This document shows, piece by piece, positions 1 through 64,000 of a stretch of 64,000 nt of DNA. The DNA comes from Neotamlana sedimentorum (lineage in GTDB: Bacteria; Bacteroidota; Bacteroidia; Flavobacteriales; Flavobacteriaceae): the NCBI RefSeq assembly GCF_000943565.1, contig NZ_JTDW01000001.1:434001-498000 (forward strand), given 5' to 3'. Numbering within the stretch: the first letter of the stretch is position 1; every line of letters starts with the position of its first letter. A program made the translations under genes and the position numbers. Below the pieces are notes generated by a model that did not search any database, had not been told where the DNA came from, and was given only the letters and a program-made list of their open reading frames with translations.

Positions 1-210
1 GGTCGATTTAAAGAAGATGCTTTGATTTATAATGAAATAGCTAAAAAAGTAATGAAAAATAACGGTGTAAAAATCAACGATATTTATGAAGTTTCAAAAA
101 CCATTCATAAAAATTATGGAAAAGGAAACAACGATGTGCATTACACTAATAAAGGTTATGAATTACTTGGTGAACATATTTCAGACTATATAAAACGAAT
201 CATAAATTAA
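1..210 (+). CDS. SGNH/GDSL hydrolase, C-terminal fragment (cut by window edge)
   Basis: The reading frame is open from base 1 and stops at 208-210, so only about 69 C-terminal residues are present. The tail contains D-V-H-Y followed by N-K-G-Y, the typical D-x-x-H block that supplies the catalytic Asp and His of SGNH/GDSL esterases. These enzymes in PULs often remove acetyl or other ester groups from sugars. The TTG at 22 is not a credible start because the frame continues upstream without a break. A sulfatase follows 50 bp downstream, and a second SGNH lipoprotein lies at 6.4 kb. The substrate cannot be told from the fragment. Confidence 0.7.
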   Translation, partial: GRFKEDALIYNEIAKKVMKNNGVKINDIYEVSKTIHKNYGKGNNDVHYTNKGYELLGEHISDYIKRIIN

Positions 211-260
211 TTAGGTGGAAATCTGATTAATTATAAAAATTATTAAACAAACTCATTAAG

Positions 261-1808
261 ATGAAACAACTCATATTTTTCTTATTGTCCATGTCAATAA
301 TAACAGTACAAGCCCAAAAAGCTGATAAAAGTCCAAATATCATCTATATTTTGGCAGACGATTTAGGCTATGGAGATGTCAAGTGTTTTAATCCGGAAGG
401 GAAAATTCCAACGCCAAATTTAGACGATATGGCAACTAATGGCATTAAGTTTACCGATGCGCACACTTCGTCGGCAGTTTGTACACCAACGCGATATGGT
501 ATTTTAACGGGACGTTATAATTGGCGTTCAACATTAAAAAAATCGGTACTAGGTGGGTTTTCTAAGTCGTTAATTAAGCAGGAACGAACCACAGTTGCCG
601 AAATGTTAAAAGCACAAGGTTACACAACCGCTTTTATTGGTAAATGGCACTTAGGTTGGGATTGGGCTACTAAACAGGGTGCCGATGAAGCTGATAGAAA
701 TAATTGGAATGCTCAATTGGCGGTGGACTATACTAAGGCTATTAAAAACGGGCCATCAACTCATGGTTTCGATTATTCATTTGGTTTTTGTGGCTCGCTT
801 GATATGGCTCCTTATGTGTATGTTGAAAACGATATACCTACTATGGTGCCAACTAAAACAACTATTAACGTAGACGAAAAAGGGTTTTGGAGAGAAGGTC
901 CAACTTCCGATGATTTCGACCATACCAATGTGCTTCAAGATTTAACCAATAAAGCCGTTAGTTATATTAGTAAAGCATCAAAAAACAAGTCACCTTTCTT
1001 TTTGTATTTCCCTTTACCTGCACCACATACACCTATTTTACCAACCACTGAATTTCTTGGGAAGAGTAATACCAATATGTATGGCGATTTTGTAATGCAG
1101 GTAGACGATGTGGTACGACAAATTAGAGATGCGCTTAAAAAACAAGGTATTTCGGAAAATACATTATTGGTTTTTACTAGCGATAATGGTTGCTCTCCAA
1201 GAGCTAATTTCGATGAACTTAAAAAAGTGAAGCACAACCCAAGTTCGGAGTTTAGAGGTGCTAAAGCCGATATTTTTGAAGGCGGACATCGCGTGCCTTT
1301 TATAGTGGAATGGCCAAAAGAAGGCTTAAAGAATACCTATTCTGATAAAACTATTTGTACTACCGATTTCTTCGCTACTTGTGCTGATATTTCTAAATTT
1401 AAATTAAACGATTATGAAGCTGAAGATAGCTTTAGTATGCTACCATTAATCACTGGAGCAAGCGATAAAAATATTCGTGAGTATACTGTTCATCATTCCA
1501 TTAATGGGTCGTTTGCAATTAGAAAAGATAGTTGGAAGCTCATTGTTTGTCCGGGTTCTGGTGGATGGAGCTATCCAAGACCACAGGATATAAAAAGCGA
1601 AGCCCTTGTGTTGCCAGAGATGCAATTATATAATTTGAAAGCCGATAAAGGCGAAACCAATAATTTAATTGGTGCCTTTCCCGAAAAAGCAGCTGTTTTA
1701 AAAGCAGCACTCAAGAAAATTATTTTAGATGGCAGAAGTACCAAAGGTAAAGTTCAAAAAAATGAAGGAATGGATGGCTGGAAACAGATAGAACCTATTA
1801 TTAACTAA
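261..1808 (+). CDS. S1-family sulfatase (CTPTR active site)
   Basis: This is a 515-residue secreted arylsulfatase-type enzyme that hydrolyses sulfate esters on sugars. Residues 1-19 form a signal peptide ending in QAQ. The metal-binding LADDLGYGD block is near residue 31, with the Asp pair at 33-34. The sulfatase signature C-T-P-T-R starts at Cys74, the residue converted to formylglycine. GKWHLG and a later TSDNG motif complete the family pattern. The segment around the signature (DAHTSSAVCTPTRYG) resembles the fourth sulfatase at 14.7 kb. It opens the main plus-strand run, 27 bp before the GH36-like gene. Subfamily and the sulfate position attacked cannot be fixed by eye. The maturation enzyme is not in the window. 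Confidence 0.93.
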   Translation: MKQLIFFLLSMSIITVQAQKADKSPNIIYILADDLGYGDVKCFNPEGKIPTPNLDDMATNGIKFTDAHTSSAVCTPTRYGILTGRYNWRSTLKKSVLGGFSKSLIKQERTTVAEMLKAQGYTTAFIGKWHLGWDWATKQGADEADRNNWNAQLAVDYTKAIKNGPSTHGFDYSFGFCGSLDMAPYVYVENDIPTMVPTKTTINVDEKGFWREGPTSDDFDHTNVLQDLTNKAVSYISKASKNKSPFFLYFPLPAPHTPILPTTEFLGKSNTNMYGDFVMQVDDVVRQIRDALKKQGISENTLLVFTSDNGCSPRANFDELKKVKHNPSSEFRGAKADIFEGGHRVPFIVEWPKEGLKNTYSDKTICTTDFFATCADISKFKLNDYEAEDSFSMLPLITGASDKNIREYTVHHSINGSFAIRKDSWKLIVCPGSGGWSYPRPQDIKSEALVLPEMQLYNLKADKGETNNLIGAFPEKAAVLKAALKKIILDGRSTKGKVQKNEGMDGWKQIEPIIN

Positions 1809-1835
1809 GCACGCTTTTAACGAATAAATAATCAG

Positions 1836-3938
1836 ATGAAAAATATAATACTTATTGTTTTAGGCCTATTCTGCTTACTATCTTGTAAGGAGCAAAGCGA
1901 TGCAAAAAAGCAAAATTCAAATTTAGATGTATTTCCCGAAATATTAAATCTATCAGCCTTAAACAAAAAAGGAGTTATAACGGTTGCTAAACAAGAATTA
2001 ACACCAGATTCTACAGGAGTTATTGCAGAAATACCATTGGGTTTTCCAGAATATAATCGTGGTATTTATTACCGTCCGTTTTCAAAAAAACTAGCGGCCG
2101 GAAATAGAGTAGAACCACTTTGGTTTAATGATGTTTCAGAATTAGATGGTTACAAACACCAAAAACCAAGAATGGATAGCCATATTAATTTAGGTGCGTT
2201 TATGATGCTTCAAAAGGCAAATGGTGACTATTTAGCGCTTTTGCCTTTAGTTTCAAACCGAATTGGCAATACGTTTTCCATTCACGATAATAAAGCATTT
2301 TTAACGGTGGCAACCTATGGTAAGGCATCCGAAAATGTCGCCGTTCCACTAATAAGTTACGGACAATCAAATAATCCTTACGAAGCAGCTAGAATGGCTT
2401 GGGAAGGTGCTATGAATACTGAAAATGTAAAAGAAAATATTAATTGGCGCTCTAAAAAAGAGTATCCTGAAGCCTACAAATATTTAGGTTGGTGTTCTTG
2501 GGAGCATTATAAACATAAAATTAATGAGGAAGTTATTTTAGGAGCCCTAAAAGGGATGAAAGAAAGTACAATTCCGTTTAGATGGATGTTGATTGATGAC
2601 GGATATTTAGACCATAAAAACGGGGCGTTATTATCTTTTGGAGTTGATAAAAAGAAGTTTCCAAACGGCTGGGAACCTATCACCAGTCAAAAGGACGAAA
2701 AAATAAAATGGATGGGTATTTGGCGAAATTTTAACGGCTATTTTGGAGCTGTATCGCCAGAGCATAACATGCCTAGTTTAAACGAACATTTGGCAGCGCG
2801 TAGTCCAAATGGTAAAAGAAAACTTTTAACACCAAAAATTTCGGAAGCATCGGCCAATGCATTTTTTCATGAAATGACAAAAAACACCAAAGACAATGGT
2901 TTTGATATTATTAAAGTCGATTTTCAATCGGATAATTTCAGAAATAACCAAGGAGCTAGCAACGCTATTTTAGGTGTGCATTATAACAATATTGCCTTAG
3001 AAGAAAATTGCAAAGACAAAGATTTAATGTTGCTAAACTGCATTGCACAACAAAATTTTAATGTGTTTAATCATAAGTATAGTGCACTTATCCGCGGAAG
3101 CGTAGATTATAAAACAACAAAAGACAGGTTAGGTGTTACTTTGGTTCAAAATTTTGCCAATGCGTTTTGGTTGGGGCATACACATTGGCTAGACCAAGAC
3201 ATGTTTTATGCTAATTTCGAAGAAACCGCGCAATTAATGGCAGTAGCTAGAGCCATGTCTGGAGGACCTATTTATCTTTCTGATGTGCCAGAACATATCG
3301 ATGATACCGTTTTAAAACCTTTAACTTACAGTGATGGACGAATTTTAGGCACCTTAGCACCAGCTGTTCCTTTGCCGGAAAGTTTAATGCAGGACCCTTA
3401 TTTCGATGGAAAAGCGTTTCGAGTAATTGCGCCGTTAAAAAACCAAACTGCAGCTATTATGGCTGTCAATTTAAATCAAGATGATAAGGAAGTTTACACG
3501 CAAGTTTCCTTAAAAGATTATGCTTTTGCTGGAGGCATGATACAACCTTACAATGGGCTTTGGAATTTACCTAATGAAGGCGTGTTGCTTTACGATTCTT
3601 ATAAAAAATCAGCTCAAGTTTTAAATGCTGATTACGTGTTTAGTTTAGAATCTAGAAAAGAACGTTTGCTATTGCTAAACCCTATTAAAAAAGGTTGGGC
3701 TATTATTGGTCGTCCAGATAAATATTTATCTGCTGCAACTTTTGATTTGTTAGAAGTTGAAGAAAATAAAATAGAGATAAATATGGTTGAAGATGGCGAT
3801 TTGTTATTGTGGACAAACGGCAAAACACCACATTCTGAAAACTTTGAATTTATAGCACAGCAGGATGGTTTGTGGTTAGGTAAATTAACTACAGCAAAAG
3901 CCGATAAAAATTATACGATTAGCACAAAAGTTGACTAG
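1836..3938 (+). CDS. GH36-like (raffinose synthase/Sip1-type) glycosidase lipoprotein
   Basis: A 700-residue protein with a lipoprotein signal (LLSC, Cys17), so probably periplasmic or outer-membrane anchored. The middle follows the raffinose-synthase/GH36 pattern: GWCSWEHYK, then LIDDGY, then IIKVDFQSD with the likely nucleophile Asp362. RGSVDYK places the likely acid/base at Asp424. The conserved LDQDMF and ARAMSGGPIYLSD blocks follow. The family includes alpha-galactosidases and alpha-galactosyl transferases acting on alpha-linked galactose. In this locus a secreted alpha-galactosidase-type exo-enzyme is the simplest reading. It lies 10 bp before the GH95 gene and is probably co-transcribed. 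The exact sugar specificity is uncertain because PUL members of this group are poorly characterised. Confidence 0.8.
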   Translation: MKNIILIVLGLFCLLSCKEQSDAKKQNSNLDVFPEILNLSALNKKGVITVAKQELTPDSTGVIAEIPLGFPEYNRGIYYRPFSKKLAAGNRVEPLWFNDVSELDGYKHQKPRMDSHINLGAFMMLQKANGDYLALLPLVSNRIGNTFSIHDNKAFLTVATYGKASENVAVPLISYGQSNNPYEAARMAWEGAMNTENVKENINWRSKKEYPEAYKYLGWCSWEHYKHKINEEVILGALKGMKESTIPFRWMLIDDGYLDHKNGALLSFGVDKKKFPNGWEPITSQKDEKIKWMGIWRNFNGYFGAVSPEHNMPSLNEHLAARSPNGKRKLLTPKISEASANAFFHEMTKNTKDNGFDIIKVDFQSDNFRNNQGASNAILGVHYNNIALEENCKDKDLMLLNCIAQQNFNVFNHKYSALIRGSVDYKTTKDRLGVTLVQNFANAFWLGHTHWLDQDMFYANFEETAQLMAVARAMSGGPIYLSDVPEHIDDTVLKPLTYSDGRILGTLAPAVPLPESLMQDPYFDGKAFRVIAPLKNQTAAIMAVNLNQDDKEVYTQVSLKDYAFAGGMIQPYNGLWNLPNEGVLLYDSYKKSAQVLNADYVFSLESRKERLLLLNPIKKGWAIIGRPDKYLSAATFDLLEVEENKIEINMVEDGDLLLWTNGKTPHSENFEFIAQQDGLWLGKLTTAKADKNYTISTKVD

Positions 3939-3948
3939 ATAAAACCTA

Positions 3949-6414
3949 ATGAAATATTTAATAACCATAACCATTTTACTGTTTTCTGTGCTTCAAGTTC
4001 AGGCGCAATTTTTACTGACTTACGATGAGCCAGCGACTGCTTTTTCGGAAGCGCAGCGCAATGATTACCGAAAACCAGGATACATGCAAGAAGCTTTGCC
4101 TTTGGGTAACGGACGACTAGGCGCTATGTTTTCTGGCGGAATTGCCGAAGAGCATATCATGCTTAACGATATTACATTGTGGATGAACGCTAAAAGAGGT
4201 TTAAACGAGGTTGAACAATCTGGAACAAGAATAGGCGCTTATAAAAACTTCGATAAAGTTCGTGAAGCTTATAGAAATGAAAAATATGGCACTGCCGAAG
4301 GCAGTATGGAAGCCACGTCTACCAAATATCTTAGTAGCGAGCAACCTTTGGGTAATTATGCGCCATTTACCGATGTATTTATTACAACAAATCACAATCC
4401 AAATGAGGTTTCAAATTACACACGCTCGTTAAATGCCTTTACAGGAATTGGCTCTGTAAATTATAGCATTGGGAAAGCTAATTTTAAGCGCGAATATTTT
4501 TGTAGCTATCCAAATGATGTGCTTGCCATTCGCTACAGCGCTCAAAATGCAACTATAAACCTAAGTATTAAAGCAAGCTCATTACATAAAATTACCAGTT
4601 TAAAGGCAGATGGGAATCTGTTAGTTTTAAATGGTGAAGCTGCTATGGAAAATGACCCTATTCAGTTTCAAAAAAGAGTTTATATTGATGCTGGCAAAGC
4701 TAAAATAACAGCCAATAATAATGGTGAGTTACAAGTTGAAAACGCCAAAGATGTAAAAATTTATATTTCGGCTTACACCGATTATTTGCCAGATTATCCA
4801 ACCTTTAAAGGACGAAATTTTGAAGCTGATGCTGAAAAAACTTTAGAAACAGCAGTAAACTTAGGCTATAAAGTGCTTAAAAATGCGCATGTAAAAGATG
4901 TGTCTAGTTTAATGGATAACTGCGAGTTAAACCTAGAGTACAAACCGCTAAATCTTACAACCGACGAATTAATTAAAAACGGACCAAGTTTAGAGCTTGA
5001 GAATCTGTATTTTAATTATGCGCGTTATTTGCAGTTAAGTTGCTCTAGAAATGCGCCAGTACCATCGAATTTACAAGGTTTATGGAACGGACATTTAAAA
5101 CCTGCTTGGAATGCCGACTACCATACCGATATTAATTTAGCTATGAACTATTGGATGGTAGAAACCGCCAATTTACCAAGCTCTTTTGCGCCTTATGTGT
5201 CTTATTTAAAAATGATAGCAGAATCTGGTAAGTACACAGCAAGAGAATCTTTTGGAATAGAACAAGGTTGGAGTATGGGACTTAACGGAAATGTATTTGG
5301 GTTTACAGCTCCTAATGTTCATGGTCGCAGAATGCAACAATCGGGCGCTTGGTTGTGTCAAAATTTGTTCGAGCATTATGCTTTTAGTAAAGACAAAAAA
5401 TACCTTGAAGAAATTTATCCAATATTAAAAGGAGCCGCCGAGTTTTATATGGAATTTTTAGCGCCTTGGAAAGATGGCTCATTAATTGTGTATCCAACAT
5501 GGTCGCCAGAAAACGCCTATTTGGTAAAAGAGTTTGGGAAATTAAATAAGCAAGCTTACGGCGCTTCTTTCGAGCAACAATTGGCACTTAATTTATTTAC
5601 CGATTGTATTGAAGCTTCTATTGTATTAAATAAAGATGAAGCGTTTCGAGCAAAACTTAAAACCATAATCCCGAAGTTAACACCTCAAAAAATTGGGCAG
5701 TACGGTCAAATTCAAGAATGGCCAGAAGATTGGGATCGCCCAACAGATCAACATCGTCATATTTCACATTTAATGGCCTTGCATCCAGGACGTGATTTTT
5801 CGCCCTTAACCACACCCGAATTAACTACCGCGGCTTTAGTTACAATGAAGCATCGTGGCGATATTTCAACCGGTTGGAGTACAGCGTGGAAAACTAATTT
5901 TTGGGCACGATTGCATAATGGCGATAAAGCGCATCAATTCTATCAATTTTTAACGTCAAAACGCGCATATCCAAATTTGTTCGATTTTCATCCTCCGTTT
6001 CAAATCGACGGTAATTTTGGTGGTGTAGCCGGTGTGTGTGAAATGTTATTGCAAAGTCATTTAAGAAGCATTAATAATTCAGCAAAACAAATAGAACAGG
6101 CTGCTTTTGTAGGGTATCAAAATAAATCAAATTCGAATCATTTTATTCCTAAAACACCTCATGATATTATCGCAAATGCGCCATACATTTTACATCTATT
6201 ACCCGCTTTACCTAGTGTTTGGCCTAACGGAAGTGTAAAAGGTTTAAGAGCACGCGGAGGATTGGAAGTTGACATAATTTGGAAAGACGGAAAATTAATT
6301 GAAGCTAAAATAACTGCGAAAACCAACACTAGTTTTAGAGTTTATTCAGAAGGAAATTTATCTCAAGTTTTTAGTTTGAATAAGGATGAAGTTAAAGTTT
6401 GGAAATCTAAATAA
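3949..6414 (+). CDS. GH95 family alpha-L-fucosidase (or alpha-L-galactosidase)
   Basis: An 821-residue secreted enzyme (signal peptide to about residue 20, QAQ). The N-terminal domain begins with the GH95 hallmark [17 protein letters not shown] and LNDITLW. The (alpha/alpha)6 catalytic part has [10 protein letters not shown] (Asp394, Asn396), TWSPENAY with Glu521, and [12 protein letters not shown] with Asp687. These match the catalytic Asn, Glu and Asp regions known from bifidobacterial AfcA. GH95 enzymes remove terminal alpha-L-fucose by inversion, and some members act on L-galactose. It sits between the GH36-like gene (10 bp upstream) and an SGNH hydrolase (12 bp downstream). Together with GH29 and the GH141-like gene it supports a fucose-containing substrate. 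Confidence 0.92.
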
Positions 6415-6426
6415 AAAAATAAATTT

Positions 6427-7059
6427 ATGAAGAAAGCATTTTTATTAATGGGTACACTTTTAATGTTTTGGTCCTGTACTACCAAACCAAAAATTATAGC
6501 TTGTGTTGGCGACAGTATTACTGCTGGTGCAAGACATAAAAAGCAAAGTGTAACAGCATACCCGAAGGTTTTAAGTGATTTATTAGGTGATGATTATTCG
6601 GTTGTTAATTTAGGTAGAAGTGGGGCAACGGCTTTAATTAATGGTAATTTGCCATATTGGAATTGTAAAGAATTTTCGAATGTATTTGCCGTAAAACCAG
6701 ATGTTATTACTATTAAATTAGGCACAAACGATTCTAAACCTCAAAACTGGAACGCCCAAGATTTTAAAGAAAGCTACCAAAGTTTAATCGATACCTTTCA
6801 AACCATTTCATCATCTCCAAAAATATACTTGTGTTTGCCTGTTCCGGTTTATGCACACAGTAAATTTAAAATCGATGGGACTGTTGTTAACCAGGGAGTT
6901 ATTCCAATTATTAAATCTTTAGCAACAGAAAATAACTTATCCGTAATAGATTTATATGAGCCTTTTCTTGATAAAGAAAAATTGGTGCCAGATGGTGTTC
7001 ATCCCGAAGAAGAAGGCGCTGCGCTAATGGCCAAAATAATGGCGCAAAAACTACAATAA
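6427..7059 (+). CDS. SGNH/GDSL hydrolase lipoprotein
   Basis: A 210-residue lipoprotein (signal ending FWSC, Cys17). It shows the four SGNH blocks: GDSITAG with the nucleophile Ser, LGRSGATA for the block II Gly, GTND for block III, and DGVHPEEEG with the catalytic Asp and His. Such proteins act as carbohydrate or lysophospholipid esterases. In a PUL, removal of acetyl or similar ester groups from oligosaccharides is likely but not shown. Only 2 bp separate its stop from the GH116-like start, which argues for translational coupling in one operon. Confidence 0.85.
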   Translation: MKKAFLLMGTLLMFWSCTTKPKIIACVGDSITAGARHKKQSVTAYPKVLSDLLGDDYSVVNLGRSGATALINGNLPYWNCKEFSNVFAVKPDVITIKLGTNDSKPQNWNAQDFKESYQSLIDTFQTISSSPKIYLCLPVPVYAHSKFKIDGTVVNQGVIPIIKSLATENNLSVIDLYEPFLDKEKLVPDGVHPEEEGAALMAKIMAQKLQ

Positions 7060-7061
7060 TC

Positions 7062-9644
7062 ATGACTAAACTAAACAAACTAAAGATATTATTTTTATTA
7101 ACGATTGGCTCTGTTACCGCTCAAAGTCAACAATTAAATTGGCCGGTTTTAAAAACGTACGACCAAGATCATATTCAAAAAATAAAAATGCCAATTGGCG
7201 GTATAGGAACGGGCACGATTTCATTTACAGGGCGCGGTAGTTTAGAAGATTGGGAAATTATGAATCGTCCTGCTAAGGGATTTAATCCAACTTTAGAAAA
7301 TCGCGGACCAGTAAAACAAAAAGGACCATTTTTTGCAATTTATGTTGAAGATGGGCAAGGTAAAAAACAAACACGATTATTGGAAGGGCCACCAGACGAA
7401 TCGAGCTACGAAGGGCCTTGGGGCGCATATTCTAACCAGCATGGTTTACCTCGATTTAGTAAGGCAATTTTTAAAACGGCCTATCCATTTGGGCAAGTGT
7501 TTTTAAGTGACGAAAGTCTTCCTGTTGAGGTGGTTGTTGGTGCTTTTAATCCGCTAATTCCTGGAAATATCGACGATAGTAGTATTCCAATGGCTATTGT
7601 TAATTACAAAGTGAAAAATACAAGCGATAAATCTGTCACTATATCTATTGCCGGAAGTATTCAAAATTTTATAGGATTCGACGGTACGCGCGGAAAAACC
7701 ATAAAAAATGTAAATAATATTCGTGAGTTAAATGGTGTAAAAGGGATTCATTATACAACGGAAGGCGTTGATCCAGAAAGCGAACAATGGGGCACAATGA
7801 GTTTTGTGTCTTTAAACAATGGCGAAACAAGCTATCGAACAGCATGGCAAGAAATGAAAAGCCGTTGGGATAAAAAACGACTAGATTTTTGGGACGATTT
7901 TAGTGCCGATGGCATTCTAGAAAAAAGAGAAAATAAATCCGCTAATGCTCCAATGGGGTCTATTGCGGTAAAAAACACGTTAAAGCCTGGTGAAGAAAGA
8001 AACTTTCAATTTTTAATTAGTTGGCATTTTCCAAACAGACAAACTTGGGATAAACCAGGGTTTCAAAAACATATAAAAGCTACGGTTGGAAATTATTACA
8101 CTACAAAATATACCGATTCTTGGGATGTTATTTTAAAAACCTTGCCGCGTTTAAATACGCTTGAAGATAACACGAAAACCTTTGTAAACGCTTTAATAAA
8201 AAGTGATTTTCCAAAGGAAATTAAAGAATCGGCACTATTTAATTTAGCGCATTTACGCACGCAATTAGCCTTTAGAATAAAAAGTGGCCACCTATTAGGT
8301 TGGGAAGGGCTTTTTGATACTTACGGGTCTTGTTTTGGTTCGTGTACACACGTATGGAATTATGAGCAAACAACGCCTTTTTTATTTGGTGAACTAGCTA
8401 AAACCATGCGCGATGTAGAATTTGGTTATGCCACAGATGATGAAGGCTTAATGAGTTTTCGTGTGTATTTACCTTTGGAAGAAGGTCAAAAATGGGGGAA
8501 AGCCGCTGCCGACGGACAAATGGGAAGTATTATGAAGTTTTACCGCGATTGGCAACTTTCGGGTGACGATGATTTCCTTAAAAAGCATTGGCCAAAAGTA
8601 AAAAAATCGCTTGAGTTTTGTTGGATTGATGGCGGATGGGATGCTAATAAAGATGGTGTCATGGAAGGCTCGCAACACAACACCATGGATGTGGAATATT
8701 TTGGGCCAAATCCGCAAATGGGTTTTTGGTATTTGGGAGCACTTAAAGCTACAGCAGAAATGGCTGATTATTTGGGAGAAAATAAATTCGCTAAAACCTG
8801 CAGGAATCTTTATAAATCGGGTTCAAAATGGATGGACGACAATTTATTTAATGGCGAATACTACGAGCAGCATATTCAACCACCAATGTCGGTTAATAAT
8901 GTAGCTGAAGCACTTATTGGAGCAACAGGCCCTACTAAAGGTGTCGATTATACGTCGCCAGATTACCAATTAGGAAAAGGCGTTTTGGTCGATCAGTTGG
9001 TAGGGCAAGTGTTTTCCCATATCGTTGGGTTGGGGTATTTAGCAAAAGAGGAACATATTAAAAAATCGCTGGAATCTATTTTAAAGTATAATTATGTTGA
9101 AAATATGGCTTCACATGCCAATTTTCATCGATCGTATGCTCTCGGCGACGAGTCGGCCTTATTAATGGCGGCTTACCCAGGAGAACGACCAGAAAAACCA
9201 TTTCCGTATTTCACCGAAGTAATGACAGGTTTTGAATATACAGCAGCCGTTGGAATGCTTCAAGAAGGATTAACAGACGATGGTTTGTTGTGCATTCAAA
9301 ATATCCGAGATCGTTATGACGGTAAAAAAAGAAGTCCGTTTAACGAAGCCGAAGCGGGACATCATTATGCCAGAAGCATGATGGCTTGGGCAGGTATTTT
9401 AGCTGTTACAGAGTTTCAATATTCTGCCGTAGAAAAATCAATGAAATTTACATCAAAACCTGGTACTTATTTTTGGAGTAACGGCTTTAGCTATGGTACT
9501 ATTAAGGTAGAAAACAAATTGGCAGAACTAATGGTGCTTTCAGGAGAATTGAGATTAGAAAGCTTCACTTTAAACGGAGTTGGCACCAAGAAACTAAATA
9601 GTTTACTTATAAAAACAGAAGAAACCATTCAAATTAAAATATAA
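7062..9644 (+). CDS. GH116-like glycoside hydrolase (GBA2/DUF608 type)
   Basis: An 860-residue secreted protein with a signal peptide to about residue 22. The N-terminal beta-sandwich carries MPIGGIGTGTISFTGRG and LEDWEIMNRPAKG, which mark the GBA2 N-terminal domain. The C-terminal (alpha/alpha)6 domain has THVWNYEQ, DGVMEGSQHNTMDVEYFGPNP and NEAEAGHHYARSMMAWAG, all typical of the DUF608/GH116 catalytic domain. Characterised GH116 enzymes are retaining beta-glucosidases, beta-xylosidases or beta-N-acetylglucosaminidases. The region aligned with the usual nucleophile does not look canonical to me, so I do not assign catalytic residues. Substrate in this locus is unknown; a beta-linked xylose, glucose or uronate side chain is possible. 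Confidence 0.82.
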   Translation: MTKLNKLKILFLLTIGSVTAQSQQLNWPVLKTYDQDHIQKIKMPIGGIGTGTISFTGRGSLEDWEIMNRPAKGFNPTLENRGPVKQKGPFFAIYVEDGQGKKQTRLLEGPPDESSYEGPWGAYSNQHGLPRFSKAIFKTAYPFGQVFLSDESLPVEVVVGAFNPLIPGNIDDSSIPMAIVNYKVKNTSDKSVTISIAGSIQNFIGFDGTRGKTIKNVNNIRELNGVKGIHYTTEGVDPESEQWGTMSFVSLNNGETSYRTAWQEMKSRWDKKRLDFWDDFSADGILEKRENKSANAPMGSIAVKNTLKPGEERNFQFLISWHFPNRQTWDKPGFQKHIKATVGNYYTTKYTDSWDVILKTLPRLNTLEDNTKTFVNALIKSDFPKEIKESALFNLAHLRTQLAFRIKSGHLLGWEGLFDTYGSCFGSCTHVWNYEQTTPFLFGELAKTMRDVEFGYATDDEGLMSFRVYLPLEEGQKWGKAAADGQMGSIMKFYRDWQLSGDDDFLKKHWPKVKKSLEFCWIDGGWDANKDGVMEGSQHNTMDVEYFGPNPQMGFWYLGALKATAEMADYLGENKFAKTCRNLYKSGSKWMDDNLFNGEYYEQHIQPPMSVNNVAEALIGATGPTKGVDYTSPDYQLGKGVLVDQLVGQVFSHIVGLGYLAKEEHIKKSLESILKYNYVENMASHANFHRSYALGDESALLMAAYPGERPEKPFPYFTEVMTGFEYTAAVGMLQEGLTDDGLLCIQNIRDRYDGKKRSPFNEAEAGHHYARSMMAWAGILAVTEFQYSAVEKSMKFTSKPGTYFWSNGFSYGTIKVENKLAELMVLSGELRLESFTLNGVGTKKLNSLLIKTEETIQIKI

Positions 9645-9649
9645 AACCA

Positions 9650-10699
9650 ATGACAATTAAATTTAAAACGTATTTGTATTTACCATTAGCAGGAATACTA
9701 TTCATTTTTATTACGGCTTGTGGAAATAAAAAATCGAAGGCAGACACGATGTCTCAAGAAGAAGTTGTAGATAAGGAGCAACAAAAAGAACCTATAAGTT
9801 TTGAGTATTCCGAGGTTACAGGAATTGGAAAAGACTCAGTATATAACAGAAGAGACCCAAGTGATATTATTAAAGTTAACGATACATATTACGTGTATTA
9901 CACCAGAATGGATAAGCCTATAAGATCTGGATATTGGGGCACTATTTGGTATGCAACTTCAACCGATGAAGGTCACACTTGGCAAGAGCAAGGCATGGCT
10001 TTAAATGTTGGTGAAAAAGGAACGTTCGATAATCATTCGGTATTTACACCAAATATTTTAGTGTTTAAAGGGAAATATTATCTGTATTATACCGGAGTTC
10101 AACCAACACCTGGAAATGCAGAAAGAAAGTTTGAAGGTAATAGCACTACCGATTTTACCGGAATTGGAGTTGCCGTTTCTAATAGTCCAGAGGGACCATT
10201 TAAACGTGTTCATTCAGAACCAGTGATTGCACATAGTGAAGTGTCTTCAGATTTTGATAGTTATCGCGTTGACGATGCCAGTATGTTGGTACGTGATGGA
10301 AAAATTTGGTTGTATTATAAAGGACGCTGTATTGAGCATGGAAAAGTAGGTGCAAGACATACGCAAATGGGTGTGGCTATGGCAGACACGCCTGAAGGAC
10401 CTTTTAAAAAATACGATCATCCTTTAATAGAAAAAGGACATGAAGTGTTAATTTGGAATCAAAACGGAGGTATTGCATCGCTTGCGTCTTTAAGTAAATC
10501 CATTCATTGGGCTGAAGATGGCTTAGACTTTAATCCGCTTCAAGAAAATTTGGAACATATTCCTATGGCTCCAGGTTTATACCGACCACATTTAGAAAAT
10601 GGAAATACAGCAAGCGAAGTACCTGGTTGGGGAATTTGCATGCGCCAAAGTAAAGGCGAAGCGCATTTGTTTAGATATGAAATTAAGAATTTAGACTAG
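9650..10699 (+). CDS. GH117-like five-bladed propeller glycosidase lipoprotein
   Basis: A 349-residue lipoprotein (ITAC, Cys24). The rest is a beta-propeller of GH43/GH117 type. It contains NRRDPSDIIKVNDTYYVYYT with Asp69 as a likely general base, RVDDASML with Asp208/Asp209, and EKGHEVLIW with His264-Glu265. Known GH117 enzymes are exo 3,6-anhydro-L-galactosidases that use two Asp and a His acid, so this set is compatible. The family could also be annotated as GH43-like. A close relative is encoded at 18.7 kb. The gene follows the GH116-like gene after 5 bp. I am confident of the fold and less so of the family number and substrate. Confidence 0.7.
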   Translation: MTIKFKTYLYLPLAGILFIFITACGNKKSKADTMSQEEVVDKEQQKEPISFEYSEVTGIGKDSVYNRRDPSDIIKVNDTYYVYYTRMDKPIRSGYWGTIWYATSTDEGHTWQEQGMALNVGEKGTFDNHSVFTPNILVFKGKYYLYYTGVQPTPGNAERKFEGNSTTDFTGIGVAVSNSPEGPFKRVHSEPVIAHSEVSSDFDSYRVDDASMLVRDGKIWLYYKGRCIEHGKVGARHTQMGVAMADTPEGPFKKYDHPLIEKGHEVLIWNQNGGIASLASLSKSIHWAEDGLDFNPLQENLEHIPMAPGLYRPHLENGNTASEVPGWGICMRQSKGEAHLFRYEIKNLD

Positions 10700-10713
10700 A
10701 AACATTTAAAACC

Positions 10714-11853
10714 ATGCTAAACATACGTTCATCACTACTAGTTATTTTAATGATTCTGTTACATTTTAATTGTTCAAATAAAAAAAAGCCGGTTACTCAT
10801 TTAAACAAAACTTCAGTGAAAACTAAAATTATTCCTTTAACCATTGGAACTTATACCAAAGAATCGAGAGAAGGTATTTATCAAGCTGATTTTAATGTTG
10901 AAACAGGAGAGATATCAAATTTAAAATTACTGGCAAAGGTTCAGCAACCGTCGTTTTTGGCATTAACTAAGGATAGAGAAAAACTTTATGCTGTAAGTGA
11001 AATAGATGAAGGTAAGCTTAGTGTTTATATAAAGAACGAAGATGGAAGCTATGGGTTGAATCAAGAAATTTCAACCGAAGGCTCTACCACTTGTCATGTC
11101 ACACTTAATAAAGATGAATCGTTGGTTTCGGTTGCGAATTACAGAAAGGGTAGTATTACAGTTTATAAAAATAGTAGTGATAAATTAGAAACTTTAGCAT
11201 CATTTAAACACGAAGGTTCTAGTGTACACCGCAGACAGCAGGAGCCGCATCCGCATAGTACTTATTTTTCAAAAGACGAAAAATATATTTACGTGCCAGA
11301 TTTGGGTACCGATGAAATAATGGCGTATCCAATTGAAAACAAAAACGTATCGCAAGGTAAAGTAGCTTTAAAAATGGCTCCAGGTGATGGTCCTAGGCAT
11401 ATGGCAATGCACCCAACTAAAAACATGTGGTTTGTGGTTGGCGAACTTAGTAACGTAGTTTGGAGTTTGGTACCTAATTCCGATGGAACATTTCAAGTTT
11501 TAGATAAGCAAAATTTGTTGCCTGAAGGTGTTAAAGGACGAAGCTCTGCCGCCGATATTCATGTGTCGCCAAATGGCAAATATTTGTATACTTCTAATCG
11601 AGGGCATAAAGACAGTTTTCATTGTATTTCGGTATTCGAAATATTAGAATCGGGTAAATTAAAAGCTATCGAACATGTTTCCAACGGTATCAATCAGCCA
11701 AGGAATTTTAGTTTGTCTCCCGATGGTAAGTTTTTGTTGGTTGCCAATCAGTACGGAGAAAATATTATTGTATTCAAAGTAAAGGAAAACGGAACACTAG
11801 AGCTTACAAAGCATGCGATAAAAATAAGTATGCCAGCTTGTTTAAAGTTTTAA
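10714..11853 (+). CDS. Lactonase family beta-propeller lipoprotein (6-phosphogluconolactonase-like)
   Basis: A 379-residue protein with a lipoprotein signal (HFNC, Cys20). It has the seven-bladed lactonase pattern: IGTYTKESREGIYQADFN at the start, QQPSFLALT, EPHPHSTYFS, PGDGPRHMAMHPT and QPRNFSLSPDGKFLLVANQ. Family members hydrolyse sugar lactones. A periplasmic location excludes the usual cytoplasmic 6-phosphogluconolactone role, so a free sugar lactone such as fucono- or galactonolactone is more likely (inference). It is embedded between a GH117-like gene and a sulfatase (4 bp gap), so it belongs to the PUL transcript. Some members of this family have other functions, and the substrate is unproven. 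Confidence 0.8.
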   Translation: MLNIRSSLLVILMILLHFNCSNKKKPVTHLNKTSVKTKIIPLTIGTYTKESREGIYQADFNVETGEISNLKLLAKVQQPSFLALTKDREKLYAVSEIDEGKLSVYIKNEDGSYGLNQEISTEGSTTCHVTLNKDESLVSVANYRKGSITVYKNSSDKLETLASFKHEGSSVHRRQQEPHPHSTYFSKDEKYIYVPDLGTDEIMAYPIENKNVSQGKVALKMAPGDGPRHMAMHPTKNMWFVVGELSNVVWSLVPNSDGTFQVLDKQNLLPEGVKGRSSAADIHVSPNGKYLYTSNRGHKDSFHCISVFEILESGKLKAIEHVSNGINQPRNFSLSPDGKFLLVANQYGENIIVFKVKENGTLELTKHAIKISMPACLKF

Positions 11854-11857
11854 GAAG

Positions 11858-13270
11858 ATGAAGAAAATTGTTTTTATAGCATACTTGATTTTGTTGAGTT
11901 CGTGTGCTTTTAGTCAAAAAAATAAAAGCCAGAAGCCAAATTTCATCATCATTTTTACCGACGACCAAGGGTATCAAGATTTGGGTTGTTTTGGTTCGCC
12001 CAATATAAAAACCCCGAACATCGATAAAATGGCTTCCGAAGGTATGAAATTCACGAACTTTTACGCTCAAACCGTTTGTGGTCCTTCAAGAGCAGCATTA
12101 ATGACAGGTTGTTACCCAATGCGAAATGCGCGCAATGATAATGGCGATAATCCGCATCCTAAATTAGCATTAAGTGAAGTTACCATTGCCGAAGTTTTAA
12201 AACCTGTTGGTTATAAAACAGGAATGATTGGAAAGTGGGATTTGGCAGGACATAATCCAGAAAAATTTAATCCAGATTTACTGCCTATGCATCAAGGTTT
12301 CGATGAATCTTTCTTAACTCCAGGAAGTAACGATGCCAGGGTGCATTTAATTAGAAATAATAAGTTGATAGAAAAGAATGCCGATATGTCTACGTTAACT
12401 AAGCGTTATACCGATGAAGCTTTAGGTTTTATTGAAAGGAATAAAGAGGATTCGTTTTTTCTATATCTAGCACATACCATGCCGCACACCAAATTAGCAG
12501 TTTCTGATACGTTTAAAGGAAAATCTGAAGGTGGTTTGTATGGCGATGTTATTGAAGAAATCGATTATAATGTAGGACGAATCATGGCTAAATTGAAAGT
12601 GTTAGGTTTAGATAATAATACCTACGTTATTTTTACTAGCGATAACGGGCCATGGTGGATTAAAAAAGATCACGGAGGGCATGCCGAACCTTTAAGAGGC
12701 GCAAAAACATCGGCTTGGGAAGGCGGGTTCAGAGTGCCTGCAATTATACGCGCACCAGGAAAAGTGCCTGCTGGAAAAACTTCAGAAAATATGGTGGCTA
12801 CTATCGATTTATTACCAACTATTGCAAAAATAGCTGGAGCAGAAGTGCCAAAAGATAGAGTGATTGATGGTGTCGATGTTTCAGAGATTATCCACGGGAA
12901 ATCAAAGGAATTGGGTAGACCATTTTTTTACTACCAACATCATATTTTACGTGCCGTTAGAAAAGGAAAATGGAAGTTGCATTTACCGCATCAACCTAAA
13001 ACCAATTCTATTGTTCATAGAAAATGGCCAATACACAGTGCTCCAAAAGACAGGGTTGAATTTACCAAACCAGTGCTTTATAATTTGGAAGATGATATAG
13101 CCGAAACTATCGATGTTTCTAGCGAAAACCCGCAAGTAGTTTCAGAATTACTGAAACTTTTAAATTGGGCAAAAAAAGACATAGGATATATAAATAAACG
13201 CGGTGAAAACGCAAGACCCGTTGGAAATGAGCCTTATCACACACCTAATGATTTGATACCTCTTAACTAA
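11858..13270 (+). CDS. S1-family sulfatase (CGPSR active site)
   Basis: A 470-residue exported sulfatase. The N-terminus carries a signal ending SSCAFSQ, which could be lipoprotein (Cys16) or type I. Motifs in order: FTDDQGYQDLG with metal ligands Asp35-Asp36, C-G-P-S-R starting at formylglycine Cys74, GKWDLAG in place of the commoner GKWHLG, and FTSDNGPWW. The His-to-Asp change in GKWDLAG sets it apart from five of the other six copies. It is the first of three tandem sulfatases and starts 4 bp after the lactonase gene. The sulfate ester position is unknown. Confidence 0.92.
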   Translation: MKKIVFIAYLILLSSCAFSQKNKSQKPNFIIIFTDDQGYQDLGCFGSPNIKTPNIDKMASEGMKFTNFYAQTVCGPSRAALMTGCYPMRNARNDNGDNPHPKLALSEVTIAEVLKPVGYKTGMIGKWDLAGHNPEKFNPDLLPMHQGFDESFLTPGSNDARVHLIRNNKLIEKNADMSTLTKRYTDEALGFIERNKEDSFFLYLAHTMPHTKLAVSDTFKGKSEGGLYGDVIEEIDYNVGRIMAKLKVLGLDNNTYVIFTSDNGPWWIKKDHGGHAEPLRGAKTSAWEGGFRVPAIIRAPGKVPAGKTSENMVATIDLLPTIAKIAGAEVPKDRVIDGVDVSEIIHGKSKELGRPFFYYQHHILRAVRKGKWKLHLPHQPKTNSIVHRKWPIHSAPKDRVEFTKPVLYNLEDDIAETIDVSSENPQVVSELLKLLNWAKKDIGYINKRGENARPVGNEPYHTPNDLIPLN

Positions 13271-13282
13271 AAACTAATAATT

Positions 13283-14704
13283 ATGAATTATAAAAAATTA
13301 AGCATCATATTATTGTGTTTGTCCGGTGTAATATTTAAAGCTTTTACACAAGAAAAACCAAACATCATTATTTTGTTTGCTGATGATTTAGGCTATGGAG
13401 ACTTAAGTTGTTATGGGGCGCAAGATGTAAACACACCTAATATTGATCAGTTGGCTAAAGAAGGCTTGCGATTTACCGATTTTCAGGTAGCATCATCCGT
13501 TTGTAGCCCATCACGAGCAGCATTGCTTACAGGTCGTTACCCGATGCGAAACGGATTTCCTGTGGCTCAAGGAAAAATAGAGAAACACAAAGATTATGGC
13601 TTACATCCTGACGAAATAACCATTGGCGATATACTTTTAAAAGAAAAGTATGCAACATTGGCTATTGGGAAATGGCATTTAGGCTTTAATAAAGGACATC
13701 AACCTATAGATCACGGATTTCAGCATTTTTATGGATTACAGTCCAATTGGCATACCAGTCATCCAGATTTAGATGATGTTTATAGTGACAATAAAGTAGT
13801 AAAAGAAAATGTAGCTTTTGAAACTTTAATAGGAGATTATACCAATAAAGCTATCGAATATATGGAAGAAAATAAAGAAAATCCATTTTTTCTGTATTTA
13901 GCTTATCATTCGGTGCATTCACCTATCAAACCTAGCAAGGAATTTATAGGAACTTCAAAAGGAAGTTTGTACGGCGATTATGTTCAGGAGTTAGATTACC
14001 ATGTTGGTCGATTTATACAAGCACTTGCAGATAAAAAATTAGATAAAAATACCATTGTTATTTTCTTGTCAGATAACGGTCCAGCTATTTGTCACTTTGG
14101 AGGTTCTGCAGGAGCTTTAAACGGAGGAAAATATACGACTATGGAAGGTGGCTTCCGCATTCCGGCCATCATTAAATGGAAAGGAAAATTTGCAACAGGA
14201 GTAAATGATACGTTTTTATCATCTATGGATTTATTGCCAACATTGGCTTCTTTGGCTGGAGCAAAGCTTCCAAAACATAGAGTTATTGATGGAAAAAATA
14301 TTACTTCAGTTTTAAAAACGGGAAAAGGCGAGTCTCCACACAAATATGTGTATTATTATAATGGAATTAATTTACAAGCCATTAGAAAAGGAAAATGGAA
14401 ATTGCATTTACCAAGAACCTCAGATGATCAACCTTTTTGGTCTAAAAACAAAAACGAAAAGCCATTTAACGGAAGTAACTTAAAAAATATTGGGTGTAGA
14501 GGATTGATTGCTTTAGGTCGCCCGTTATTATTTAATTTGGATTTGGATATGGGCGAACTCACAGACATTTCTAAAAAACATCCAGAGGTTTTAAAAGAGT
14601 TGTTAAACGAAGCAGATAAAATAAGAAAAGAACTAGGAGATATAGATGTTATAGGAACAGACCAACGTGTGCCACCGTTTGAAAATATTCAAGAAAAAAT
14701 TTAA
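13283..14704 (+). CDS. S1-family sulfatase (CSPSR active site)
   Basis: A 473-residue secreted sulfatase with a signal peptide to about residue 23. FADDLGYGDLSCYG carries the metal ligands, and VCSPSRAALLTGRYPMR places the formylglycine Cys at 74. GKWHLG and LSDNGPA follow, then GGFRIPAI. The C-terminal part has LQAIRKGKWKLHLP, a common sulfatase C-terminal block. It is the second of three tandem sulfatases, with 12 bp to the gene before it and 10 bp to the true start of the next. It is clearly divergent from its neighbours, so different sulfate positions are likely attacked. Confidence 0.93.
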   Translation: MNYKKLSIILLCLSGVIFKAFTQEKPNIIILFADDLGYGDLSCYGAQDVNTPNIDQLAKEGLRFTDFQVASSVCSPSRAALLTGRYPMRNGFPVAQGKIEKHKDYGLHPDEITIGDILLKEKYATLAIGKWHLGFNKGHQPIDHGFQHFYGLQSNWHTSHPDLDDVYSDNKVVKENVAFETLIGDYTNKAIEYMEENKENPFFLYLAYHSVHSPIKPSKEFIGTSKGSLYGDYVQELDYHVGRFIQALADKKLDKNTIVIFLSDNGPAICHFGGSAGALNGGKYTTMEGGFRIPAIIKWKGKFATGVNDTFLSSMDLLPTLASLAGAKLPKHRVIDGKNITSVLKTGKGESPHKYVYYYNGINLQAIRKGKWKLHLPRTSDDQPFWSKNKNEKPFNGSNLKNIGCRGLIALGRPLLFNLDLDMGELTDISKKHPEVLKELLNEADKIRKELGDIDVIGTDQRVPPFENIQEKI

Positions 14705-14714
14705 ATCGAAAACC

Positions 14715-16295
14715 ATGAAAATAAAATTAGGAATATCACTAACAATAAGTGTTTGTTTGTTTTTTATAAGTAGTATTAAAAACATTCAAGCTCAAGAAAA
14801 ACCAAATGTTGTTTATATTTTGGTAGACGATTTAGGTTATGGCGATTTAGGTTGCTACGGCGCTACCAAAGTAAAAACACCTAATATTGATAAACTAGCC
14901 AACGAAGGAAAAATGTTTACCGATGCACACTCGGCTTCTGCTGTTTGTACACCGTCTCGTTATGCTTTATTAACAGGGCAATATCCTGTTCGTGGTAATA
15001 ACGGAAAAGGCATTTGGGGGCCTGCTGCAGTACCATCGGAATTATTAATCGATACGGAACAAATGACCATTGCAGATGTATTTAGAAATAGTGGTTATGC
15101 TACGGCAGCTTTAGGGAAATGGCATTTAGGATTTAAAAAAGGAAAAAATGATTGGCAAGAACCTTTAAGTCCAGGACCAAACGATTTAGGTTTCGATTAT
15201 TATTACGGAGTACCCTTGGTAAATAGTGCACCACCTTATGTATATGTTGAAAATACTAGTGTGGTTGGAAGTGATCCAAATGATCCGTTGGTTTTTGTAG
15301 GTAGAGGAAAAGACGAAGAAGTTACTCCAATAACACCAATTCCGCCTGAAGCATCTCAAAGAACACAAAATATGTTTAATGGTGCTGTTGAAGCACATAA
15401 ACTGTACAATGATTATACCGTAGGCCAAGTGTTGGCTGGTAAAGCTGTGGATTGGATCACAGAAAAAACTTCAGTAGAAAATAATAATCCTTTCTTTTTA
15501 TATTTTGCAACGACGCATATTCATCATCCTTTTACTCCAGGAACTAATTTTCAAGGAAAAAGCGATGCCGAACTTTATGGGGATTTTATTCAAGAACTAG
15601 ATTGGATGGTAGGTCAAGTAACGTCTACCTTAGAAAAACAAGGTGTTGCAGACAATACTTTAATCATCTTAACGAGCGATAACGGTGCCATGTTAAATTT
15701 AGGAGGTCGAAACGCTGTAAAAGCAGGACATAAAATTAATGGCGATTTATTAGGATTTAAATTTGGTGTTTGGGAAGGCGGACACAGAATTCCATTTATA
15801 GCCAAATGGCCAGGGAAAATAAAACCAGGAACAGTATCCAATCAATTAATTTGTAATGTAGATATGTTGGCAACATTTATGGCTGTTACAGGGCAAAACC
15901 CGAACAGTTTAGAAAATTCAGATAGTATAAATGTATTACCTGCATTTATCGATAATCCTAGTGAACCTATTCGAAATGAGTTACTTCTTGCACCGCATAA
16001 GTCTACACATTTATCGCTTCGTAAAGGAAAGTGGATGTACATTCCAGCAAAAGGAAGTGGTGGTTTTGGTGGGTCAAAGCCACACCATCACGCATGGGGT
16101 GGAGCACCAGCAGTAAATTTTGTAGGAGGAAAAAATAGCGACATAGAAAACGGAAAGCTAAAAGAAACGGCTCAAGTGGCCCAGTTGTATAATTTAGAAA
16201 ATGATAAATATCAAACTACAAATGTGTACAATCAATTTCCTGAAGTAGTGAAAGAAATGGAAAGCATTTTAGATACTTATAGACCTAAAGAATAG
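14715..16295 (+). CDS. S1-family sulfatase (CTPSR active site)
   Basis: A 526-residue secreted sulfatase. I place the start at the ATG at 14715 because it begins a normal signal peptide (MKIKLGISLT to about residue 27, QAQ). An upstream in-frame ATG at 14667 would overlap the previous gene. LVDDLGYGDLGCYG provides metal ligands, and AVCTPSRYALLTGQYP puts the formylglycine Cys at 78. GKWHLGFKKG, LTSDNGA and GGHRIPFIAKWPG follow. A His-rich segment, KPHHHAWGG, occurs in the C-terminal subdomain. It resembles the first sulfatase around the active site (DAHSASAVCTPSRY). It is the third of the tandem set. Confidence 0.92.
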   Translation: MKIKLGISLTISVCLFFISSIKNIQAQEKPNVVYILVDDLGYGDLGCYGATKVKTPNIDKLANEGKMFTDAHSASAVCTPSRYALLTGQYPVRGNNGKGIWGPAAVPSELLIDTEQMTIADVFRNSGYATAALGKWHLGFKKGKNDWQEPLSPGPNDLGFDYYYGVPLVNSAPPYVYVENTSVVGSDPNDPLVFVGRGKDEEVTPITPIPPEASQRTQNMFNGAVEAHKLYNDYTVGQVLAGKAVDWITEKTSVENNNPFFLYFATTHIHHPFTPGTNFQGKSDAELYGDFIQELDWMVGQVTSTLEKQGVADNTLIILTSDNGAMLNLGGRNAVKAGHKINGDLLGFKFGVWEGGHRIPFIAKWPGKIKPGTVSNQLICNVDMLATFMAVTGQNPNSLENSDSINVLPAFIDNPSEPIRNELLLAPHKSTHLSLRKGKWMYIPAKGSGGFGGSKPHHHAWGGAPAVNFVGGKNSDIENGKLKETAQVAQLYNLENDKYQTTNVYNQFPEVVKEMESILDTYRPKE

Positions 16296-16324
16296 TGAAT
16301 AAATAGTATAAACATCAATTGAAA

Positions 16325-18706
16325 ATGAGTACATATTTAAAAAGTATTTATAGTTTTTTATTAATTGCTTGGATAAGCAGTCTTCAAGCTCAAGATATTT
16401 ACGTGAGCCCTAATGGTTCAGATAGTAATAGTGGGGATAAAGAACATCCTTTGGCAACTTTTAGTGCAGCTCAAAAAAAGGTAAAAAACTATGCGGGTAA
16501 GCAAACCATCACAATCAATTTTACAGATGGTTTGTATTATCTTCCTGAAACTATCGTGTTCACTGCTGAAGATTCAGGTTCAGAAAAACATCCTATCGTT
16601 TACCGTGCTCAAAATGAAGGAGGTGCTATTTTAAGTGGTGGTGCTGCGTTGGATTTGAAATGGGAGTTTTATCGCGATGGAATTTTTATGGCAAAAACGC
16701 CTAAAGGTTTAAAAATAGATCAGGTGTTTATTAATGGTGAAAACCAAAGAATGGCGCGTTACCCTAATTACGATGCCGCTAAAAAAGCAGAACCTTACCA
16801 AGGTTATGCAGCAGATGCATTTTCGAATGAGCGTGTAGCGCAATGGGAAAACCCTGAAGGTGGTTATATTCATGCCATGCATCGTGCCAGATGGGGAGGT
16901 TACCATTATCGCATCACTGGAAAAGAAGGAGACAAATTAAAATATGAAGGTGGTTGGCAAAACAACCGTCAAATGGGGATGCATAAAGAATACCGCATGG
17001 TAGAAAATATTTTTGAAGAATTAGATGCCGAAGCAGAATGGTACCATAATGCTAAAAAAAATACCCTTTATTACAAACCTAAATCTGGTGTAGATTTAAA
17101 CAAAGCAAAAGTTGAGGTGGTACGTTTAAGACATTTGATTGAATTTAAAGGCACTGAAAAAAATCCTGTAAAAAACATCACCTTACAAGGTTTTGTAGTT
17201 CGCCATGCAGCTAGAACTTTTATGGATTCTAAAGAACCTCTTTTACGTTCCGATTGGGCAATTTATCGCGGAGGCGCTTTCTTTTTAACAGGCACAGAAG
17301 CGATTAAAATTCTAGCTACAGAGTTCGATCAAGTAGGAGGGAATGCCATTTTTGTAAACAATTACAATCGTAATACTTTAATCAAAGGATGTCATATTCA
17401 TGATACCGGAGCAAGTGGAGTTTGTTTTGTAGGCGACCCAAATGCGGTTAGAGATCCATTGTTTGAATATCACGAAACCAACGACTTGTCAAAAATAGAT
17501 CGTACTCCAGGACCTAAAACAAACAATTATCCTGCAAAAGCTGTGGTAAAAGATTGTTTAATTCATGGTATTGGTCGTACAGAACGTCAGCCAGCAGGCG
17601 TACAAATTTCTATGGCGCAATTTATTACCGTACGCGATGTTTCTATTTACGATTGTGCCCGTGCAGGAATTAATATTAGCGAAGGAACTTGGGGAGGTCA
17701 TTTAATAGAAGGGTGCGATGTTTTTGATACTGTTTTAGAAACCCACGATCATGGATCGTTCAATTCTTGGGGACGAGATCGTTTTTGGCATAAAGACCGT
17801 CAGCTTTCACAAAAATTTATAGATGAAGAACCTAATTTACCTTATTTAGATGCTGTAGAAACCACCACTATCCGAAATAGCAGATGGCGTTGTGACCATG
17901 GATGGGATATTGATTTAGATGACGGTTCTAGCAATTATGATATTTATAATAATGTCATGCTGAATCATGGTTTAAAATTACGTGAAGGCTTCCGTCGCCA
18001 TGTATGGAATAATATTACGGTAAATAATGGTTTTCACCCGCATGTTTGGTACAACGGGAGCAAAGATCAAGTGTATAGCAATATCTTTATGTCTGCCCAC
18101 AAACCTGCACGCATGAAAGAACCTTATGTAAATGAAACCAGTGTAGATCGTAATTTTTACGTAGCTGATAAAGCTCAAGTGATGAAAATTTCCAATACTT
18201 TAGGTTGGGATCAAAATTCAACGTTTGGAGATCCTATGTTTATTAATCCTGAAAAAGGTGATTTTAGAGTAAAAGAAAATTCGCCAGCTTTAAAAATAGG
18301 CTTCAAAAATTTTCCTATGGATCAGTTTGGTGTTAAAAAGCCATCTTTAAAAGCTATTGCGCGTATTCCAGAAATGCCAACTTTAATATCATCTAAAGAG
18401 AAGAATGAAAGTGAAGTTGATAAAAGCATAACATGGCAAGGCGCTACGTTTAGCAATTTATCAGGTCAAGAATTTTCAGCTTTTGGAGTGAGTAAAGAAG
18501 AAGGCGGCGTTGTGCTTTCAGCTATTTTAAATACAAGTCCTTTGGTAAAAGGAGGTCTTTTAGAAGGCGATTTAATTCAAGCTGTAAACGGAGTAAAAAC
18601 GACTAACGTAGCTCAATTTAATCAAGTAACTAAAAAGCTAAAAGGAAAAGTAAATTTAAAAGTAGTTCGCAATCAGCAGGTAAAGCAAATCAAACTAAAA
18701 ATATAG
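16325..18706 (+). CDS. GH141-like right-handed beta-helix enzyme with C-terminal PDZ domain
   Basis: A 793-residue secreted protein with its start at the ATG at 16325; the TTG two codons earlier adds nothing. The signal peptide ends at LQAQ. The N-terminal block DIYVSPNGSDSNSGDKEHP and then INGENQRMARYPNYD are typical of the GH141-type parallel beta-helix group. That group includes a founding alpha-L-fucosidase/xylanase and members in fucoidan loci. DHGWDIDLDDGSSNYDIYNN forms a conserved rung rich in acidic residues. The last 90 residues (NLSGQEFSAFG to the end) look like a PDZ domain, with LLEGDLIQAVNG. PDZ fusion is unusual for a glycosidase. Family placement is by pattern only. Confidence 0.72.
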   Translation: MSTYLKSIYSFLLIAWISSLQAQDIYVSPNGSDSNSGDKEHPLATFSAAQKKVKNYAGKQTITINFTDGLYYLPETIVFTAEDSGSEKHPIVYRAQNEGGAILSGGAALDLKWEFYRDGIFMAKTPKGLKIDQVFINGENQRMARYPNYDAAKKAEPYQGYAADAFSNERVAQWENPEGGYIHAMHRARWGGYHYRITGKEGDKLKYEGGWQNNRQMGMHKEYRMVENIFEELDAEAEWYHNAKKNTLYYKPKSGVDLNKAKVEVVRLRHLIEFKGTEKNPVKNITLQGFVVRHAARTFMDSKEPLLRSDWAIYRGGAFFLTGTEAIKILATEFDQVGGNAIFVNNYNRNTLIKGCHIHDTGASGVCFVGDPNAVRDPLFEYHETNDLSKIDRTPGPKTNNYPAKAVVKDCLIHGIGRTERQPAGVQISMAQFITVRDVSIYDCARAGINISEGTWGGHLIEGCDVFDTVLETHDHGSFNSWGRDRFWHKDRQLSQKFIDEEPNLPYLDAVETTTIRNSRWRCDHGWDIDLDDGSSNYDIYNNVMLNHGLKLREGFRRHVWNNITVNNGFHPHVWYNGSKDQVYSNIFMSAHKPARMKEPYVNETSVDRNFYVADKAQVMKISNTLGWDQNSTFGDPMFINPEKGDFRVKENSPALKIGFKNFPMDQFGVKKPSLKAIARIPEMPTLISSKEKNESEVDKSITWQGATFSNLSGQEFSAFGVSKEEGGVVLSAILNTSPLVKGGLLEGDLIQAVNGVKTTNVAQFNQVTKKLKGKVNLKVVRNQQVKQIKLKI

Positions 18707-18713
18707 GAATGCT

Positions 18714-19697
18714 ATGATGCAGAAGGTAAAGACGTTTAGAGGTATTTTAAGACTTATGTTTTCAATTTTCTTATTGGTGACTTTTAAAATCGAAGCTCAA
18801 AATATAGAAAATGTTACGGTAACTTATTCGGTAGTTACAGGCATTGGTGAAGAAGAAGGTGTAATGCGTAGAGACCCAAGTGATGTTATTAAAGTGAATG
18901 ATTTGTATTACGTTTGGTATTCCAAAGGACCAATAAAAACAGGGTACGATGCTACGGTTTGGTATGCAACGTCTCCCGATGGATATCAATGGACAGAAAA
19001 AGGGATGGCTTTAGCAAAAGGAAAACCAGGTTCTTGGGAAGCAGGTAGTGTTTTTACGCCTAATATTATGGTGGCAGAAGGAAAATATTGGCTTTTTTAT
19101 ACAGGAACATCAAAAAAATACGGAAAAGGATTTAATCCAGATTCCAAAATTGGATTAGCCGTTTCCAATTCTCCTGATGGGCCATGGGAACGATTGTTCA
19201 CAAATCCAATTTTATCAAATAGTAATCATCCAGAAGATTTTGATAGTCATTTGATTGATGATGCTTGTTTGATTGCGAGAAATAATCAATATTGGTTGTA
19301 CTATAAAGGAAGAAAATTAGGGGAAAGTCCGCATTACACAAAAATGGGTGTAGCCATTGCAAATAAGCCCGAAGGACCTTATGTAAAATATAACGGAAAT
19401 CCTGTGATAAAAGGAGGTCATGCCGTTTTAGCGTGGCCAAAAGGAAAAGGTGTGGCAGCCGTAATTGGTAAAACAGGTCCCGATGAATTGCTACGGGCGG
19501 TATTGTATTCCGATGATGGGTTTCATTTTAAAAAAACGCATCATGTTGAAAATGGGCCAGATGCAGGAGGTGCTTATAGATCCAATAATTTTTTAGATGC
19601 TGGAGATGCAGCACCTATTAATTGGGGTGTTGAAATTGAAAGTACCGATACGTCTTTGCCGTTTTTACATCGTTATGATTTAAATTGGGGCAACTAA
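18714..19697 (+). CDS. GH117-like propeller glycosidase, second copy
   Basis: A 327-residue secreted protein with a type I signal (FKIEAQN, about residue 29), not a lipoprotein like its 9.65 kb relative. It shares MRRDPSDVIKVNDLYYVWYS with Asp54, LIDDACLI with Asp182/183, and KGGHAVLAW with His236. The position after the His is Ala237, where the other copy has Glu265. The His proposed as acid in GH117 enzymes is kept. The gene follows the GH141-PDZ gene by 7 bp. It is probably a paralogue with a different linkage or subsite preference. Fold is clear, specificity is not. Confidence 0.68.
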   Translation: MMQKVKTFRGILRLMFSIFLLVTFKIEAQNIENVTVTYSVVTGIGEEEGVMRRDPSDVIKVNDLYYVWYSKGPIKTGYDATVWYATSPDGYQWTEKGMALAKGKPGSWEAGSVFTPNIMVAEGKYWLFYTGTSKKYGKGFNPDSKIGLAVSNSPDGPWERLFTNPILSNSNHPEDFDSHLIDDACLIARNNQYWLYYKGRKLGESPHYTKMGVAIANKPEGPYVKYNGNPVIKGGHAVLAWPKGKGVAAVIGKTGPDELLRAVLYSDDGFHFKKTHHVENGPDAGGAYRSNNFLDAGDAAPINWGVEIESTDTSLPFLHRYDLNWGN

Positions 19698-19750
19698 CTG
19701 ACATTAATTTAAAAACAACTAAACCAAAATAATAAGATATTAAACAAATA

Positions 19751-21046
19751 ATGTTATTGATGAAAAAAACAAATGTGCTATCCGCTCGAAAAATTGGGTT
19801 TTTAATACTGTTGGCAGGAATACTGCTTTCTTGTAACCAAAAAAAGAAATCAAAAGCAAATCAAGATAAAGCGGTTGACCTTCATGTAGAGCAGGTTACG
19901 GGTTCTTATAATGATGATGTGCGTTTTATGAAAAATTACATCGAATTAATAGAACTTAGCGATGCTAGCAATCAATCTAAAGTAGCAGTTTCGGCTGCAT
20001 TGCAAGGTCGTGTTATGACGAGTTCTGCCGATGGAAAATCCGGTAGAAGTTACGGTTGGATTAATCGTGAGTTGTTTGAGTCTGAAGAGATTCAAGAACA
20101 CATCAACGTTTACGGAGGAGAAGAACGTTTTTGGTTAGGGCCAGAAGGCGGACAATACTCTATCTTTTTTGAAAAAGGAGCTGAGTTTACTCTAGATGAT
20201 TGGTACACTCCAAAATTAATAGATTTAGAACCTTTTGATGTAAAAAACGTATCGGCAACTTCGGCTACGTTTACCAAAAAAGCATCTTTAAAAAATTATT
20301 CAGGGTTCCAGTTCGATATGGAAATTGAAAGAGAAGTAGCTATTCTTTCTAAGGATGATATTCAAAAGCAATTAAACCTTTCAGAATTATCTAATCAATT
20401 AAAAACTGTAGCGTATCAAACTAAAAATACACTTACCAATATCGGCACAAAAGATTGGAAAAAAGATAGCGGTTTATTGTCTATTTGGTTGTTAGGCATG
20501 TTTAATCACTCGCCAAATACCACTATTTTAATTCCTTATGTTCAAGGAGATGATGCTGCATTAGGAAAGGTAGTAAACGACACGTATTTTGGAAAAGTGC
20601 CCGCAGATAGATTGGTGGTAAAAGGAAATGCCATTTTTTTTAAAGGCGATGGAGAATACAGAAGTAAAATAGGTTTAACGCCAATGCGAGCAAAAGATAT
20701 TGCAGGTTCTTACGATTCAGCAAACGGAATTTTAACTATTGTAAAATACAACAAGCCTAAAAATGTTACAGATTACGTAAACTCGATGTGGGAAATTCAA
20801 GAAGAACCTTTTAGTGGAGATGTTATTAATGCTTATAACGATGGCGCACCAGAACCTGGAGCTAAACCTTTAGGGCCTTTTTATGAGTTAGAAACCTCTT
20901 CTCCTGCATTAGCTTTAAAGGCTGGAGAAAGTGGCACACATATTCAAACTACTTATCATATTGAAGGGGATGAAATAACATTGAATCCTTTGGTAAAAGA
21001 ACTTTTTGGAGTATCAATTAACGACATAAAAACAGCTTTTAATTAA
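19751..21046 (+). CDS. DUF6786-like lipoprotein of unknown function
   Basis: A 431-residue lipoprotein (signal ending LLSC near residue 28). An alternative start at 19760 gives MKKTNVLSARK and the same lipobox. The sequence has GRVMTSSADGKSGRSYGWINRELF near the N-terminus, then EERFWLGPEGGQYSIFF and DDWYTPKLIDLEPFDV. I match this, with moderate confidence, to the DUF6786 family seen in Bacteroidetes PULs. The all-beta, Trp/Tyr-rich character would suit a galactose-mutarotase-like fold. No catalytic function is known to me. Its stop is 1 bp from the GH29 start, so the two are tightly coupled and a shared sugar target is plausible. Confidence 0.6.
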   Translation: MLLMKKTNVLSARKIGFLILLAGILLSCNQKKKSKANQDKAVDLHVEQVTGSYNDDVRFMKNYIELIELSDASNQSKVAVSAALQGRVMTSSADGKSGRSYGWINRELFESEEIQEHINVYGGEERFWLGPEGGQYSIFFEKGAEFTLDDWYTPKLIDLEPFDVKNVSATSATFTKKASLKNYSGFQFDMEIEREVAILSKDDIQKQLNLSELSNQLKTVAYQTKNTLTNIGTKDWKKDSGLLSIWLLGMFNHSPNTTILIPYVQGDDAALGKVVNDTYFGKVPADRLVVKGNAIFFKGDGEYRSKIGLTPMRAKDIAGSYDSANGILTIVKYNKPKNVTDYVNSMWEIQEEPFSGDVINAYNDGAPEPGAKPLGPFYELETSSPALALKAGESGTHIQTTYHIEGDEITLNPLVKELFGVSINDIKTAFN

Positions 21047-21047
21047 T

Positions 21048-22640
21048 ATGAAAACTAAATTTTTATTTTTAACAGTAATAATGTCTTTAATATTGCTGGC
21101 TTGTAAATCAGAAGTAAAGAAAGAAGAAATTGTTCAATTACCATATGATGGTAGCTGGGAATCACTCCAAAAAATGCCAGTACCCAATTGGTTTAACGAT
21201 GGTAAAATAGGAATTTTTATCCATTGGGGACCTTATAGTGTTATTGGTCACCGCAAAGGAGGAAGAGGTTATGCGGAGCATACTCCTAAATTAATTTATA
21301 AAGATTCATCCTACTATTATCCTTATTTAAGAGAACGTTGGGGAATAGCACCACCAGAATTTGGTTATAAAGACATCATCCCAGAGTTTAAAGCAGAAAA
21401 ATGGAATCCAGAGGAATGGGCAGAATTGTTTGCTGAGGTTGGAGCAAAATATGTCGTGTTAACAGCCGAACATCATGATGGTTGGGCCAATTGGGATTCC
21501 GATTTAACACCTTGGAATGCCATGGATAAAGGACCTAAACGAGATTTGGTAGGCGATTTAGGAAAAGCGGTTAAAGCCCAAGGTTTAAAATACGCGCCAT
21601 CATATCACAGAGAACGTCATACCAGTTTTTTTACCAAGCAACAATATAAAGTACATGCCAAAGCTCAAGATGATATTTTAGAAGAAATTAAAAGAAACCC
21701 TGAAGCGGAATCGTTATACGGATCTTTTGGTTTTAGTAAAGAAGCTGTTGATGAATATGTGGCAAGATGGAAAGAAATTCAAGATAAATATCAACCTGAC
21801 TTTTTATGGATTGACGACATTCCAATTTTTACAAGAGATGGAAACAATACACAAGTAGAACCTAAAGTATTTAAGCCAGAAATTCAATACTATTACGACC
21901 AATGTAGATTGATGATTACGGATTTTATGAACAATGGAGCCCAAAATAATCAAGAGGTTTATGTAAATAACAAAGGAAAGAATAGAAACTGGCCCGATGG
22001 CATTGGTTGTTTAGAAAAGGACAACTTAAAATTAAAAGTGATTGGTCCTAAATGGCAAAGCTGTACTACGTTTGGAACCTCGTTTGGATATTTAGAAAAC
22101 GATACTTACAAAACGGTTGAAAGTGTTATTCATGAAATGGTAGAAGTAATTTCTAGAAATGGAAATTTCTTAATTAACATAGGGCCAAAGGCCGATGGTA
22201 CTATTGTTCCAGAGCAAGAGGAACGATTAAGAGCTATGGGAAAATGGTTGGCTACCAACGGAGCTGCTATTTATGGAACGCGTTATTGGAAAGAAAATCA
22301 TCAAAAAAATGGTAATCTAGCTTTTACTACCAAAGGAACAAAATTATATGCCATTGCTTTGGATAAGCCTTTGGCTCCAATTTTAATAGAAGCGACTAAA
22401 GGTTGGACAAATATGGACGTAAAATCGGTAAAGCTTTTAGGAACAGATGCCGAGGTTTCTTGGAATGTCACCGCTAATGGTTTAGAAATTATTCCGCCAT
22501 CAGATTTAGGAAAAAGCGAATATGCTTGGTCTTTTGAGATAGAAACAAACACCAATCAGCATACACCAAACGCGATTCAAAACGATGCAAGTAAAGCACT
22601 AGAAGGAACCAAAAAAGTAGATTTAGATGGTAACCACTAA
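21048..22640 (+). CDS. GH29 family alpha-L-fucosidase lipoprotein
   Basis: A 530-residue lipoprotein (LLAC, Cys19). The TIM-barrel begins with WFNDGKIGIFIHWGPYSV, a GH29 signature. LTAEHHDGWANWDS follows, then the strand PDFLWIDDIP with the probable nucleophile Asp256. NGNFLINIGPKADGTI near the C-terminal end of the barrel is also diagnostic. A beta-sandwich C-terminal domain follows. GH29 enzymes release alpha-L-fucose with retention. The tail after about residue 505 is polar and low-complexity. Together with GH95 it argues that fucose is a major product. The next start, at 22660, lies 19 bp downstream. Confidence 0.93.
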   Translation: MKTKFLFLTVIMSLILLACKSEVKKEEIVQLPYDGSWESLQKMPVPNWFNDGKIGIFIHWGPYSVIGHRKGGRGYAEHTPKLIYKDSSYYYPYLRERWGIAPPEFGYKDIIPEFKAEKWNPEEWAELFAEVGAKYVVLTAEHHDGWANWDSDLTPWNAMDKGPKRDLVGDLGKAVKAQGLKYAPSYHRERHTSFFTKQQYKVHAKAQDDILEEIKRNPEAESLYGSFGFSKEAVDEYVARWKEIQDKYQPDFLWIDDIPIFTRDGNNTQVEPKVFKPEIQYYYDQCRLMITDFMNNGAQNNQEVYVNNKGKNRNWPDGIGCLEKDNLKLKVIGPKWQSCTTFGTSFGYLENDTYKTVESVIHEMVEVISRNGNFLINIGPKADGTIVPEQEERLRAMGKWLATNGAAIYGTRYWKENHQKNGNLAFTTKGTKLYAIALDKPLAPILIEATKGWTNMDVKSVKLLGTDAEVSWNVTANGLEIIPPSDLGKSEYAWSFEIETNTNQHTPNAIQNDASKALEGTKKVDLDGNH

Positions 22641-22659
22641 AACAGATAATAATTTTAAA

Positions 22660-24063
22660 ATGAGGTATAAGTTTTTAAAAATAATATTATTCGCATTTAC
22701 TCTAATTATTATTTTTTCAAACAATGCTTTTGCTCAATTTAAAGATAAAATAACTTTAGTTGGTTGGGTTACAGATGTAAATAATAATCCTTTAGATGGT
22801 GTTTCTATTCATGCCAATGGAGAAGGAACTAAAACAAAATCTGATGGAAAATTTGAATTGATACTGCATAAATCACATTCAAAAAAAATAGAATTACGTA
22901 TTTCAAAACTAGGATTCAAAGAGCAGAAAATAAAAGTAAATACATCAAAATTAGCTAAAGATTTAAAAATTCAGTTGATTTCTGATGGGAATAAACTGGC
23001 TAAATATCAAATAGAAAAAGTCAGTATAGAACCCGAAGTGCTTTCGGTAATGAAAGAAAAATGGAACGACAATTTTATACATGCTCAATATCCTAAACAA
23101 TATTTAAATAATATTATTATGCTAACTCCTGGAGATGATGTGCAAACAGCTATTGATAAAGCTCACGAAAGCGGTGGCGGAATTGTGTACTTAACAGAAG
23201 GAATACATACTACAGATAACTTAAAAATTAAAAGTAAAGTAACGCTTTGTGGAGCTGGAAGAAGTAAAACAATTTTAAAACACACGGGTAAAGGCCATTT
23301 TATGGATCAGGCAGAACAAAAACTTACCGATATTGTGTTTAAAGACATCACTCTTCAAGGCGGAGAGCATACAAAAAGTGGACTGAATTTACGCGGACAA
23401 AACGACGATAGACACGAACGTTTTATGTGGCAAAATGTTAACATTACCGGCATTAATTCTCATGGAATTGGTATTAGTCGTGTGAATCATATTATTATGG
23501 ATAATAGCCATTTTCAAAACAATGGACTTAAAGGTAGTTTACACCATAATGTGTACTTTTTGTTTGTGAGCTATGTGTTGCAGTCGGATTGCGACATGTC
23601 TAATCCTGCTGAGGGTAAATCGAATAAATATACTTCTACATCACATTTGTTAACACAACGTTGTGTGATGAAAAACGGAAAAGGAAATGGTATTCAAGCC
23701 GATAATGATCAAGGTGGTTATTTGTTTTTTCACAAACATCATTTGTCAGGATTTAAAAGAGTAGCTATGTGGTTTCCTTGCGAAGAATATTATAACAAAT
23801 TTCAATATACCGAAGATCCAAAATGGGTGCCTCAAAATGTTATTTTAAATCGTTGTGAAGTTATCAATAACGGCTATGGCGCCATGTGGAGAATTGTAGG
23901 AGGCAAATCTAACGTTATCAATAGTTATTTTGATAATGAAAAAATAGACATGGGTTTGCTAAAAGGGAAGGTCAAAATGGATAAAAATAGTGTATTTAAA
24001 AAAGGCAACGAATTTTATGAAGATGTAAAAGAGTGGCCAAAAGATTTAAAATTACTCGGGTAA
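22660..24063 (+). CDS. Regulatory-like Ig domain plus right-handed beta-helix protein, possible lyase or glycosidase
   Basis: A 467-residue secreted protein. I chose the ATG at 22660 because it starts a clean signal peptide (MRYKFLK to AFAQ) and avoids overlap with the GH29 gene. Residues about 30-105 form a carboxypeptidase-regulatory-like Ig domain (VTDVNNNPLDGVSIHANGEG). The rest is a pectate-lyase-superfamily beta-helix: PGDDVQTAIDKAHESGGGIVYLTEGIH, then ITLQGGEHTKSGLNLRGQ, GISRVNHIIMDNSHFQNNG and NGIQADNDQGG. It lies between GH29 and a sulfatase. No known PL family is recognisable by eye. It could be a polysaccharide lyase, a GH28/GH141-type hydrolase or a binding protein. Confidence 0.65.
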   Translation: MRYKFLKIILFAFTLIIIFSNNAFAQFKDKITLVGWVTDVNNNPLDGVSIHANGEGTKTKSDGKFELILHKSHSKKIELRISKLGFKEQKIKVNTSKLAKDLKIQLISDGNKLAKYQIEKVSIEPEVLSVMKEKWNDNFIHAQYPKQYLNNIIMLTPGDDVQTAIDKAHESGGGIVYLTEGIHTTDNLKIKSKVTLCGAGRSKTILKHTGKGHFMDQAEQKLTDIVFKDITLQGGEHTKSGLNLRGQNDDRHERFMWQNVNITGINSHGIGISRVNHIIMDNSHFQNNGLKGSLHHNVYFLFVSYVLQSDCDMSNPAEGKSNKYTSTSHLLTQRCVMKNGKGNGIQADNDQGGYLFFHKHHLSGFKRVAMWFPCEEYYNKFQYTEDPKWVPQNVILNRCEVINNGYGAMWRIVGGKSNVINSYFDNEKIDMGLLKGKVKMDKNSVFKKGNEFYEDVKEWPKDLKLLG

Positions 24064-24068
24064 CCATA

Positions 24069-25559
24069 ATGAAAATTAAAGACATATATATTGTTTTATT
24101 AGTAGCAGGGTTAAACATTGCTTGCGCACAAGAAAAAAAGCCCAACATCATTTTTATTATGGCCGACGATTTGGGTTGGCAAGATGTAGGATTTATGGGA
24201 AGCCAATGGTTTGAAACGCCAAATTTAGATGCTTTAGCTAAAGAAAGTCTTGTGTTTACAGATGCTTACATGTACCCAACTTGTTCACCTTCTAGAACAG
24301 CTTTGTTAACAGGAAAGCAGTCTTTTAGAACGGGTGTTTACAATGTGCCCGTATTAGAAAAAGGAGATGCAGAACACAACATTTTTTCACGTTGGACAGT
24401 AGGTTTAGAACACATCATGTATGCACAACCACTTAAAGAAGCAGGTTATAAATCCATTCACTTGGGAAAATGGCATGTGGTAGGTCCAAATCCAAAGGAA
24501 GAAACAAATTACCCGTTTAAAAAGCCTTTAAAACAACCTGCTAACGGAAGTCTAAAATGGTTACAAGAACATCAATCTGCAGAAATTCAACAATACTATT
24601 CAATTGGAAAAGGTTTTGATGAAAATGTTGGAGGTACGTGGTGGGGCGATCCTGCGCGTGGCTATGAAAAAGGGTATAAAGCAGAGAGTGGTGGTTACAA
24701 AGCACCGTTTAAAAATCCGTTTATAAAAGATAAAAAAGAAGATGAATGGTTAACTGATAGATTAACAGATGATGCTATCGATTTTATCAAAAGAAATAAA
24801 AACGAAGCCTTTTTCGTGAATTTACATTACTATGCACCACATCGGCCAACGGTACCAAGAAACAACGAGCAATATCAAAAGTTTTTAAACAAAACACCAG
24901 ATGCAGTTACAGGACAAGGAGAAAAACGTTTGGAAGAAATTGCTGGTTACGCTACGATGATTGCTTCGATTGATGAAAACGTAAAACGTATTTTCGATTA
25001 TTTAGATGAACAAGGTTTACGAGAAAATACCATGGTTATTTTTACTTCCGATAACGGGTTTAACGGTTTACAAAGTAATACAAATAGTTTAAGAGGAGCT
25101 AAAGGAACTATTTACGAAGGTGGCATTCGAGTGCCTGCTTTTGTGAATTGGACAGGTAAAATAAAGGCTGGAATTTCAGAAACCCCTATTTGCGGAATGG
25201 ATTATTTTCCAACATTTCTGGACTTAGCAAACATAAAAGATTACAACGGCGTGTTAGATGGAACTTCTATTGTTCCGTTGTTAAATAACGATTCCTTTAA
25301 AGAAAGAGCTTTGTTCTGGCATTTGGCAAGCACTTATAAAAATCCGCCTTGTTCTATTGTTAGAAAAGGAAAATGGAAACTTATTCAGTTTTTAAACGAT
25401 GGAAAATTGGAGTTGTATAATCTTAAAGACGATTTAAAAGAAACTGAAAATTTAGTTTCGGAAGAAAAAGAAGTCATAAAAGAGTTGTTGTCAGAATTAA
25501 CATCTTGGAGAAAAGATAACAAGGTGCCGCTTCCGCCAGCATCGGTATTAAATTTTTAA
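24069..25559 (+). CDS. S1-family sulfatase (CSPSR active site)
   Basis: A 496-residue secreted sulfatase. The start is set at the ATG at 24069, which begins a signal peptide (MKIKDIYIVLL to about residue 20) and leaves 5 bp after the beta-helix gene; an upstream in-frame ATG would overlap that gene. MADDLGWQDVGFMG carries metal ligands, and YPTCSPSRTALLTGKQSF gives the formylglycine Cys72. HLGKWHVVG replaces the usual GKWHLG. FTSDNGFNGLQ and EGGIRVPAFVNW follow. The W-Q-D block and the 140-190 insertion set it apart from the other copies. Likely role is exo- or endo-desulfation of a distinct position. Confidence 0.92.
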   Translation: MKIKDIYIVLLVAGLNIACAQEKKPNIIFIMADDLGWQDVGFMGSQWFETPNLDALAKESLVFTDAYMYPTCSPSRTALLTGKQSFRTGVYNVPVLEKGDAEHNIFSRWTVGLEHIMYAQPLKEAGYKSIHLGKWHVVGPNPKEETNYPFKKPLKQPANGSLKWLQEHQSAEIQQYYSIGKGFDENVGGTWWGDPARGYEKGYKAESGGYKAPFKNPFIKDKKEDEWLTDRLTDDAIDFIKRNKNEAFFVNLHYYAPHRPTVPRNNEQYQKFLNKTPDAVTGQGEKRLEEIAGYATMIASIDENVKRIFDYLDEQGLRENTMVIFTSDNGFNGLQSNTNSLRGAKGTIYEGGIRVPAFVNWTGKIKAGISETPICGMDYFPTFLDLANIKDYNGVLDGTSIVPLLNNDSFKERALFWHLASTYKNPPCSIVRKGKWKLIQFLNDGKLELYNLKDDLKETENLVSEEKEVIKELLSELTSWRKDNKVPLPPASVLNF

Positions 25560-25569
25560 AAATAAAAAC

Positions 25570-27141
25570 ATGAAAATAAGAATAACATATTTATTGGGAA
25601 TAGCATTTTTTGCAATCATAGTGTCTTGTAAAGAGAAACAACAGGAATCAACTTCTACAAACTGGATAATCGATTCGCAACAAGACTGGCAAAATAGTAT
25701 TAATCAACTTAATAACGTCGAAATTAAAAATGGCAATTTAGAGCCTACGTCTAAAACAGCAAGTTTTAAAACCATTTTTAAAAAGTTTAGTAAAAAACAA
25801 ACTTTAAAAGCTGTTACGTTTTCACAATCAAACGAATGGCTTAATTGGCAGCCAGTACAAAATATTGGACCTACTAATTTAGCCGACGCGCCAGTAGCCT
25901 TACAATTGGGTTCGGGTAATTATTGGATGTTTGGCAGGTATAATAAAAGTAAAAAACAAAATGGTTTTCAGTCGAAAGATACTGTTTTAGAAGGGTTTGA
26001 TGTTAAATTGAAAACCACACCGTTTAAAAATCAGTTTGATGCTCCTGGAGGATTAAAACCAAGTTTAGGAGGTTATCATGCGTGGCAAAGTACCGATATG
26101 GTAAATTGGGTGCATCACGGGCCGGTTTCAGAAGAATTTTCAAAATGGGTTACTACTGCAGAATATGTCGATGGGAAACTGTATTTGTATTACGATTTTC
26201 CAAACGATCAGGATCCACATCTTTATATCGATGATAATTTAACCGATGGCATTCCTGGAAAAAATATGGGCATGGTGTTTAACGATGTTACACATGGTTC
26301 CGATTGTGCGGTAATTCGCGATTTAGAAGGGAATTTTCATTTAATAGTTGAAGATTGGTCGCCTATAAATGCATCTACCCATGCCTGGGATTCGCCTTTA
26401 GCAGTTCATGCGGTAAGTAAAACTGGTACTGGCGATTTTAAAGTTTTAAATCCGCCGGTTGATGAGCGAACAAACCCTACAGGAAAAATGGCAAAATATG
26501 TCCATCCGCATTGGCATAAAGAAGCTCCAGAGCGCTTTCCTGCAAAAGTAGCCGATGAAGATGTGCCACAGCATCGCGTAAAAAAAGGACAAAAGAGGGC
26601 TTATGGTAAATATGAAATTCATTCACCAGAGCAAAATGCCTATGGAGATTGGGCTTCTATTTCCATTGGCGGCCAATATTATTTATTCGCAGATTTCGAT
26701 CCGGCAAACGGCCATGGAAGAAAAGATATGAGTGTAGCTTGGTTTACTTCAAGTGATATTAATAAACCCTTTGAGTTTTGTGGAAACATTGGTCAAGGGC
26801 ATCCAGATCCTGATATTATGTTTGCCGAAGGAAAATTTTATTTGGTAACTCAAATGAATACCGATTACATAAGCAACGGGCCCTGGGTAGAAACTGTTGA
26901 GGTTCGGGTAGGAGTAGACACCAACAATAATGGTGAAGTTGATACTTGGAGCGAATGGCAACAGGTTAAAGAGCAATACAATTATATTAAAGATTTTGCG
27001 AAACAGGTAGAGCGCATTCCGGCGTCTTTTAATGTTTCAAATTTGCCAGAAGGTTATGGGTTTCAGTTGGAAGTGAAAATCTCTAATGCTTCGAAAAATA
27101 AGTCAAAACCAGTGTTAGATGAAATTGCGATTACTTATTAA
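25570..27141 (+). CDS. GH43/GH32-like beta-propeller lipoprotein, unassigned family
   Basis: A 523-residue lipoprotein (IVSC, Cys20). Repeated short strands, such as GYHAWQSTDMVNWVHHGPVS, VDGKLYLYYDFPNDQDPH, DCAVIRDLEGNFHLIVEDW and GGQYYLFADFDPANG, are typical of five-bladed propeller glycosidases of the GH43/GH32/GH117 type. Candidate acidic residues include the Asp in HGSDCAVIRD and Asp in HPDPDIMFAEG. The C-terminus after about residue 420 looks like a beta-sandwich, with VRVGVDTNNNGEVDTWSEW. I do not recognise the family number. It lies between two sulfatases and probably cleaves a desulfated terminal sugar. A binding-only role cannot be excluded. Confidence 0.6.
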   Translation: MKIRITYLLGIAFFAIIVSCKEKQQESTSTNWIIDSQQDWQNSINQLNNVEIKNGNLEPTSKTASFKTIFKKFSKKQTLKAVTFSQSNEWLNWQPVQNIGPTNLADAPVALQLGSGNYWMFGRYNKSKKQNGFQSKDTVLEGFDVKLKTTPFKNQFDAPGGLKPSLGGYHAWQSTDMVNWVHHGPVSEEFSKWVTTAEYVDGKLYLYYDFPNDQDPHLYIDDNLTDGIPGKNMGMVFNDVTHGSDCAVIRDLEGNFHLIVEDWSPINASTHAWDSPLAVHAVSKTGTGDFKVLNPPVDERTNPTGKMAKYVHPHWHKEAPERFPAKVADEDVPQHRVKKGQKRAYGKYEIHSPEQNAYGDWASISIGGQYYLFADFDPANGHGRKDMSVAWFTSSDINKPFEFCGNIGQGHPDPDIMFAEGKFYLVTQMNTDYISNGPWVETVEVRVGVDTNNNGEVDTWSEWQQVKEQYNYIKDFAKQVERIPASFNVSNLPEGYGFQLEVKISNASKNKSKPVLDEIAITY

Positions 27142-27179
27142 TAGTAATCTTTTCTGTAAAAAATGAAATTCAAAATAAA

Positions 27180-28625
27180 ATGAAAAATAGTTTTCAAATT
27201 ATGTTCTTCGCTGTTTTCATGTTTAGTATGTTGTTATACGGAAACACAAGCACAACCCAAAAAACATTTGCAGATACCACAAATACAAAGGAGAAACCGC
27301 CAAATATTATTTTAATAATGGCCGATGACCTCGGTTTTGGTGATGTTGGTTTTAACGAAAACAAAGAGGTTCTCACACCTCAAATGGATTATATGGCTAA
27401 AAAAGGTATCACATTCACCAACTTTTATGCTGCAGCACCCTTATGTTCTCCAACAAGAGCTAGTGTGCTTACAGGAAGAGATCCGTTTAGACAAGGTATT
27501 TTTGCAGCGCATACCGAAGGCATGCGACCAGCTGAGAAAACTATTCCTGAACTTTTAAAAGTAGAAGGATATTCTACTGGGTTTTTTGGTAAATGGCATT
27601 TAGGATGGTTGGAGCCAGATAAAGTGGAGTCCCGAGGTAAATATTCACCACCATGGCATCATGGATACGATGAAACTTTTGCCACTAAAAGTGCTGTGCC
27701 AACTTGGGATCCGACAAAAACACCGAAGGGTTGGACAAGTTGGGGCTCTCAAGAAGATGGTTCTTGGGGAGGTTCTATCTATATAAGAAATGGTGAACCT
27801 GTAACCGATAACTTAGAAGGTGATGATAGCCGTATTATTATGGATCGTGCCATTCCTTTTATCGAAAATTCTATAAATAAGCAACAATCATTTTTTGCTA
27901 CCATTTGGTTTCATACACCACATGAACCTGTTGTAGCTGGTCCAGAATATTTGGCAAAATACCCTAATTTACCTTTAGGTAAACAACATTATTATGGTAG
28001 TATTACCGCAATGGACGACCAAATAGGCCGGTTAAAAGATTTTTTAAAAGCGCAAGACGTTCTTGAAAACACTATAATTTTCTTTTGTAGCGATAATGGT
28101 CCTGCAGATCCACAGGTTAGAAAAGGTAACGCTTCGGCAAAACCTTTTAAAGGGCACAAGCATCAAATGTGGGAAGGTGGATTGCGTGTGCCATCATTCG
28201 TGTATTGGCCAGGAAAAATCACAGATGGAAAAATTTCCCATTATCAATCTTCAACAAACGATTATTTGCCGACCATTTTAGATATTCTTGGTGTTACGCT
28301 AAATAAAAAACATGTGTTAGATGGGGTAAGTCTAAAACCAATCATTTTTAGCGATCAAAATTTAGAAAGATTAATTCCAATAGCATCAGGTTATAAGCGA
28401 TTGTATAACGGCACCGAATTGTATGCCTTTGTAAAAGGGCGATACAAAATTTGTATTCCAGAAAAAGGTGATAAGATGATGCTTTTCGATTTAAAGAATG
28501 ATCCTGGAGAAACCAATAATTTAGCTGCAGAAAAAACAGAATTATTAAATAGCATGATAGCCGAATTAGAGGAACTTAAAATATCTTGGAAACAAAGTAG
28601 AGAGGGTAAAGATTATAAGTGGTAG
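27180..28625 (+). CDS. S1-family sulfatase (CSPTR active site)
   Basis: A 481-residue exported sulfatase. The first 30 residues form a signal region followed by a polar linker (TTNTKEKP). MADDLGFGDVGFNE provides metal ligands, and APLCSPTRASVLTGRDPFR gives the formylglycine Cys89. GKWHLGWLEPD, FCSDNGPAD and EGGLRVPSFVYWPG follow. HTPHEPVV is the substrate-facing His region. It closes the first long plus-strand run; the next gene starts 84 bp later. The sulfate position is unknown. Confidence 0.92.
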   Translation: MKNSFQIMFFAVFMFSMLLYGNTSTTQKTFADTTNTKEKPPNIILIMADDLGFGDVGFNENKEVLTPQMDYMAKKGITFTNFYAAAPLCSPTRASVLTGRDPFRQGIFAAHTEGMRPAEKTIPELLKVEGYSTGFFGKWHLGWLEPDKVESRGKYSPPWHHGYDETFATKSAVPTWDPTKTPKGWTSWGSQEDGSWGGSIYIRNGEPVTDNLEGDDSRIIMDRAIPFIENSINKQQSFFATIWFHTPHEPVVAGPEYLAKYPNLPLGKQHYYGSITAMDDQIGRLKDFLKAQDVLENTIIFFCSDNGPADPQVRKGNASAKPFKGHKHQMWEGGLRVPSFVYWPGKITDGKISHYQSSTNDYLPTILDILGVTLNKKHVLDGVSLKPIIFSDQNLERLIPIASGYKRLYNGTELYAFVKGRYKICIPEKGDKMMLFDLKNDPGETNNLAAEKTELLNSMIAELEELKISWKQSREGKDYKW

Positions 28626-28709
28626 TTAACATTGATTGTCCTTTTGTAATTTTAGTTAGTACTTTTTTTAAAAACATTATGCAGTGAAATACTAAAACTT
28701 TTTTGAATA

Positions 28710-30350
28710 ATGAAAATGATAAAAAATATACTTAGTATCATAGTTTTGTCCAGTGCATTTCTGTCTGCTCAAACCACCTATTTTGTTGATGATGTTATTG
28801 GAGATGATGTTAATAATGGAATTCAAAAAAATACCCCGTTTAAAAGTATTACTAGAATAAATCAACTAATTCTAAAACCAGGAGATTCTGTTCTTTTTAG
28901 GCGTGGCGGTAAATGGGTTGGTAATTTATCCCCAAAAGGTAGTGGTTCCAAAAATAAGCACATTGTTTTAGGTGCCTACGGTAATGGGGCTGCACCAGTT
29001 TTAAATGCAAACGGTATAATTTCAGAAGGTGAAAATACGTCGTACACCATCAAGCTTTTTAATCAAGAATATATTGAAATAAGAGATTTACAAATTCGGA
29101 ATTTTAATTCGCATGAATCACCACGAAAATTAGTTTTAAAATATAATGATGCTTATGTAAATACACCTAAAATGGGTATTTATATTCAAGGTGAAGATTG
29201 CGGAACACTAAATGATATATACTTAACCAATCTAGAAATTTGTTTTGTAAATGGAGATATGAGTACCAAAAATAATGGAGGTGTTTTTGTGGAAATCACA
29301 TGGAATAAAGAGGTTTCAAAACGTGTAAAATCAAATTTTAATGGCTTGTATACCGAAGGTTGTTATATACACGATGTAGACAGAACTGGTTGGTCTAATA
29401 GATCGGTTTGGGACCGTCGTTCTTTACATAGCACGTGGGGCGAAACTTTAGCCAATGGAGAAAAACACAATTGGTATCCAAGTGAAAATATTTTTTTCAG
29501 AAATAATAAATTTGAAAAAGCAGGTGCCAATGCGCTTATTGTTCGTGTTGCAAAAGCACCATTAATAGAATATAATTTGTTTACTCATAACGGTATTAAA
29601 GGAAGCGGCAATGCCTCTTTCCCATTTAATTGTGATGGGGCTCGTTTTCAGTATAACGAGGCATGTTATACCTATTATAACACAGCGGACGATAGTTGGG
29701 ACGGAAAAAAAGATGTAGATGCTGGAGGTTTTGATAGCGATTGGAATTGCAAAAACACCGTAATTCAATACAATTACAGTCATCACAATGGTCATGGTGG
29801 AGTTTTAATTTGTTGTAATGGTGCTAATAAAACCAGTTTTAATGATGGTACACTTATTCGTTATAATGTTTTTGAAAACAATTCACATCATATTATCAGG
29901 AACTCCGGAACAACAACGAATACGCAAATTTATAACAACACTTTTTTTGCAGGAAAGGAACAAGATTCTGTGCAATTAGTGTATCATAAAAACTGGAATG
30001 GCTATCCAAAAAACACCTTTTATGCAAACAATATTTTTTATTCTTTAGGCGAAGGCAATCATTTTGAGTTCACCAAGAGTAAAGACTTTACATTTATAGC
30101 CAATACTTATTTTGGAGATATAAAGTATTCACCAAGCGATTCTAAAAAGCAAATAGGTAATCCGCTTTTTAAAAATGCGATGCCTAGTCGATTACATTGG
30201 AAATCGTATTTAAGATTTCTTTTAAAAAAACATTCACCAGAAATAAATACAGGTATTTGGTTAGAAAACCATGTAAAGGAAGATTTTTTAGGTAGTCCAA
30301 TACATGGAAAACCAGACCGCGGTGCTTTCGAAAGTGATTTTGCCAATTAA
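28710..30350 (+). CDS. Right-handed beta-helix protein, candidate polysaccharide lyase or hydrolase
   Basis: A 546-residue secreted protein with a signal peptide ending LSAQ near residue 20. It starts YFVDDVIGDDVNNGIQKNTPFKS, the usual entry of beta-helix carbohydrate-active enzymes, followed by PGDSVLFRRGGKWVG. Rungs repeat through ENIFFRNNKFEKAGANALIV, IEYNLFTHNGIKG and NTVIQYNYSHHNGHGG. Acidic and basic residues cluster in CNGANKTSFNDGT and VDAGGFDSDWNCK. The C-terminus has PDRGAFE, which is common in this superfamily. No PL or GH family is identifiable by eye. Because GH88 and the Kdu genes downstream need unsaturated uronates, a lyase function is attractive but unproven. It has its own 84-bp leader. 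Confidence 0.65.
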   Translation: MKMIKNILSIIVLSSAFLSAQTTYFVDDVIGDDVNNGIQKNTPFKSITRINQLILKPGDSVLFRRGGKWVGNLSPKGSGSKNKHIVLGAYGNGAAPVLNANGIISEGENTSYTIKLFNQEYIEIRDLQIRNFNSHESPRKLVLKYNDAYVNTPKMGIYIQGEDCGTLNDIYLTNLEICFVNGDMSTKNNGGVFVEITWNKEVSKRVKSNFNGLYTEGCYIHDVDRTGWSNRSVWDRRSLHSTWGETLANGEKHNWYPSENIFFRNNKFEKAGANALIVRVAKAPLIEYNLFTHNGIKGSGNASFPFNCDGARFQYNEACYTYYNTADDSWDGKKDVDAGGFDSDWNCKNTVIQYNYSHHNGHGGVLICCNGANKTSFNDGTLIRYNVFENNSHHIIRNSGTTTNTQIYNNTFFAGKEQDSVQLVYHKNWNGYPKNTFYANNIFYSLGEGNHFEFTKSKDFTFIANTYFGDIKYSPSDSKKQIGNPLFKNAMPSRLHWKSYLRFLLKKHSPEINTGIWLENHVKEDFLGSPIHGKPDRGAFESDFAN

Positions 30351-30549
30351 AAATTGGACTAGGAAATTGTCTTATCGAAATAAAGTATGTCTTGAATTGA
30401 TAAAAAATGACGCAATAATAACTTGATTACAACTAGTAGGTACTAGTAGGTTATTGTTTATTTATTTATATTTGAAGAATATTTTTTATTACGTAAACAA
30501 GGTGAAGAAATTGTATAAATGCAACCTAGTAATTAAATTTTAATAAACT
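30351..30549 (+). promoter_or_regulatory. Likely promoter region with 10-bp direct repeat
   Basis: This 199-bp gap is the largest within the glycosidase/sulfatase run. It contains two exact adjacent copies of ACTAGTAGGT at 30432-30441 and 30442-30451, one helical turn apart. A TATATTTG at 30467-30474 fits the Bacteroidetes minus-7 consensus TAnnTTTG. The repeats would then cover about minus 42 to minus 23, a suitable place for an activator. No good minus-33 TTTG is seen at the right distance. The arrangement suggests a separate promoter for the sulfatase-GH30-GH2-GH2 genes. This is inference from position and consensus only. Confidence 0.45.
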
Positions 30550-32022
30550 ATGAAACCAGTAGGGAAAATTTTATTAATTAATATTTTGATTTTCTGTGTG
30601 TTATCTTGCGGAAAAGGAGCAGGTAAAGCAGGTGCTTTGATTGCTGCTAACAACGAAAATAGTACCAAACCCAACATCATTTACATCTTGGCAGACGATT
30701 TGGGTTACGGCGATTTAAGCTGCTATGGGCAAGATAAATTCAATACCCCAAATATCGATAAGTTAGCATCACAAGGCATGTTGTTTACGCAGCATTATTC
30801 TGGTAGCACCGTTTGTGCACCATCACGTTCGGCATTGCTTACGGGTATGCACACGGGGCACACGGCTATTCGTGGTAACCGCGAAATTAAACCCGAAGGT
30901 CAGCATCCTATTCCAGATAGCACTTTTACATTAGCCGAACAACTAAAATTAGCAGGTTATGTTACTGGGGCATTTGGTAAATGGGGCTTAGGTTTTCCTG
31001 GTTCAGAGGGCGATCCAACCAAACAGGGTTTCGATGTGTTTTATGGATATAATTGCCAACGCTTAGGTCACCATTATTATCCTTACCATTTATGGAGTAA
31101 TAACGATTCTATTGTTTTAACAGGGAATGCAGGACATAAAAAACAGCAGTATGGACCACAATTAGTGCATGAAAAATCTATGGAATTTTTAGAAAAGCAT
31201 AAAGACACCACCTTTTTTATGTACGTGCCAACTATAATTCCTCATGCCGAATTAATTGCTCCAGATTCCATAATGGATAAATACCGAGGAAAATATCTTC
31301 CTGAAAAAGAATTTAAAGGTACCGACGGAGGCCCTAAATACAGAAAAGGTGGCTACGAATCGCAAAAAGAATCGCATGCTGCATTTGCTGCTATGATTGA
31401 AGTTATGGATAACCACGTTGGAGAAATCATGACAAAATTGGAGGAACTTGGTATTGATGATAACACTATCGTGGTGTTTACTTCAGATAATGGTCCGCAC
31501 AAAGAAGGTGGCGCCGACCCAGAATATTTTAATAGTAATGGCCCGCTAAAAGGTTTTAAGCGTGACTTGTACGAGGGTGGTATTCGTGTACCTATGATTG
31601 CAAAATGGCCTGGTAAAATAAAACCTGGTAGTAAAACCGATTTAGTTTCGGCTTTTTGGGATGTTTTTCCAACTTTTTCGGAAGTCGCAGGAATGCCAGT
31701 TGCCGAAAATTTAGATGGAATTTCATTTTTACCCACATTATTAAATGAAAACGAAAATCAAAAACAACACGATTATTTGTATTGGGAATTTCACGAACGA
31801 GGTGGCCGACAAGCCATAAGACAAGGGAATTGGAAAGCTGTAAAATACAACGTATTAAAAAATCCAAATGCAGCTATTCAATTGTACGATTTGTCAAAAG
31901 ATGTTGAGGAAGTTAACAATGTGGCCAAACAATATCCCGAAATTGTTAAAAAAATGGAAGCGATTTTTAAGGAAGCCAGAACACCTTCAAAAGTGTTTGC
32001 CTTTAATCAAGTGTCATTTTAA
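30550..32022 (+). CDS. S1-family sulfatase lipoprotein (CAPSR active site)
   Basis: A 490-residue lipoprotein sulfatase (VLSC, Cys20). LADDLGYGDLSCYGQ carries metal ligands, and STVCAPSRSALLTGMHTGH puts the formylglycine Cys at 89. GKWGLGFPGSEGDP is a variant of GKWHLG with Gly in place of His, seen in some arylsulfatase A-like enzymes. FTSDNGPHKEGG and EGGIRVPMIAKWPGK follow. It is the only copy clearly anchored as a lipoprotein. It leads the second gene group and is followed 22 bp later by GH30. Confidence 0.92.
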   Translation: MKPVGKILLINILIFCVLSCGKGAGKAGALIAANNENSTKPNIIYILADDLGYGDLSCYGQDKFNTPNIDKLASQGMLFTQHYSGSTVCAPSRSALLTGMHTGHTAIRGNREIKPEGQHPIPDSTFTLAEQLKLAGYVTGAFGKWGLGFPGSEGDPTKQGFDVFYGYNCQRLGHHYYPYHLWSNNDSIVLTGNAGHKKQQYGPQLVHEKSMEFLEKHKDTTFFMYVPTIIPHAELIAPDSIMDKYRGKYLPEKEFKGTDGGPKYRKGGYESQKESHAAFAAMIEVMDNHVGEIMTKLEELGIDDNTIVVFTSDNGPHKEGGADPEYFNSNGPLKGFKRDLYEGGIRVPMIAKWPGKIKPGSKTDLVSAFWDVFPTFSEVAGMPVAENLDGISFLPTLLNENENQKQHDYLYWEFHERGGRQAIRQGNWKAVKYNVLKNPNAAIQLYDLSKDVEEVNNVAKQYPEIVKKMEAIFKEARTPSKVFAFNQVSF

Positions 32023-32044
32023 TTAGGGTTAATTAATAATAAAA

Positions 32045-33646
32045 ATGATCAAGTTTTTTTATTCTTTATTTATCATTATTAGTGTTTTTTCATTGGGAAT
32101 CGCACAGGAAAACGCGACCAATTTATGGGATGGTAATAATGATGAATTTGGGAAAAAAAATCTGGTTCAAGTTAAAATTGATACTTCTAAAACTTATCAA
32201 ACCATTTATGATTTTGGAGCATCCGATGCTTGGTCTACTCAGTTTGTTGGGAAAAATTGGCCAGAAACTTCTAAAAAACAGATTGTGGATTTACTTTTTA
32301 GTAAAGCATTAAAAAAAGACGGTAGTCCAAAAGGAATAGCTCTTAGCGCTTGGCGATTTAATATTGGTGCAGGCAGTTTAGAGCAAGGAAAGGCCAGTGG
32401 TATTAAAAACCAATGGCGACGTACGGAGGGTTTTTTAGATTTGGTTGGTAATTACAATTGGAATGCGCAATCCGGACAAGTTTGGTTTTTAAAACAGGTG
32501 CAAAAAATGGGAGTAAATAGCTTTGTAGGGTTTGTAAATAGTCCGCCTGTGTATTTAACGCGAAACCATAAAGCTTTTTCAGCAGATGGGTTATCAGCTA
32601 ATATTAGTAGTGAAAATTATTCAAAATACGCTCATTTTCTTATCAAGGTTATTCAAGGCATAAAAGAATATGCAGGTGTTAACCTAAATTATATTAGTCC
32701 GTTTAACGAACCGCAATGGAAATGGCAATGCTGCAATCAAGAAGGATCGCCGTGGAATAATGATGAAATAGCGGCAATGACCAAAATATTAAACGATTCA
32801 TTAAATAAAAATGATTTGGAAACTAAAATAGAGCTTACCGAAGCAGGACAAATCAATTATTTATATAATAATTTTAAGGATGAAAATAGAGGAGACCAAA
32901 TCCATAATTTTTTTAATCCGTCATCAATAAATTATCTAGGCAATTTAAGTCATGTAGCCAAAAAAGTGGTAGGGCATAGTTATTTTAGTACTTGGCCTAC
33001 CGAGCGGTTAATAAAAACTAGAAAATTATTGGCTCAAAAAATTCAAGAAACCAATACAGCGCTCGAATACGGGATGAGTGAATATACCTTGCTTGAAAAT
33101 AATGAAGAAATTAAAGGCAAAGGTCGTGATTTAGGAATTACTCCGGCGTTGTATATGGCTAGAGTATTGCATGCCGATTTAACTATTGCTAATGCAACGT
33201 TTTGGCATTGGTGGTTAGCGGTTAGCCCGTACAACTATAAAGATGGTTTAATTTACATCGATAAGAATAAAAATGGAGGTGAGATTTTCGAATCTAAATT
33301 GTTATGGGCATTGGGGCATTATTCAAGATTTATTGAATCTGGAATGATTAGGATTGGTGCAGATTACGCTTCAGAAGTGCCAGAACAGGAAAAAATTAAT
33401 GGTTTGTTGTGTTCTGCTTATCAATCTAAATCTAGAGATAAAATGGTTTTGGTATTTACTAATCAGTTAAATGAAGACAAAGTAGTTGCCCTTTCAGGAA
33501 TGCCCAAGTCGTTTAAAAAAATGAAGCTGTATTTAACAACAAAATCGCCACAAGATAATTTAAGATTTATAAAAGAAATCTCAACTAAAAACACCTTTTT
33601 AATGCCCAGGAAATCATTGATAACCTGTGTTATAGAAAGTGATTAA
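32045..33646 (+). CDS. GH30 family glycoside hydrolase
   Basis: A 533-residue secreted enzyme with a signal peptide to about residue 20. The TIM barrel begins with YQTIYDFGASDAWST. SPFNEPQWKWQ provides the acid/base Glu222, and YGMSEYTLLENNEE the nucleophile Glu346. ALSAWRFNIGAGS and FWHWWLAVSPYNYKDGLIY are GH30-typical. The C-terminal part is the companion beta-sandwich. GH30 subfamilies include endo-beta-1,6-galactanases, glucanases, xylanases and beta-fucosidases. In this setting cleavage of beta-galactan or beta-fucoside linkages is possible. The subfamily cannot be fixed here. It sits between a sulfatase and two GH2 genes. Confidence 0.85.
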   Translation: MIKFFYSLFIIISVFSLGIAQENATNLWDGNNDEFGKKNLVQVKIDTSKTYQTIYDFGASDAWSTQFVGKNWPETSKKQIVDLLFSKALKKDGSPKGIALSAWRFNIGAGSLEQGKASGIKNQWRRTEGFLDLVGNYNWNAQSGQVWFLKQVQKMGVNSFVGFVNSPPVYLTRNHKAFSADGLSANISSENYSKYAHFLIKVIQGIKEYAGVNLNYISPFNEPQWKWQCCNQEGSPWNNDEIAAMTKILNDSLNKNDLETKIELTEAGQINYLYNNFKDENRGDQIHNFFNPSSINYLGNLSHVAKKVVGHSYFSTWPTERLIKTRKLLAQKIQETNTALEYGMSEYTLLENNEEIKGKGRDLGITPALYMARVLHADLTIANATFWHWWLAVSPYNYKDGLIYIDKNKNGGEIFESKLLWALGHYSRFIESGMIRIGADYASEVPEQEKINGLLCSAYQSKSRDKMVLVFTNQLNEDKVVALSGMPKSFKKMKLYLTTKSPQDNLRFIKEISTKNTFLMPRKSLITCVIESD

Positions 33647-33653
33647 AACCTAA

Positions 33654-36884
<3,231 letters not shown>

Positions 36885-36954
36885 AGAGAGGTTTAGGGGA
36901 AAACTAAAATATGGTCGAAAAAACAGCACACTAATTTTAAACGGATTCACTTCA

Positions 36955-39900
36955 ATGCCTTATAAATTACTAATTGCACTTTGCGTACTAGTTAGCGCTG
37001 TACCGAAGTATGCCTTTTCGCAAAGAGAAACTATTAATTTTGATTCAGATTGGAAATTTATTCAAGAAGATATTTCTGGTGCTCAAGCGAGCGGTTTTAA
37101 TGATGATTCTTGGCGAACTTTAAATTTACCTCACGACTGGAGTATTGAGGGCGAATATAGCGAAAACCATCCCATGGGTGCGCAATGTGGATATTTACCC
37201 GCTGGCATTGGGTGGTACCGAAAAACCATAAAAGTGCCCGAAACCTGGAAAGGAAAACACATTGAATTAGCTTTTGATGGTGTTTTTATGAATAGTATCG
37301 TTTGGGCCAATGGTGAAAAATTAGGTTTTCGACCTTATGGTTGGATATCTTTTGGTTATGATATTAGCGAAATTGCTCAAAAATCAGAAACTATAACTTT
37401 TGCAGTTCGGGTAGATAATGAAAAACAACCATCGGCACGTTGGTATACTGGCAGTGGTATTTATGCACATACTTGGATACAGGTTAAAAACAAAACTCAT
37501 ATTGCAAAAAACAGCACTTTTATAAAAACAAAAGGCAATCAGGTTTTTGTAAATGGTGAGTTGTACGATAAAACTAAAAAGCTCAAAAATGCTGTTTTAA
37601 AAATTTCTGTTATCGATAAAAATGGGGAAACTGTAGCTAGCACTAAAACTAAAGTACAACTTAAAAAGTCCACCAAATATCAACAAGAATTAATTATTAA
37701 AAACCCAAATAAATGGTCGCCGCAAACACCATATTTGTATACTTTAAAAACCGAATGGGTTAGTAAAAAAAGTGTGCTGGATGTTGAACAAATTAAATTT
37801 GGAGTTCGAGATATAGAGTGGAAACCAGAAACGGGCATGTGGTTAAACGGTGAAAACGTAAAACTTCAAGGCGTTTGTAATCATCAAGATGCTGGGGCTT
37901 TAGGAGCAGCGGTTCCCGATAAAATTATTCGTTTTAGAATTCAGCAGTTAAAAAATATGGGAGTAAATGCTATTCGAACAGCACATAACCCACAAACACC
38001 ACAATTTTACAATATTTGTGATGAATTGGGAATGCTGGTGATGGATGAAATTTTCGATGGCTGGAAGAAAAAAGCTAAAAATGATTATGGCGCACATTAC
38101 TTTAATACCTGGTGGAAACAAGATTTAACTGACTGGATTAAACGCGACAGGAATCATCCATCAATAGTAATTTACAGTGTAGGCAACGAAACTGGAGGAG
38201 CAATAGGAAAACAGTTAGTTGAAACATGTCATTTATTAGATCCGACAAGACCAGTAACCTCGGGGCATTCTGGTTCTGAGTTTATGGATGTTTTGGGTGT
38301 TAATGGAAGTAGTGAAAAACAAGGTTTTTTAGAAAAACTTGAAGAGAAACAACAAGGAAAGGTGTTTATTGGAACCGAAAACACGCATACATGGCAAGTG
38401 CGTGGGTATTATAGAACAAAAACATGGTTTCGAGATGGGTTTCCTAACAAAAATCAAAGACCTTACGAGTTGCCAGATTTAACTAAAAACGAAGTGTTTA
38501 CTCACGATTGGGTTGATGCTTCAAAAAGAAAAAACCGAAAGCAAATTTTTAATTCTAGTTACGATAATGCCACAGTTAGGGTGTCTTCTCGATTAAATAT
38601 TGCGCAACTTAGAGACATTCCTGCCTATGCGGGCTCATTCCGATGGACAGGTTATGACTATATTGGAGAAGCTGGCTACGTTCACGGCGGTTGGCCATTC
38701 AAAGCCTTTATGGGTGGCGCGATAGATTTGGCAAATTTCGAAAAAGATTTGTATTATCTCTATCAAAGTCAATGGACTTCAAAGCCAATGGTTCATGTAC
38801 TACCGCACTGGACACATCCAAAAGTGCCGCTAGGTACAGAAATTCCGGTTTGGGTTTATTCCAACTGCGATGAAGTCGAGCTGTTTTTTAATGAAACGTC
38901 TCTCGGAAAGCTTAAACCAGGTAAAACATGGAATAGCATGCAATGCCAATGGATGGTAAAATGGCAACCAGGAACCTTAAAGGCGGTTGGGTATAAAAAT
39001 GGGAAGGCTGTTAGTGAATCTATTGTAAAAACTGCCAATCGGCCATCAAAAATTAAGTTATCCGTTGATGGAGAACCGTTTCAGAATAAAGCAAATGATA
39101 TGGTTCAAGTGCGTGTAACTACTACAGATGAAGATGGCACCATGTATCCTTACGGAGAAAACAGAACATATTTTAATGTTTTAGGACATGGAAAAATTAA
39201 AGCTTTAGACAATGGAAGCCCTATTGATGTTGAATCTCATGTTGGTCCAAATCACCGTAAGGCTTTTTATGGTTTAACTCGCGCTTATATTGAAAGTACA
39301 GATGCTTACGGTAGTATTAATATTTTGGCTAGTTGTATTCTTGGTGAAAAAAAACTAATCACCTCAAATTTGATAAGTATCAATTCGCAAATTTTAAATT
39401 TAAGAGGAGAACCAATCCAACCGAAAATCGAAATTTTCTATACTTTAAATGGAGAAACGCCAACAACTAACGCGATTCCGTATACAGGAAGTTTTAAAAT
39501 AGATTTAGAAACTACAGTTAAAGCTTTAATTGTTTTAAACGGTAAACCTATTCAGGTTTTAGAAGAAAAATTTGGACGAAATGAAGGTTTTACTTGGAAT
39601 GCATCAACCGTCAACGAAAGTTCAACAGGCGAGCAGGCAGAAAACGCTACCATTGTTAAAGGCATAATTCAAAATAAAATTAAGGGTTTTAATGGCTCTG
39701 GTTATGTTACTTTAAACGAAAAAGGAGCAGCAATTTCTTGGTATCTAGAAAACGATGGCGCAGAAGGTGTAGTTGATTTATCGATTAGGTATAAGGCTTC
39801 AAAAAATGATACTACGTTTATAAAAGTAACGGCAAATAATAAAATTGTTGAGGAAAAATTACAGCTAGGAAATCATTTAAATAAAGCTGATGATTGGTAT

Positions 39901-40002
39901 ATTATTACTATCCCTATACAACTAAATCGAGGAGCGAATAATGTTGAGTTGAAAGTGCTTTCTGACAAAATGATTCTAATTGATGAAATTGAAATAAAAT
40001 AG
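36955..40002 (+). CDS. GH2 family glycosidase with C-terminal chitobiase-like and CBM-like domains
   Basis: A 1015-residue secreted enzyme with a signal peptide ending AFSQ. The N-terminal GH2 sandwich has LPHDWSIEGEYSENHPMG. The barrel contains VCNHQDAGALGAAVP, IRTAHNPQTPQFY, YSVGNETGGA with Glu412 and GTENTHTWQVRG with Glu475. ITLASCILGEKK-type Ig domains follow. IEIFYTLNGETPTT is a chitobiase C-terminal-like segment, and the last 120 residues look like a CBM6-like sandwich. It belongs to the beta-galactosidase/beta-glucuronidase side of GH2, but specificity is open. A tiny ORF at 36911 with its own AAACTAAA leader precedes it. The start at 36955 is the first Met with a signal peptide. Confidence 0.85.
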   Translation: MPYKLLIALCVLVSAVPKYAFSQRETINFDSDWKFIQEDISGAQASGFNDDSWRTLNLPHDWSIEGEYSENHPMGAQCGYLPAGIGWYRKTIKVPETWKGKHIELAFDGVFMNSIVWANGEKLGFRPYGWISFGYDISEIAQKSETITFAVRVDNEKQPSARWYTGSGIYAHTWIQVKNKTHIAKNSTFIKTKGNQVFVNGELYDKTKKLKNAVLKISVIDKNGETVASTKTKVQLKKSTKYQQELIIKNPNKWSPQTPYLYTLKTEWVSKKSVLDVEQIKFGVRDIEWKPETGMWLNGENVKLQGVCNHQDAGALGAAVPDKIIRFRIQQLKNMGVNAIRTAHNPQTPQFYNICDELGMLVMDEIFDGWKKKAKNDYGAHYFNTWWKQDLTDWIKRDRNHPSIVIYSVGNETGGAIGKQLVETCHLLDPTRPVTSGHSGSEFMDVLGVNGSSEKQGFLEKLEEKQQGKVFIGTENTHTWQVRGYYRTKTWFRDGFPNKNQRPYELPDLTKNEVFTHDWVDASKRKNRKQIFNSSYDNATVRVSSRLNIAQLRDIPAYAGSFRWTGYDYIGEAGYVHGGWPFKAFMGGAIDLANFEKDLYYLYQSQWTSKPMVHVLPHWTHPKVPLGTEIPVWVYSNCDEVELFFNETSLGKLKPGKTWNSMQCQWMVKWQPGTLKAVGYKNGKAVSESIVKTANRPSKIKLSVDGEPFQNKANDMVQVRVTTTDEDGTMYPYGENRTYFNVLGHGKIKALDNGSPIDVESHVGPNHRKAFYGLTRAYIESTDAYGSINILASCILGEKKLITSNLISINSQILNLRGEPIQPKIEIFYTLNGETPTTNAIPYTGSFKIDLETTVKALIVLNGKPIQVLEEKFGRNEGFTWNASTVNESSTGEQAENATIVKGIIQNKIKGFNGSGYVTLNEKGAAISWYLENDGAEGVVDLSIRYKASKNDTTFIKVTANNKIVEEKLQLGNHLNKADDWYIITIPIQLNRGANNVELKVLSDKMILIDEIEIK

Positions 40003-40212
40003 GTGAATTCAATCTTTTTATTCTATTCAGCAAAAGATAAAAAGATAATATGGTTATTATAATCGGCCTTGTTGTAAGTGTTGTAAGCAAATAAAGTATT
40101 ATATTTTGTAAAATTTGTAGTTGATTGGCATCATATTTTATAACATATTTGTTACAAACCATTTTACCACCATTTCGAAAATAATTTCGAATAAAACCAA
40201 CAAACTAAACCA

Positions 40213-40289
40213 ATGGAAAATCAAACTATTCCCTGCAAGACTTAATTGCTCAAGTTAATACTTTAAAAATATATTTTTTTATTAGATAG
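40213..40289 (+). pseudogene. Relic of a gene 5' end, frameshifted
   Basis: An AAACTAAA leader at 40202-40209 sits 3 nt before this ATG, as it does before intact genes in the window. The frame reads MENQTIPCKT and stops. In another frame, from 40233, it continues LQDLIAQVNTLKIYFFIR before a stop. A single missing base near 40231-40233 would join the two into one natural-looking N-terminus. I read it as the start of a lost gene whose body has been deleted. The family is unknown, and chance cannot be excluded for so short a stretch. Confidence 0.35.
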
Positions 40290-40488
40290 AGTAATCTAAA
40301 GTTTCCAAAAAAATCACCTTTATAGCAATAGCATGAGGTGCATTATATATTGAAACTTTTAGTTTACCTGTAAAAGGAAGTATGAAAGTAATTTGGTAAT
40401 GAATTATATGTCCATGTTTCTGAGTAATAAAACCATATGAATTAGGTTTTTCTTTAATAAAATTGTTTTCACTATAAGCCGAATAAAA
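40282..40488 (-). pseudogene. Relic of a gene 3' end on the minus strand
   Basis: Reading the minus strand from 40488 to the stop at 40282 gives 68 residues without a usable start, preceded by a stop codon (40489-40491). The protein has natural composition, with KPNSYGFITQKHGH, ILPFTGKLKVSIYNAPHAIA and IKVIFLETLDYSI at the end. This looks like the C-terminus of a real enzyme or binding domain, not a random frame. I do not recognise the family. It abuts the start of the gene at 40493, which is on the opposite strand, so the rest has been lost by deletion or rearrangement. Confidence 0.45.
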
Positions 40489-40492
40489 CTAA

Positions 40493-43400
40493 ATGAAAAA
40501 AACATTAAAAATAGCAGTTATTATCACAGTCATTTTACTGGTATTGGTACTTGTGCCTTTGTCTGGAAATGGCGATAATAATTTTCTTTTCTTTTTAGGA
40601 CGATTTCATCCTTTAATATTGCATTTGCCTATAGGCGCACTAGTCGTTTTGTTTTTCATGGAAATTATTAATGCCAAACAACCAGAATTACATTTAGATG
40701 CAGCATGTAATATTCTACTTTGGTTTTCGGTTTTAAGTTTTATTCCAACAGTAATATTTGGTTTGCTTTTAGCTTCTAGCGGGAATTATAATGATGATGC
40801 GCTTAGCAAGCATCAATGGTTAGGTTGGTTTACGGCCGTAATTTGCGTTTGGTTGTTGGTTTTACGTCGTAAAAAGTCGACTAAAAACGTCAGTAAAATT
40901 TATAAAGTGGCATTGTTTGTAAATGTTGTACTGTTGTCGCTTGCGGGACATTTTGGAGGTAATTTAACACATGGTTCTAATTATTTAACCAAGTACATGC
41001 CACAGCCCTTAAAATCGGTTTTAGGTGTTAATGATGCAGAAAATTATTTAGCCATAAAAGGCATAGATTCAACTTCCGAAGATGCTATTTATTTTAAAAA
41101 CAATGTAAAACCAGTCATGGAAAAACATTGTTATAGTTGCCATGGCGAAGAAAAGGAAAAAGGCGGTGTGCGTATAGATGTGTTACATTGGGACATGGTA
41201 AATGGACCTGATGCCGAAGGGTGGCATTCTGCCTTAGATATGATAAATTCTGGAGAAATGCCTCCAGAAGATAAGCCGCAATTAACCACCGAAGAACGCC
41301 GTTTGGTAGTCGATTGGATGACCGAAAATTTAGAACACGCGGCTATTGCAAAACAAACCGAGAATAAAGGTGTAATGCGTCGTTTAACCAAAAAACAATA
41401 CACCAATTCATTAAATGAATTATTGGGTGTGCATGTTAATTTTGGTGATGTATTGCCAGACGATGGAAAATCGAAAATGGGTTTTACCAACAACGGTAAT
41501 ATTTTACAAACCTCAGCATTGCACATCGATTATTATCAAAAAATTGCAAGAGAAGCACTAGATAAAGCCATTTTTTTTGGCGAAAAGCCAGAAGCTAAAC
41601 GTTATAAAGTTACTATTGGTAAAAATAGTAGCGCTGGTAAAGTTGGTGCCGAGTATGGCGGCTATCAAACAGCATCTGTAAATAACACCGATTTTTTAAT
41701 TGATATTTTAGATGAATACGGCAAACCTATTCAAGGTAATTCTAAAGCTGAAAAAGATTCAATAAAAGCAACCAAAAACAAAATAGGATTAGGAATGCGC
41801 GGTTCGGCAAGTAACCGTTACAGTGTTGTAAAAGAAGGGATGCTTTTAAACGCTGCGTTACCTGCTACAGAAAAAGCTCCAAAATCGTGGCAAGGGCCAT
41901 CTCCAAATTTAAAATTGTTGGTAAAAGAAGATTTTCCAAGAACGGGCGATTTTGTGTTTAGGGTAGAAGCTTCTCGTGGTTATTTTTTAGCTTCCACCGA
42001 AAAATTAATCGATTTACGTGAAAATAAACCAGCAAAAGCCTCGACGGAAGCTATTCATATTTCAGCTAAAAAAATTAAAAGACCAAAAGGATTAATAAAA
42101 AATAAAACCTATTTAATGCCAGATAATGTAGCCGATAATGTGCGAGCAAACTTCTCGTACGTTATTCCAAAATCTGGGTTTTATCAAATAGATTTAGTGC
42201 ATCCGTATGCTTCAGATGATGCTATGCCGTCTTATCAAATTAGTTTGTTGGGTAAAAAGAAGGCTGGCCGCATTAGTAAACGTTTGTACATGGATGAAGC
42301 TTTAGCTAGCGAAAAACAAGTGGTAACACCAGTAACTTTGGCGTATTTATCCGAAGGAAAACATACCGGATATATTGGTGGTAAGTTTTTTGTAGGTTTT
42401 AGCGATATTGTAATTACGCCTTTACAAGAAAACGATCCATTGCCTAAAATGCTAGCGGCAGAAGCGAAACAAAACAGCTTAAAATATGAAGCTGTAAATC
42501 CATCAATTCAAGCCTTTGCAGGTACAAGAACAGACGATGGGATGGATTATAAAATTTTTGATAAATGTGTTGATGTTACTGCACCTTTTGGTAAAACCCA
42601 AACTTTTGAATTTAAAGGCCGATTAGAAAATTTACCAATTCCATTGGCAGGAAACCAAGTAAGTGGCGATTTAGCAAACATGCTTACGGTAGGTCTTTGG
42701 AATAATCATTTAGTTAAAGAAAATAGCCAAACAGGACCGCCGTTACTCATAAAATCTATTGAGTTTGAAGCGCCTTATCATCCGGTTTGGCCACCAGAAA
42801 GTCATACTAATATATTTTTCGATTCACCAAATAAAGAAAATAAAGCAGTTTACACGAAGGAAGTGCTAAATCGTTTTATGGAAAAAGCGTTTAGGCGATC
42901 GGTAAAGCCTGAAGAATTAAAGCGTTACTTCGATTTTTGGAATAGTATAAAAAATGATTTCGATCGTTATGAAGATGGCGTAAAGGAAGTTTTAGTAGCC
43001 GTGTTATGTTCACCAAACTTTATTTATTTGTTCGAACCAGAGCCAAAGGAAGATGAAGATCCGGTTGAAGATGAGTTTTATTTGGCGTCTCAACTATCGT
43101 ATTTTCTTTGGAATTCTCCACCAGACGAAACTTTAACACGTTTAGCTGCAGAAGGCGATTTACACGACGACATTGGCGAGCAAATTGAGCGTATGGTAAA
43201 CGACTCGAAAATCACTAAAATGATAGAGGCTTTTACTTACGAATGGTTACGTTTAGATAGGCATCAAGCCATGGATACCGACATTAAAAAATATGACGAT
43301 TATACGCGATTTGTTAAGCAGGATATGGCAAACGAAACTTATGAGTTTATGCATCATGTTTTAAAAAACAACATGAGTATTTTAAATTTTATAGATTCCG

Positions 43401-44101
43401 ACTTTGCTATGCTAAACCAAAATTTAGCCGAATTTTATGGTATCGAAGGCGTAAAAGGTCATGAATTTAGACCCGTAATGTTAGCCGATAGCTTAAATCG
43501 TGGTGGTTTGTTGTCGCAGGGTGCTTTTTTAAACGGGCATTCCGATGGTGTGCAAGCGCACCCCATAAAACGTGCCGTTTGGCTTAAAGAAAAAATACTT
43601 GGCGATACACCGCCACCGCCACCACCAAATGTGCCGGAGCTTGATCCTGAAACGCCTGGTTTCGAAAATTTAACCTTAAAAGAGCAATTGTTTTTACATC
43701 GTAACAAAGCAGCTTGTTTAGATTGCCACAGAAAAATTGATCCGTATGGTGTGGTTTTCGAAAATTACGATGCTGTGGGTAGGTTTAATCTAACTGCAAA
43801 AGAAAAACCTATTGATTCGAAATCGACATTACCCGATGGCACAGAGGTAGAAGGCGTTCAAGGTATTAAAGATTATATTTTAAAATTAAAAACAGAAGAT
43901 TTCACAAGGTCGTTAGTTGAGCATTTGTACGCTTATGCTTTAGGGCGCGATGTTAGTTTTGCCGACCAACAAGAAATCGATAGAATAGTGGTAGAAGTAG
44001 TTGAAGACGATTTTCGTTTTCAAACGGTAATAGAACAAATTGTTTTAAGTCCGGCCTTTTATAAAAAAGAACAAAATTGGTTTAATAAAATTTTTGGATA
44101 A
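40493..44101 (+). CDS. Membrane cytochrome c / DUF1587-DUF1592-DUF1588-DUF1585 protein
   Basis: A 1202-residue protein. Residues 1-155 have about five membrane segments, including FLGRFHPLILHLPIGALVV, a DUF2231-like block. A cytochrome c motif CYSCH lies at 213-217 (planctomycete-type PSCyt1). LTKKQYTNSLNELLG at about 300 begins DUF1587. FMEKAFRRSVKPEELKRYFDFW and the following part are DUF1595/DUF1592. AFLNGHSDGVQAHPIKRAVWLKEKILG with a run of six prolines is DUF1588. A second CLDCH (1075-1079) precedes the DUF1585 end, RSLVEHLYAYALGRD. The family is best known in Planctomycetes and has no firm function; redox work on sugars is suspected. Its stop overlaps the next start (TAATG). Confidence 0.88.
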   Translation: MKKTLKIAVIITVILLVLVLVPLSGNGDNNFLFFLGRFHPLILHLPIGALVVLFFMEIINAKQPELHLDAACNILLWFSVLSFIPTVIFGLLLASSGNYNDDALSKHQWLGWFTAVICVWLLVLRRKKSTKNVSKIYKVALFVNVVLLSLAGHFGGNLTHGSNYLTKYMPQPLKSVLGVNDAENYLAIKGIDSTSEDAIYFKNNVKPVMEKHCYSCHGEEKEKGGVRIDVLHWDMVNGPDAEGWHSALDMINSGEMPPEDKPQLTTEERRLVVDWMTENLEHAAIAKQTENKGVMRRLTKKQYTNSLNELLGVHVNFGDVLPDDGKSKMGFTNNGNILQTSALHIDYYQKIAREALDKAIFFGEKPEAKRYKVTIGKNSSAGKVGAEYGGYQTASVNNTDFLIDILDEYGKPIQGNSKAEKDSIKATKNKIGLGMRGSASNRYSVVKEGMLLNAALPATEKAPKSWQGPSPNLKLLVKEDFPRTGDFVFRVEASRGYFLASTEKLIDLRENKPAKASTEAIHISAKKIKRPKGLIKNKTYLMPDNVADNVRANFSYVIPKSGFYQIDLVHPYASDDAMPSYQISLLGKKKAGRISKRLYMDEALASEKQVVTPVTLAYLSEGKHTGYIGGKFFVGFSDIVITPLQENDPLPKMLAAEAKQNSLKYEAVNPSIQAFAGTRTDDGMDYKIFDKCVDVTAPFGKTQTFEFKGRLENLPIPLAGNQVSGDLANMLTVGLWNNHLVKENSQTGPPLLIKSIEFEAPYHPVWPPESHTNIFFDSPNKENKAVYTKEVLNRFMEKAFRRSVKPEELKRYFDFWNSIKNDFDRYEDGVKEVLVAVLCSPNFIYLFEPEPKEDEDPVEDEFYLASQLSYFLWNSPPDETLTRLAAEGDLHDDIGEQIERMVNDSKITKMIEAFTYEWLRLDRHQAMDTDIKKYDDYTRFVKQDMANETYEFMHHVLKNNMSILNFIDSDFAMLNQNLAEFYGIEGVKGHEFRPVMLADSLNRGGLLSQGAFLNGHSDGVQAHPIKRAVWLKEKILGDTPPPPPPNVPELDPETPGFENLTLKEQLFLHRNKAACLDCHRKIDPYGVVFENYDAVGRFNLTAKEKPIDSKSTLPDGTEVEGVQGIKDYILKLKTEDFTRSLVEHLYAYALGRDVSFADQQEIDRIVVEVVEDDFRFQTVIEQIVLSPAFYKKEQNWFNKIFG

Positions 44102-45447
44102 TGAGTAAAAAACCTTGGCATTTAGATCGACGAACCTTTTTAAAAGGTTTAGGCGTAGCATGTATGTTACCTTATTTTGAAGGTATGGCAATGAGTGGTG
44201 TTTCTAAATTTTTTGAACCAGAAAAACCTAAGCGACTTTGTTTTTTATATTTTCCTAATGGGGTTGGTTTACCTCCAGAAAATAGTGCGTATCATAAACA
44301 ATGGAATTGGTTTCCGTTAGGTGGTGAAGGTAGCGACTATAAACTCACAAAATCGCTATCACCTTTAGAAAATCACCGAAGCGATATTTCAATTATGGGT
44401 GGTTTGAGTCACCCTTATAGCCGACAAGTTTTAGGCCATATTGCAGGCGATACTTGGCTTACTGGAGGCGATTTACGAGGCGAATATAAAAACAGTATTT
44501 CGGTCGATCAGGTTGCGGCAAAAAAGTTAAGTAGATACACTAGGTTTCCATCTTTATCATTATCAACCGATGGAGGCGTTGGGTATAAATCTAGAGTTTC
44601 AACCTTGTCGTTTAACGATTCTGGACGACCAATTCCTTCAGAACATCGCCAGCGCGAAATTTTCGAACGTTATTTTTCTCCAAATGGTGGAGGTTCTTCA
44701 CAAGAACGAAGAAAAAGTCTGCATCAAGGCAAAAAAATAGTCGATTTGGTTTTAGAAGATAGTAAAAATCTTCAAAAGCGATTAGGTGCAAACGATAAGC
44801 AAAAGTTAGATGAATATTTAACATCTTTAAACCAAGTTGAAGCACAGGTTAAACGAAATGAAAAATGGTTAGATATTCCTTTAAAAGAATTTGATGCGAG
44901 TTTAATAAATTTAGATGTAGATCCAACGTCAGCGCCCGAAGATTATGTGCGTTCTATGATGGATTTAATGGTGTTAGGTTTTCAAACCGATGCGACTCGT
45001 GTTATTACTTATATGATGGCACGTGAAGACGGTATGGGCTTTGGTGATAATTTCCCTAAGATTGCTTTAAAACTTAAAGGGCATCATAGCATTTCACACG
45101 ATAAAACTACAGGACATTGGGAAGATTGGGGGCGTTTAGACCAATGGTACGCCAAACAATTTGCTTATTTTATTGATAAAATGAAAAACACCAAAGATGA
45201 ACACGGTTCTTTGTTAGATAATACGTTAATTCTTTACGGAAGCGCATGTAGTTCTACGCATAATGCGCGTAATTGTCCATTAATTTTAGCAGGTGGAAAT
45301 AATTTGGGCGTAAAACATGGCGCTTATACTAAGTTTAAAGAAAAAGAAGTGCCATTATCTAACCTGTATGTTAGCATGCTTAATAAAGTAGGCGTAGCTA
45401 CCGAAACGTTCTCTGATAGTACAGGGCCGTTGCCTTCAATAATATAA
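44101..45447 (+). CDS. DUF1552 protein with Tat-type signal
   Basis: A 448-residue protein. The N-terminus DRRTFLKGLGVACMLPYFEG is a twin-arginine signal, so it is probably exported folded. LCFLYFPNGVG, GLSHPY and GHIAGDTWLTGG, and later GSACSSTHNARNCPLILAGG are typical of DUF1552. This family is nearly always encoded directly after a DUF1592-type cytochrome gene, as here with a TAATG overlap. The role is unknown. Tat export suggests a cofactor or metal bound before export (inference). The pair is followed 28 bp later by the FucP-type symporter, suggesting that its product or substrate is a sugar. Confidence 0.88.
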   Translation: MSKKPWHLDRRTFLKGLGVACMLPYFEGMAMSGVSKFFEPEKPKRLCFLYFPNGVGLPPENSAYHKQWNWFPLGGEGSDYKLTKSLSPLENHRSDISIMGGLSHPYSRQVLGHIAGDTWLTGGDLRGEYKNSISVDQVAAKKLSRYTRFPSLSLSTDGGVGYKSRVSTLSFNDSGRPIPSEHRQREIFERYFSPNGGGSSQERRKSLHQGKKIVDLVLEDSKNLQKRLGANDKQKLDEYLTSLNQVEAQVKRNEKWLDIPLKEFDASLINLDVDPTSAPEDYVRSMMDLMVLGFQTDATRVITYMMAREDGMGFGDNFPKIALKLKGHHSISHDKTTGHWEDWGRLDQWYAKQFAYFIDKMKNTKDEHGSLLDNTLILYGSACSSTHNARNCPLILAGGNNLGVKHGAYTKFKEKEVPLSNLYVSMLNKVGVATETFSDSTGPLPSII

Positions 45448-45475
45448 ATATCATCCAATTAAAATATTAAACTAA

Positions 45476-46789
45476 ATGACCAACCAAACTAAAACACCAA
45501 TAGTTAGTAAAGAATTATTGTTTCCATTTATTGTAATTACTTCGTTATTTGCGCTTTGGGGAATTGCTAACGATTTAACCAACCCAATGGTTTCTGCATT
45601 TAAAAAAGTAATGCCAGAATTGTCTAATATTCAGGCATCATTGGTGCAGTTTGCTTTTTACTTCGGATATTTTTTTATGGCCTTACCGGCAGCTTTATTC
45701 ATTAGGAAATTTAGTTACAAATCAGGAATTTTATTAGGTTTAACCTTGTACGCAATTGGCGCCTTTTTATTTTATCCGGCAGCCAAATATGAAGAATATA
45801 ATTATTTTTTAGTGTCGCTTTGGGTTATTACTTGTGGTTTAGCTTTTTTAGAAACCACGGCTAACCCTTTAATTTTAGCTTTAGGCAACAAAAAAACAGC
45901 AACGCAGCGGTTAAATTTAGCTCAGGCATTTAATCCAGTTGGTTCTTTAACAGGGATGATAATTGCGCAGGTTTTTGTGTTAGGAGCACTTCAATCGGAT
46001 GATTATACTACCGATGCTTACAATGCTTTGTCTTCGCAAGAATTGGCAGCTATTAGGGAAAACGATTTAGGTGTAATTAGTGTGCCTTATTTAAGTTTAG
46101 GTGTTTTGGTGTTAATAATAATGGCTATAATATTTTTTACAAAAATCCCAAAAACACCAGAGGCCGATAAAATGAGTTTGAAGGCTTCATTTTCAAAATT
46201 ATTTGCCAATAAAAATTATTTAATGGGGGTTTTGGCTCAAGCTGCATGTGTTGGCTCTCAAATTATGTGTTGGACGTACATTTTTCAGTATGTCGATAAT
46301 TTAAATGCAGAAATGGGATGGAATATTACCGCGACAAATTATAACATTGCTGCGATGATTTTGTTTTTGTCTGGTCGATGGATTGGCACAGGATTAATGA
46401 AAAAGGTTAATCCGCCAAAAGTTTTGGCTTTGTTTGGTACTTGTGGAGCTCTAGCCAGTATAGGTGCTATTGCTTTGCCAGGAATGGCAGGATTAATTTC
46501 GTTGGTCGCTATTTCAATATTTATGTCTATAATGTTTCCAACAATTTATGGTATTGCTTTAAAAGATATGGGCGATGAAGCCAAAATAGGTTCTGCTGGT
46601 TTAGTTATGGCTATTGTTGGTGGTGCTTTAATGCCGATAGCTCAAGCTGCCATTTTAGATTTAGGTGGGGACGGATTTAACGATTTAAATATAATGGGTT
46701 ACATTCCAGAAGTTAATGCTTCGTTTATTTTACCAGCGCTATGTTTAGCGTTTGTTGGCTATTATGGGTATACTAGTAGAAAATTTTGA
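45476..46789 (+). CDS. FucP-family sugar/H+ symporter (MFS)
   Basis: A 437-residue inner-membrane protein with about 12 hydrophobic segments. LFALWGIANDLTNPMVSAFKKVM in the first helix region, QFAFYFGYFFMALPAALFIRKFSYKSG, and GLAFLETTANPLILALG are hallmarks of the FucP/glucose-galactose transporter family. These import L-fucose, galactose, glucose or N-acetylglucosamine with protons. In a fucosidase-rich locus L-fucose is the best guess. An AAACTAAA element overlaps the start codon. The gene ends the plus-strand operon and is followed by a strong terminator. I leave the symbol empty because the substrate is not certain. Confidence 0.88.
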   Translation: MTNQTKTPIVSKELLFPFIVITSLFALWGIANDLTNPMVSAFKKVMPELSNIQASLVQFAFYFGYFFMALPAALFIRKFSYKSGILLGLTLYAIGAFLFYPAAKYEEYNYFLVSLWVITCGLAFLETTANPLILALGNKKTATQRLNLAQAFNPVGSLTGMIIAQVFVLGALQSDDYTTDAYNALSSQELAAIRENDLGVISVPYLSLGVLVLIIMAIIFFTKIPKTPEADKMSLKASFSKLFANKNYLMGVLAQAACVGSQIMCWTYIFQYVDNLNAEMGWNITATNYNIAAMILFLSGRWIGTGLMKKVNPPKVLALFGTCGALASIGAIALPGMAGLISLVAISIFMSIMFPTIYGIALKDMGDEAKIGSAGLVMAIVGGALMPIAQAAILDLGGDGFNDLNIMGYIPEVNASFILPALCLAFVGYYGYTSRKF

Positions 46790-46841
46790 TAAATATTTTA
46801 ATACGTTGTAAAAATTTATGTACATTTGGGATATAAAATAA

Positions 46842-46875
46842 AAAAACGGCTACAATTTTATTTGTAGCCGTTTTT
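46842..46875. terminator. Bidirectional intrinsic terminator
   Basis: A 14-bp perfect stem pairs 46842-46855 (AAAAACGGCTACAA) with 46862-46875, closing a 6-nt loop. A-runs and T-runs on both sides let it work for the symporter gene (plus) and for SusD (minus), which converge here. Confidence 0.9.
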
Positions 46876-46893
46876 CTTCAAGAATTTTAAAGG

Positions 46894-48687
46894 TTAATAC
46901 CCCGGATTTTGTAATAAAGCATCGTTTAAACCAGTTTGAGAGGTTGGTAAAGGAAATAAGTAATTTTCTCTTGTGAAATTTCTTATTGATGCAGGCTGTA
47001 CAACAATACATCTTTTTAATCCTTTTCCAGTCATAGCACTTTCTTCTGGGTATCCGTATTTAGATGGGTCGTACAGAGCTGTATCGGTTTCCCAAACAGA
47101 ATCTTCAATTACGGCGCCATAAATAGCTTGTCCTAGCTCTTGTTCGGCAATTCCCCAACGTTTTAAATCGTTGAATCTAGTAGCGCCTTCAGCATAAAGT
47201 TCTATGGTTCGTTCTCTTCTAATTTCTGTAAGTAAGTCTAAATTGTTAGCCGTAATAAAAGCATTGGTTAAAGGTGGTAAACCTGCTTTTTCTTTTATTA
47301 AGTTAATAGATTCGTTTAACTCGGCGTCAGATAAGCTTCCGTTTAATTCGTATAAAGCTTCTGCGTACATTAAATAAACTTCTGCTAATCGAATAAATGG
47401 AATATCATAACTTTCGGTTTCTGTAGCCCTGTAAGCTTCGGTTGTTCCCCATTTCCAGCTCATAAATTTAGCATTAAAGTATCCAAAGTTATTTGTTCCA
47501 CTTAATCTTAAATCGCTATTACCCGCTATTGTAGGGATCGTTCCCAAATCTCTATGGTCTGTAAAATAAGCTCTCATTCTTAAGTCTCTATTTTGAAACT
47601 CATCTTCTGGGTTGGCGTACCCTTGAAAGCGTGATGATTTATCGATTGGTAAGCCGTCGTCGCATAAAAATAAATCGATCATTTTTCTGCTTGGTTTTAC
47701 ACGGCCATTGTAAACATGGCTTACTAAAGTCCCGGCTTGTCTAAAGGTAAAATCGTATTTTCCGTAGAAAATAAATTCTTTATTGCTTGATTTGTCTAAG
47801 CCTGCAGGGTTTGATCCTCCATCTTCTAAATTAAATAAAAAGTTAGAGCTTAAATTATCTAAGCTATCGTTGTAATTCCATAGCTCGAAGGTGTTAGAAT
47901 CCATGATTTGCTTAGTTAAGCTAACCACTTCTTGTAAGTAAGGCGTTATTTTAGAATCGTCGAAGCCGGCACTACCAGCACCTACTGTAATACCATCGCC
48001 ATCGGTTGATGTGCCAACATATTTCATCCAAGTAGCTTCATGTAATAATACATCGGCTTTAAAAGCCATAGCGGCTTCTTTGCTAATTTTTCCCTTATCG
48101 TTGCCTCCTATATTTGCTTCGTTAGGTAAATCTGCAATGGCATCATCTAAATCTAATAATATTTGATCTACAACTTCGTATCTGCTATTTCGAGCAGCGT
48201 AAAGTTCTTCAGAATCTACATCTAACGAACGTGTTACAAGTGTTACGCCTCCAAAACGTTGTACTAATAAAAAGTATTGATAAGCACGGTGAAATTTTGT
48301 AGCCGCTACATATTCTGAAATGTCACCGTCACCGTTATATGACTCAGATCTTTCAATTAATAAATTCATGTCTCTAATGGCAGCATATGGATTAGAGTAG
48401 TATGAATCGTTTTCAACAGCTTGGGTATTTCCTCGGCTGTATTCTTGCATGTCACTAGATTCGTCGTATCCAACTAAATCCGATCCGTGGTCTGAATAAA
48501 TACCTTGATCGCTCCAGCCTAATAAATTTGTGTAAAATCTGTTAGAACCAGTTAAAAAGTGTTCGGCTTCTGTGTAATAAACATCGTCGGTTATTGAAGC
48601 TGGCGGTGTTAGGTCTATAAATTCATCTTCGCAAGCAGTGAAAAATACTGCTATAAATGGTAATATGAGATATACTATTTTTTTCAT
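46894..48687 (-). CDS. SusD/RagB-family outer-membrane glycan-binding lipoprotein
   Basis: A 597-residue lipoprotein (FFTAC, Cys19). The N-terminus EDEFIDLTPPASITDDVYYTEAEHFL is typical of SusD/RagB. KFHRAYQYFLLVQRFGGVTLV and FIRLAEVYLMYAEALYELNG mark the conserved TPR-like core. The C-terminus LKRWGIAEQ to the end (NYLFPLPTSQTGLNDALLQNPGY) is also characteristic. SusD caps the SusC channel and binds the imported glycan. Its gene is intact and lies 37 bp after the broken SusC, with the same orientation. This is the only SusCD pair in the window. Confidence 0.95.
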   Translation of the reverse strand: MKKIVYLILPFIAVFFTACEDEFIDLTPPASITDDVYYTEAEHFLTGSNRFYTNLLGWSDQGIYSDHGSDLVGYDESSDMQEYSRGNTQAVENDSYYSNPYAAIRDMNLLIERSESYNGDGDISEYVAATKFHRAYQYFLLVQRFGGVTLVTRSLDVDSEELYAARNSRYEVVDQILLDLDDAIADLPNEANIGGNDKGKISKEAAMAFKADVLLHEATWMKYVGTSTDGDGITVGAGSAGFDDSKITPYLQEVVSLTKQIMDSNTFELWNYNDSLDNLSSNFLFNLEDGGSNPAGLDKSSNKEFIFYGKYDFTFRQAGTLVSHVYNGRVKPSRKMIDLFLCDDGLPIDKSSRFQGYANPEDEFQNRDLRMRAYFTDHRDLGTIPTIAGNSDLRLSGTNNFGYFNAKFMSWKWGTTEAYRATETESYDIPFIRLAEVYLMYAEALYELNGSLSDAELNESINLIKEKAGLPPLTNAFITANNLDLLTEIRRERTIELYAEGATRFNDLKRWGIAEQELGQAIYGAVIEDSVWETDTALYDPSKYGYPEESAMTGKGLKRCIVVQPASIRNFTRENYLFPLPTSQTGLNDALLQNPGY

Positions 48688-48724
48688 TTGTATATTTTTT
48701 TAAATTATTTTATATCAGTAACAA

Positions 48725-51700
48725 TTATAATGACACTTTTAAGCCTAAAGCCCAAGTACGCATAAACGGATAGGCGCTATTGTTAGAACTTTCTTGAAAT
48801 TCTGGATCATATCCATCTTTTACGCTTGTAAATTCGAATAAATCATTTCCTGAAAAATAAATACGACAGGTGTTGATTGCTGTGTTTCCTATTTTAAGAT
48901 CTTTTATGTTGTATCCTACAATTAGTGACTTTAACCTTATGTATCTGTTATTTTGTAAAATATGATCTTTAAATTGGTAGTTCCATCTAGATAAACCACG
49001 TTGTGTAGTTAACCTTGGGAATTCTGCATTTCTGTTATCCTCGGTCCAAGTACGGCCTAACCAGGCATTCGATTGGTTTTGCCATTCGGCTTGAAAGGGT
49101 TGTGCAAAATAACCGGTTCTATAAATTTGATGATCTAGAGTTCCTTGAAAGAAGGCGCTTAAATCCCAGTTTTTGTATTTTAAATCTAGATTAATACCAT
49201 AAACATAATGGGGGGGCATTGTCGCCGTGGTAAACTAGATCGTCAGTATCTAAGTCACCATCTCCATTTACGTCTACAACTTTAATGTCGCCAGGTCTTA
49301 AAGCGTCGTTCGATGTTTGTGAAGGTAAAATACCTCCAGCATTATGAGATGCGTAATATTGATCTACTTCGGCTTGTGAGTCAAAATATCCATCGGTTTT
49401 ATATAAATAGAAAGAGTTAATTGGCTTTCCTAATATGTTTTCACTACTGTCAGCATCATTTAATCCAGCTACAATAGATTGAGCACCGTCGTATCTTGTA
49501 ATTTCGTTACGAGTATCACTCATATTCGCACTAATTGTGAAGTCAAAATCATTAATTTGTCCTCTCCAGCCAAGCATTACTTCCCAACCATCGGTTTGTA
49601 ACGTACCAATGTTTGTAAACGGCGTTGTAGTACCTAAAACTTGTGTTGTAATACCTCGTACAAGCATGCCTTTGTTGTTTTTTCTAAATAAATCAACCGA
49701 ACCAAAAACGGAGCTGTTAAATAATCTAAAGTCTAAGCCAATTTCGCTAGTTGCAATACGTTCCCAAGTCGTTGTATCGCTAAATAGGCTACTAGCTCTA
49801 GATGTTGCTTGTTGTGTAGCGCTTGTTTGACCAAAAACTGTGGTTCCAAATTGCACGGTAGAAAGGTACCCAAAGTTACCAATTCCGGCAGTACTACCAA
49901 GTTCACCATAACCACCACGAAGTTTTAAGAATGATATAATTTTGCTGTCTGATAAGAAATCTTCAGAACTAAGTACCCAACCACCAGAAATACTGCCGTA
50001 GTTAGACCATTTTTGTCCTTCAGCGAATCTAGAAGAACCATCGCGTCTTCCTTGTAATTCTAATAAATATTTATTTTTATAGTCGTAGTTTATTCTACCA
50101 ATATATCCAAAGAATCCCCAAGTATCTCCACCTCCAGAAGTTGTGATTTGCTGGTCGGTTGCACCTAAATGAATATCGTAAACGCCATAGTCAACAAAAC
50201 CATTTCTTCTTATAAAATATTCGTTGCTTTCATTTTTTTCTGCTTCAACAGCAACTAATCCAGAAATATTATGGTCTCCAAAAGAGTTATTATAGTTTAA
50301 AGTGGCTTTGTAATTTTTATAAGTTACGTTGCCATCTGAATTATCTGGGCCTGTACCTTCTGAAATAGAAGAGGTGTTATTAATATTGTTAGAAAAACCA
50401 CCATCCCAACTATAAAGTGGTACCGATACTAAATATTGTTGCCATTCGGAATGTTGCTTATTAAATGCATACGATCCTGAAAGGTCTAAGTGGTCGGTTA
50501 ATTTGTAAGTTGCTTGTGCAAATACTTTTAATTGCTCGGTAGTTTTATTTTCACGACCAGCATCTTTTACCTGAGCTATTGCGTTTCTATCTCCAGTAAT
50601 GTTTACACCACCAAAGTTTGCATAATATTGTCCATCTGGGTTATAAGTTGGAAATAAAGGTGCGTCCCAAGTGGCAGCTTCTCTTGCTAAACCAGCAGCA
50701 GGACCAGAAAATTTATTACTAAAATACGACACATTTGTAGTTAAACGTAAACGGTCGCTAATATCTGTTGCGTAATTAATAGAAAAGTTATAACGATCTG
50801 CACTGTCTTCTGCAACTTTTAAACCACCAACATTTTGGTCGTAGCCAGCAGAAATACGGAACTACTTTTTTCGGTTCCACCAGAAACACTTAAGTTGTGT
50901 TGGCTAGAGTAAGAGTTTCCAAACATTTCATCGAAACGGTTACCTTCGCCTAACCAAATTCTACCATTAATAGGCAGGTCGTAATAGCCTTCTTCTCCAT
51001 TTGCTATACGTTGTACAGTTTCGCGGTCGCTCCAGAAAAAATAACGAGGTGGTTTGCCCGAAGCAATATCTTCATCTACTGCAGCTAAATATAACTGTCC
51101 ATATTCCGTCATAGTAGGAGAAGGAGGTCTAATACCAATAGTTCCCATTCTTAAAATCGTACTAGCTTCAACCTTTATATTTCCTTTTCCTTTTTTTGTG
51201 GTAACTAAAATAACACCACCAGCGGCTCTAGAACCATAAACCGATGCCGATCCACCTTTTAAAACACTAATACTTTCAATATCGTTAGGGTTCATGTCGT
51301 TAAACGACTGCGAGTTAATTGCTGGAACACCATCAATTACAACAAGTGGAGCAATACCATTAATAGATGAAGCACCGCGAATTAAGAAGTTAATGTTCTC
51401 GTCACCTGGTCTAGATGATGTACGCGTAACTACTAACCCTGGTGTTCTTCCTTGTAATGCAAGAGCAGGACTACCAACAGCTAAGTCTTCAAAAGCTTCA
51501 GCTTTAACTTGTTCTACAGATCCGGTTAAGGTTTCTTTTTTCTGAGTACCATAACCTACAACTACTACTTCATCTAAAGCCGCAATGTCTGCATTCAAGC
51601 TTATATTAATGGTTGATTGGTTGCCCACAACAACCTCCTTTGTTTCATATCCAATATAAGAAAACACTAAAACAGCTTGGTTTGAATTTACGGTAATACT

Positions 51701-51943
51701 ATAATTACCGTCAAAATCTGTAACAACACCATTTGAGGTGCCTTTAACCAAAACATTAACACCAGGAATGCCGAGTGAATCGTCTGCACTAACTACGGTT
51801 CCTGTAATTGTTTTGTTTTGTGTGCTTGTAGGGTCTGGGTTTGCATAGGCTTTATTTGAAAGCGCGCAAACAATGAGGCTTAAAATACCAAAAAGCACGA
51901 TTGGATTTTTGCAAAAAGCCCAAATTTGAATTTTTTTAGTCAT
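48725..51943 (-). pseudogene. SusC/RagA-family TonB-dependent receptor, broken by two frameshifts
   Basis: The outer-membrane importer partner of SusD. The intact product would be about 1070 residues. A long signal peptide ends near AYANPD. A carboxypeptidase-regulatory-like domain (GTVVSADDSLGIPGVNVLVKG) and a plug domain with VVVGYGTQKKETLTGSV follow. The frame breaks near 50857-50866 (after GGTEKSSS); adding one base restores RISAGYDQNVGG. The second break is in a seven-C run at 49210-49216 (plus strand G); removing one restores GDNAPPHYVYGINLDLKY. All three frames are otherwise fully open, so the changes are recent or are sequencing errors. The rest is a beta-barrel ending in MRTWALGLKVSL. 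Confidence 0.88.
49210..49216. repeat. Seven-base G/C homopolymer at SusC frameshift
   Basis: Seven G on the plus strand (C on the coding strand) in the SusC gene. Six would keep the reading frame (D-N-A-P-P-H-Y), and seven shift it to a stop soon after. Such a tract is a place for slipped-strand phase variation and also for sequencing error. The sequence alone cannot tell which. Confidence 0.7.
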
Positions 51944-52347
51944 AGAATTATTTGTTTTATTAGTTTCTTTTAATCTTACTTTTTAAGTTAGAAGTTAGGT
52001 CATGTTTTATTTATAACAATATTAGCTAGATTTTATGAGGTTAATTTTCAATTATAGCCTAACTAGTATAAATTATGATGCATTTACGTGTAAATTGGTG
52101 TACTAATTTGTTTTTGTATTTATAAAAATTACGGTTCCGAATTGTGATTATAATAATTTACACTACTAGTATTTAGGAATTATTCAAAATGATGAATTTT
52201 TTAAGAAAATTGAGTAGATGTGGTAAAGTTGTATTAAAAACACACGGATTACGATAAATGAACCATAATTTATAGCTTATGGATAATAATTTAACACTAA
52301 TAATAAGGCTTATTTATAACATTGTATTATCGAAAACCGAAGTAAAT
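51944..52347. promoter_or_regulatory. Divergent regulatory region between SusC and GH88
   Basis: About 400 bp of AT-rich non-coding DNA between the two divergent genes. ACTAGTA occurs at 52062-52068 and at 52165-52171, the same core as the repeat upstream of the 30.5-kb sulfatase. I see no confident minus-7 TAnnTTTG on either strand and no long palindrome. It is the expected target of the hybrid two-component regulator encoded at 57.8 kb, because such regulators usually activate the SusCD promoter. That assignment is inference. A 24-residue upstream extension of GH88 from 52279 is possible but is not favoured. Confidence 0.4.
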
Positions 52348-53580
52348 ATGAATATAATTAAGTCATCCTTAGTATTAGCATTTTTAATGATGCTGTCTTG
52401 TAATTCTACAAAAAAAGAAGCTGTAACCACAACGGAAGAAACTACCTTTAAACTTGAAGATGTTTTGCAAAAAAATGTTGCAAAGCTAGAAGAGGTTTCA
52501 AAAGGATTGGCTCATGCAGATAGTTTACCAAGAAACATTAAAGGAGAAAATACGAATTGGGGATTTGTTAGTTATACAGATTGGTGTAGTGGATTTTGGC
52601 CTGGTACATTATGGTATGCTTACGAAGCATCGAATAACGAAGAAATAAAAAAGCAAGCAGAACGATTTACAGATCCATTAAAACCAATTGCATTTACTCC
52701 AGCCGATAACCATGATATTGGATTTATGATGTACTGTAGTTATGGTAATGGTTATAGGTTAACGAAAAATGAGGCTTATAAAGATATTTTATTGGCAGCT
52801 GCCGATACTTTGGCGACTTTATATAATCCAAAGGTTGGTACTATTTTATCTTGGCCTAGCCAAAAGCATAAATTTAAATACAATACAATTATTGATAATA
52901 TGATGAATTTAGAGCTTTTATTTTGGGCTGCTAAAAATGGTGAAAACAAAGGGCTTTATGATATTGCAAAAAGTCATGCCGAAAAAACCATGAATCATAT
53001 TGTTAGAAAAGATAGCGCGGTTTATCATGTGGGATCTTTTGATGAAGAAACAGGTAAGTTTTTAAGAGGTTATACACACCAAGGTTATGCACACGAGTCG
53101 ATGTGGGCTAGAGGTCAAGGTTGGGGTATTTATGGGTTTTCTGTAGCTTTTAGAGAAACTGGAGAACAAGCCTTTTTAGATACTGCTGAAAAATTGGCTA
53201 ATCATTATATGAATCGTTTACCAGAAGATAAAATTCCTTATTGGGATTTCGATGATCCAAATATCCCTAAGTCACCAAAAGATGCTTCTGCAGCAGCTGT
53301 AGCAGCTTGTGGTATGTTTGAATTATCACAATTAATACAAGATGAAAACAAAAAGGAAAAATATTTTAATGCGGCTAAAGGTTATGTTGAAGAATTGTCG
53401 TCTTCAAACTATTTAAGTGGAGATAAAAATCAGGCTTTACTATTACATTCAACCGGACATTACCCTAAAAATTCCGAAATAGACGTGCCAATTATTTATG
53501 CCGACTATTATTATATGGAAGCCTTGTTAAGATTAAAAAAAATAAACGCTAATAACTTAAGCGAATTAGCATTAAAATAA
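52348..53580 (+). CDS. GH88 family unsaturated glucuronyl hydrolase lipoprotein
   Basis: A 410-residue lipoprotein. I set the start at the ATG at 52348 because it begins MNIIKSSLVLAF with lipobox LSC; an upstream in-frame ATG at 52279 adds a tail that is not signal-like. ADNHDIGFMMY supplies Asp123, and IIDNMMNLELLF supplies Asp183. Their 60-residue spacing matches the two catalytic Asp of Bacillus unsaturated glucuronyl hydrolase (Asp88 and Asp149). SYTDWCSGFWPGTLWY and AHESMWARGQGWGIYGF are family blocks. The enzyme removes 4,5-unsaturated uronate from lyase-made oligosaccharides. The gene ends at a hairpin terminator. Confidence 0.92.
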   Translation: MNIIKSSLVLAFLMMLSCNSTKKEAVTTTEETTFKLEDVLQKNVAKLEEVSKGLAHADSLPRNIKGENTNWGFVSYTDWCSGFWPGTLWYAYEASNNEEIKKQAERFTDPLKPIAFTPADNHDIGFMMYCSYGNGYRLTKNEAYKDILLAAADTLATLYNPKVGTILSWPSQKHKFKYNTIIDNMMNLELLFWAAKNGENKGLYDIAKSHAEKTMNHIVRKDSAVYHVGSFDEETGKFLRGYTHQGYAHESMWARGQGWGIYGFSVAFRETGEQAFLDTAEKLANHYMNRLPEDKIPYWDFDDPNIPKSPKDASAAAVAACGMFELSQLIQDENKKEKYFNAAKGYVEELSSSNYLSGDKNQALLLHSTGHYPKNSEIDVPIIYADYYYMEALLRLKKINANNLSELALK

Positions 53581-53599
53581 GTATTTGAGTTAGTTAGTT

Positions 53600-53640
53600 A
53601 AAAAGCACTTATAAAACAGGATTGTTTTTAAGTGCTTTTT
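53600..53640. terminator. Bidirectional intrinsic terminator
   Basis: A 12-bp perfect stem pairs 53600-53611 (AAAAAGCACTTA) with 53629-53640, and the loop has further pairing (AAAACA with TGTTTT). T-rich tails flank it on both strands. It lies between the convergent GH88 and DUF4861 genes. Confidence 0.85.
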
Positions 53641-53657
53641 TTTGTTAAACTCTTTTT

Positions 53658-54833
53658 TTAATTTTTTAAACTTACTTCTAGAGGTGTATTTATTTGTTGT
53701 GAAAATTTATCTAAGTAATCTTCCCAATCCTTACTATTTGTAAATTGTCCTGATTCTTTCCAGCCAAACCCAGCATAGTAAACAACTTTATTATTGTGTA
53801 CTTTTAGGTGGGCATAAGCATTACTTAAGTCTTTTGCTTCTGTATCATAAGTTTCGAAATCTATAAAAGTATGTTCTGGTGCTACAATAGCTAATCCAAT
53901 TTCAGAATCACCATGAGGTTCCCAATAGCTTAGCCATCCACGTTCTGTATTACCTGTTACTTCACCATCTTTTTCATGTAATGTAAGGCCTGCTGAGATT
54001 AAATCTGTTCCTTCAATAAATGTGGTGAATTTAGATAAGTTATTCCCTAAATCTAAACTAATTATTTTAGACTCTTTGATACTTTTATTTCCAGCTTGCC
54101 AAGTTTCATATTCTAAATAAAAACTGGTTCTAATAGGTCCTGTGGTTATTGTTTTCCACTTCGTATAGTTTTTTGAAATATGATATATAGTATCCTCTTT
54201 TACAGCAATACCACCTACACCTCTGCTGCTTCCTACATGGAAATTATCCAAACCTTCTGGAGATGGTTCGTGATATGCACCAGGTCTTTCAGAATTTTTT
54301 TTGTACCAATTGTTAATTATTGGGTATTCTACTTTTTTTAACCAAGCATCAACACCGCTAGATAATGTGCCTCCTGGTACCCCATCTTCTACCATTTTTT
54401 GAGCAACCGGTCCGTAAACACGAAATGCTACTTTGTTGTTTTCCCAAGTATAATCGTCGGTACGTTCCGGAACAAATCTAGAATAACAAAGGACTTCTGC
54501 CTTAGGTTTTTCGGCTTCAGTTATAGTTACAATTTGGTATGTAGTTTCACTATTAGCTCCAATTTTAGGTTGAAATAAAATTTCGTCCATGTTACCATCG
54601 CCATCGGTATCTACAGTTTGTGTTACTTGTAACGTTCCAGTTTCGGCATTTTTAATTCCAACCGTGTTTAGGTCTTCTACGTTTAAAAGCGATTTTGTTA
54701 GTTCTACAGTTTCGTGCGATCGCTCAAAATCTAAATTATTTTTAACGATAATTGATTTGATATTTTCTTTTTGATTACAAGAAGAAAAAATAGTGGCGCA
54801 AAATGCGCCAGCTATAATTAAGTGTTTATTCAT
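53658..54833 (-). CDS. DUF4861 family lipoprotein
   Basis: A 391-residue lipoprotein (FSSC, Cys19). Segments VKNNLDFERSHETVEL, TVDTDGDGNMDEILFQPKIG, WENNKVAFRVYGPVAQK and the late KVVYYAGFGWKESGQF match my recall of DUF4861, a family found beside uronate genes in PULs. GTDLISAGLTLHEKDGEV and WLSYWEPHGDSEIGLAIV are also typical. The function is unknown to me; an all-beta, Trp/Tyr-rich enzyme acting on uronate oligosaccharides is possible. It is the last gene of the kduI-kduD operon, with 18 bp separating it from kduD. AAACTAAA lies 6 nt before its start (minus strand). Confidence 0.8.
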   Translation of the reverse strand: MNKHLIIAGAFCATIFSSCNQKENIKSIIVKNNLDFERSHETVELTKSLLNVEDLNTVGIKNAETGTLQVTQTVDTDGDGNMDEILFQPKIGANSETTYQIVTITEAEKPKAEVLCYSRFVPERTDDYTWENNKVAFRVYGPVAQKMVEDGVPGGTLSSGVDAWLKKVEYPIINNWYKKNSERPGAYHEPSPEGLDNFHVGSSRGVGGIAVKEDTIYHISKNYTKWKTITTGPIRTSFYLEYETWQAGNKSIKESKIISLDLGNNLSKFTTFIEGTDLISAGLTLHEKDGEVTGNTERGWLSYWEPHGDSEIGLAIVAPEHTFIDFETYDTEAKDLSNAYAHLKVHNNKVVYYAGFGWKESGQFTNSKDWEDYLDKFSQQINTPLEVSLKN

Positions 54834-54851
54834 AATATGTTTAGTTTTTGT

Positions 54852-55646
54852 TTAGTCTTCGTTTGAAGGTTTTCCAATAGTAGCTAAAATTCCGCCATCA
54901 ACATAAATTACTTGTCCGTTTACAAAATCGCTAGCTTTAGAACTTAAAAAGATAGCAGCACCTTGTAAATCGTCTGGGTCACCCCAACGCGCTGCAGGCG
55001 TTCGATTAACAATAAATTCGTTAAATGGGTGGCCATCTACACGAATTGGTGCCGTTTGGCTTGTAGCAAAATAGCCTGGACCAATACCGTTAGTTTGTAT
55101 ATTATGTTTAGCCCATTCTGTAGCCATGTTTTGGGTAAGCATTTTAAGACCACCTTTTGCAGCAGCATAAGCCCCAACAGTATTTCTGCCTAATTCACTC
55201 ATCATAGAGCAAATATTAATAATTTTACCTTCTTTACGCTTTATCATGCCTTTTACAACATGTTTAGACATTATAAAAGGGCTTACTAAGTCTACTTTTA
55301 TTACGGCTTCAAAATCTTCAACTTCCATATCTTCAAGCGGTGTTCTTTTAATAATTCCCGCATTGTTTACTAAAATATCGATGTTTCCAACTTCTTTTTC
55401 AATGGCGGCAATATTTTTAATAACCAATTCTTCATTAGTAACATCAAATAAATAGCCATATGTTTTAATACCTAAAGATTTGTAATAATCAACCGCTTTG
55501 TCTAGTTTTTCTTGAGAAGATGCGCCGTTAATAACTAATGTTGCACCGGCATTTCCTAAGCCTGTAGCCATAGCTTGACCTAAGCCATGTGTGCCACCAG
55601 TTACAAGGGCAACTTTTCCTGTTAAATCGAATAAGTTTACAGACAT
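54852..55646 (-). CDS. kduD: 2-dehydro-3-deoxy-D-gluconate 5-dehydrogenase (short-chain dehydrogenase)
   Basis: A 264-residue cytoplasmic SDR enzyme. TGGTHGLGQAMATGLGNAG is the NAD(P)-binding Rossmann motif, NNAGI and ICSMMSELG follow, and YAAAKGG is the catalytic Tyr-x-x-x-Lys. GPGYFATSQTAPIRVDGHPFNEFIVNRTPAARWGDPDDLQGAAIFL is typical of KduD. It reduces 2,5-diketo-3-deoxygluconate to KDG. It follows kduI after 6 bp. The later enzymes (KdgK and KdgA types) are not in the window. Confidence 0.93.
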   Translation of the reverse strand: MSVNLFDLTGKVALVTGGTHGLGQAMATGLGNAGATLVINGASSQEKLDKAVDYYKSLGIKTYGYLFDVTNEELVIKNIAAIEKEVGNIDILVNNAGIIKRTPLEDMEVEDFEAVIKVDLVSPFIMSKHVVKGMIKRKEGKIINICSMMSELGRNTVGAYAAAKGGLKMLTQNMATEWAKHNIQTNGIGPGYFATSQTAPIRVDGHPFNEFIVNRTPAARWGDPDDLQGAAIFLSSKASDFVNGQVIYVDGGILATIGKPSNED

Positions 55647-55652
55647 ATTTGT

Positions 55653-56495
55653 TTATTTTAATTCGTTAACCTTACAGTGATCCATATCTCCATAGTCTAG
55701 GTTCTCTCCAGCCATTCCCCAAATAAAAGTGTAGTTACTTGTTCCTGAGCCAGAGTGAATTGACCATGCTGGAGAAATTACAGCTTGATTGTTTTGCATC
55801 CAAATGTGTCTTGTCTCTTGTGGTTGTCCCATAAAGTGGCATACAGCTTGGTCTTCTGGAACGTCGAAATAAAAGTAAACTTCCATTCTGCGATCATGTA
55901 CGTGTGCCGGCATAGTATTCCAAACACTTCCAGATTTTAGTTCGGTCATTCCCATTTGTAATTGACAAACATCTACAACGCTGTTTACAATGTATTTACG
56001 TAATGTTCTAGCATTACAAGTTTCAGGTGCACCAAGTTCCACAACTTCAACATCGCTAATGCCTATTTTTTTAATTGGATAAGCTTTGTGAGCCGGTGTA
56101 GAGTTAATGTAAAACATAGCAGGTTCACTACTAGATTTACTTGAAAAAACAATGTTTTTATTGCCTTGGCCAACATAAAGTGCTTCACGATTGTCTAAAT
56201 CGTAGGCTTCGCCATCGACAGTAATGGTGCCAGCACCTCCAATATTTATAACACCTAGCTCGCGTCTTTCTAAAAAGAATTCAGCTTTTAAAGGATCAAT
56301 AGCTTCAAGCGTTAATTCTTCTTTTACAGGAACAGCACTTCCAGAAATAAAGCGGTCAAAATGAGAATATACTAAGTTTAATTCATCTGCACGCATTAAG
56401 TTATCTATTAAAAACTCGTCTCTTAAACGGGTGGTGTCATACGATTTTACGTCTTGTGGTGAAGCAGCATATCTTACTTCATAATTGTTTTTCAT
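55653..56495 (-). CDS. kduI: 5-keto-4-deoxyuronate isomerase
   Basis: A 280-residue cytoplasmic cupin isomerase. YEVRYAASPQDVKSYDTTRLRDEFLI at the start, GELGVINIGGAGTITVDGEAYDL-like block, MPAHVHDRRMEVYFYF metal-binding His region and AWSIHSGSGTSNYTFIWGMAGENLDYGDMDHC at the end are diagnostic of KduI. It converts 4-deoxy-L-threo-5-hexosulose uronate (the opened unsaturated uronate) to 2,5-diketo-3-deoxygluconate. It starts the kduI-kduD-DUF4861 operon and is divergent from the LacI gene, with a palindromic operator between them. AAACTAAA lies 5 nt before its start. Confidence 0.95.
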   Translation of the reverse strand: MKNNYEVRYAASPQDVKSYDTTRLRDEFLIDNLMRADELNLVYSHFDRFISGSAVPVKEELTLEAIDPLKAEFFLERRELGVINIGGAGTITVDGEAYDLDNREALYVGQGNKNIVFSSKSSSEPAMFYINSTPAHKAYPIKKIGISDVEVVELGAPETCNARTLRKYIVNSVVDVCQLQMGMTELKSGSVWNTMPAHVHDRRMEVYFYFDVPEDQAVCHFMGQPQETRHIWMQNNQAVISPAWSIHSGSGTSNYTFIWGMAGENLDYGDMDHCKVNELK

Positions 56496-56570
56496 TTTTA
56501 TTTAGTTTTAATGATTTATATAGAATTATTTTAATAAAAAATTAATTATGTAAATATAAGAAAATTTATC

Positions 56571-56592
56571 AAAATACAATCGATTGTATTTT
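56571..56592. promoter_or_regulatory. Perfect 22-bp palindromic LacI-type operator
   Basis: The half-site AAAATACAAT at 56571-56580 is mirrored exactly at 56583-56592 around a central CG. LacI-family proteins bind such symmetric sites with a central CG. It lies in the kduI/lacI divergent gap, 41 bp before the LacI TTG and 75 bp before kduI, so it could control both directions. Confidence 0.85.
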
Positions 56593-56595
56593 TAC

Positions 56596-56603
56596 TATAT
56601 TTG
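56596..56603 (+). promoter_or_regulatory. Minus-7 promoter element for the LacI gene
   Basis: TATATTTG matches the Bacteroidetes minus-7 consensus TAnnTTTG. It starts 4 bp after the palindromic operator, so a bound repressor would cover the promoter core. This suggests autoregulation. A clear minus-33 element is not visible. Confidence 0.5.
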
Positions 56604-56633
56604 TTGTTCGCTAAACGAAATTATAATTGAATT

Positions 56634-57653
56634 TTGAGTAATAAACCAACCATACACGATATAGCAAAAGCTTTAAATATAGACAGTTCTACGGTGTCTA
56701 GAGCTCTCAATAATAGCCCGAGGGTTACCTTAAAAACTAAAACTAAAATATTAGAAAAAGCTCAAGAATTAGGATATAAACGTAACGTTTTGGCTTCAAA
56801 TTTACGTAAAAATGTAACGAATACTTTAGGTGTAATTGTTCCACGAATATCGCGATATTTTTTTTCTTCGGCAATTCAAGGTATAGAAGAGACGGCATAT
56901 TTAGCAGGGTATAATGTGATTATTTGTCAGTCGTTAGAACAACTTGAACGAGAACAAAGTATAGTTAATGGTTTGGTAGAAAAGCGTGTAGACGGGATGT
57001 TAATTTCAATTTCAATGGAAACTCTAAATTATCAGCATTTAGACATTGTAAAGAATAATGGTATTCCATTAGTTTTTTTTGATAGACATTGTAATGTTGA
57101 AGGAAATAGTAATGTATTAATTGATGATTTTAAAGGCGGATTTGATGCAACAGAGCATTTAATTTTTCAGGGTAATAAAGATATTGTTCATTTTTCTGGA
57201 CCAAATGAGTTAGAAATTTATAAAAACAGGTTAGCTGGTTATAAAGCGGCATTAAAAAAGCATAACTTGCCATTTAAAAAAGATAATATAATTGTTACAC
57301 GATTGATGGAAGAAGATGGTTTTAAAAGCATGCAAAGTATTTTGAATAAGAATGATAAGGTAGATGCTGTGTTTTCTGCAAATGATATGGCTGCTATTGG
57401 AGCCATAAAATGTATAAAGGAATGTCAATTAAAGATTCCAGAAGATATTGCTATCGTTGGATTTAGTAACGAACCAATATCTACGGTTATTGAGCCAGCG
57501 CTATCAACTATCGACCAATCAGGTATGCAAATAGGAAAAACAGCAGCGAAGTTAATTTTAAGTTATATTGAAAACAAACAAATTCCTGAAACAGGTGAAA
57601 CCATAGTGCTTAAAGCTAATTTAATTGAAAGAAACTCTTCAAAACGTAATTAA
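56634..57653 (+). CDS. LacI-family transcriptional regulator
   Basis: A 339-residue regulator. The start is a TTG codon, since no ATG lies upstream in frame before the helix-turn-helix, and residues 5-25 form TIHDIAKALNIDSSTVSRALN, the LacI DNA-binding motif. YKRNVLASNLRKNVTNTLGVIVPRI leads into the periplasmic-binding-like sensor domain, with DGMLISISMET, AVFSANDMAAIGAIK and IVGFSNEPISTVIEPALSTI. It most likely represses or controls the divergent kduI operon and itself through the palindrome at 56571-56592. The effector is probably a uronate catabolite such as KDG or the unsaturated uronate (inference). Confidence 0.93.
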   Translation: MSNKPTIHDIAKALNIDSSTVSRALNNSPRVTLKTKTKILEKAQELGYKRNVLASNLRKNVTNTLGVIVPRISRYFFSSAIQGIEETAYLAGYNVIICQSLEQLEREQSIVNGLVEKRVDGMLISISMETLNYQHLDIVKNNGIPLVFFDRHCNVEGNSNVLIDDFKGGFDATEHLIFQGNKDIVHFSGPNELEIYKNRLAGYKAALKKHNLPFKKDNIIVTRLMEEDGFKSMQSILNKNDKVDAVFSANDMAAIGAIKCIKECQLKIPEDIAIVGFSNEPISTVIEPALSTIDQSGMQIGKTAAKLILSYIENKQIPETGETIVLKANLIERNSSKRN

Positions 57654-57837
57654 ATCTTTTTTGTGAGTTTAATCTCTCTTATTTTGTAGAATATTAAACC
57701 AAATTTCATGGTTTTTTATTCAAAATTGTTAAACCTTTAAAAAGTAATATTTTTTTTATTAATTTAATATTTTAAATCTTGTTAAGGCAATTTATTTTGT
57801 TTGATAAGAATACTACTAAACTAAACTACTTCAATAA

Positions 57838-60800
57838 ATGCGTATTAATATATTCATAATATTTTTATTATGGGCTAATTTAAGTGTTGCCCAATTTAAT
57901 AACCTAAGATTTGAAAATTTAGACACCTACGATGGTTTGTCTAGTAGTACCTGTGTCGAAATTTATCAAGATTTAGATGGCTTTATGTGGTTTGGAACTA
58001 TTGACGGACTTAATAAATATAACGGTTACGAATTCGAGGTATTTAGAAATATTGTAGACGATAACACCTCTATAAGCAATAACAGAATAAATACTATTGA
58101 AGAAGATAACCAAGGTAATTTATGGGTAGGTACCAACAATGGATTAAACTTGTTTAATAAGCAAACCAATAAATTTACTAGAATAGGTTTATACGATAAC
58201 CTTTCCTTAGCAAGTAGTAAAAAAAAGATAATTAACGATTTACTTTATGATGGCATTAATAATACCCTATGGATAGCGACTGATATTGGGGTAATAAAAA
58301 TGGAGTTGAGTGATTATATAATAAATAGCGAAGACTCTAAATTTTCTTATTATATACATAACCAGTTGGATAGTAATTCTATAGATAATAATAATGTCAA
58401 CGTCATCTTACAAGATAGCGAAGGTGAAATCTGGGTAAGTACTAATGGTAATCATTTAAATAAATATAATAAAAAGAACAATAATTTTGATAGAGTTTAC
58501 ATTAATAGTGAGGTACCTTATGAACTTAATCACATTCGAAAAAAGGTGTTTATTGATTCCGACGGAGACTTCTGGATAGGTAACGATATTTCTCGATTAA
58601 TTTTATGGAACCGAAAAGAAAACACTTTTAAATATGTTTCTTTAAGTGATAAAAGTATTCCTATTTACGATATATATCAGGATAAAAAGGGTATGTTTTG
58701 GATTTCTACCGATGTTTATGGTTTATTCCTGTTCGAGAAAAAAAATGGTGAAGTAAAATTTAAGCAAAACATTTTAAATAATTATGCAGATCCGTTTTCA
58801 TTACCAAATAATAAACCAACTAAAATTATTGAAGATAATAATGGTATGTTCTGGATTGGTAGTTACGATGTTGGTGTAAGTATGCTCGATTTATCTAGTT
58901 CTTTTGGTTACTATTACTATACACCAAATAACAAGCAAGGTTTAAGTGAAAAAACGGTGCAATCTGTTTTGCAAGACTCTAAAGGTCGAATCTGGATTAG
59001 CGCATATAATGGAGGCTTAGATTTGTTTAATGAAAATTCGCAAACTTTCGCTCATTATTCTAGTCAAGAAAATAAATTAAGCTCCAACAAAATTATGTAC
59101 ACCTTCGAGAGTAAGGATGGGTTAATTTGGTTGTGTACATTAGATAAAGGATTAAATAAGTTTAACCCAGAAACAGGTGATTTTGAGGTTTTTATACATG
59201 ATGATAATAACCCTAATTCTATTGGGCAAAGTTCTGTTTGGACAGGGGTAGAAGACTACAGGAATAGAATTTGGCTAGGTTTAAGAGACGAAGGAATTAG
59301 TTTGTATAACCCAAAAACAGGGTTGTTTAAAAATTATAAAAACGAGTTTGGTAACAACAATAACCTGCTTAGTAATAATGTGATTTGTACGTTTGTAGAC
59401 TCCAAAAATAGATTGTTTGTAGGTACCTCTTTAGGGTTAAATGTAGTAAATCTTGAAACTTTAGATTTTATTCCTGATGATATCGTTTTTAATCAAGTTG
59501 ATAAAAAAGGAATTGAAGGTGTTGGTATAACCTATATTACTGAAGATCATGTTGGTAATATTTGGATTGGCGCAGATAGTGGCGTGCATAAGTTAGATGA
59601 ACAATTAAATTTAATTAAATCCTATTCTTCAATAAATGGTTTACCTAATAATTTAGTTGTAGGAATTCAAGAAGACAATAATAAAAATATTTGGATAGCA
59701 ACTAAAGGCGGACTGTCTTTACTAAATCCAGAAACAAATGAGTTTAAAAATTTTAACACTCACGATGGTTTGCAGGGGCCAGAGTTTCAAAGTAAAGCTA
59801 TTACTAAAACTCATGATGGTCGTATAATTGTAGGCGGGATTAATGGATTTAATATATTTCATCCTAATGAAATTTTATATCCTGCTTCGGTAAGCTTAAA
59901 GCCACAATTAACAAACTTTAAATTAAATAATAAAACGGTTATAGCAGGCGATTCTATTAATGGGCGAATTTTATTAAATAAAGGAATTTCTGAAGTTAAC
60001 GATGTTGCCTTAAAGTATGATGAAAACTATATTTCATTTGAGTTCTTGGCGTTGCATTTAGAAAACCCAGAAAGGGTTAGATATGCTTATCGCATGAAAG
60101 GTTTAGATGATGAATTTATTAATATAGGAACTAATCGTTTAGTGAACTTATCTAATTTAGAAAATGGAGATTATACTTTTGAAGTAAAAGCTTCTATTAA
60201 TAACGATTGGGAAAGCGCCCAAACGGCTTCAGTAAATATAAAAATATTACCGCCTATTTGGCGCACCTGGTGGGCCTATGCTATTTATTTTATTCTAGGA
60301 GCTTTAATATTTTGGCTCATTATGCATTATTACACATTAAAAGTGCAAGAAGGACAGCTTCGAGAGTTAGACCAAATGAAGCTTCAGTTTTTTGTTAATG
60401 TATCTCATGAATTTAGAACACCTCTAACTCTTATATTAAACCCGGTTGATAAAATATTGTCTAATTTTAATAATGATCCAGAAGTTATTAAAAATTCAGC
60501 CTTATCTATACAGCGTAGTGCTCGTAGATTACTGCATTTAGTAAACCAATTACTCGATTATAGAAAAATGGATGCTGGTATGTCGCCAGTTCAACTCGAA
60601 AAAGGAGATATGCTCGTGTTTGTCCAAGATATTTTTTCTTTATTTAAAGGTTTGGCCTTTAAAAAAGAAATAGAGTATAAGTTTAAAAGCTCTTCCGATA
60701 AAATAATAGCTATTTTCGATTTTGATAAAGTTGAAAAAATTGTAACGAATTTAATATCTAATGCTTTAAAATTTACAACTAGCGGAGGGCGCATAACTGT

Positions 60801-62013
60801 ATCAATTAATCAGGTAAAAAGTAATGCTAATAAGCCTAAATCGCTGTTTTTCTCTAATAAAAAATTAAGTGATTATGTAGAAATTATTGTGAAAGATACG
60901 GGTGTTGGACTTGATAAAGAGCAGTTGAAAAATATATTCTCACGTTTTCATAATGCCGACCCAACAAAAACAGGAACCGGAATTGGACTTAATTTTACAA
61001 AAGCTTTAGTTGAAGCGCAAGGCGGTGAAATTCAAGTAGAAAGTAAGTATAAGAGTGGGGCAAAGTTTATTGTAAGGCTACCATTAAATTTAGACGCTAA
61101 ATCAGAAACCGTTGAGAATGTTAAAGACGAATTCTTAATCAATTCAATTAAAACAGTAGAGTATGATATGCTAATTACTGACGAGGTTAACGTTGCTGTA
61201 AAAGATGAAGAAATCACAAAAAACAACTCCAATAATTCCAAAATGCCTGTCGTGCTTATTGTGGAAGATAATAAAGAATTACGAACTCATTTAAGTAACG
61301 ATTTAGGGCAGTTTTACCATGTAAAACAGGCCGCCAATGGTGTGGAAGGGCTAAAAAAGGTTAAAAAAGTACTTCCAGACCTTGTAATAAGCGATGTTAT
61401 GATGCCAAAAATGAATGGGTTTGAGTTGTGTGAAAAAATAAAATCTGAATTTGAAACGTCTCATATTCCAGTGCTACTTTTAACGGCAAAGACCTTAGAA
61501 GAAGATAGAATTCATGGGTATCAGCACGGTGCCGATGGTTATTTATCTAAACCCTTTGTTACTAGCGTGCTTATGGCTCGTGTAAAAAACTTGTTAGAAA
61601 CAAAAAACCGATTGCGTAAACGTTATTCTGAAATTGGCGGGGTATTTCCATCTAGCGAGGTAACTACAAATAATTTAGACGAAGTTTTCCTAGATAAAGT
61701 CACTAAAGTTATTTTAGATAATGTTAGCGATTTAGATTTTAAACAAGAACAACTTTTAAAGGAAATAGGGATAGGTCGTTCTCAATTTTATAGAAAAATT
61801 AATTCTCTTACTGGGAGTAACCCAAGTAACTTTATTCGAACTATACGTTTGCGATATGCATCAGAATTGTTGCTAAAGGACCTGTATTCTATAAAGGAAG
61901 TTACACATATGTCTGGGTTTAATTCTACGGCTTATTTTAGTAAAACCTTCAAGGAACTTTTCGATCTTACACCAAGCCAATTTATAGATGAAAACGCAGT
62001 AACCAAAGCTTAA
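57838..62013 (+). CDS. Hybrid two-component system regulator (HTCS)
   Basis: A 1391-residue fused sensor-regulator. Signal peptide to about residue 18. Residues about 20-700 are two-component propeller repeats (DGFMWFGTIDGLNKYNG, GNLWVGTNNGLNLFN and many similar), then a Y_Y_Y domain. A single membrane helix spans about 811-832. FFVNVSHEFRTPLTLIL carries phospho-acceptor His857. An HATPase domain follows (DTGVGLDKEQLKNIF, GTGIGLNF). The receiver domain has VLIVEDNKEL and phospho-Asp1186 in ISDVMMPKMNG. The C-terminus is an AraC-type helix-turn-helix. Such regulators sense periplasmic glycan fragments and activate PUL promoters. It is the likely activator of SusCD. Confidence 0.95.
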   Translation: MRINIFIIFLLWANLSVAQFNNLRFENLDTYDGLSSSTCVEIYQDLDGFMWFGTIDGLNKYNGYEFEVFRNIVDDNTSISNNRINTIEEDNQGNLWVGTNNGLNLFNKQTNKFTRIGLYDNLSLASSKKKIINDLLYDGINNTLWIATDIGVIKMELSDYIINSEDSKFSYYIHNQLDSNSIDNNNVNVILQDSEGEIWVSTNGNHLNKYNKKNNNFDRVYINSEVPYELNHIRKKVFIDSDGDFWIGNDISRLILWNRKENTFKYVSLSDKSIPIYDIYQDKKGMFWISTDVYGLFLFEKKNGEVKFKQNILNNYADPFSLPNNKPTKIIEDNNGMFWIGSYDVGVSMLDLSSSFGYYYYTPNNKQGLSEKTVQSVLQDSKGRIWISAYNGGLDLFNENSQTFAHYSSQENKLSSNKIMYTFESKDGLIWLCTLDKGLNKFNPETGDFEVFIHDDNNPNSIGQSSVWTGVEDYRNRIWLGLRDEGISLYNPKTGLFKNYKNEFGNNNNLLSNNVICTFVDSKNRLFVGTSLGLNVVNLETLDFIPDDIVFNQVDKKGIEGVGITYITEDHVGNIWIGADSGVHKLDEQLNLIKSYSSINGLPNNLVVGIQEDNNKNIWIATKGGLSLLNPETNEFKNFNTHDGLQGPEFQSKAITKTHDGRIIVGGINGFNIFHPNEILYPASVSLKPQLTNFKLNNKTVIAGDSINGRILLNKGISEVNDVALKYDENYISFEFLALHLENPERVRYAYRMKGLDDEFINIGTNRLVNLSNLENGDYTFEVKASINNDWESAQTASVNIKILPPIWRTWWAYAIYFILGALIFWLIMHYYTLKVQEGQLRELDQMKLQFFVNVSHEFRTPLTLILNPVDKILSNFNNDPEVIKNSALSIQRSARRLLHLVNQLLDYRKMDAGMSPVQLEKGDMLVFVQDIFSLFKGLAFKKEIEYKFKSSSDKIIAIFDFDKVEKIVTNLISNALKFTTSGGRITVSINQVKSNANKPKSLFFSNKKLSDYVEIIVKDTGVGLDKEQLKNIFSRFHNADPTKTGTGIGLNFTKALVEAQGGEIQVESKYKSGAKFIVRLPLNLDAKSETVENVKDEFLINSIKTVEYDMLITDEVNVAVKDEEITKNNSNNSKMPVVLIVEDNKELRTHLSNDLGQFYHVKQAANGVEGLKKVKKVLPDLVISDVMMPKMNGFELCEKIKSEFETSHIPVLLLTAKTLEEDRIHGYQHGADGYLSKPFVTSVLMARVKNLLETKNRLRKRYSEIGGVFPSSEVTTNNLDEVFLDKVTKVILDNVSDLDFKQEQLLKEIGIGRSQFYRKINSLTGSNPSNFIRTIRLRYASELLLKDLYSIKEVTHMSGFNSTAYFSKTFKELFDLTPSQFIDENAVTKA

Positions 62014-62108
62014 CTTGATATTATTATTTTTAATATTTTTTTTAGTTAAGTGTCGGTTTTACAACCAATCTTAGTTTTTTTTTTCTGTTAACCCTTTTAA
62101 AATTGACT

Positions 62109-62169
62109 AAAAGAGCAATAAGTTATAAATATTGAACTATAATTTATGTGTAGTAAAGGCTCTTTTTTT
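62109..62169 (+). terminator. Weak terminator candidate after the HTCS gene
   Basis: AAAAGAGC at 62109-62116 pairs with GCTCTTTT at 62159-62166, followed by a T-run. The 42-nt loop is long, although its centre can pair partly. Position after the HTCS stop is right, but the structure is weak. Confidence 0.35.
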
Positions 62170-62247
62170 GTTAATTGTGTTAACATTTAATAAGTTTTTT
62201 TAAATAAAGTTAACCAATTATTTAAGTTAAAATAACAAACTAAACTA

Positions 62248-64000
62248 ATGAAAATTATTACTAATTACCAAGGCCTTATTTTTAGGCGAATTAGTGCCAT
62301 GCAAAAAAAAATATTATTCCTCTTTTTATTGGTGCTTACTATCTTTAGTTGTAGACCAGATGACGCAGAATACGCTCGACCTGATAATCTAGTTGGTACC
62401 ATTTATTCTCAACTCGAAGATATGGGGATGTTTAATTATTATTTGCAGGCATTAGATAAAACAGAATATGTTGAACCTTTAAGTAGAGGGGGATCCTGGA
62501 CTGTATTTGCACCAACCGATGAAGCCTTCGAAAATTTTATGAGTGAAAATGGCTTTGCTTCTTTTGATGCAATTCCGGATGAAAGGATTATTGATTTTGT
62601 TGATAATACAATAATTATAGACGGCTGGAATACAACTACGTTAACATATTTTAGAAATCGTTTTTATTTAGGTCAAAGCTTTAGACGACGAACTCAATAC
62701 CAAAGGCCAAATAGAGTTTTTAATACAGATACCTTGCAGCATTTAATGAATTGGGACGATTTAGATCCGGGAGAATATATCGTTAATTACAGTAACGGTA
62801 GGTTAAAAACGGTAAATTATTTCCTCGATTCCTACATGGAAACTTGGGGTGTTGAGTATAGCGATTACGAATTTATGTTTCCTGGAGAAACTTTTAACGA
62901 AGGCGGCATGAAAGTATTTGATGCCAACGTATCTCAGGCGAATATTGTTGCAGAAAATGGAATTATCTATGCTTTAGATAAAGTTATTGAACCGCAAAAA
63001 AACTTGTATGAGAATTTAGATGCGCCAGAATATAATGATAAGTACTCTATGTTTAAAAAAATAGTAGAGCGATTTGCATCCTTAGTATTAATAGGAGATC
63101 AAGAAAACGAAGAAACTGGAGAAATAGAAACAGTATATCAATATAGATTTTCTACAGGTATAGAAAATGATTTATTGCCTTTTAATCCTTTTGATGAGAA
63201 CTATGCAACCAATATAGATGGTACATTGGCTCAAGCTTGGGGACTATTAGTGCCAACTAACGAGGCATTAACTAATTATTTAAATGGTAACAGTATTCTT
63301 GGTCAATTTTACGATTCTTACGACGATATGCCTTTGGATGTGTTAGGTAAATTTATTAAACCTAATTTCTTTAGAGACTATTATAATATTGTTCCCAGTA
63401 GTTTTGGACAAAGCTACGATTATGGTTTAGGTTTTGTTGATTTTCAAGAAGCGCATGTTGTAGATAAAAAGTTTTGTAGTAATGGTTTATTTATAGGTGT
63501 AAACACCGTGTATACTAACGATAGTTTTGGTACTATTATGGGACCATTACTTTTAGACTCAGAATATTCAATAATGCTAAAATCTATTCAAGATTTAGGT
63601 ATCGATACAGCGCTGCAAAGTAAAGGCGTAAGGTTTTCAATTTTAGGAATTAAAAACGATCAATTTATTGACGTTGCCGATCCTAATAGTGCAACCCGAC
63701 GTATAACCGTGCTTACTGATCCAGATTTGTTCGATCCTACAGATTTATCGGTTATTTATATGGAAGTAACAGGTGATCCTGTTGCTGCAAATAATAGAAT
63801 TTATCCAGATCCTGCAGCTTCAAGTCCTAGTTCTGCCGATATAGCTTATGTGCAAACTACGTTAAACGATATTGTTCTTAATCAAATTATCGACGATGAA
63901 ATAGATTTTAACGCAAATACATATTATCAAACAAGAAGTGGTGAATATGTTTATACTTTTAATGGTAACTCTGCCGCAGGTGGCGAAGATATTTTCTTAG
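62248..64000 (+). CDS. Fasciclin-domain lipoprotein, 3' end outside window
   Basis: The frame is open from ATG 62248 to the window end, giving at least 584 residues. The start has an AAACTAAA leader 3 nt upstream; an internal ATG at 62299 would give a tighter lipoprotein signal (MQKKILFLFLLVLTIFSC). FAS1-type blocks include TVFAPTDEAFENFMSENG near residue 85 and a second, LLVPTNEALTNYL, near residue 330. Fasciclin proteins of this kind often accompany SusCD pairs in Bacteroidetes and may bind or assemble glycan-uptake complexes. It probably begins another cluster to the right, under the same regulator. Product function beyond adhesion/binding is unknown. Confidence 0.75.
   Translation, partial: MKIITNYQGLIFRRISAMQKKILFLFLLVLTIFSCRPDDAEYARPDNLVGTIYSQLEDMGMFNYYLQALDKTEYVEPLSRGGSWTVFAPTDEAFENFMSENGFASFDAIPDERIIDFVDNTIIIDGWNTTTLTYFRNRFYLGQSFRRRTQYQRPNRVFNTDTLQHLMNWDDLDPGEYIVNYSNGRLKTVNYFLDSYMETWGVEYSDYEFMFPGETFNEGGMKVFDANVSQANIVAENGIIYALDKVIEPQKNLYENLDAPEYNDKYSMFKKIVERFASLVLIGDQENEETGEIETVYQYRFSTGIENDLLPFNPFDENYATNIDGTLAQAWGLLVPTNEALTNYLNGNSILGQFYDSYDDMPLDVLGKFIKPNFFRDYYNIVPSSFGQSYDYGLGFVDFQEAHVVDKKFCSNGLFIGVNTVYTNDSFGTIMGPLLLDSEYSIMLKSIQDLGIDTALQSKGVRFSILGIKNDQFIDVADPNSATRRITVLTDPDLFDPTDLSVIYMEVTGDPVAANNRIYPDPAASSPSSADIAYVQTTLNDIVLNQIIDDEIDFNANTYYQTRSGEYVYTFNGNSAAGGEDIFL

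Follow-up and report, generated by a model that had tools for sequence, protein, structure and literature searches.

The closest described counterpart of the locus presented here is the mixed ulvan/fucoidan PUL of Maribacter dokdonensis 62-1, in which, according to PMC8072126, GH29, GH95, GH97, GH117, GH141 and sulfatase genes are found with kduI/kduD nearby and a fucose importer downstream. All of these are shared with our locus. The Maribacter PUL also has PL33, two PL40 and GH28, whereas no PL or GH28 match occurs among the ORFs scanned in our window; GH30, GH36-like, GH116 and GH136-like genes and the protein called g17 below are present here, and fall outside the comparison with the Maribacter PUL. 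According to PMC12786026, fucoidan breaks down slowly and is under discussion as a carbon sink, and brown-algal fucoidans are reported to include galactan backbones bearing sulfated fucose branches (PMC13380512). The enzymes that open fucoidan are still being worked out: GH107, GH168, GH174 and GH187 are the endo-fucanase families listed in PMC11943901, and GH141, according to PMC12786026, includes an endo-xylanase as well as endo-fucanases, the latter since December 2025. The present analysis yields a short list of testable proteins, among which g17 is a conserved orphan.

Gene content and extent of the locus

The window, a stretch of 64,000 nucleotides of the Neotamlana sedimentorum genome, contains the following genes of the locus, all on the plus strand.

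261..1808, +, g01, S1-type sulfatase (PF00884 7.6e-52)
1836..3938, +, g02, GH36-like, raffinose synthase/alpha-galactosidase type (PF05691 4.5e-28)
3949..6414, +, g03, GH95 (PF22124 7.7e-143)
6427..7059, +, g04, SGNH/GDSL hydrolase (PF13472 1.5e-25)
7062..9644, +, g05, GH116-like (PF12215, PF04685)
9650..10699, +, g06, GH117-like (PF04616/PF00251; 41% identical to g12, E 5e-75)
10714..11853, +, g07, lactonase, 7-bladed propeller family (PF10282 5.6e-95)
11858..13270, +, g08, sulfatase (PF00884; C-x-P-x-R motif)
13283..14704, +, g09, sulfatase (PF00884)
14667..16295, +, g10, sulfatase (PF00884)
16319..18706, +, g11, GH141-like beta-helix with C-terminal PDZ (BT_1002 match, two of three GH141*6 endo-fucanase signatures absent)
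18714..19697, +, g12, GH117-like (homologous to GH117 structure 4ak7, E 8e-47)
19751..21046, +, g13, DUF6786, probable lipoprotein (PF20583 8.4e-167)
21048..22640, +, g14, GH29 (PF01120 1.4e-89)
22627..24063, +, g15, CarboxypepD_reg domain and right-handed beta-helix, no family (PF13715, PF13229)
24033..25559, +, g16, sulfatase (PF00884)
25570..27141, +, g17, orphan, probable lipoprotein, predicted GH43/GH32-type beta-propeller, candidate new enzyme family
27180..28625, +, g18, sulfatase (PF00884)
28710..30350, +, g19, GH136-like beta-helix, D-x6-D pair D337/D344 (7v6m 7e-34)
30550..32022, +, g20, sulfatase (PF00884)
32045..33646, +, g21, GH30 (PF14587; putative catalytic Glu in NEP, 221-223, and SEY, 345-347)
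33690..36884, +, g22, GH2, LacZ type (PF02836, PF02929)
36955..40002, +, g23, GH2 (PF02836, PF16355)
40493..44101, +, g24, membrane cytochrome, PSCyt/PSD domains, two CxxCH
44101..45447, +, g25, HXXSHH (DUF1552) protein, RR-containing N-terminus (PF07586 1.3e-81)
45476..46789, +, g26, FucP L-fucose:H+ symporter, end of the locus (TIGR00885, 494 bits against a cut-off of 280)

Of the 42 window ORFs listed with at least 100 aa, we scanned 37 (the remaining five are short and antisense to genes) and recovered most of what an earlier note had read from the letters: seven sulfatases, GH29, GH95, two GH2, GH30, the GH36-like (Raffinose_syn) and GH116-like enzymes and two GH117-like proteins all have matches of the expected kind, as does, in pieces, the GH141-like g11. 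Its limits of 261-46789 were rejected, because this gene run extends further upstream. The unit, of approximately 69 kb, is headed by ECF-sigma/FecR/SusCD genes, starts about 22.5 kb upstream of the window and ends with FucP, so that the window holds its distal two thirds. The upstream part adds the sigma factor/FecR pair, SusC, SusD, four sulfatases, a second GH95, a second GH116 and a GH97. Family matches thus give the whole unit 11 sulfatases, GH29, two GH95, GH97, a GH36-like enzyme, two GH2, GH30, two GH116, two GH117-like, one GH141-like and one GH136-like protein, and the terminal FucP. Genes g01-g23 are co-directional and packed, with intergenic gaps of at most 199 bases.

A SusCD pair, alpha-L-fucosidase families and sulfatases, as expected of a PUL for fucose-containing sulfated polysaccharides, are thereby found together with a fucose uptake gene, g26 scoring above the cut-off of the fucP equivalog. 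We regard the locus as one of a known kind, holding a probable orphan enzyme family; its target would be brown-algal fucose-containing sulfated polysaccharides, probably galactose-bearing, within an overall explanation that we hold to be somewhat probable.

Opening of the backbone

No PL family was matched in Pfam (E<=0.001) among the 37 window ORFs, and neither the window nor the searched flanks gave a GH168 match. The earlier note had overlooked the GH136-like g19, and its view that no family in the locus other than GH30 has known endo members is outdated given the endo-xylanase and endo-fucanases of GH141 (PMC12786026). Internal bonds could be the target of four window proteins: g11, g17, g19 and g21.

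The suggestion that a cutter is encoded either here or elsewhere found support on the latter side by homology. Five GH168 homologues are encoded in the same genome, all on contig C32, where they are accompanied by further GH29 and sulfatase genes. One of them (L023:3806-5011) is a close homologue of the endo-1,3-fucanase Fun168A (PDB 8ya6; E 1.5e-213, residues 15-401, the whole domain), and PF14885 is also matched by the four of the five that were scanned. We infer that these are endo-fucanases, which would open the fucan backbone in trans. Large oligosaccharides would then be imported by SusCD, and the sulfatases and mostly exo-acting, largely periplasmic hydrolases would release L-fucose and galactose, with galactose-containing stretches most likely cut internally by the GH30 enzyme g21. 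This two-locus model as a whole, including the roles of g21 and g17, is the one we lean towards. As to localisation, none of the proteins scanned, 37 from the window and 14 from upstream of it, has the T9SS tail domain PF18962. In a crude motif scan for the acidic surface-export signal (as defined in PMC5080379), both SusD proteins carried it and no window enzyme lipoprotein did, g17 included; the lipobox scan was likewise crude, with at least three lipoprotein-like upstream N-termini missed and a doubtful cysteine taken in g04.

Within the genus, an orthologous locus is found in Tamlana sargassicola, with counterparts of 20 of the 26 genes at 71-98% identity (80 kb compared by best hits, six genes rechecked with all hits, the start of the locus lying outside the comparison). 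Its genome has no GH168 match. GH168 is lacking in 7 of the 15 distinct g17-bearing genomes examined, a hand-picked set of 16 entries from 13 of the 80 g17 loci plus G102 (T. sargassicola), G124 and G214, in which G214 and G302 have identical coordinates and were counted once. GH168 therefore cannot be the general partner of such loci.

With T. sargassicola lacking GH168, a cutter within the locus becomes possible, as does one of GH107, GH174 or GH187 in that genome instead. The backbone would in the former case be cut by g17, g21 or g11, the GH168 enzymes serving another fucan. We consider this somewhat unlikely, although T. sargassicola retains g17 and g21 at 89% and 81% identity, endo-enzymes occur among the fold matches of g17, and endo-fucanases are known in the family that g11 resembles. 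Exo-enzymes, too, are found among the fold matches of g17, the superpositions are loose, and its lack of the surface-export signal also speaks against such a role. For g11, homology to the GH141 member BT_1002 (E 1.6e-16, in pieces) relates it to the endo-fucanases Wf141_1 to Wf141_4 described in PMC12786026, from which it differs by its C-terminal PDZ and by the absence of HQxWxxxD and DGx24Nx4N; of the three GH141*6 signatures only the short RxD occurs. A fucanase-family match in the window, which the earlier note had named as evidence against its own reading, is hence present at family level and missing at signature level. With two of the three signatures missing, g11 was rejected as a GH141*6 endo-fucanase (the Wf141_3 branch being outside the comparison), and its T. 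sargassicola counterpart is 38% identical.

That the internal cutter is instead g19, a GH136-type beta-helix freeing disaccharides or cutting a galactose-rich stretch, appears very unlikely. It shares beta-helix homology over about 400 residues with the GH136 structure 7v6m, its D337/D344 aligns with the catalytic D-x6-D pair of the family (D568/D575 in ErLnb136; PMC7335108), and GH136 has been recorded together with sulfatases in a Winogradskyella locus, of unknown substrate according to PMC9723794. However, characterised GH136 members release lacto-N-biose-type units, as far as PMC7335108 describes them, and GH136 lacto-N-biosidases have an N-terminal GH136I domain, whereas g19 begins directly at the beta-helix, has no GH136I-type domain and is set in a marine sulfatase locus. 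Among 99 other family genomes, 5 have relatives, each at 25-35% identity, and the catalytic motif was not found there in the ORFs examined. The T. sargassicola locus, over the 80 kb compared, contains no homologue, which makes g19 unlikely as a core cutter.

For g21, the Glu residues of NEP and SEY are presumably catalytic, by analogy with GH30. Its nearest PDB chain is 3clw, unnamed, and no close relative is characterised. Relatives of the g21 type (E<1e-100) were found in 9 of 10 g17-carrying Bacteroidota genomes compared with 8 of the 146 family genomes in which g17 has no strong match, part of the ten lying outside the family used as background; the Fisher tests applied to such counts take no account of relatedness. 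For g15, considered as a possible lyase, PDB matches begin at E 0.018, and its model, built from two sequences, has a pLDDT of 29 and no usable fold.

The orphan protein g17

No sequence match to g17 was found in Pfam (E<=0.001), NCBIfam (E<=0.01) or the PDB (E<=10). Its predicted structure is a GH43/GH32-type beta-propeller (pLDDT 91.4) with 289 PDB fold matches at E<=0.001, the best 50 of which are led by GH43 and GH32 types. These 50 are 7-14% identical to g17 and superpose loosely, with a large rmsd and TM values no higher than 0.57 by target or 0.35 by query. Both endo-enzymes (endo-levanase BT1760, endo-arabinanases) and exo-enzymes are included among the matches. The likeness to these hydrolases is thus one of predicted fold, with no described family matched at the sequence level in those three collections, and g17 is probably an undescribed enzyme family.

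We found 118 relatives, 80 of which were aligned and show 77 invariant columns. Near these 80, sulfatases occur in 63 loci and a GH29-like ORF in 32, as counted by best hits at E<=1e-15 to the proteins of our locus, with no background control and with many loci cut by contig ends. In loci of Arenibacter, Maribacter and Portibacter, the g17 homologue adjoins a homologue of g06. The most likely role of g17 is hydrolysis of a fucose- or galactose-type bond within the sulfated oligosaccharides, in exo or endo mode. The bolder proposal, that it founds a hydrolase family which is spread over Bacteroidota, Planctomycetota, Verrucomicrobiota and Lentisphaerota, makes internal cuts in sulfated fucan or galactofucan, and serves as the shared backbone cutter of loci without GH107, GH168 and other known endo-fucanases, is speculative and in our opinion unlikely.

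A probable neighbouring uronate module

Beyond FucP, another set of genes is found.

46894..48687, -, g27, SusD (PF07980)
48725..51943, -, SusC, broken into three ORFs in two frames
52279..53580, +, g31, GH88 (PF07470 1.3e-14)
53658..54833, -, g32, DUF4861 (PF16153), no PDB sequence match at E<=1
54852..55646, -, g33, KduD-type SDR (PF00106/PF13561)
55653..56495, -, g34, KduI (NF002091, 449 bits against a cut-off of 250)
56634..57653, +, g35, LacI-type regulator (PF00356)
57838..62013, +, g36, hybrid two-component sensor/AraC regulator (PF07494, PF02518, PF00072, PF12833)

The label KduD was given to g33 because the KduI gene adjoins it. The GH88 and Kdu genes that the earlier note had counted into the locus do exist, but at 52279-56495, outside the limits it gave and beside other SusCD, LacI and hybrid-sensor genes. 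As part of the explanation that we favour to a modest degree, they would belong to a neighbouring uronate module and not to the fucan locus. Were they instead its core, the locus would target a polymer that bears uronates and is opened by a lyase. The adjacency of GH88, KduI and the KduD-type gene to the fucan locus is consistent with this, as are the GH88 and SusCD neighbours also kept in T. sargassicola, and Chondroitinas_B, Alginate_lyase2, Alginate_lyase and heparinase II/III-type genes are found on the same contig (C1), the nearest approximately 9 kb upstream of the locus. We nevertheless judge it quite improbable, as the GH88/Kdu genes lie beyond FucP beside a separate SusCD pair and regulators of their own, the lyase-type genes lie beyond the limits of the locus, separated from it on the upstream side by another SusCD pair, and the 37 window ORFs scanned include zero lyase families. 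An intact relative of the broken SusC, 1067 aa long, is present in T. sargassicola.

Locus extent and enzyme inventory

Pfam scans, covering 37 of the 42 ORFs listed for the window, bore out most of the enzymes named in the earlier note, namely seven sulfatases, GH95, GH29, two GH2, GH30, a GH36-like enzyme, GH116 and GH88. Sequence matches identified the GH141-like enzyme (g11) and the two GH117-like enzymes (g12, and g06 at 41% identity to g12), while KduI and FucP both pass their NCBIfam equivalog cut-offs. No PL family was found among the 37 ORFs scanned with Pfam. DUF6786 matches g13 (window 19751-21046) over its full length, and this gene is kept at 88% identity in the sister genome, Tamlana sargassicola 62-3.

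The locus had been placed at 261-46789, which proved too narrow, as the same gene run continues upstream of the window. With an ECF-type sigma factor and FecR at its head, the upstream run holds SusC, SusD, four further sulfatases, GH97, another GH95, another GH116, a LamG-like protein (under the Pfam cut-off) and one SGNH-like protein. The window itself is C1:434001-498000, and the whole locus, C1:411447-480789, thus spans about 69 kb; it contains 11 sulfatases in total and closes with FucP. Features of the locus include:

Window base 210 (end of gene): SGNH-like protein, last gene of the upstream run
Window 25570-27141, plus strand: g17, orphan probable lipoprotein
Window 40493-46789: three-gene cassette of g24 (PSCyt/PSD cytochrome), g25 (DUF1552) and g26 (FucP)

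The GH88 and Kdu genes, earlier counted in that interval, lie outside it, past FucP. There, SusCD, GH88, DUF4861 and Kdu genes are distributed over the two strands and accompanied by their own regulators, a LacI and a hybrid-sensor gene; we read them as a module separate from the fucose locus. The earlier observation is real, but was cut too short and mixed two modules; the locus is of an already known kind. In the uronate module, g32 (DUF4861, window 53658-54833) adjoins GH88 and KduI, and no solved relative of it was found by sequence. Two frame breaks, of which one falls in a seven-G run (49210-49216), leave the second SusC (window 48725-51943, minus strand) in three ORFs. Its T. sargassicola counterpart is intact (1067 aa), and the split gene may be a pseudogene, a case of phase variation or an assembly error.

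Candidates for backbone cleavage

The gene at L023:3806-5011, on contig C32, matches the GH168 endo-1,3-fucanase 8ya6 at E 1.5e-213. Among four genus genomes searched, GH168 matches occurred only in N. sedimentorum, where all five lie on C32, with none in the remaining three. At 32-34% identity, two of these matches are distant, and one is a short piece; all four that were scanned match PF14885. By homology, they are putative fucan-cutting enzymes. Their surroundings include GH29, GH97 and GH43-type genes, together with sulfatases recognised from the sequence. When 21 sequences were searched with three GH168 queries, matches were confined to L023 and L024 (C32), while the 404 kb from C1 (with the window), C51 and T. 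sargassicola yielded none. An endo-fucanase homologue is thus present in the genome, outside the window. For N. sedimentorum, the missing endo-enzyme is best explained by GH168 acting in trans.

This explanation extends less well to T. sargassicola, in whose genome no GH168 match was found. Its orthologous locus has counterparts of 20 of the 26 genes g01-g26, at 71-98% identity. In the 80 kb compared, g11, g12 and g22 have remote counterparts (38-48%), g18 matches only other sulfatases (~30%), and g14 and g19 have no match. As GH168 was found in 8 of 15 distinct g17-bearing genomes versus 4 of the 149 genomes of the family (N. sedimentorum counted in), it accompanies such loci, yet is not required. 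Possibly, then, the cutter of the locus kept in T. sargassicola is encoded inside it.

Among candidates within the locus, the GH30 enzyme g21 has glutamates in NEP and SEY, which we take to be catalytic from the roles familiar in GH30. Its closest solved chain carries no enzyme name, and endo-acting GH30 members are only remote to it. Relatives of g21 (E<1e-100) occur in nine of ten Bacteroidota genomes with g17, Flavivirga being the exception, compared with 8 of the 146 family genomes in which g17 has no strong match, kinship being ignored in this comparison; the five g17 genomes outside Bacteroidota have a weak g21 match at most. Endo-fucanases are now among the GH141 members according to PMC12786026, and of the three GH141*6 signatures given there, two are missing from g11. 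A second GH141-like protein (L034:11188-13551, 48% identity to g11) lacks the same two. The protein g19 is homologous to lacto-N-biosidases of GH136 and retains their catalytic pair, but its relatives are rare (5 of 99 other family genomes).

The orphan g17

No sequence match to g17 was found in Pfam, NCBIfam or PDB. In a GTDB genome scan, g17 had 118 relatives, spread over Bacteroidota and the PVC group; 80 of them were retained. Across 80 aligned sequences (79 relatives, 52-89% identity), 77 columns are invariant, and acidic residues occupy many of these. The AlphaFold model (pLDDT 91.4) has GH43/GH32-type propellers as its best Foldseek matches in PDB, at 7-14% identity (best 50 rows), with low TM-scores and large rmsd; the fold class is thus clear and the relation remote. 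By analogy with these propellers, g17 would have five blades.

Loci of up to 21 kb around the 80 relatives contained a sulfatase-like ORF in 63 cases and a GH29-like one in 32, followed by GH141-like (15), GH117-like (10), GH95-like (5) and GH30-like (1) ORFs. Of three Arenibacter loci, two repeat the set g08-g09-g10-GH29-g16-g17-g06, and the third has no g09 match. Strong g17 matches occur in 4 of 298 other family genomes, one of them in pieces. By comparison with Pfam, NCBIfam and PDB, we judge g17 to be the probable representative of a hydrolase family not described before, with sulfated glycans that contain fucose as its putative substrates, and the part of the locus worth bench work.

The g24-g26 cassette

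Set apart from the rest of the locus by a 490-base gap, g24, g25 and g26 are its best-conserved genes relative to T. sargassicola (97-98%). Of 299 family genomes, 12 have a relative of g25; within flanks of about 1.5 kb, all 12 loci have an adjacent g24-like ORF and ten an adjacent FucP-like ORF, one of these at 38% only. Four of five genomes with strong g17 have g25, versus 8 of 294 others. The redox pair g24/g25 is possibly linked to L-fucose; together with the lactonase g07, the cassette could, speculatively, be read as an oxidative step on this sugar. For Verrucomicrobia, PMC5615132 records PSCyt genes in the vicinity of sulfatases.

Export and further sulfatase-rich regions

Scans of 37 proteins of the window and 14 upstream of it found no T9SS tail domain. 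Behind the lipid cysteine, each of the two SusD proteins carries acidic residues (CEDEF, CDEEF), resembling the acidic stretch described as a surface-export signal in PMC5080379. A crude motif scan of the enzyme lipoproteins picked in the window gave none with two adjacent acidic residues after the cysteine; the second GH168 of C32 (CSNNDEP) comes nearest to the signal. These findings, crude motifs as they are, favour import of fragments that would be produced by enzymes from elsewhere.

Translations read by eye revealed several paralogous proteins with a similar 'SLxEL...PGxY' start in L035 to L037 (C1:558001-618000), among sulfatase and heparinase-like genes; of three scanned, two gave weak beta-helix matches and the third none. 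A further very sulfatase-rich region, likewise read by eye, is L020 to L022 (C51:80001-140000), which also has GH29-, GH95- and hexosaminidase-like genes.
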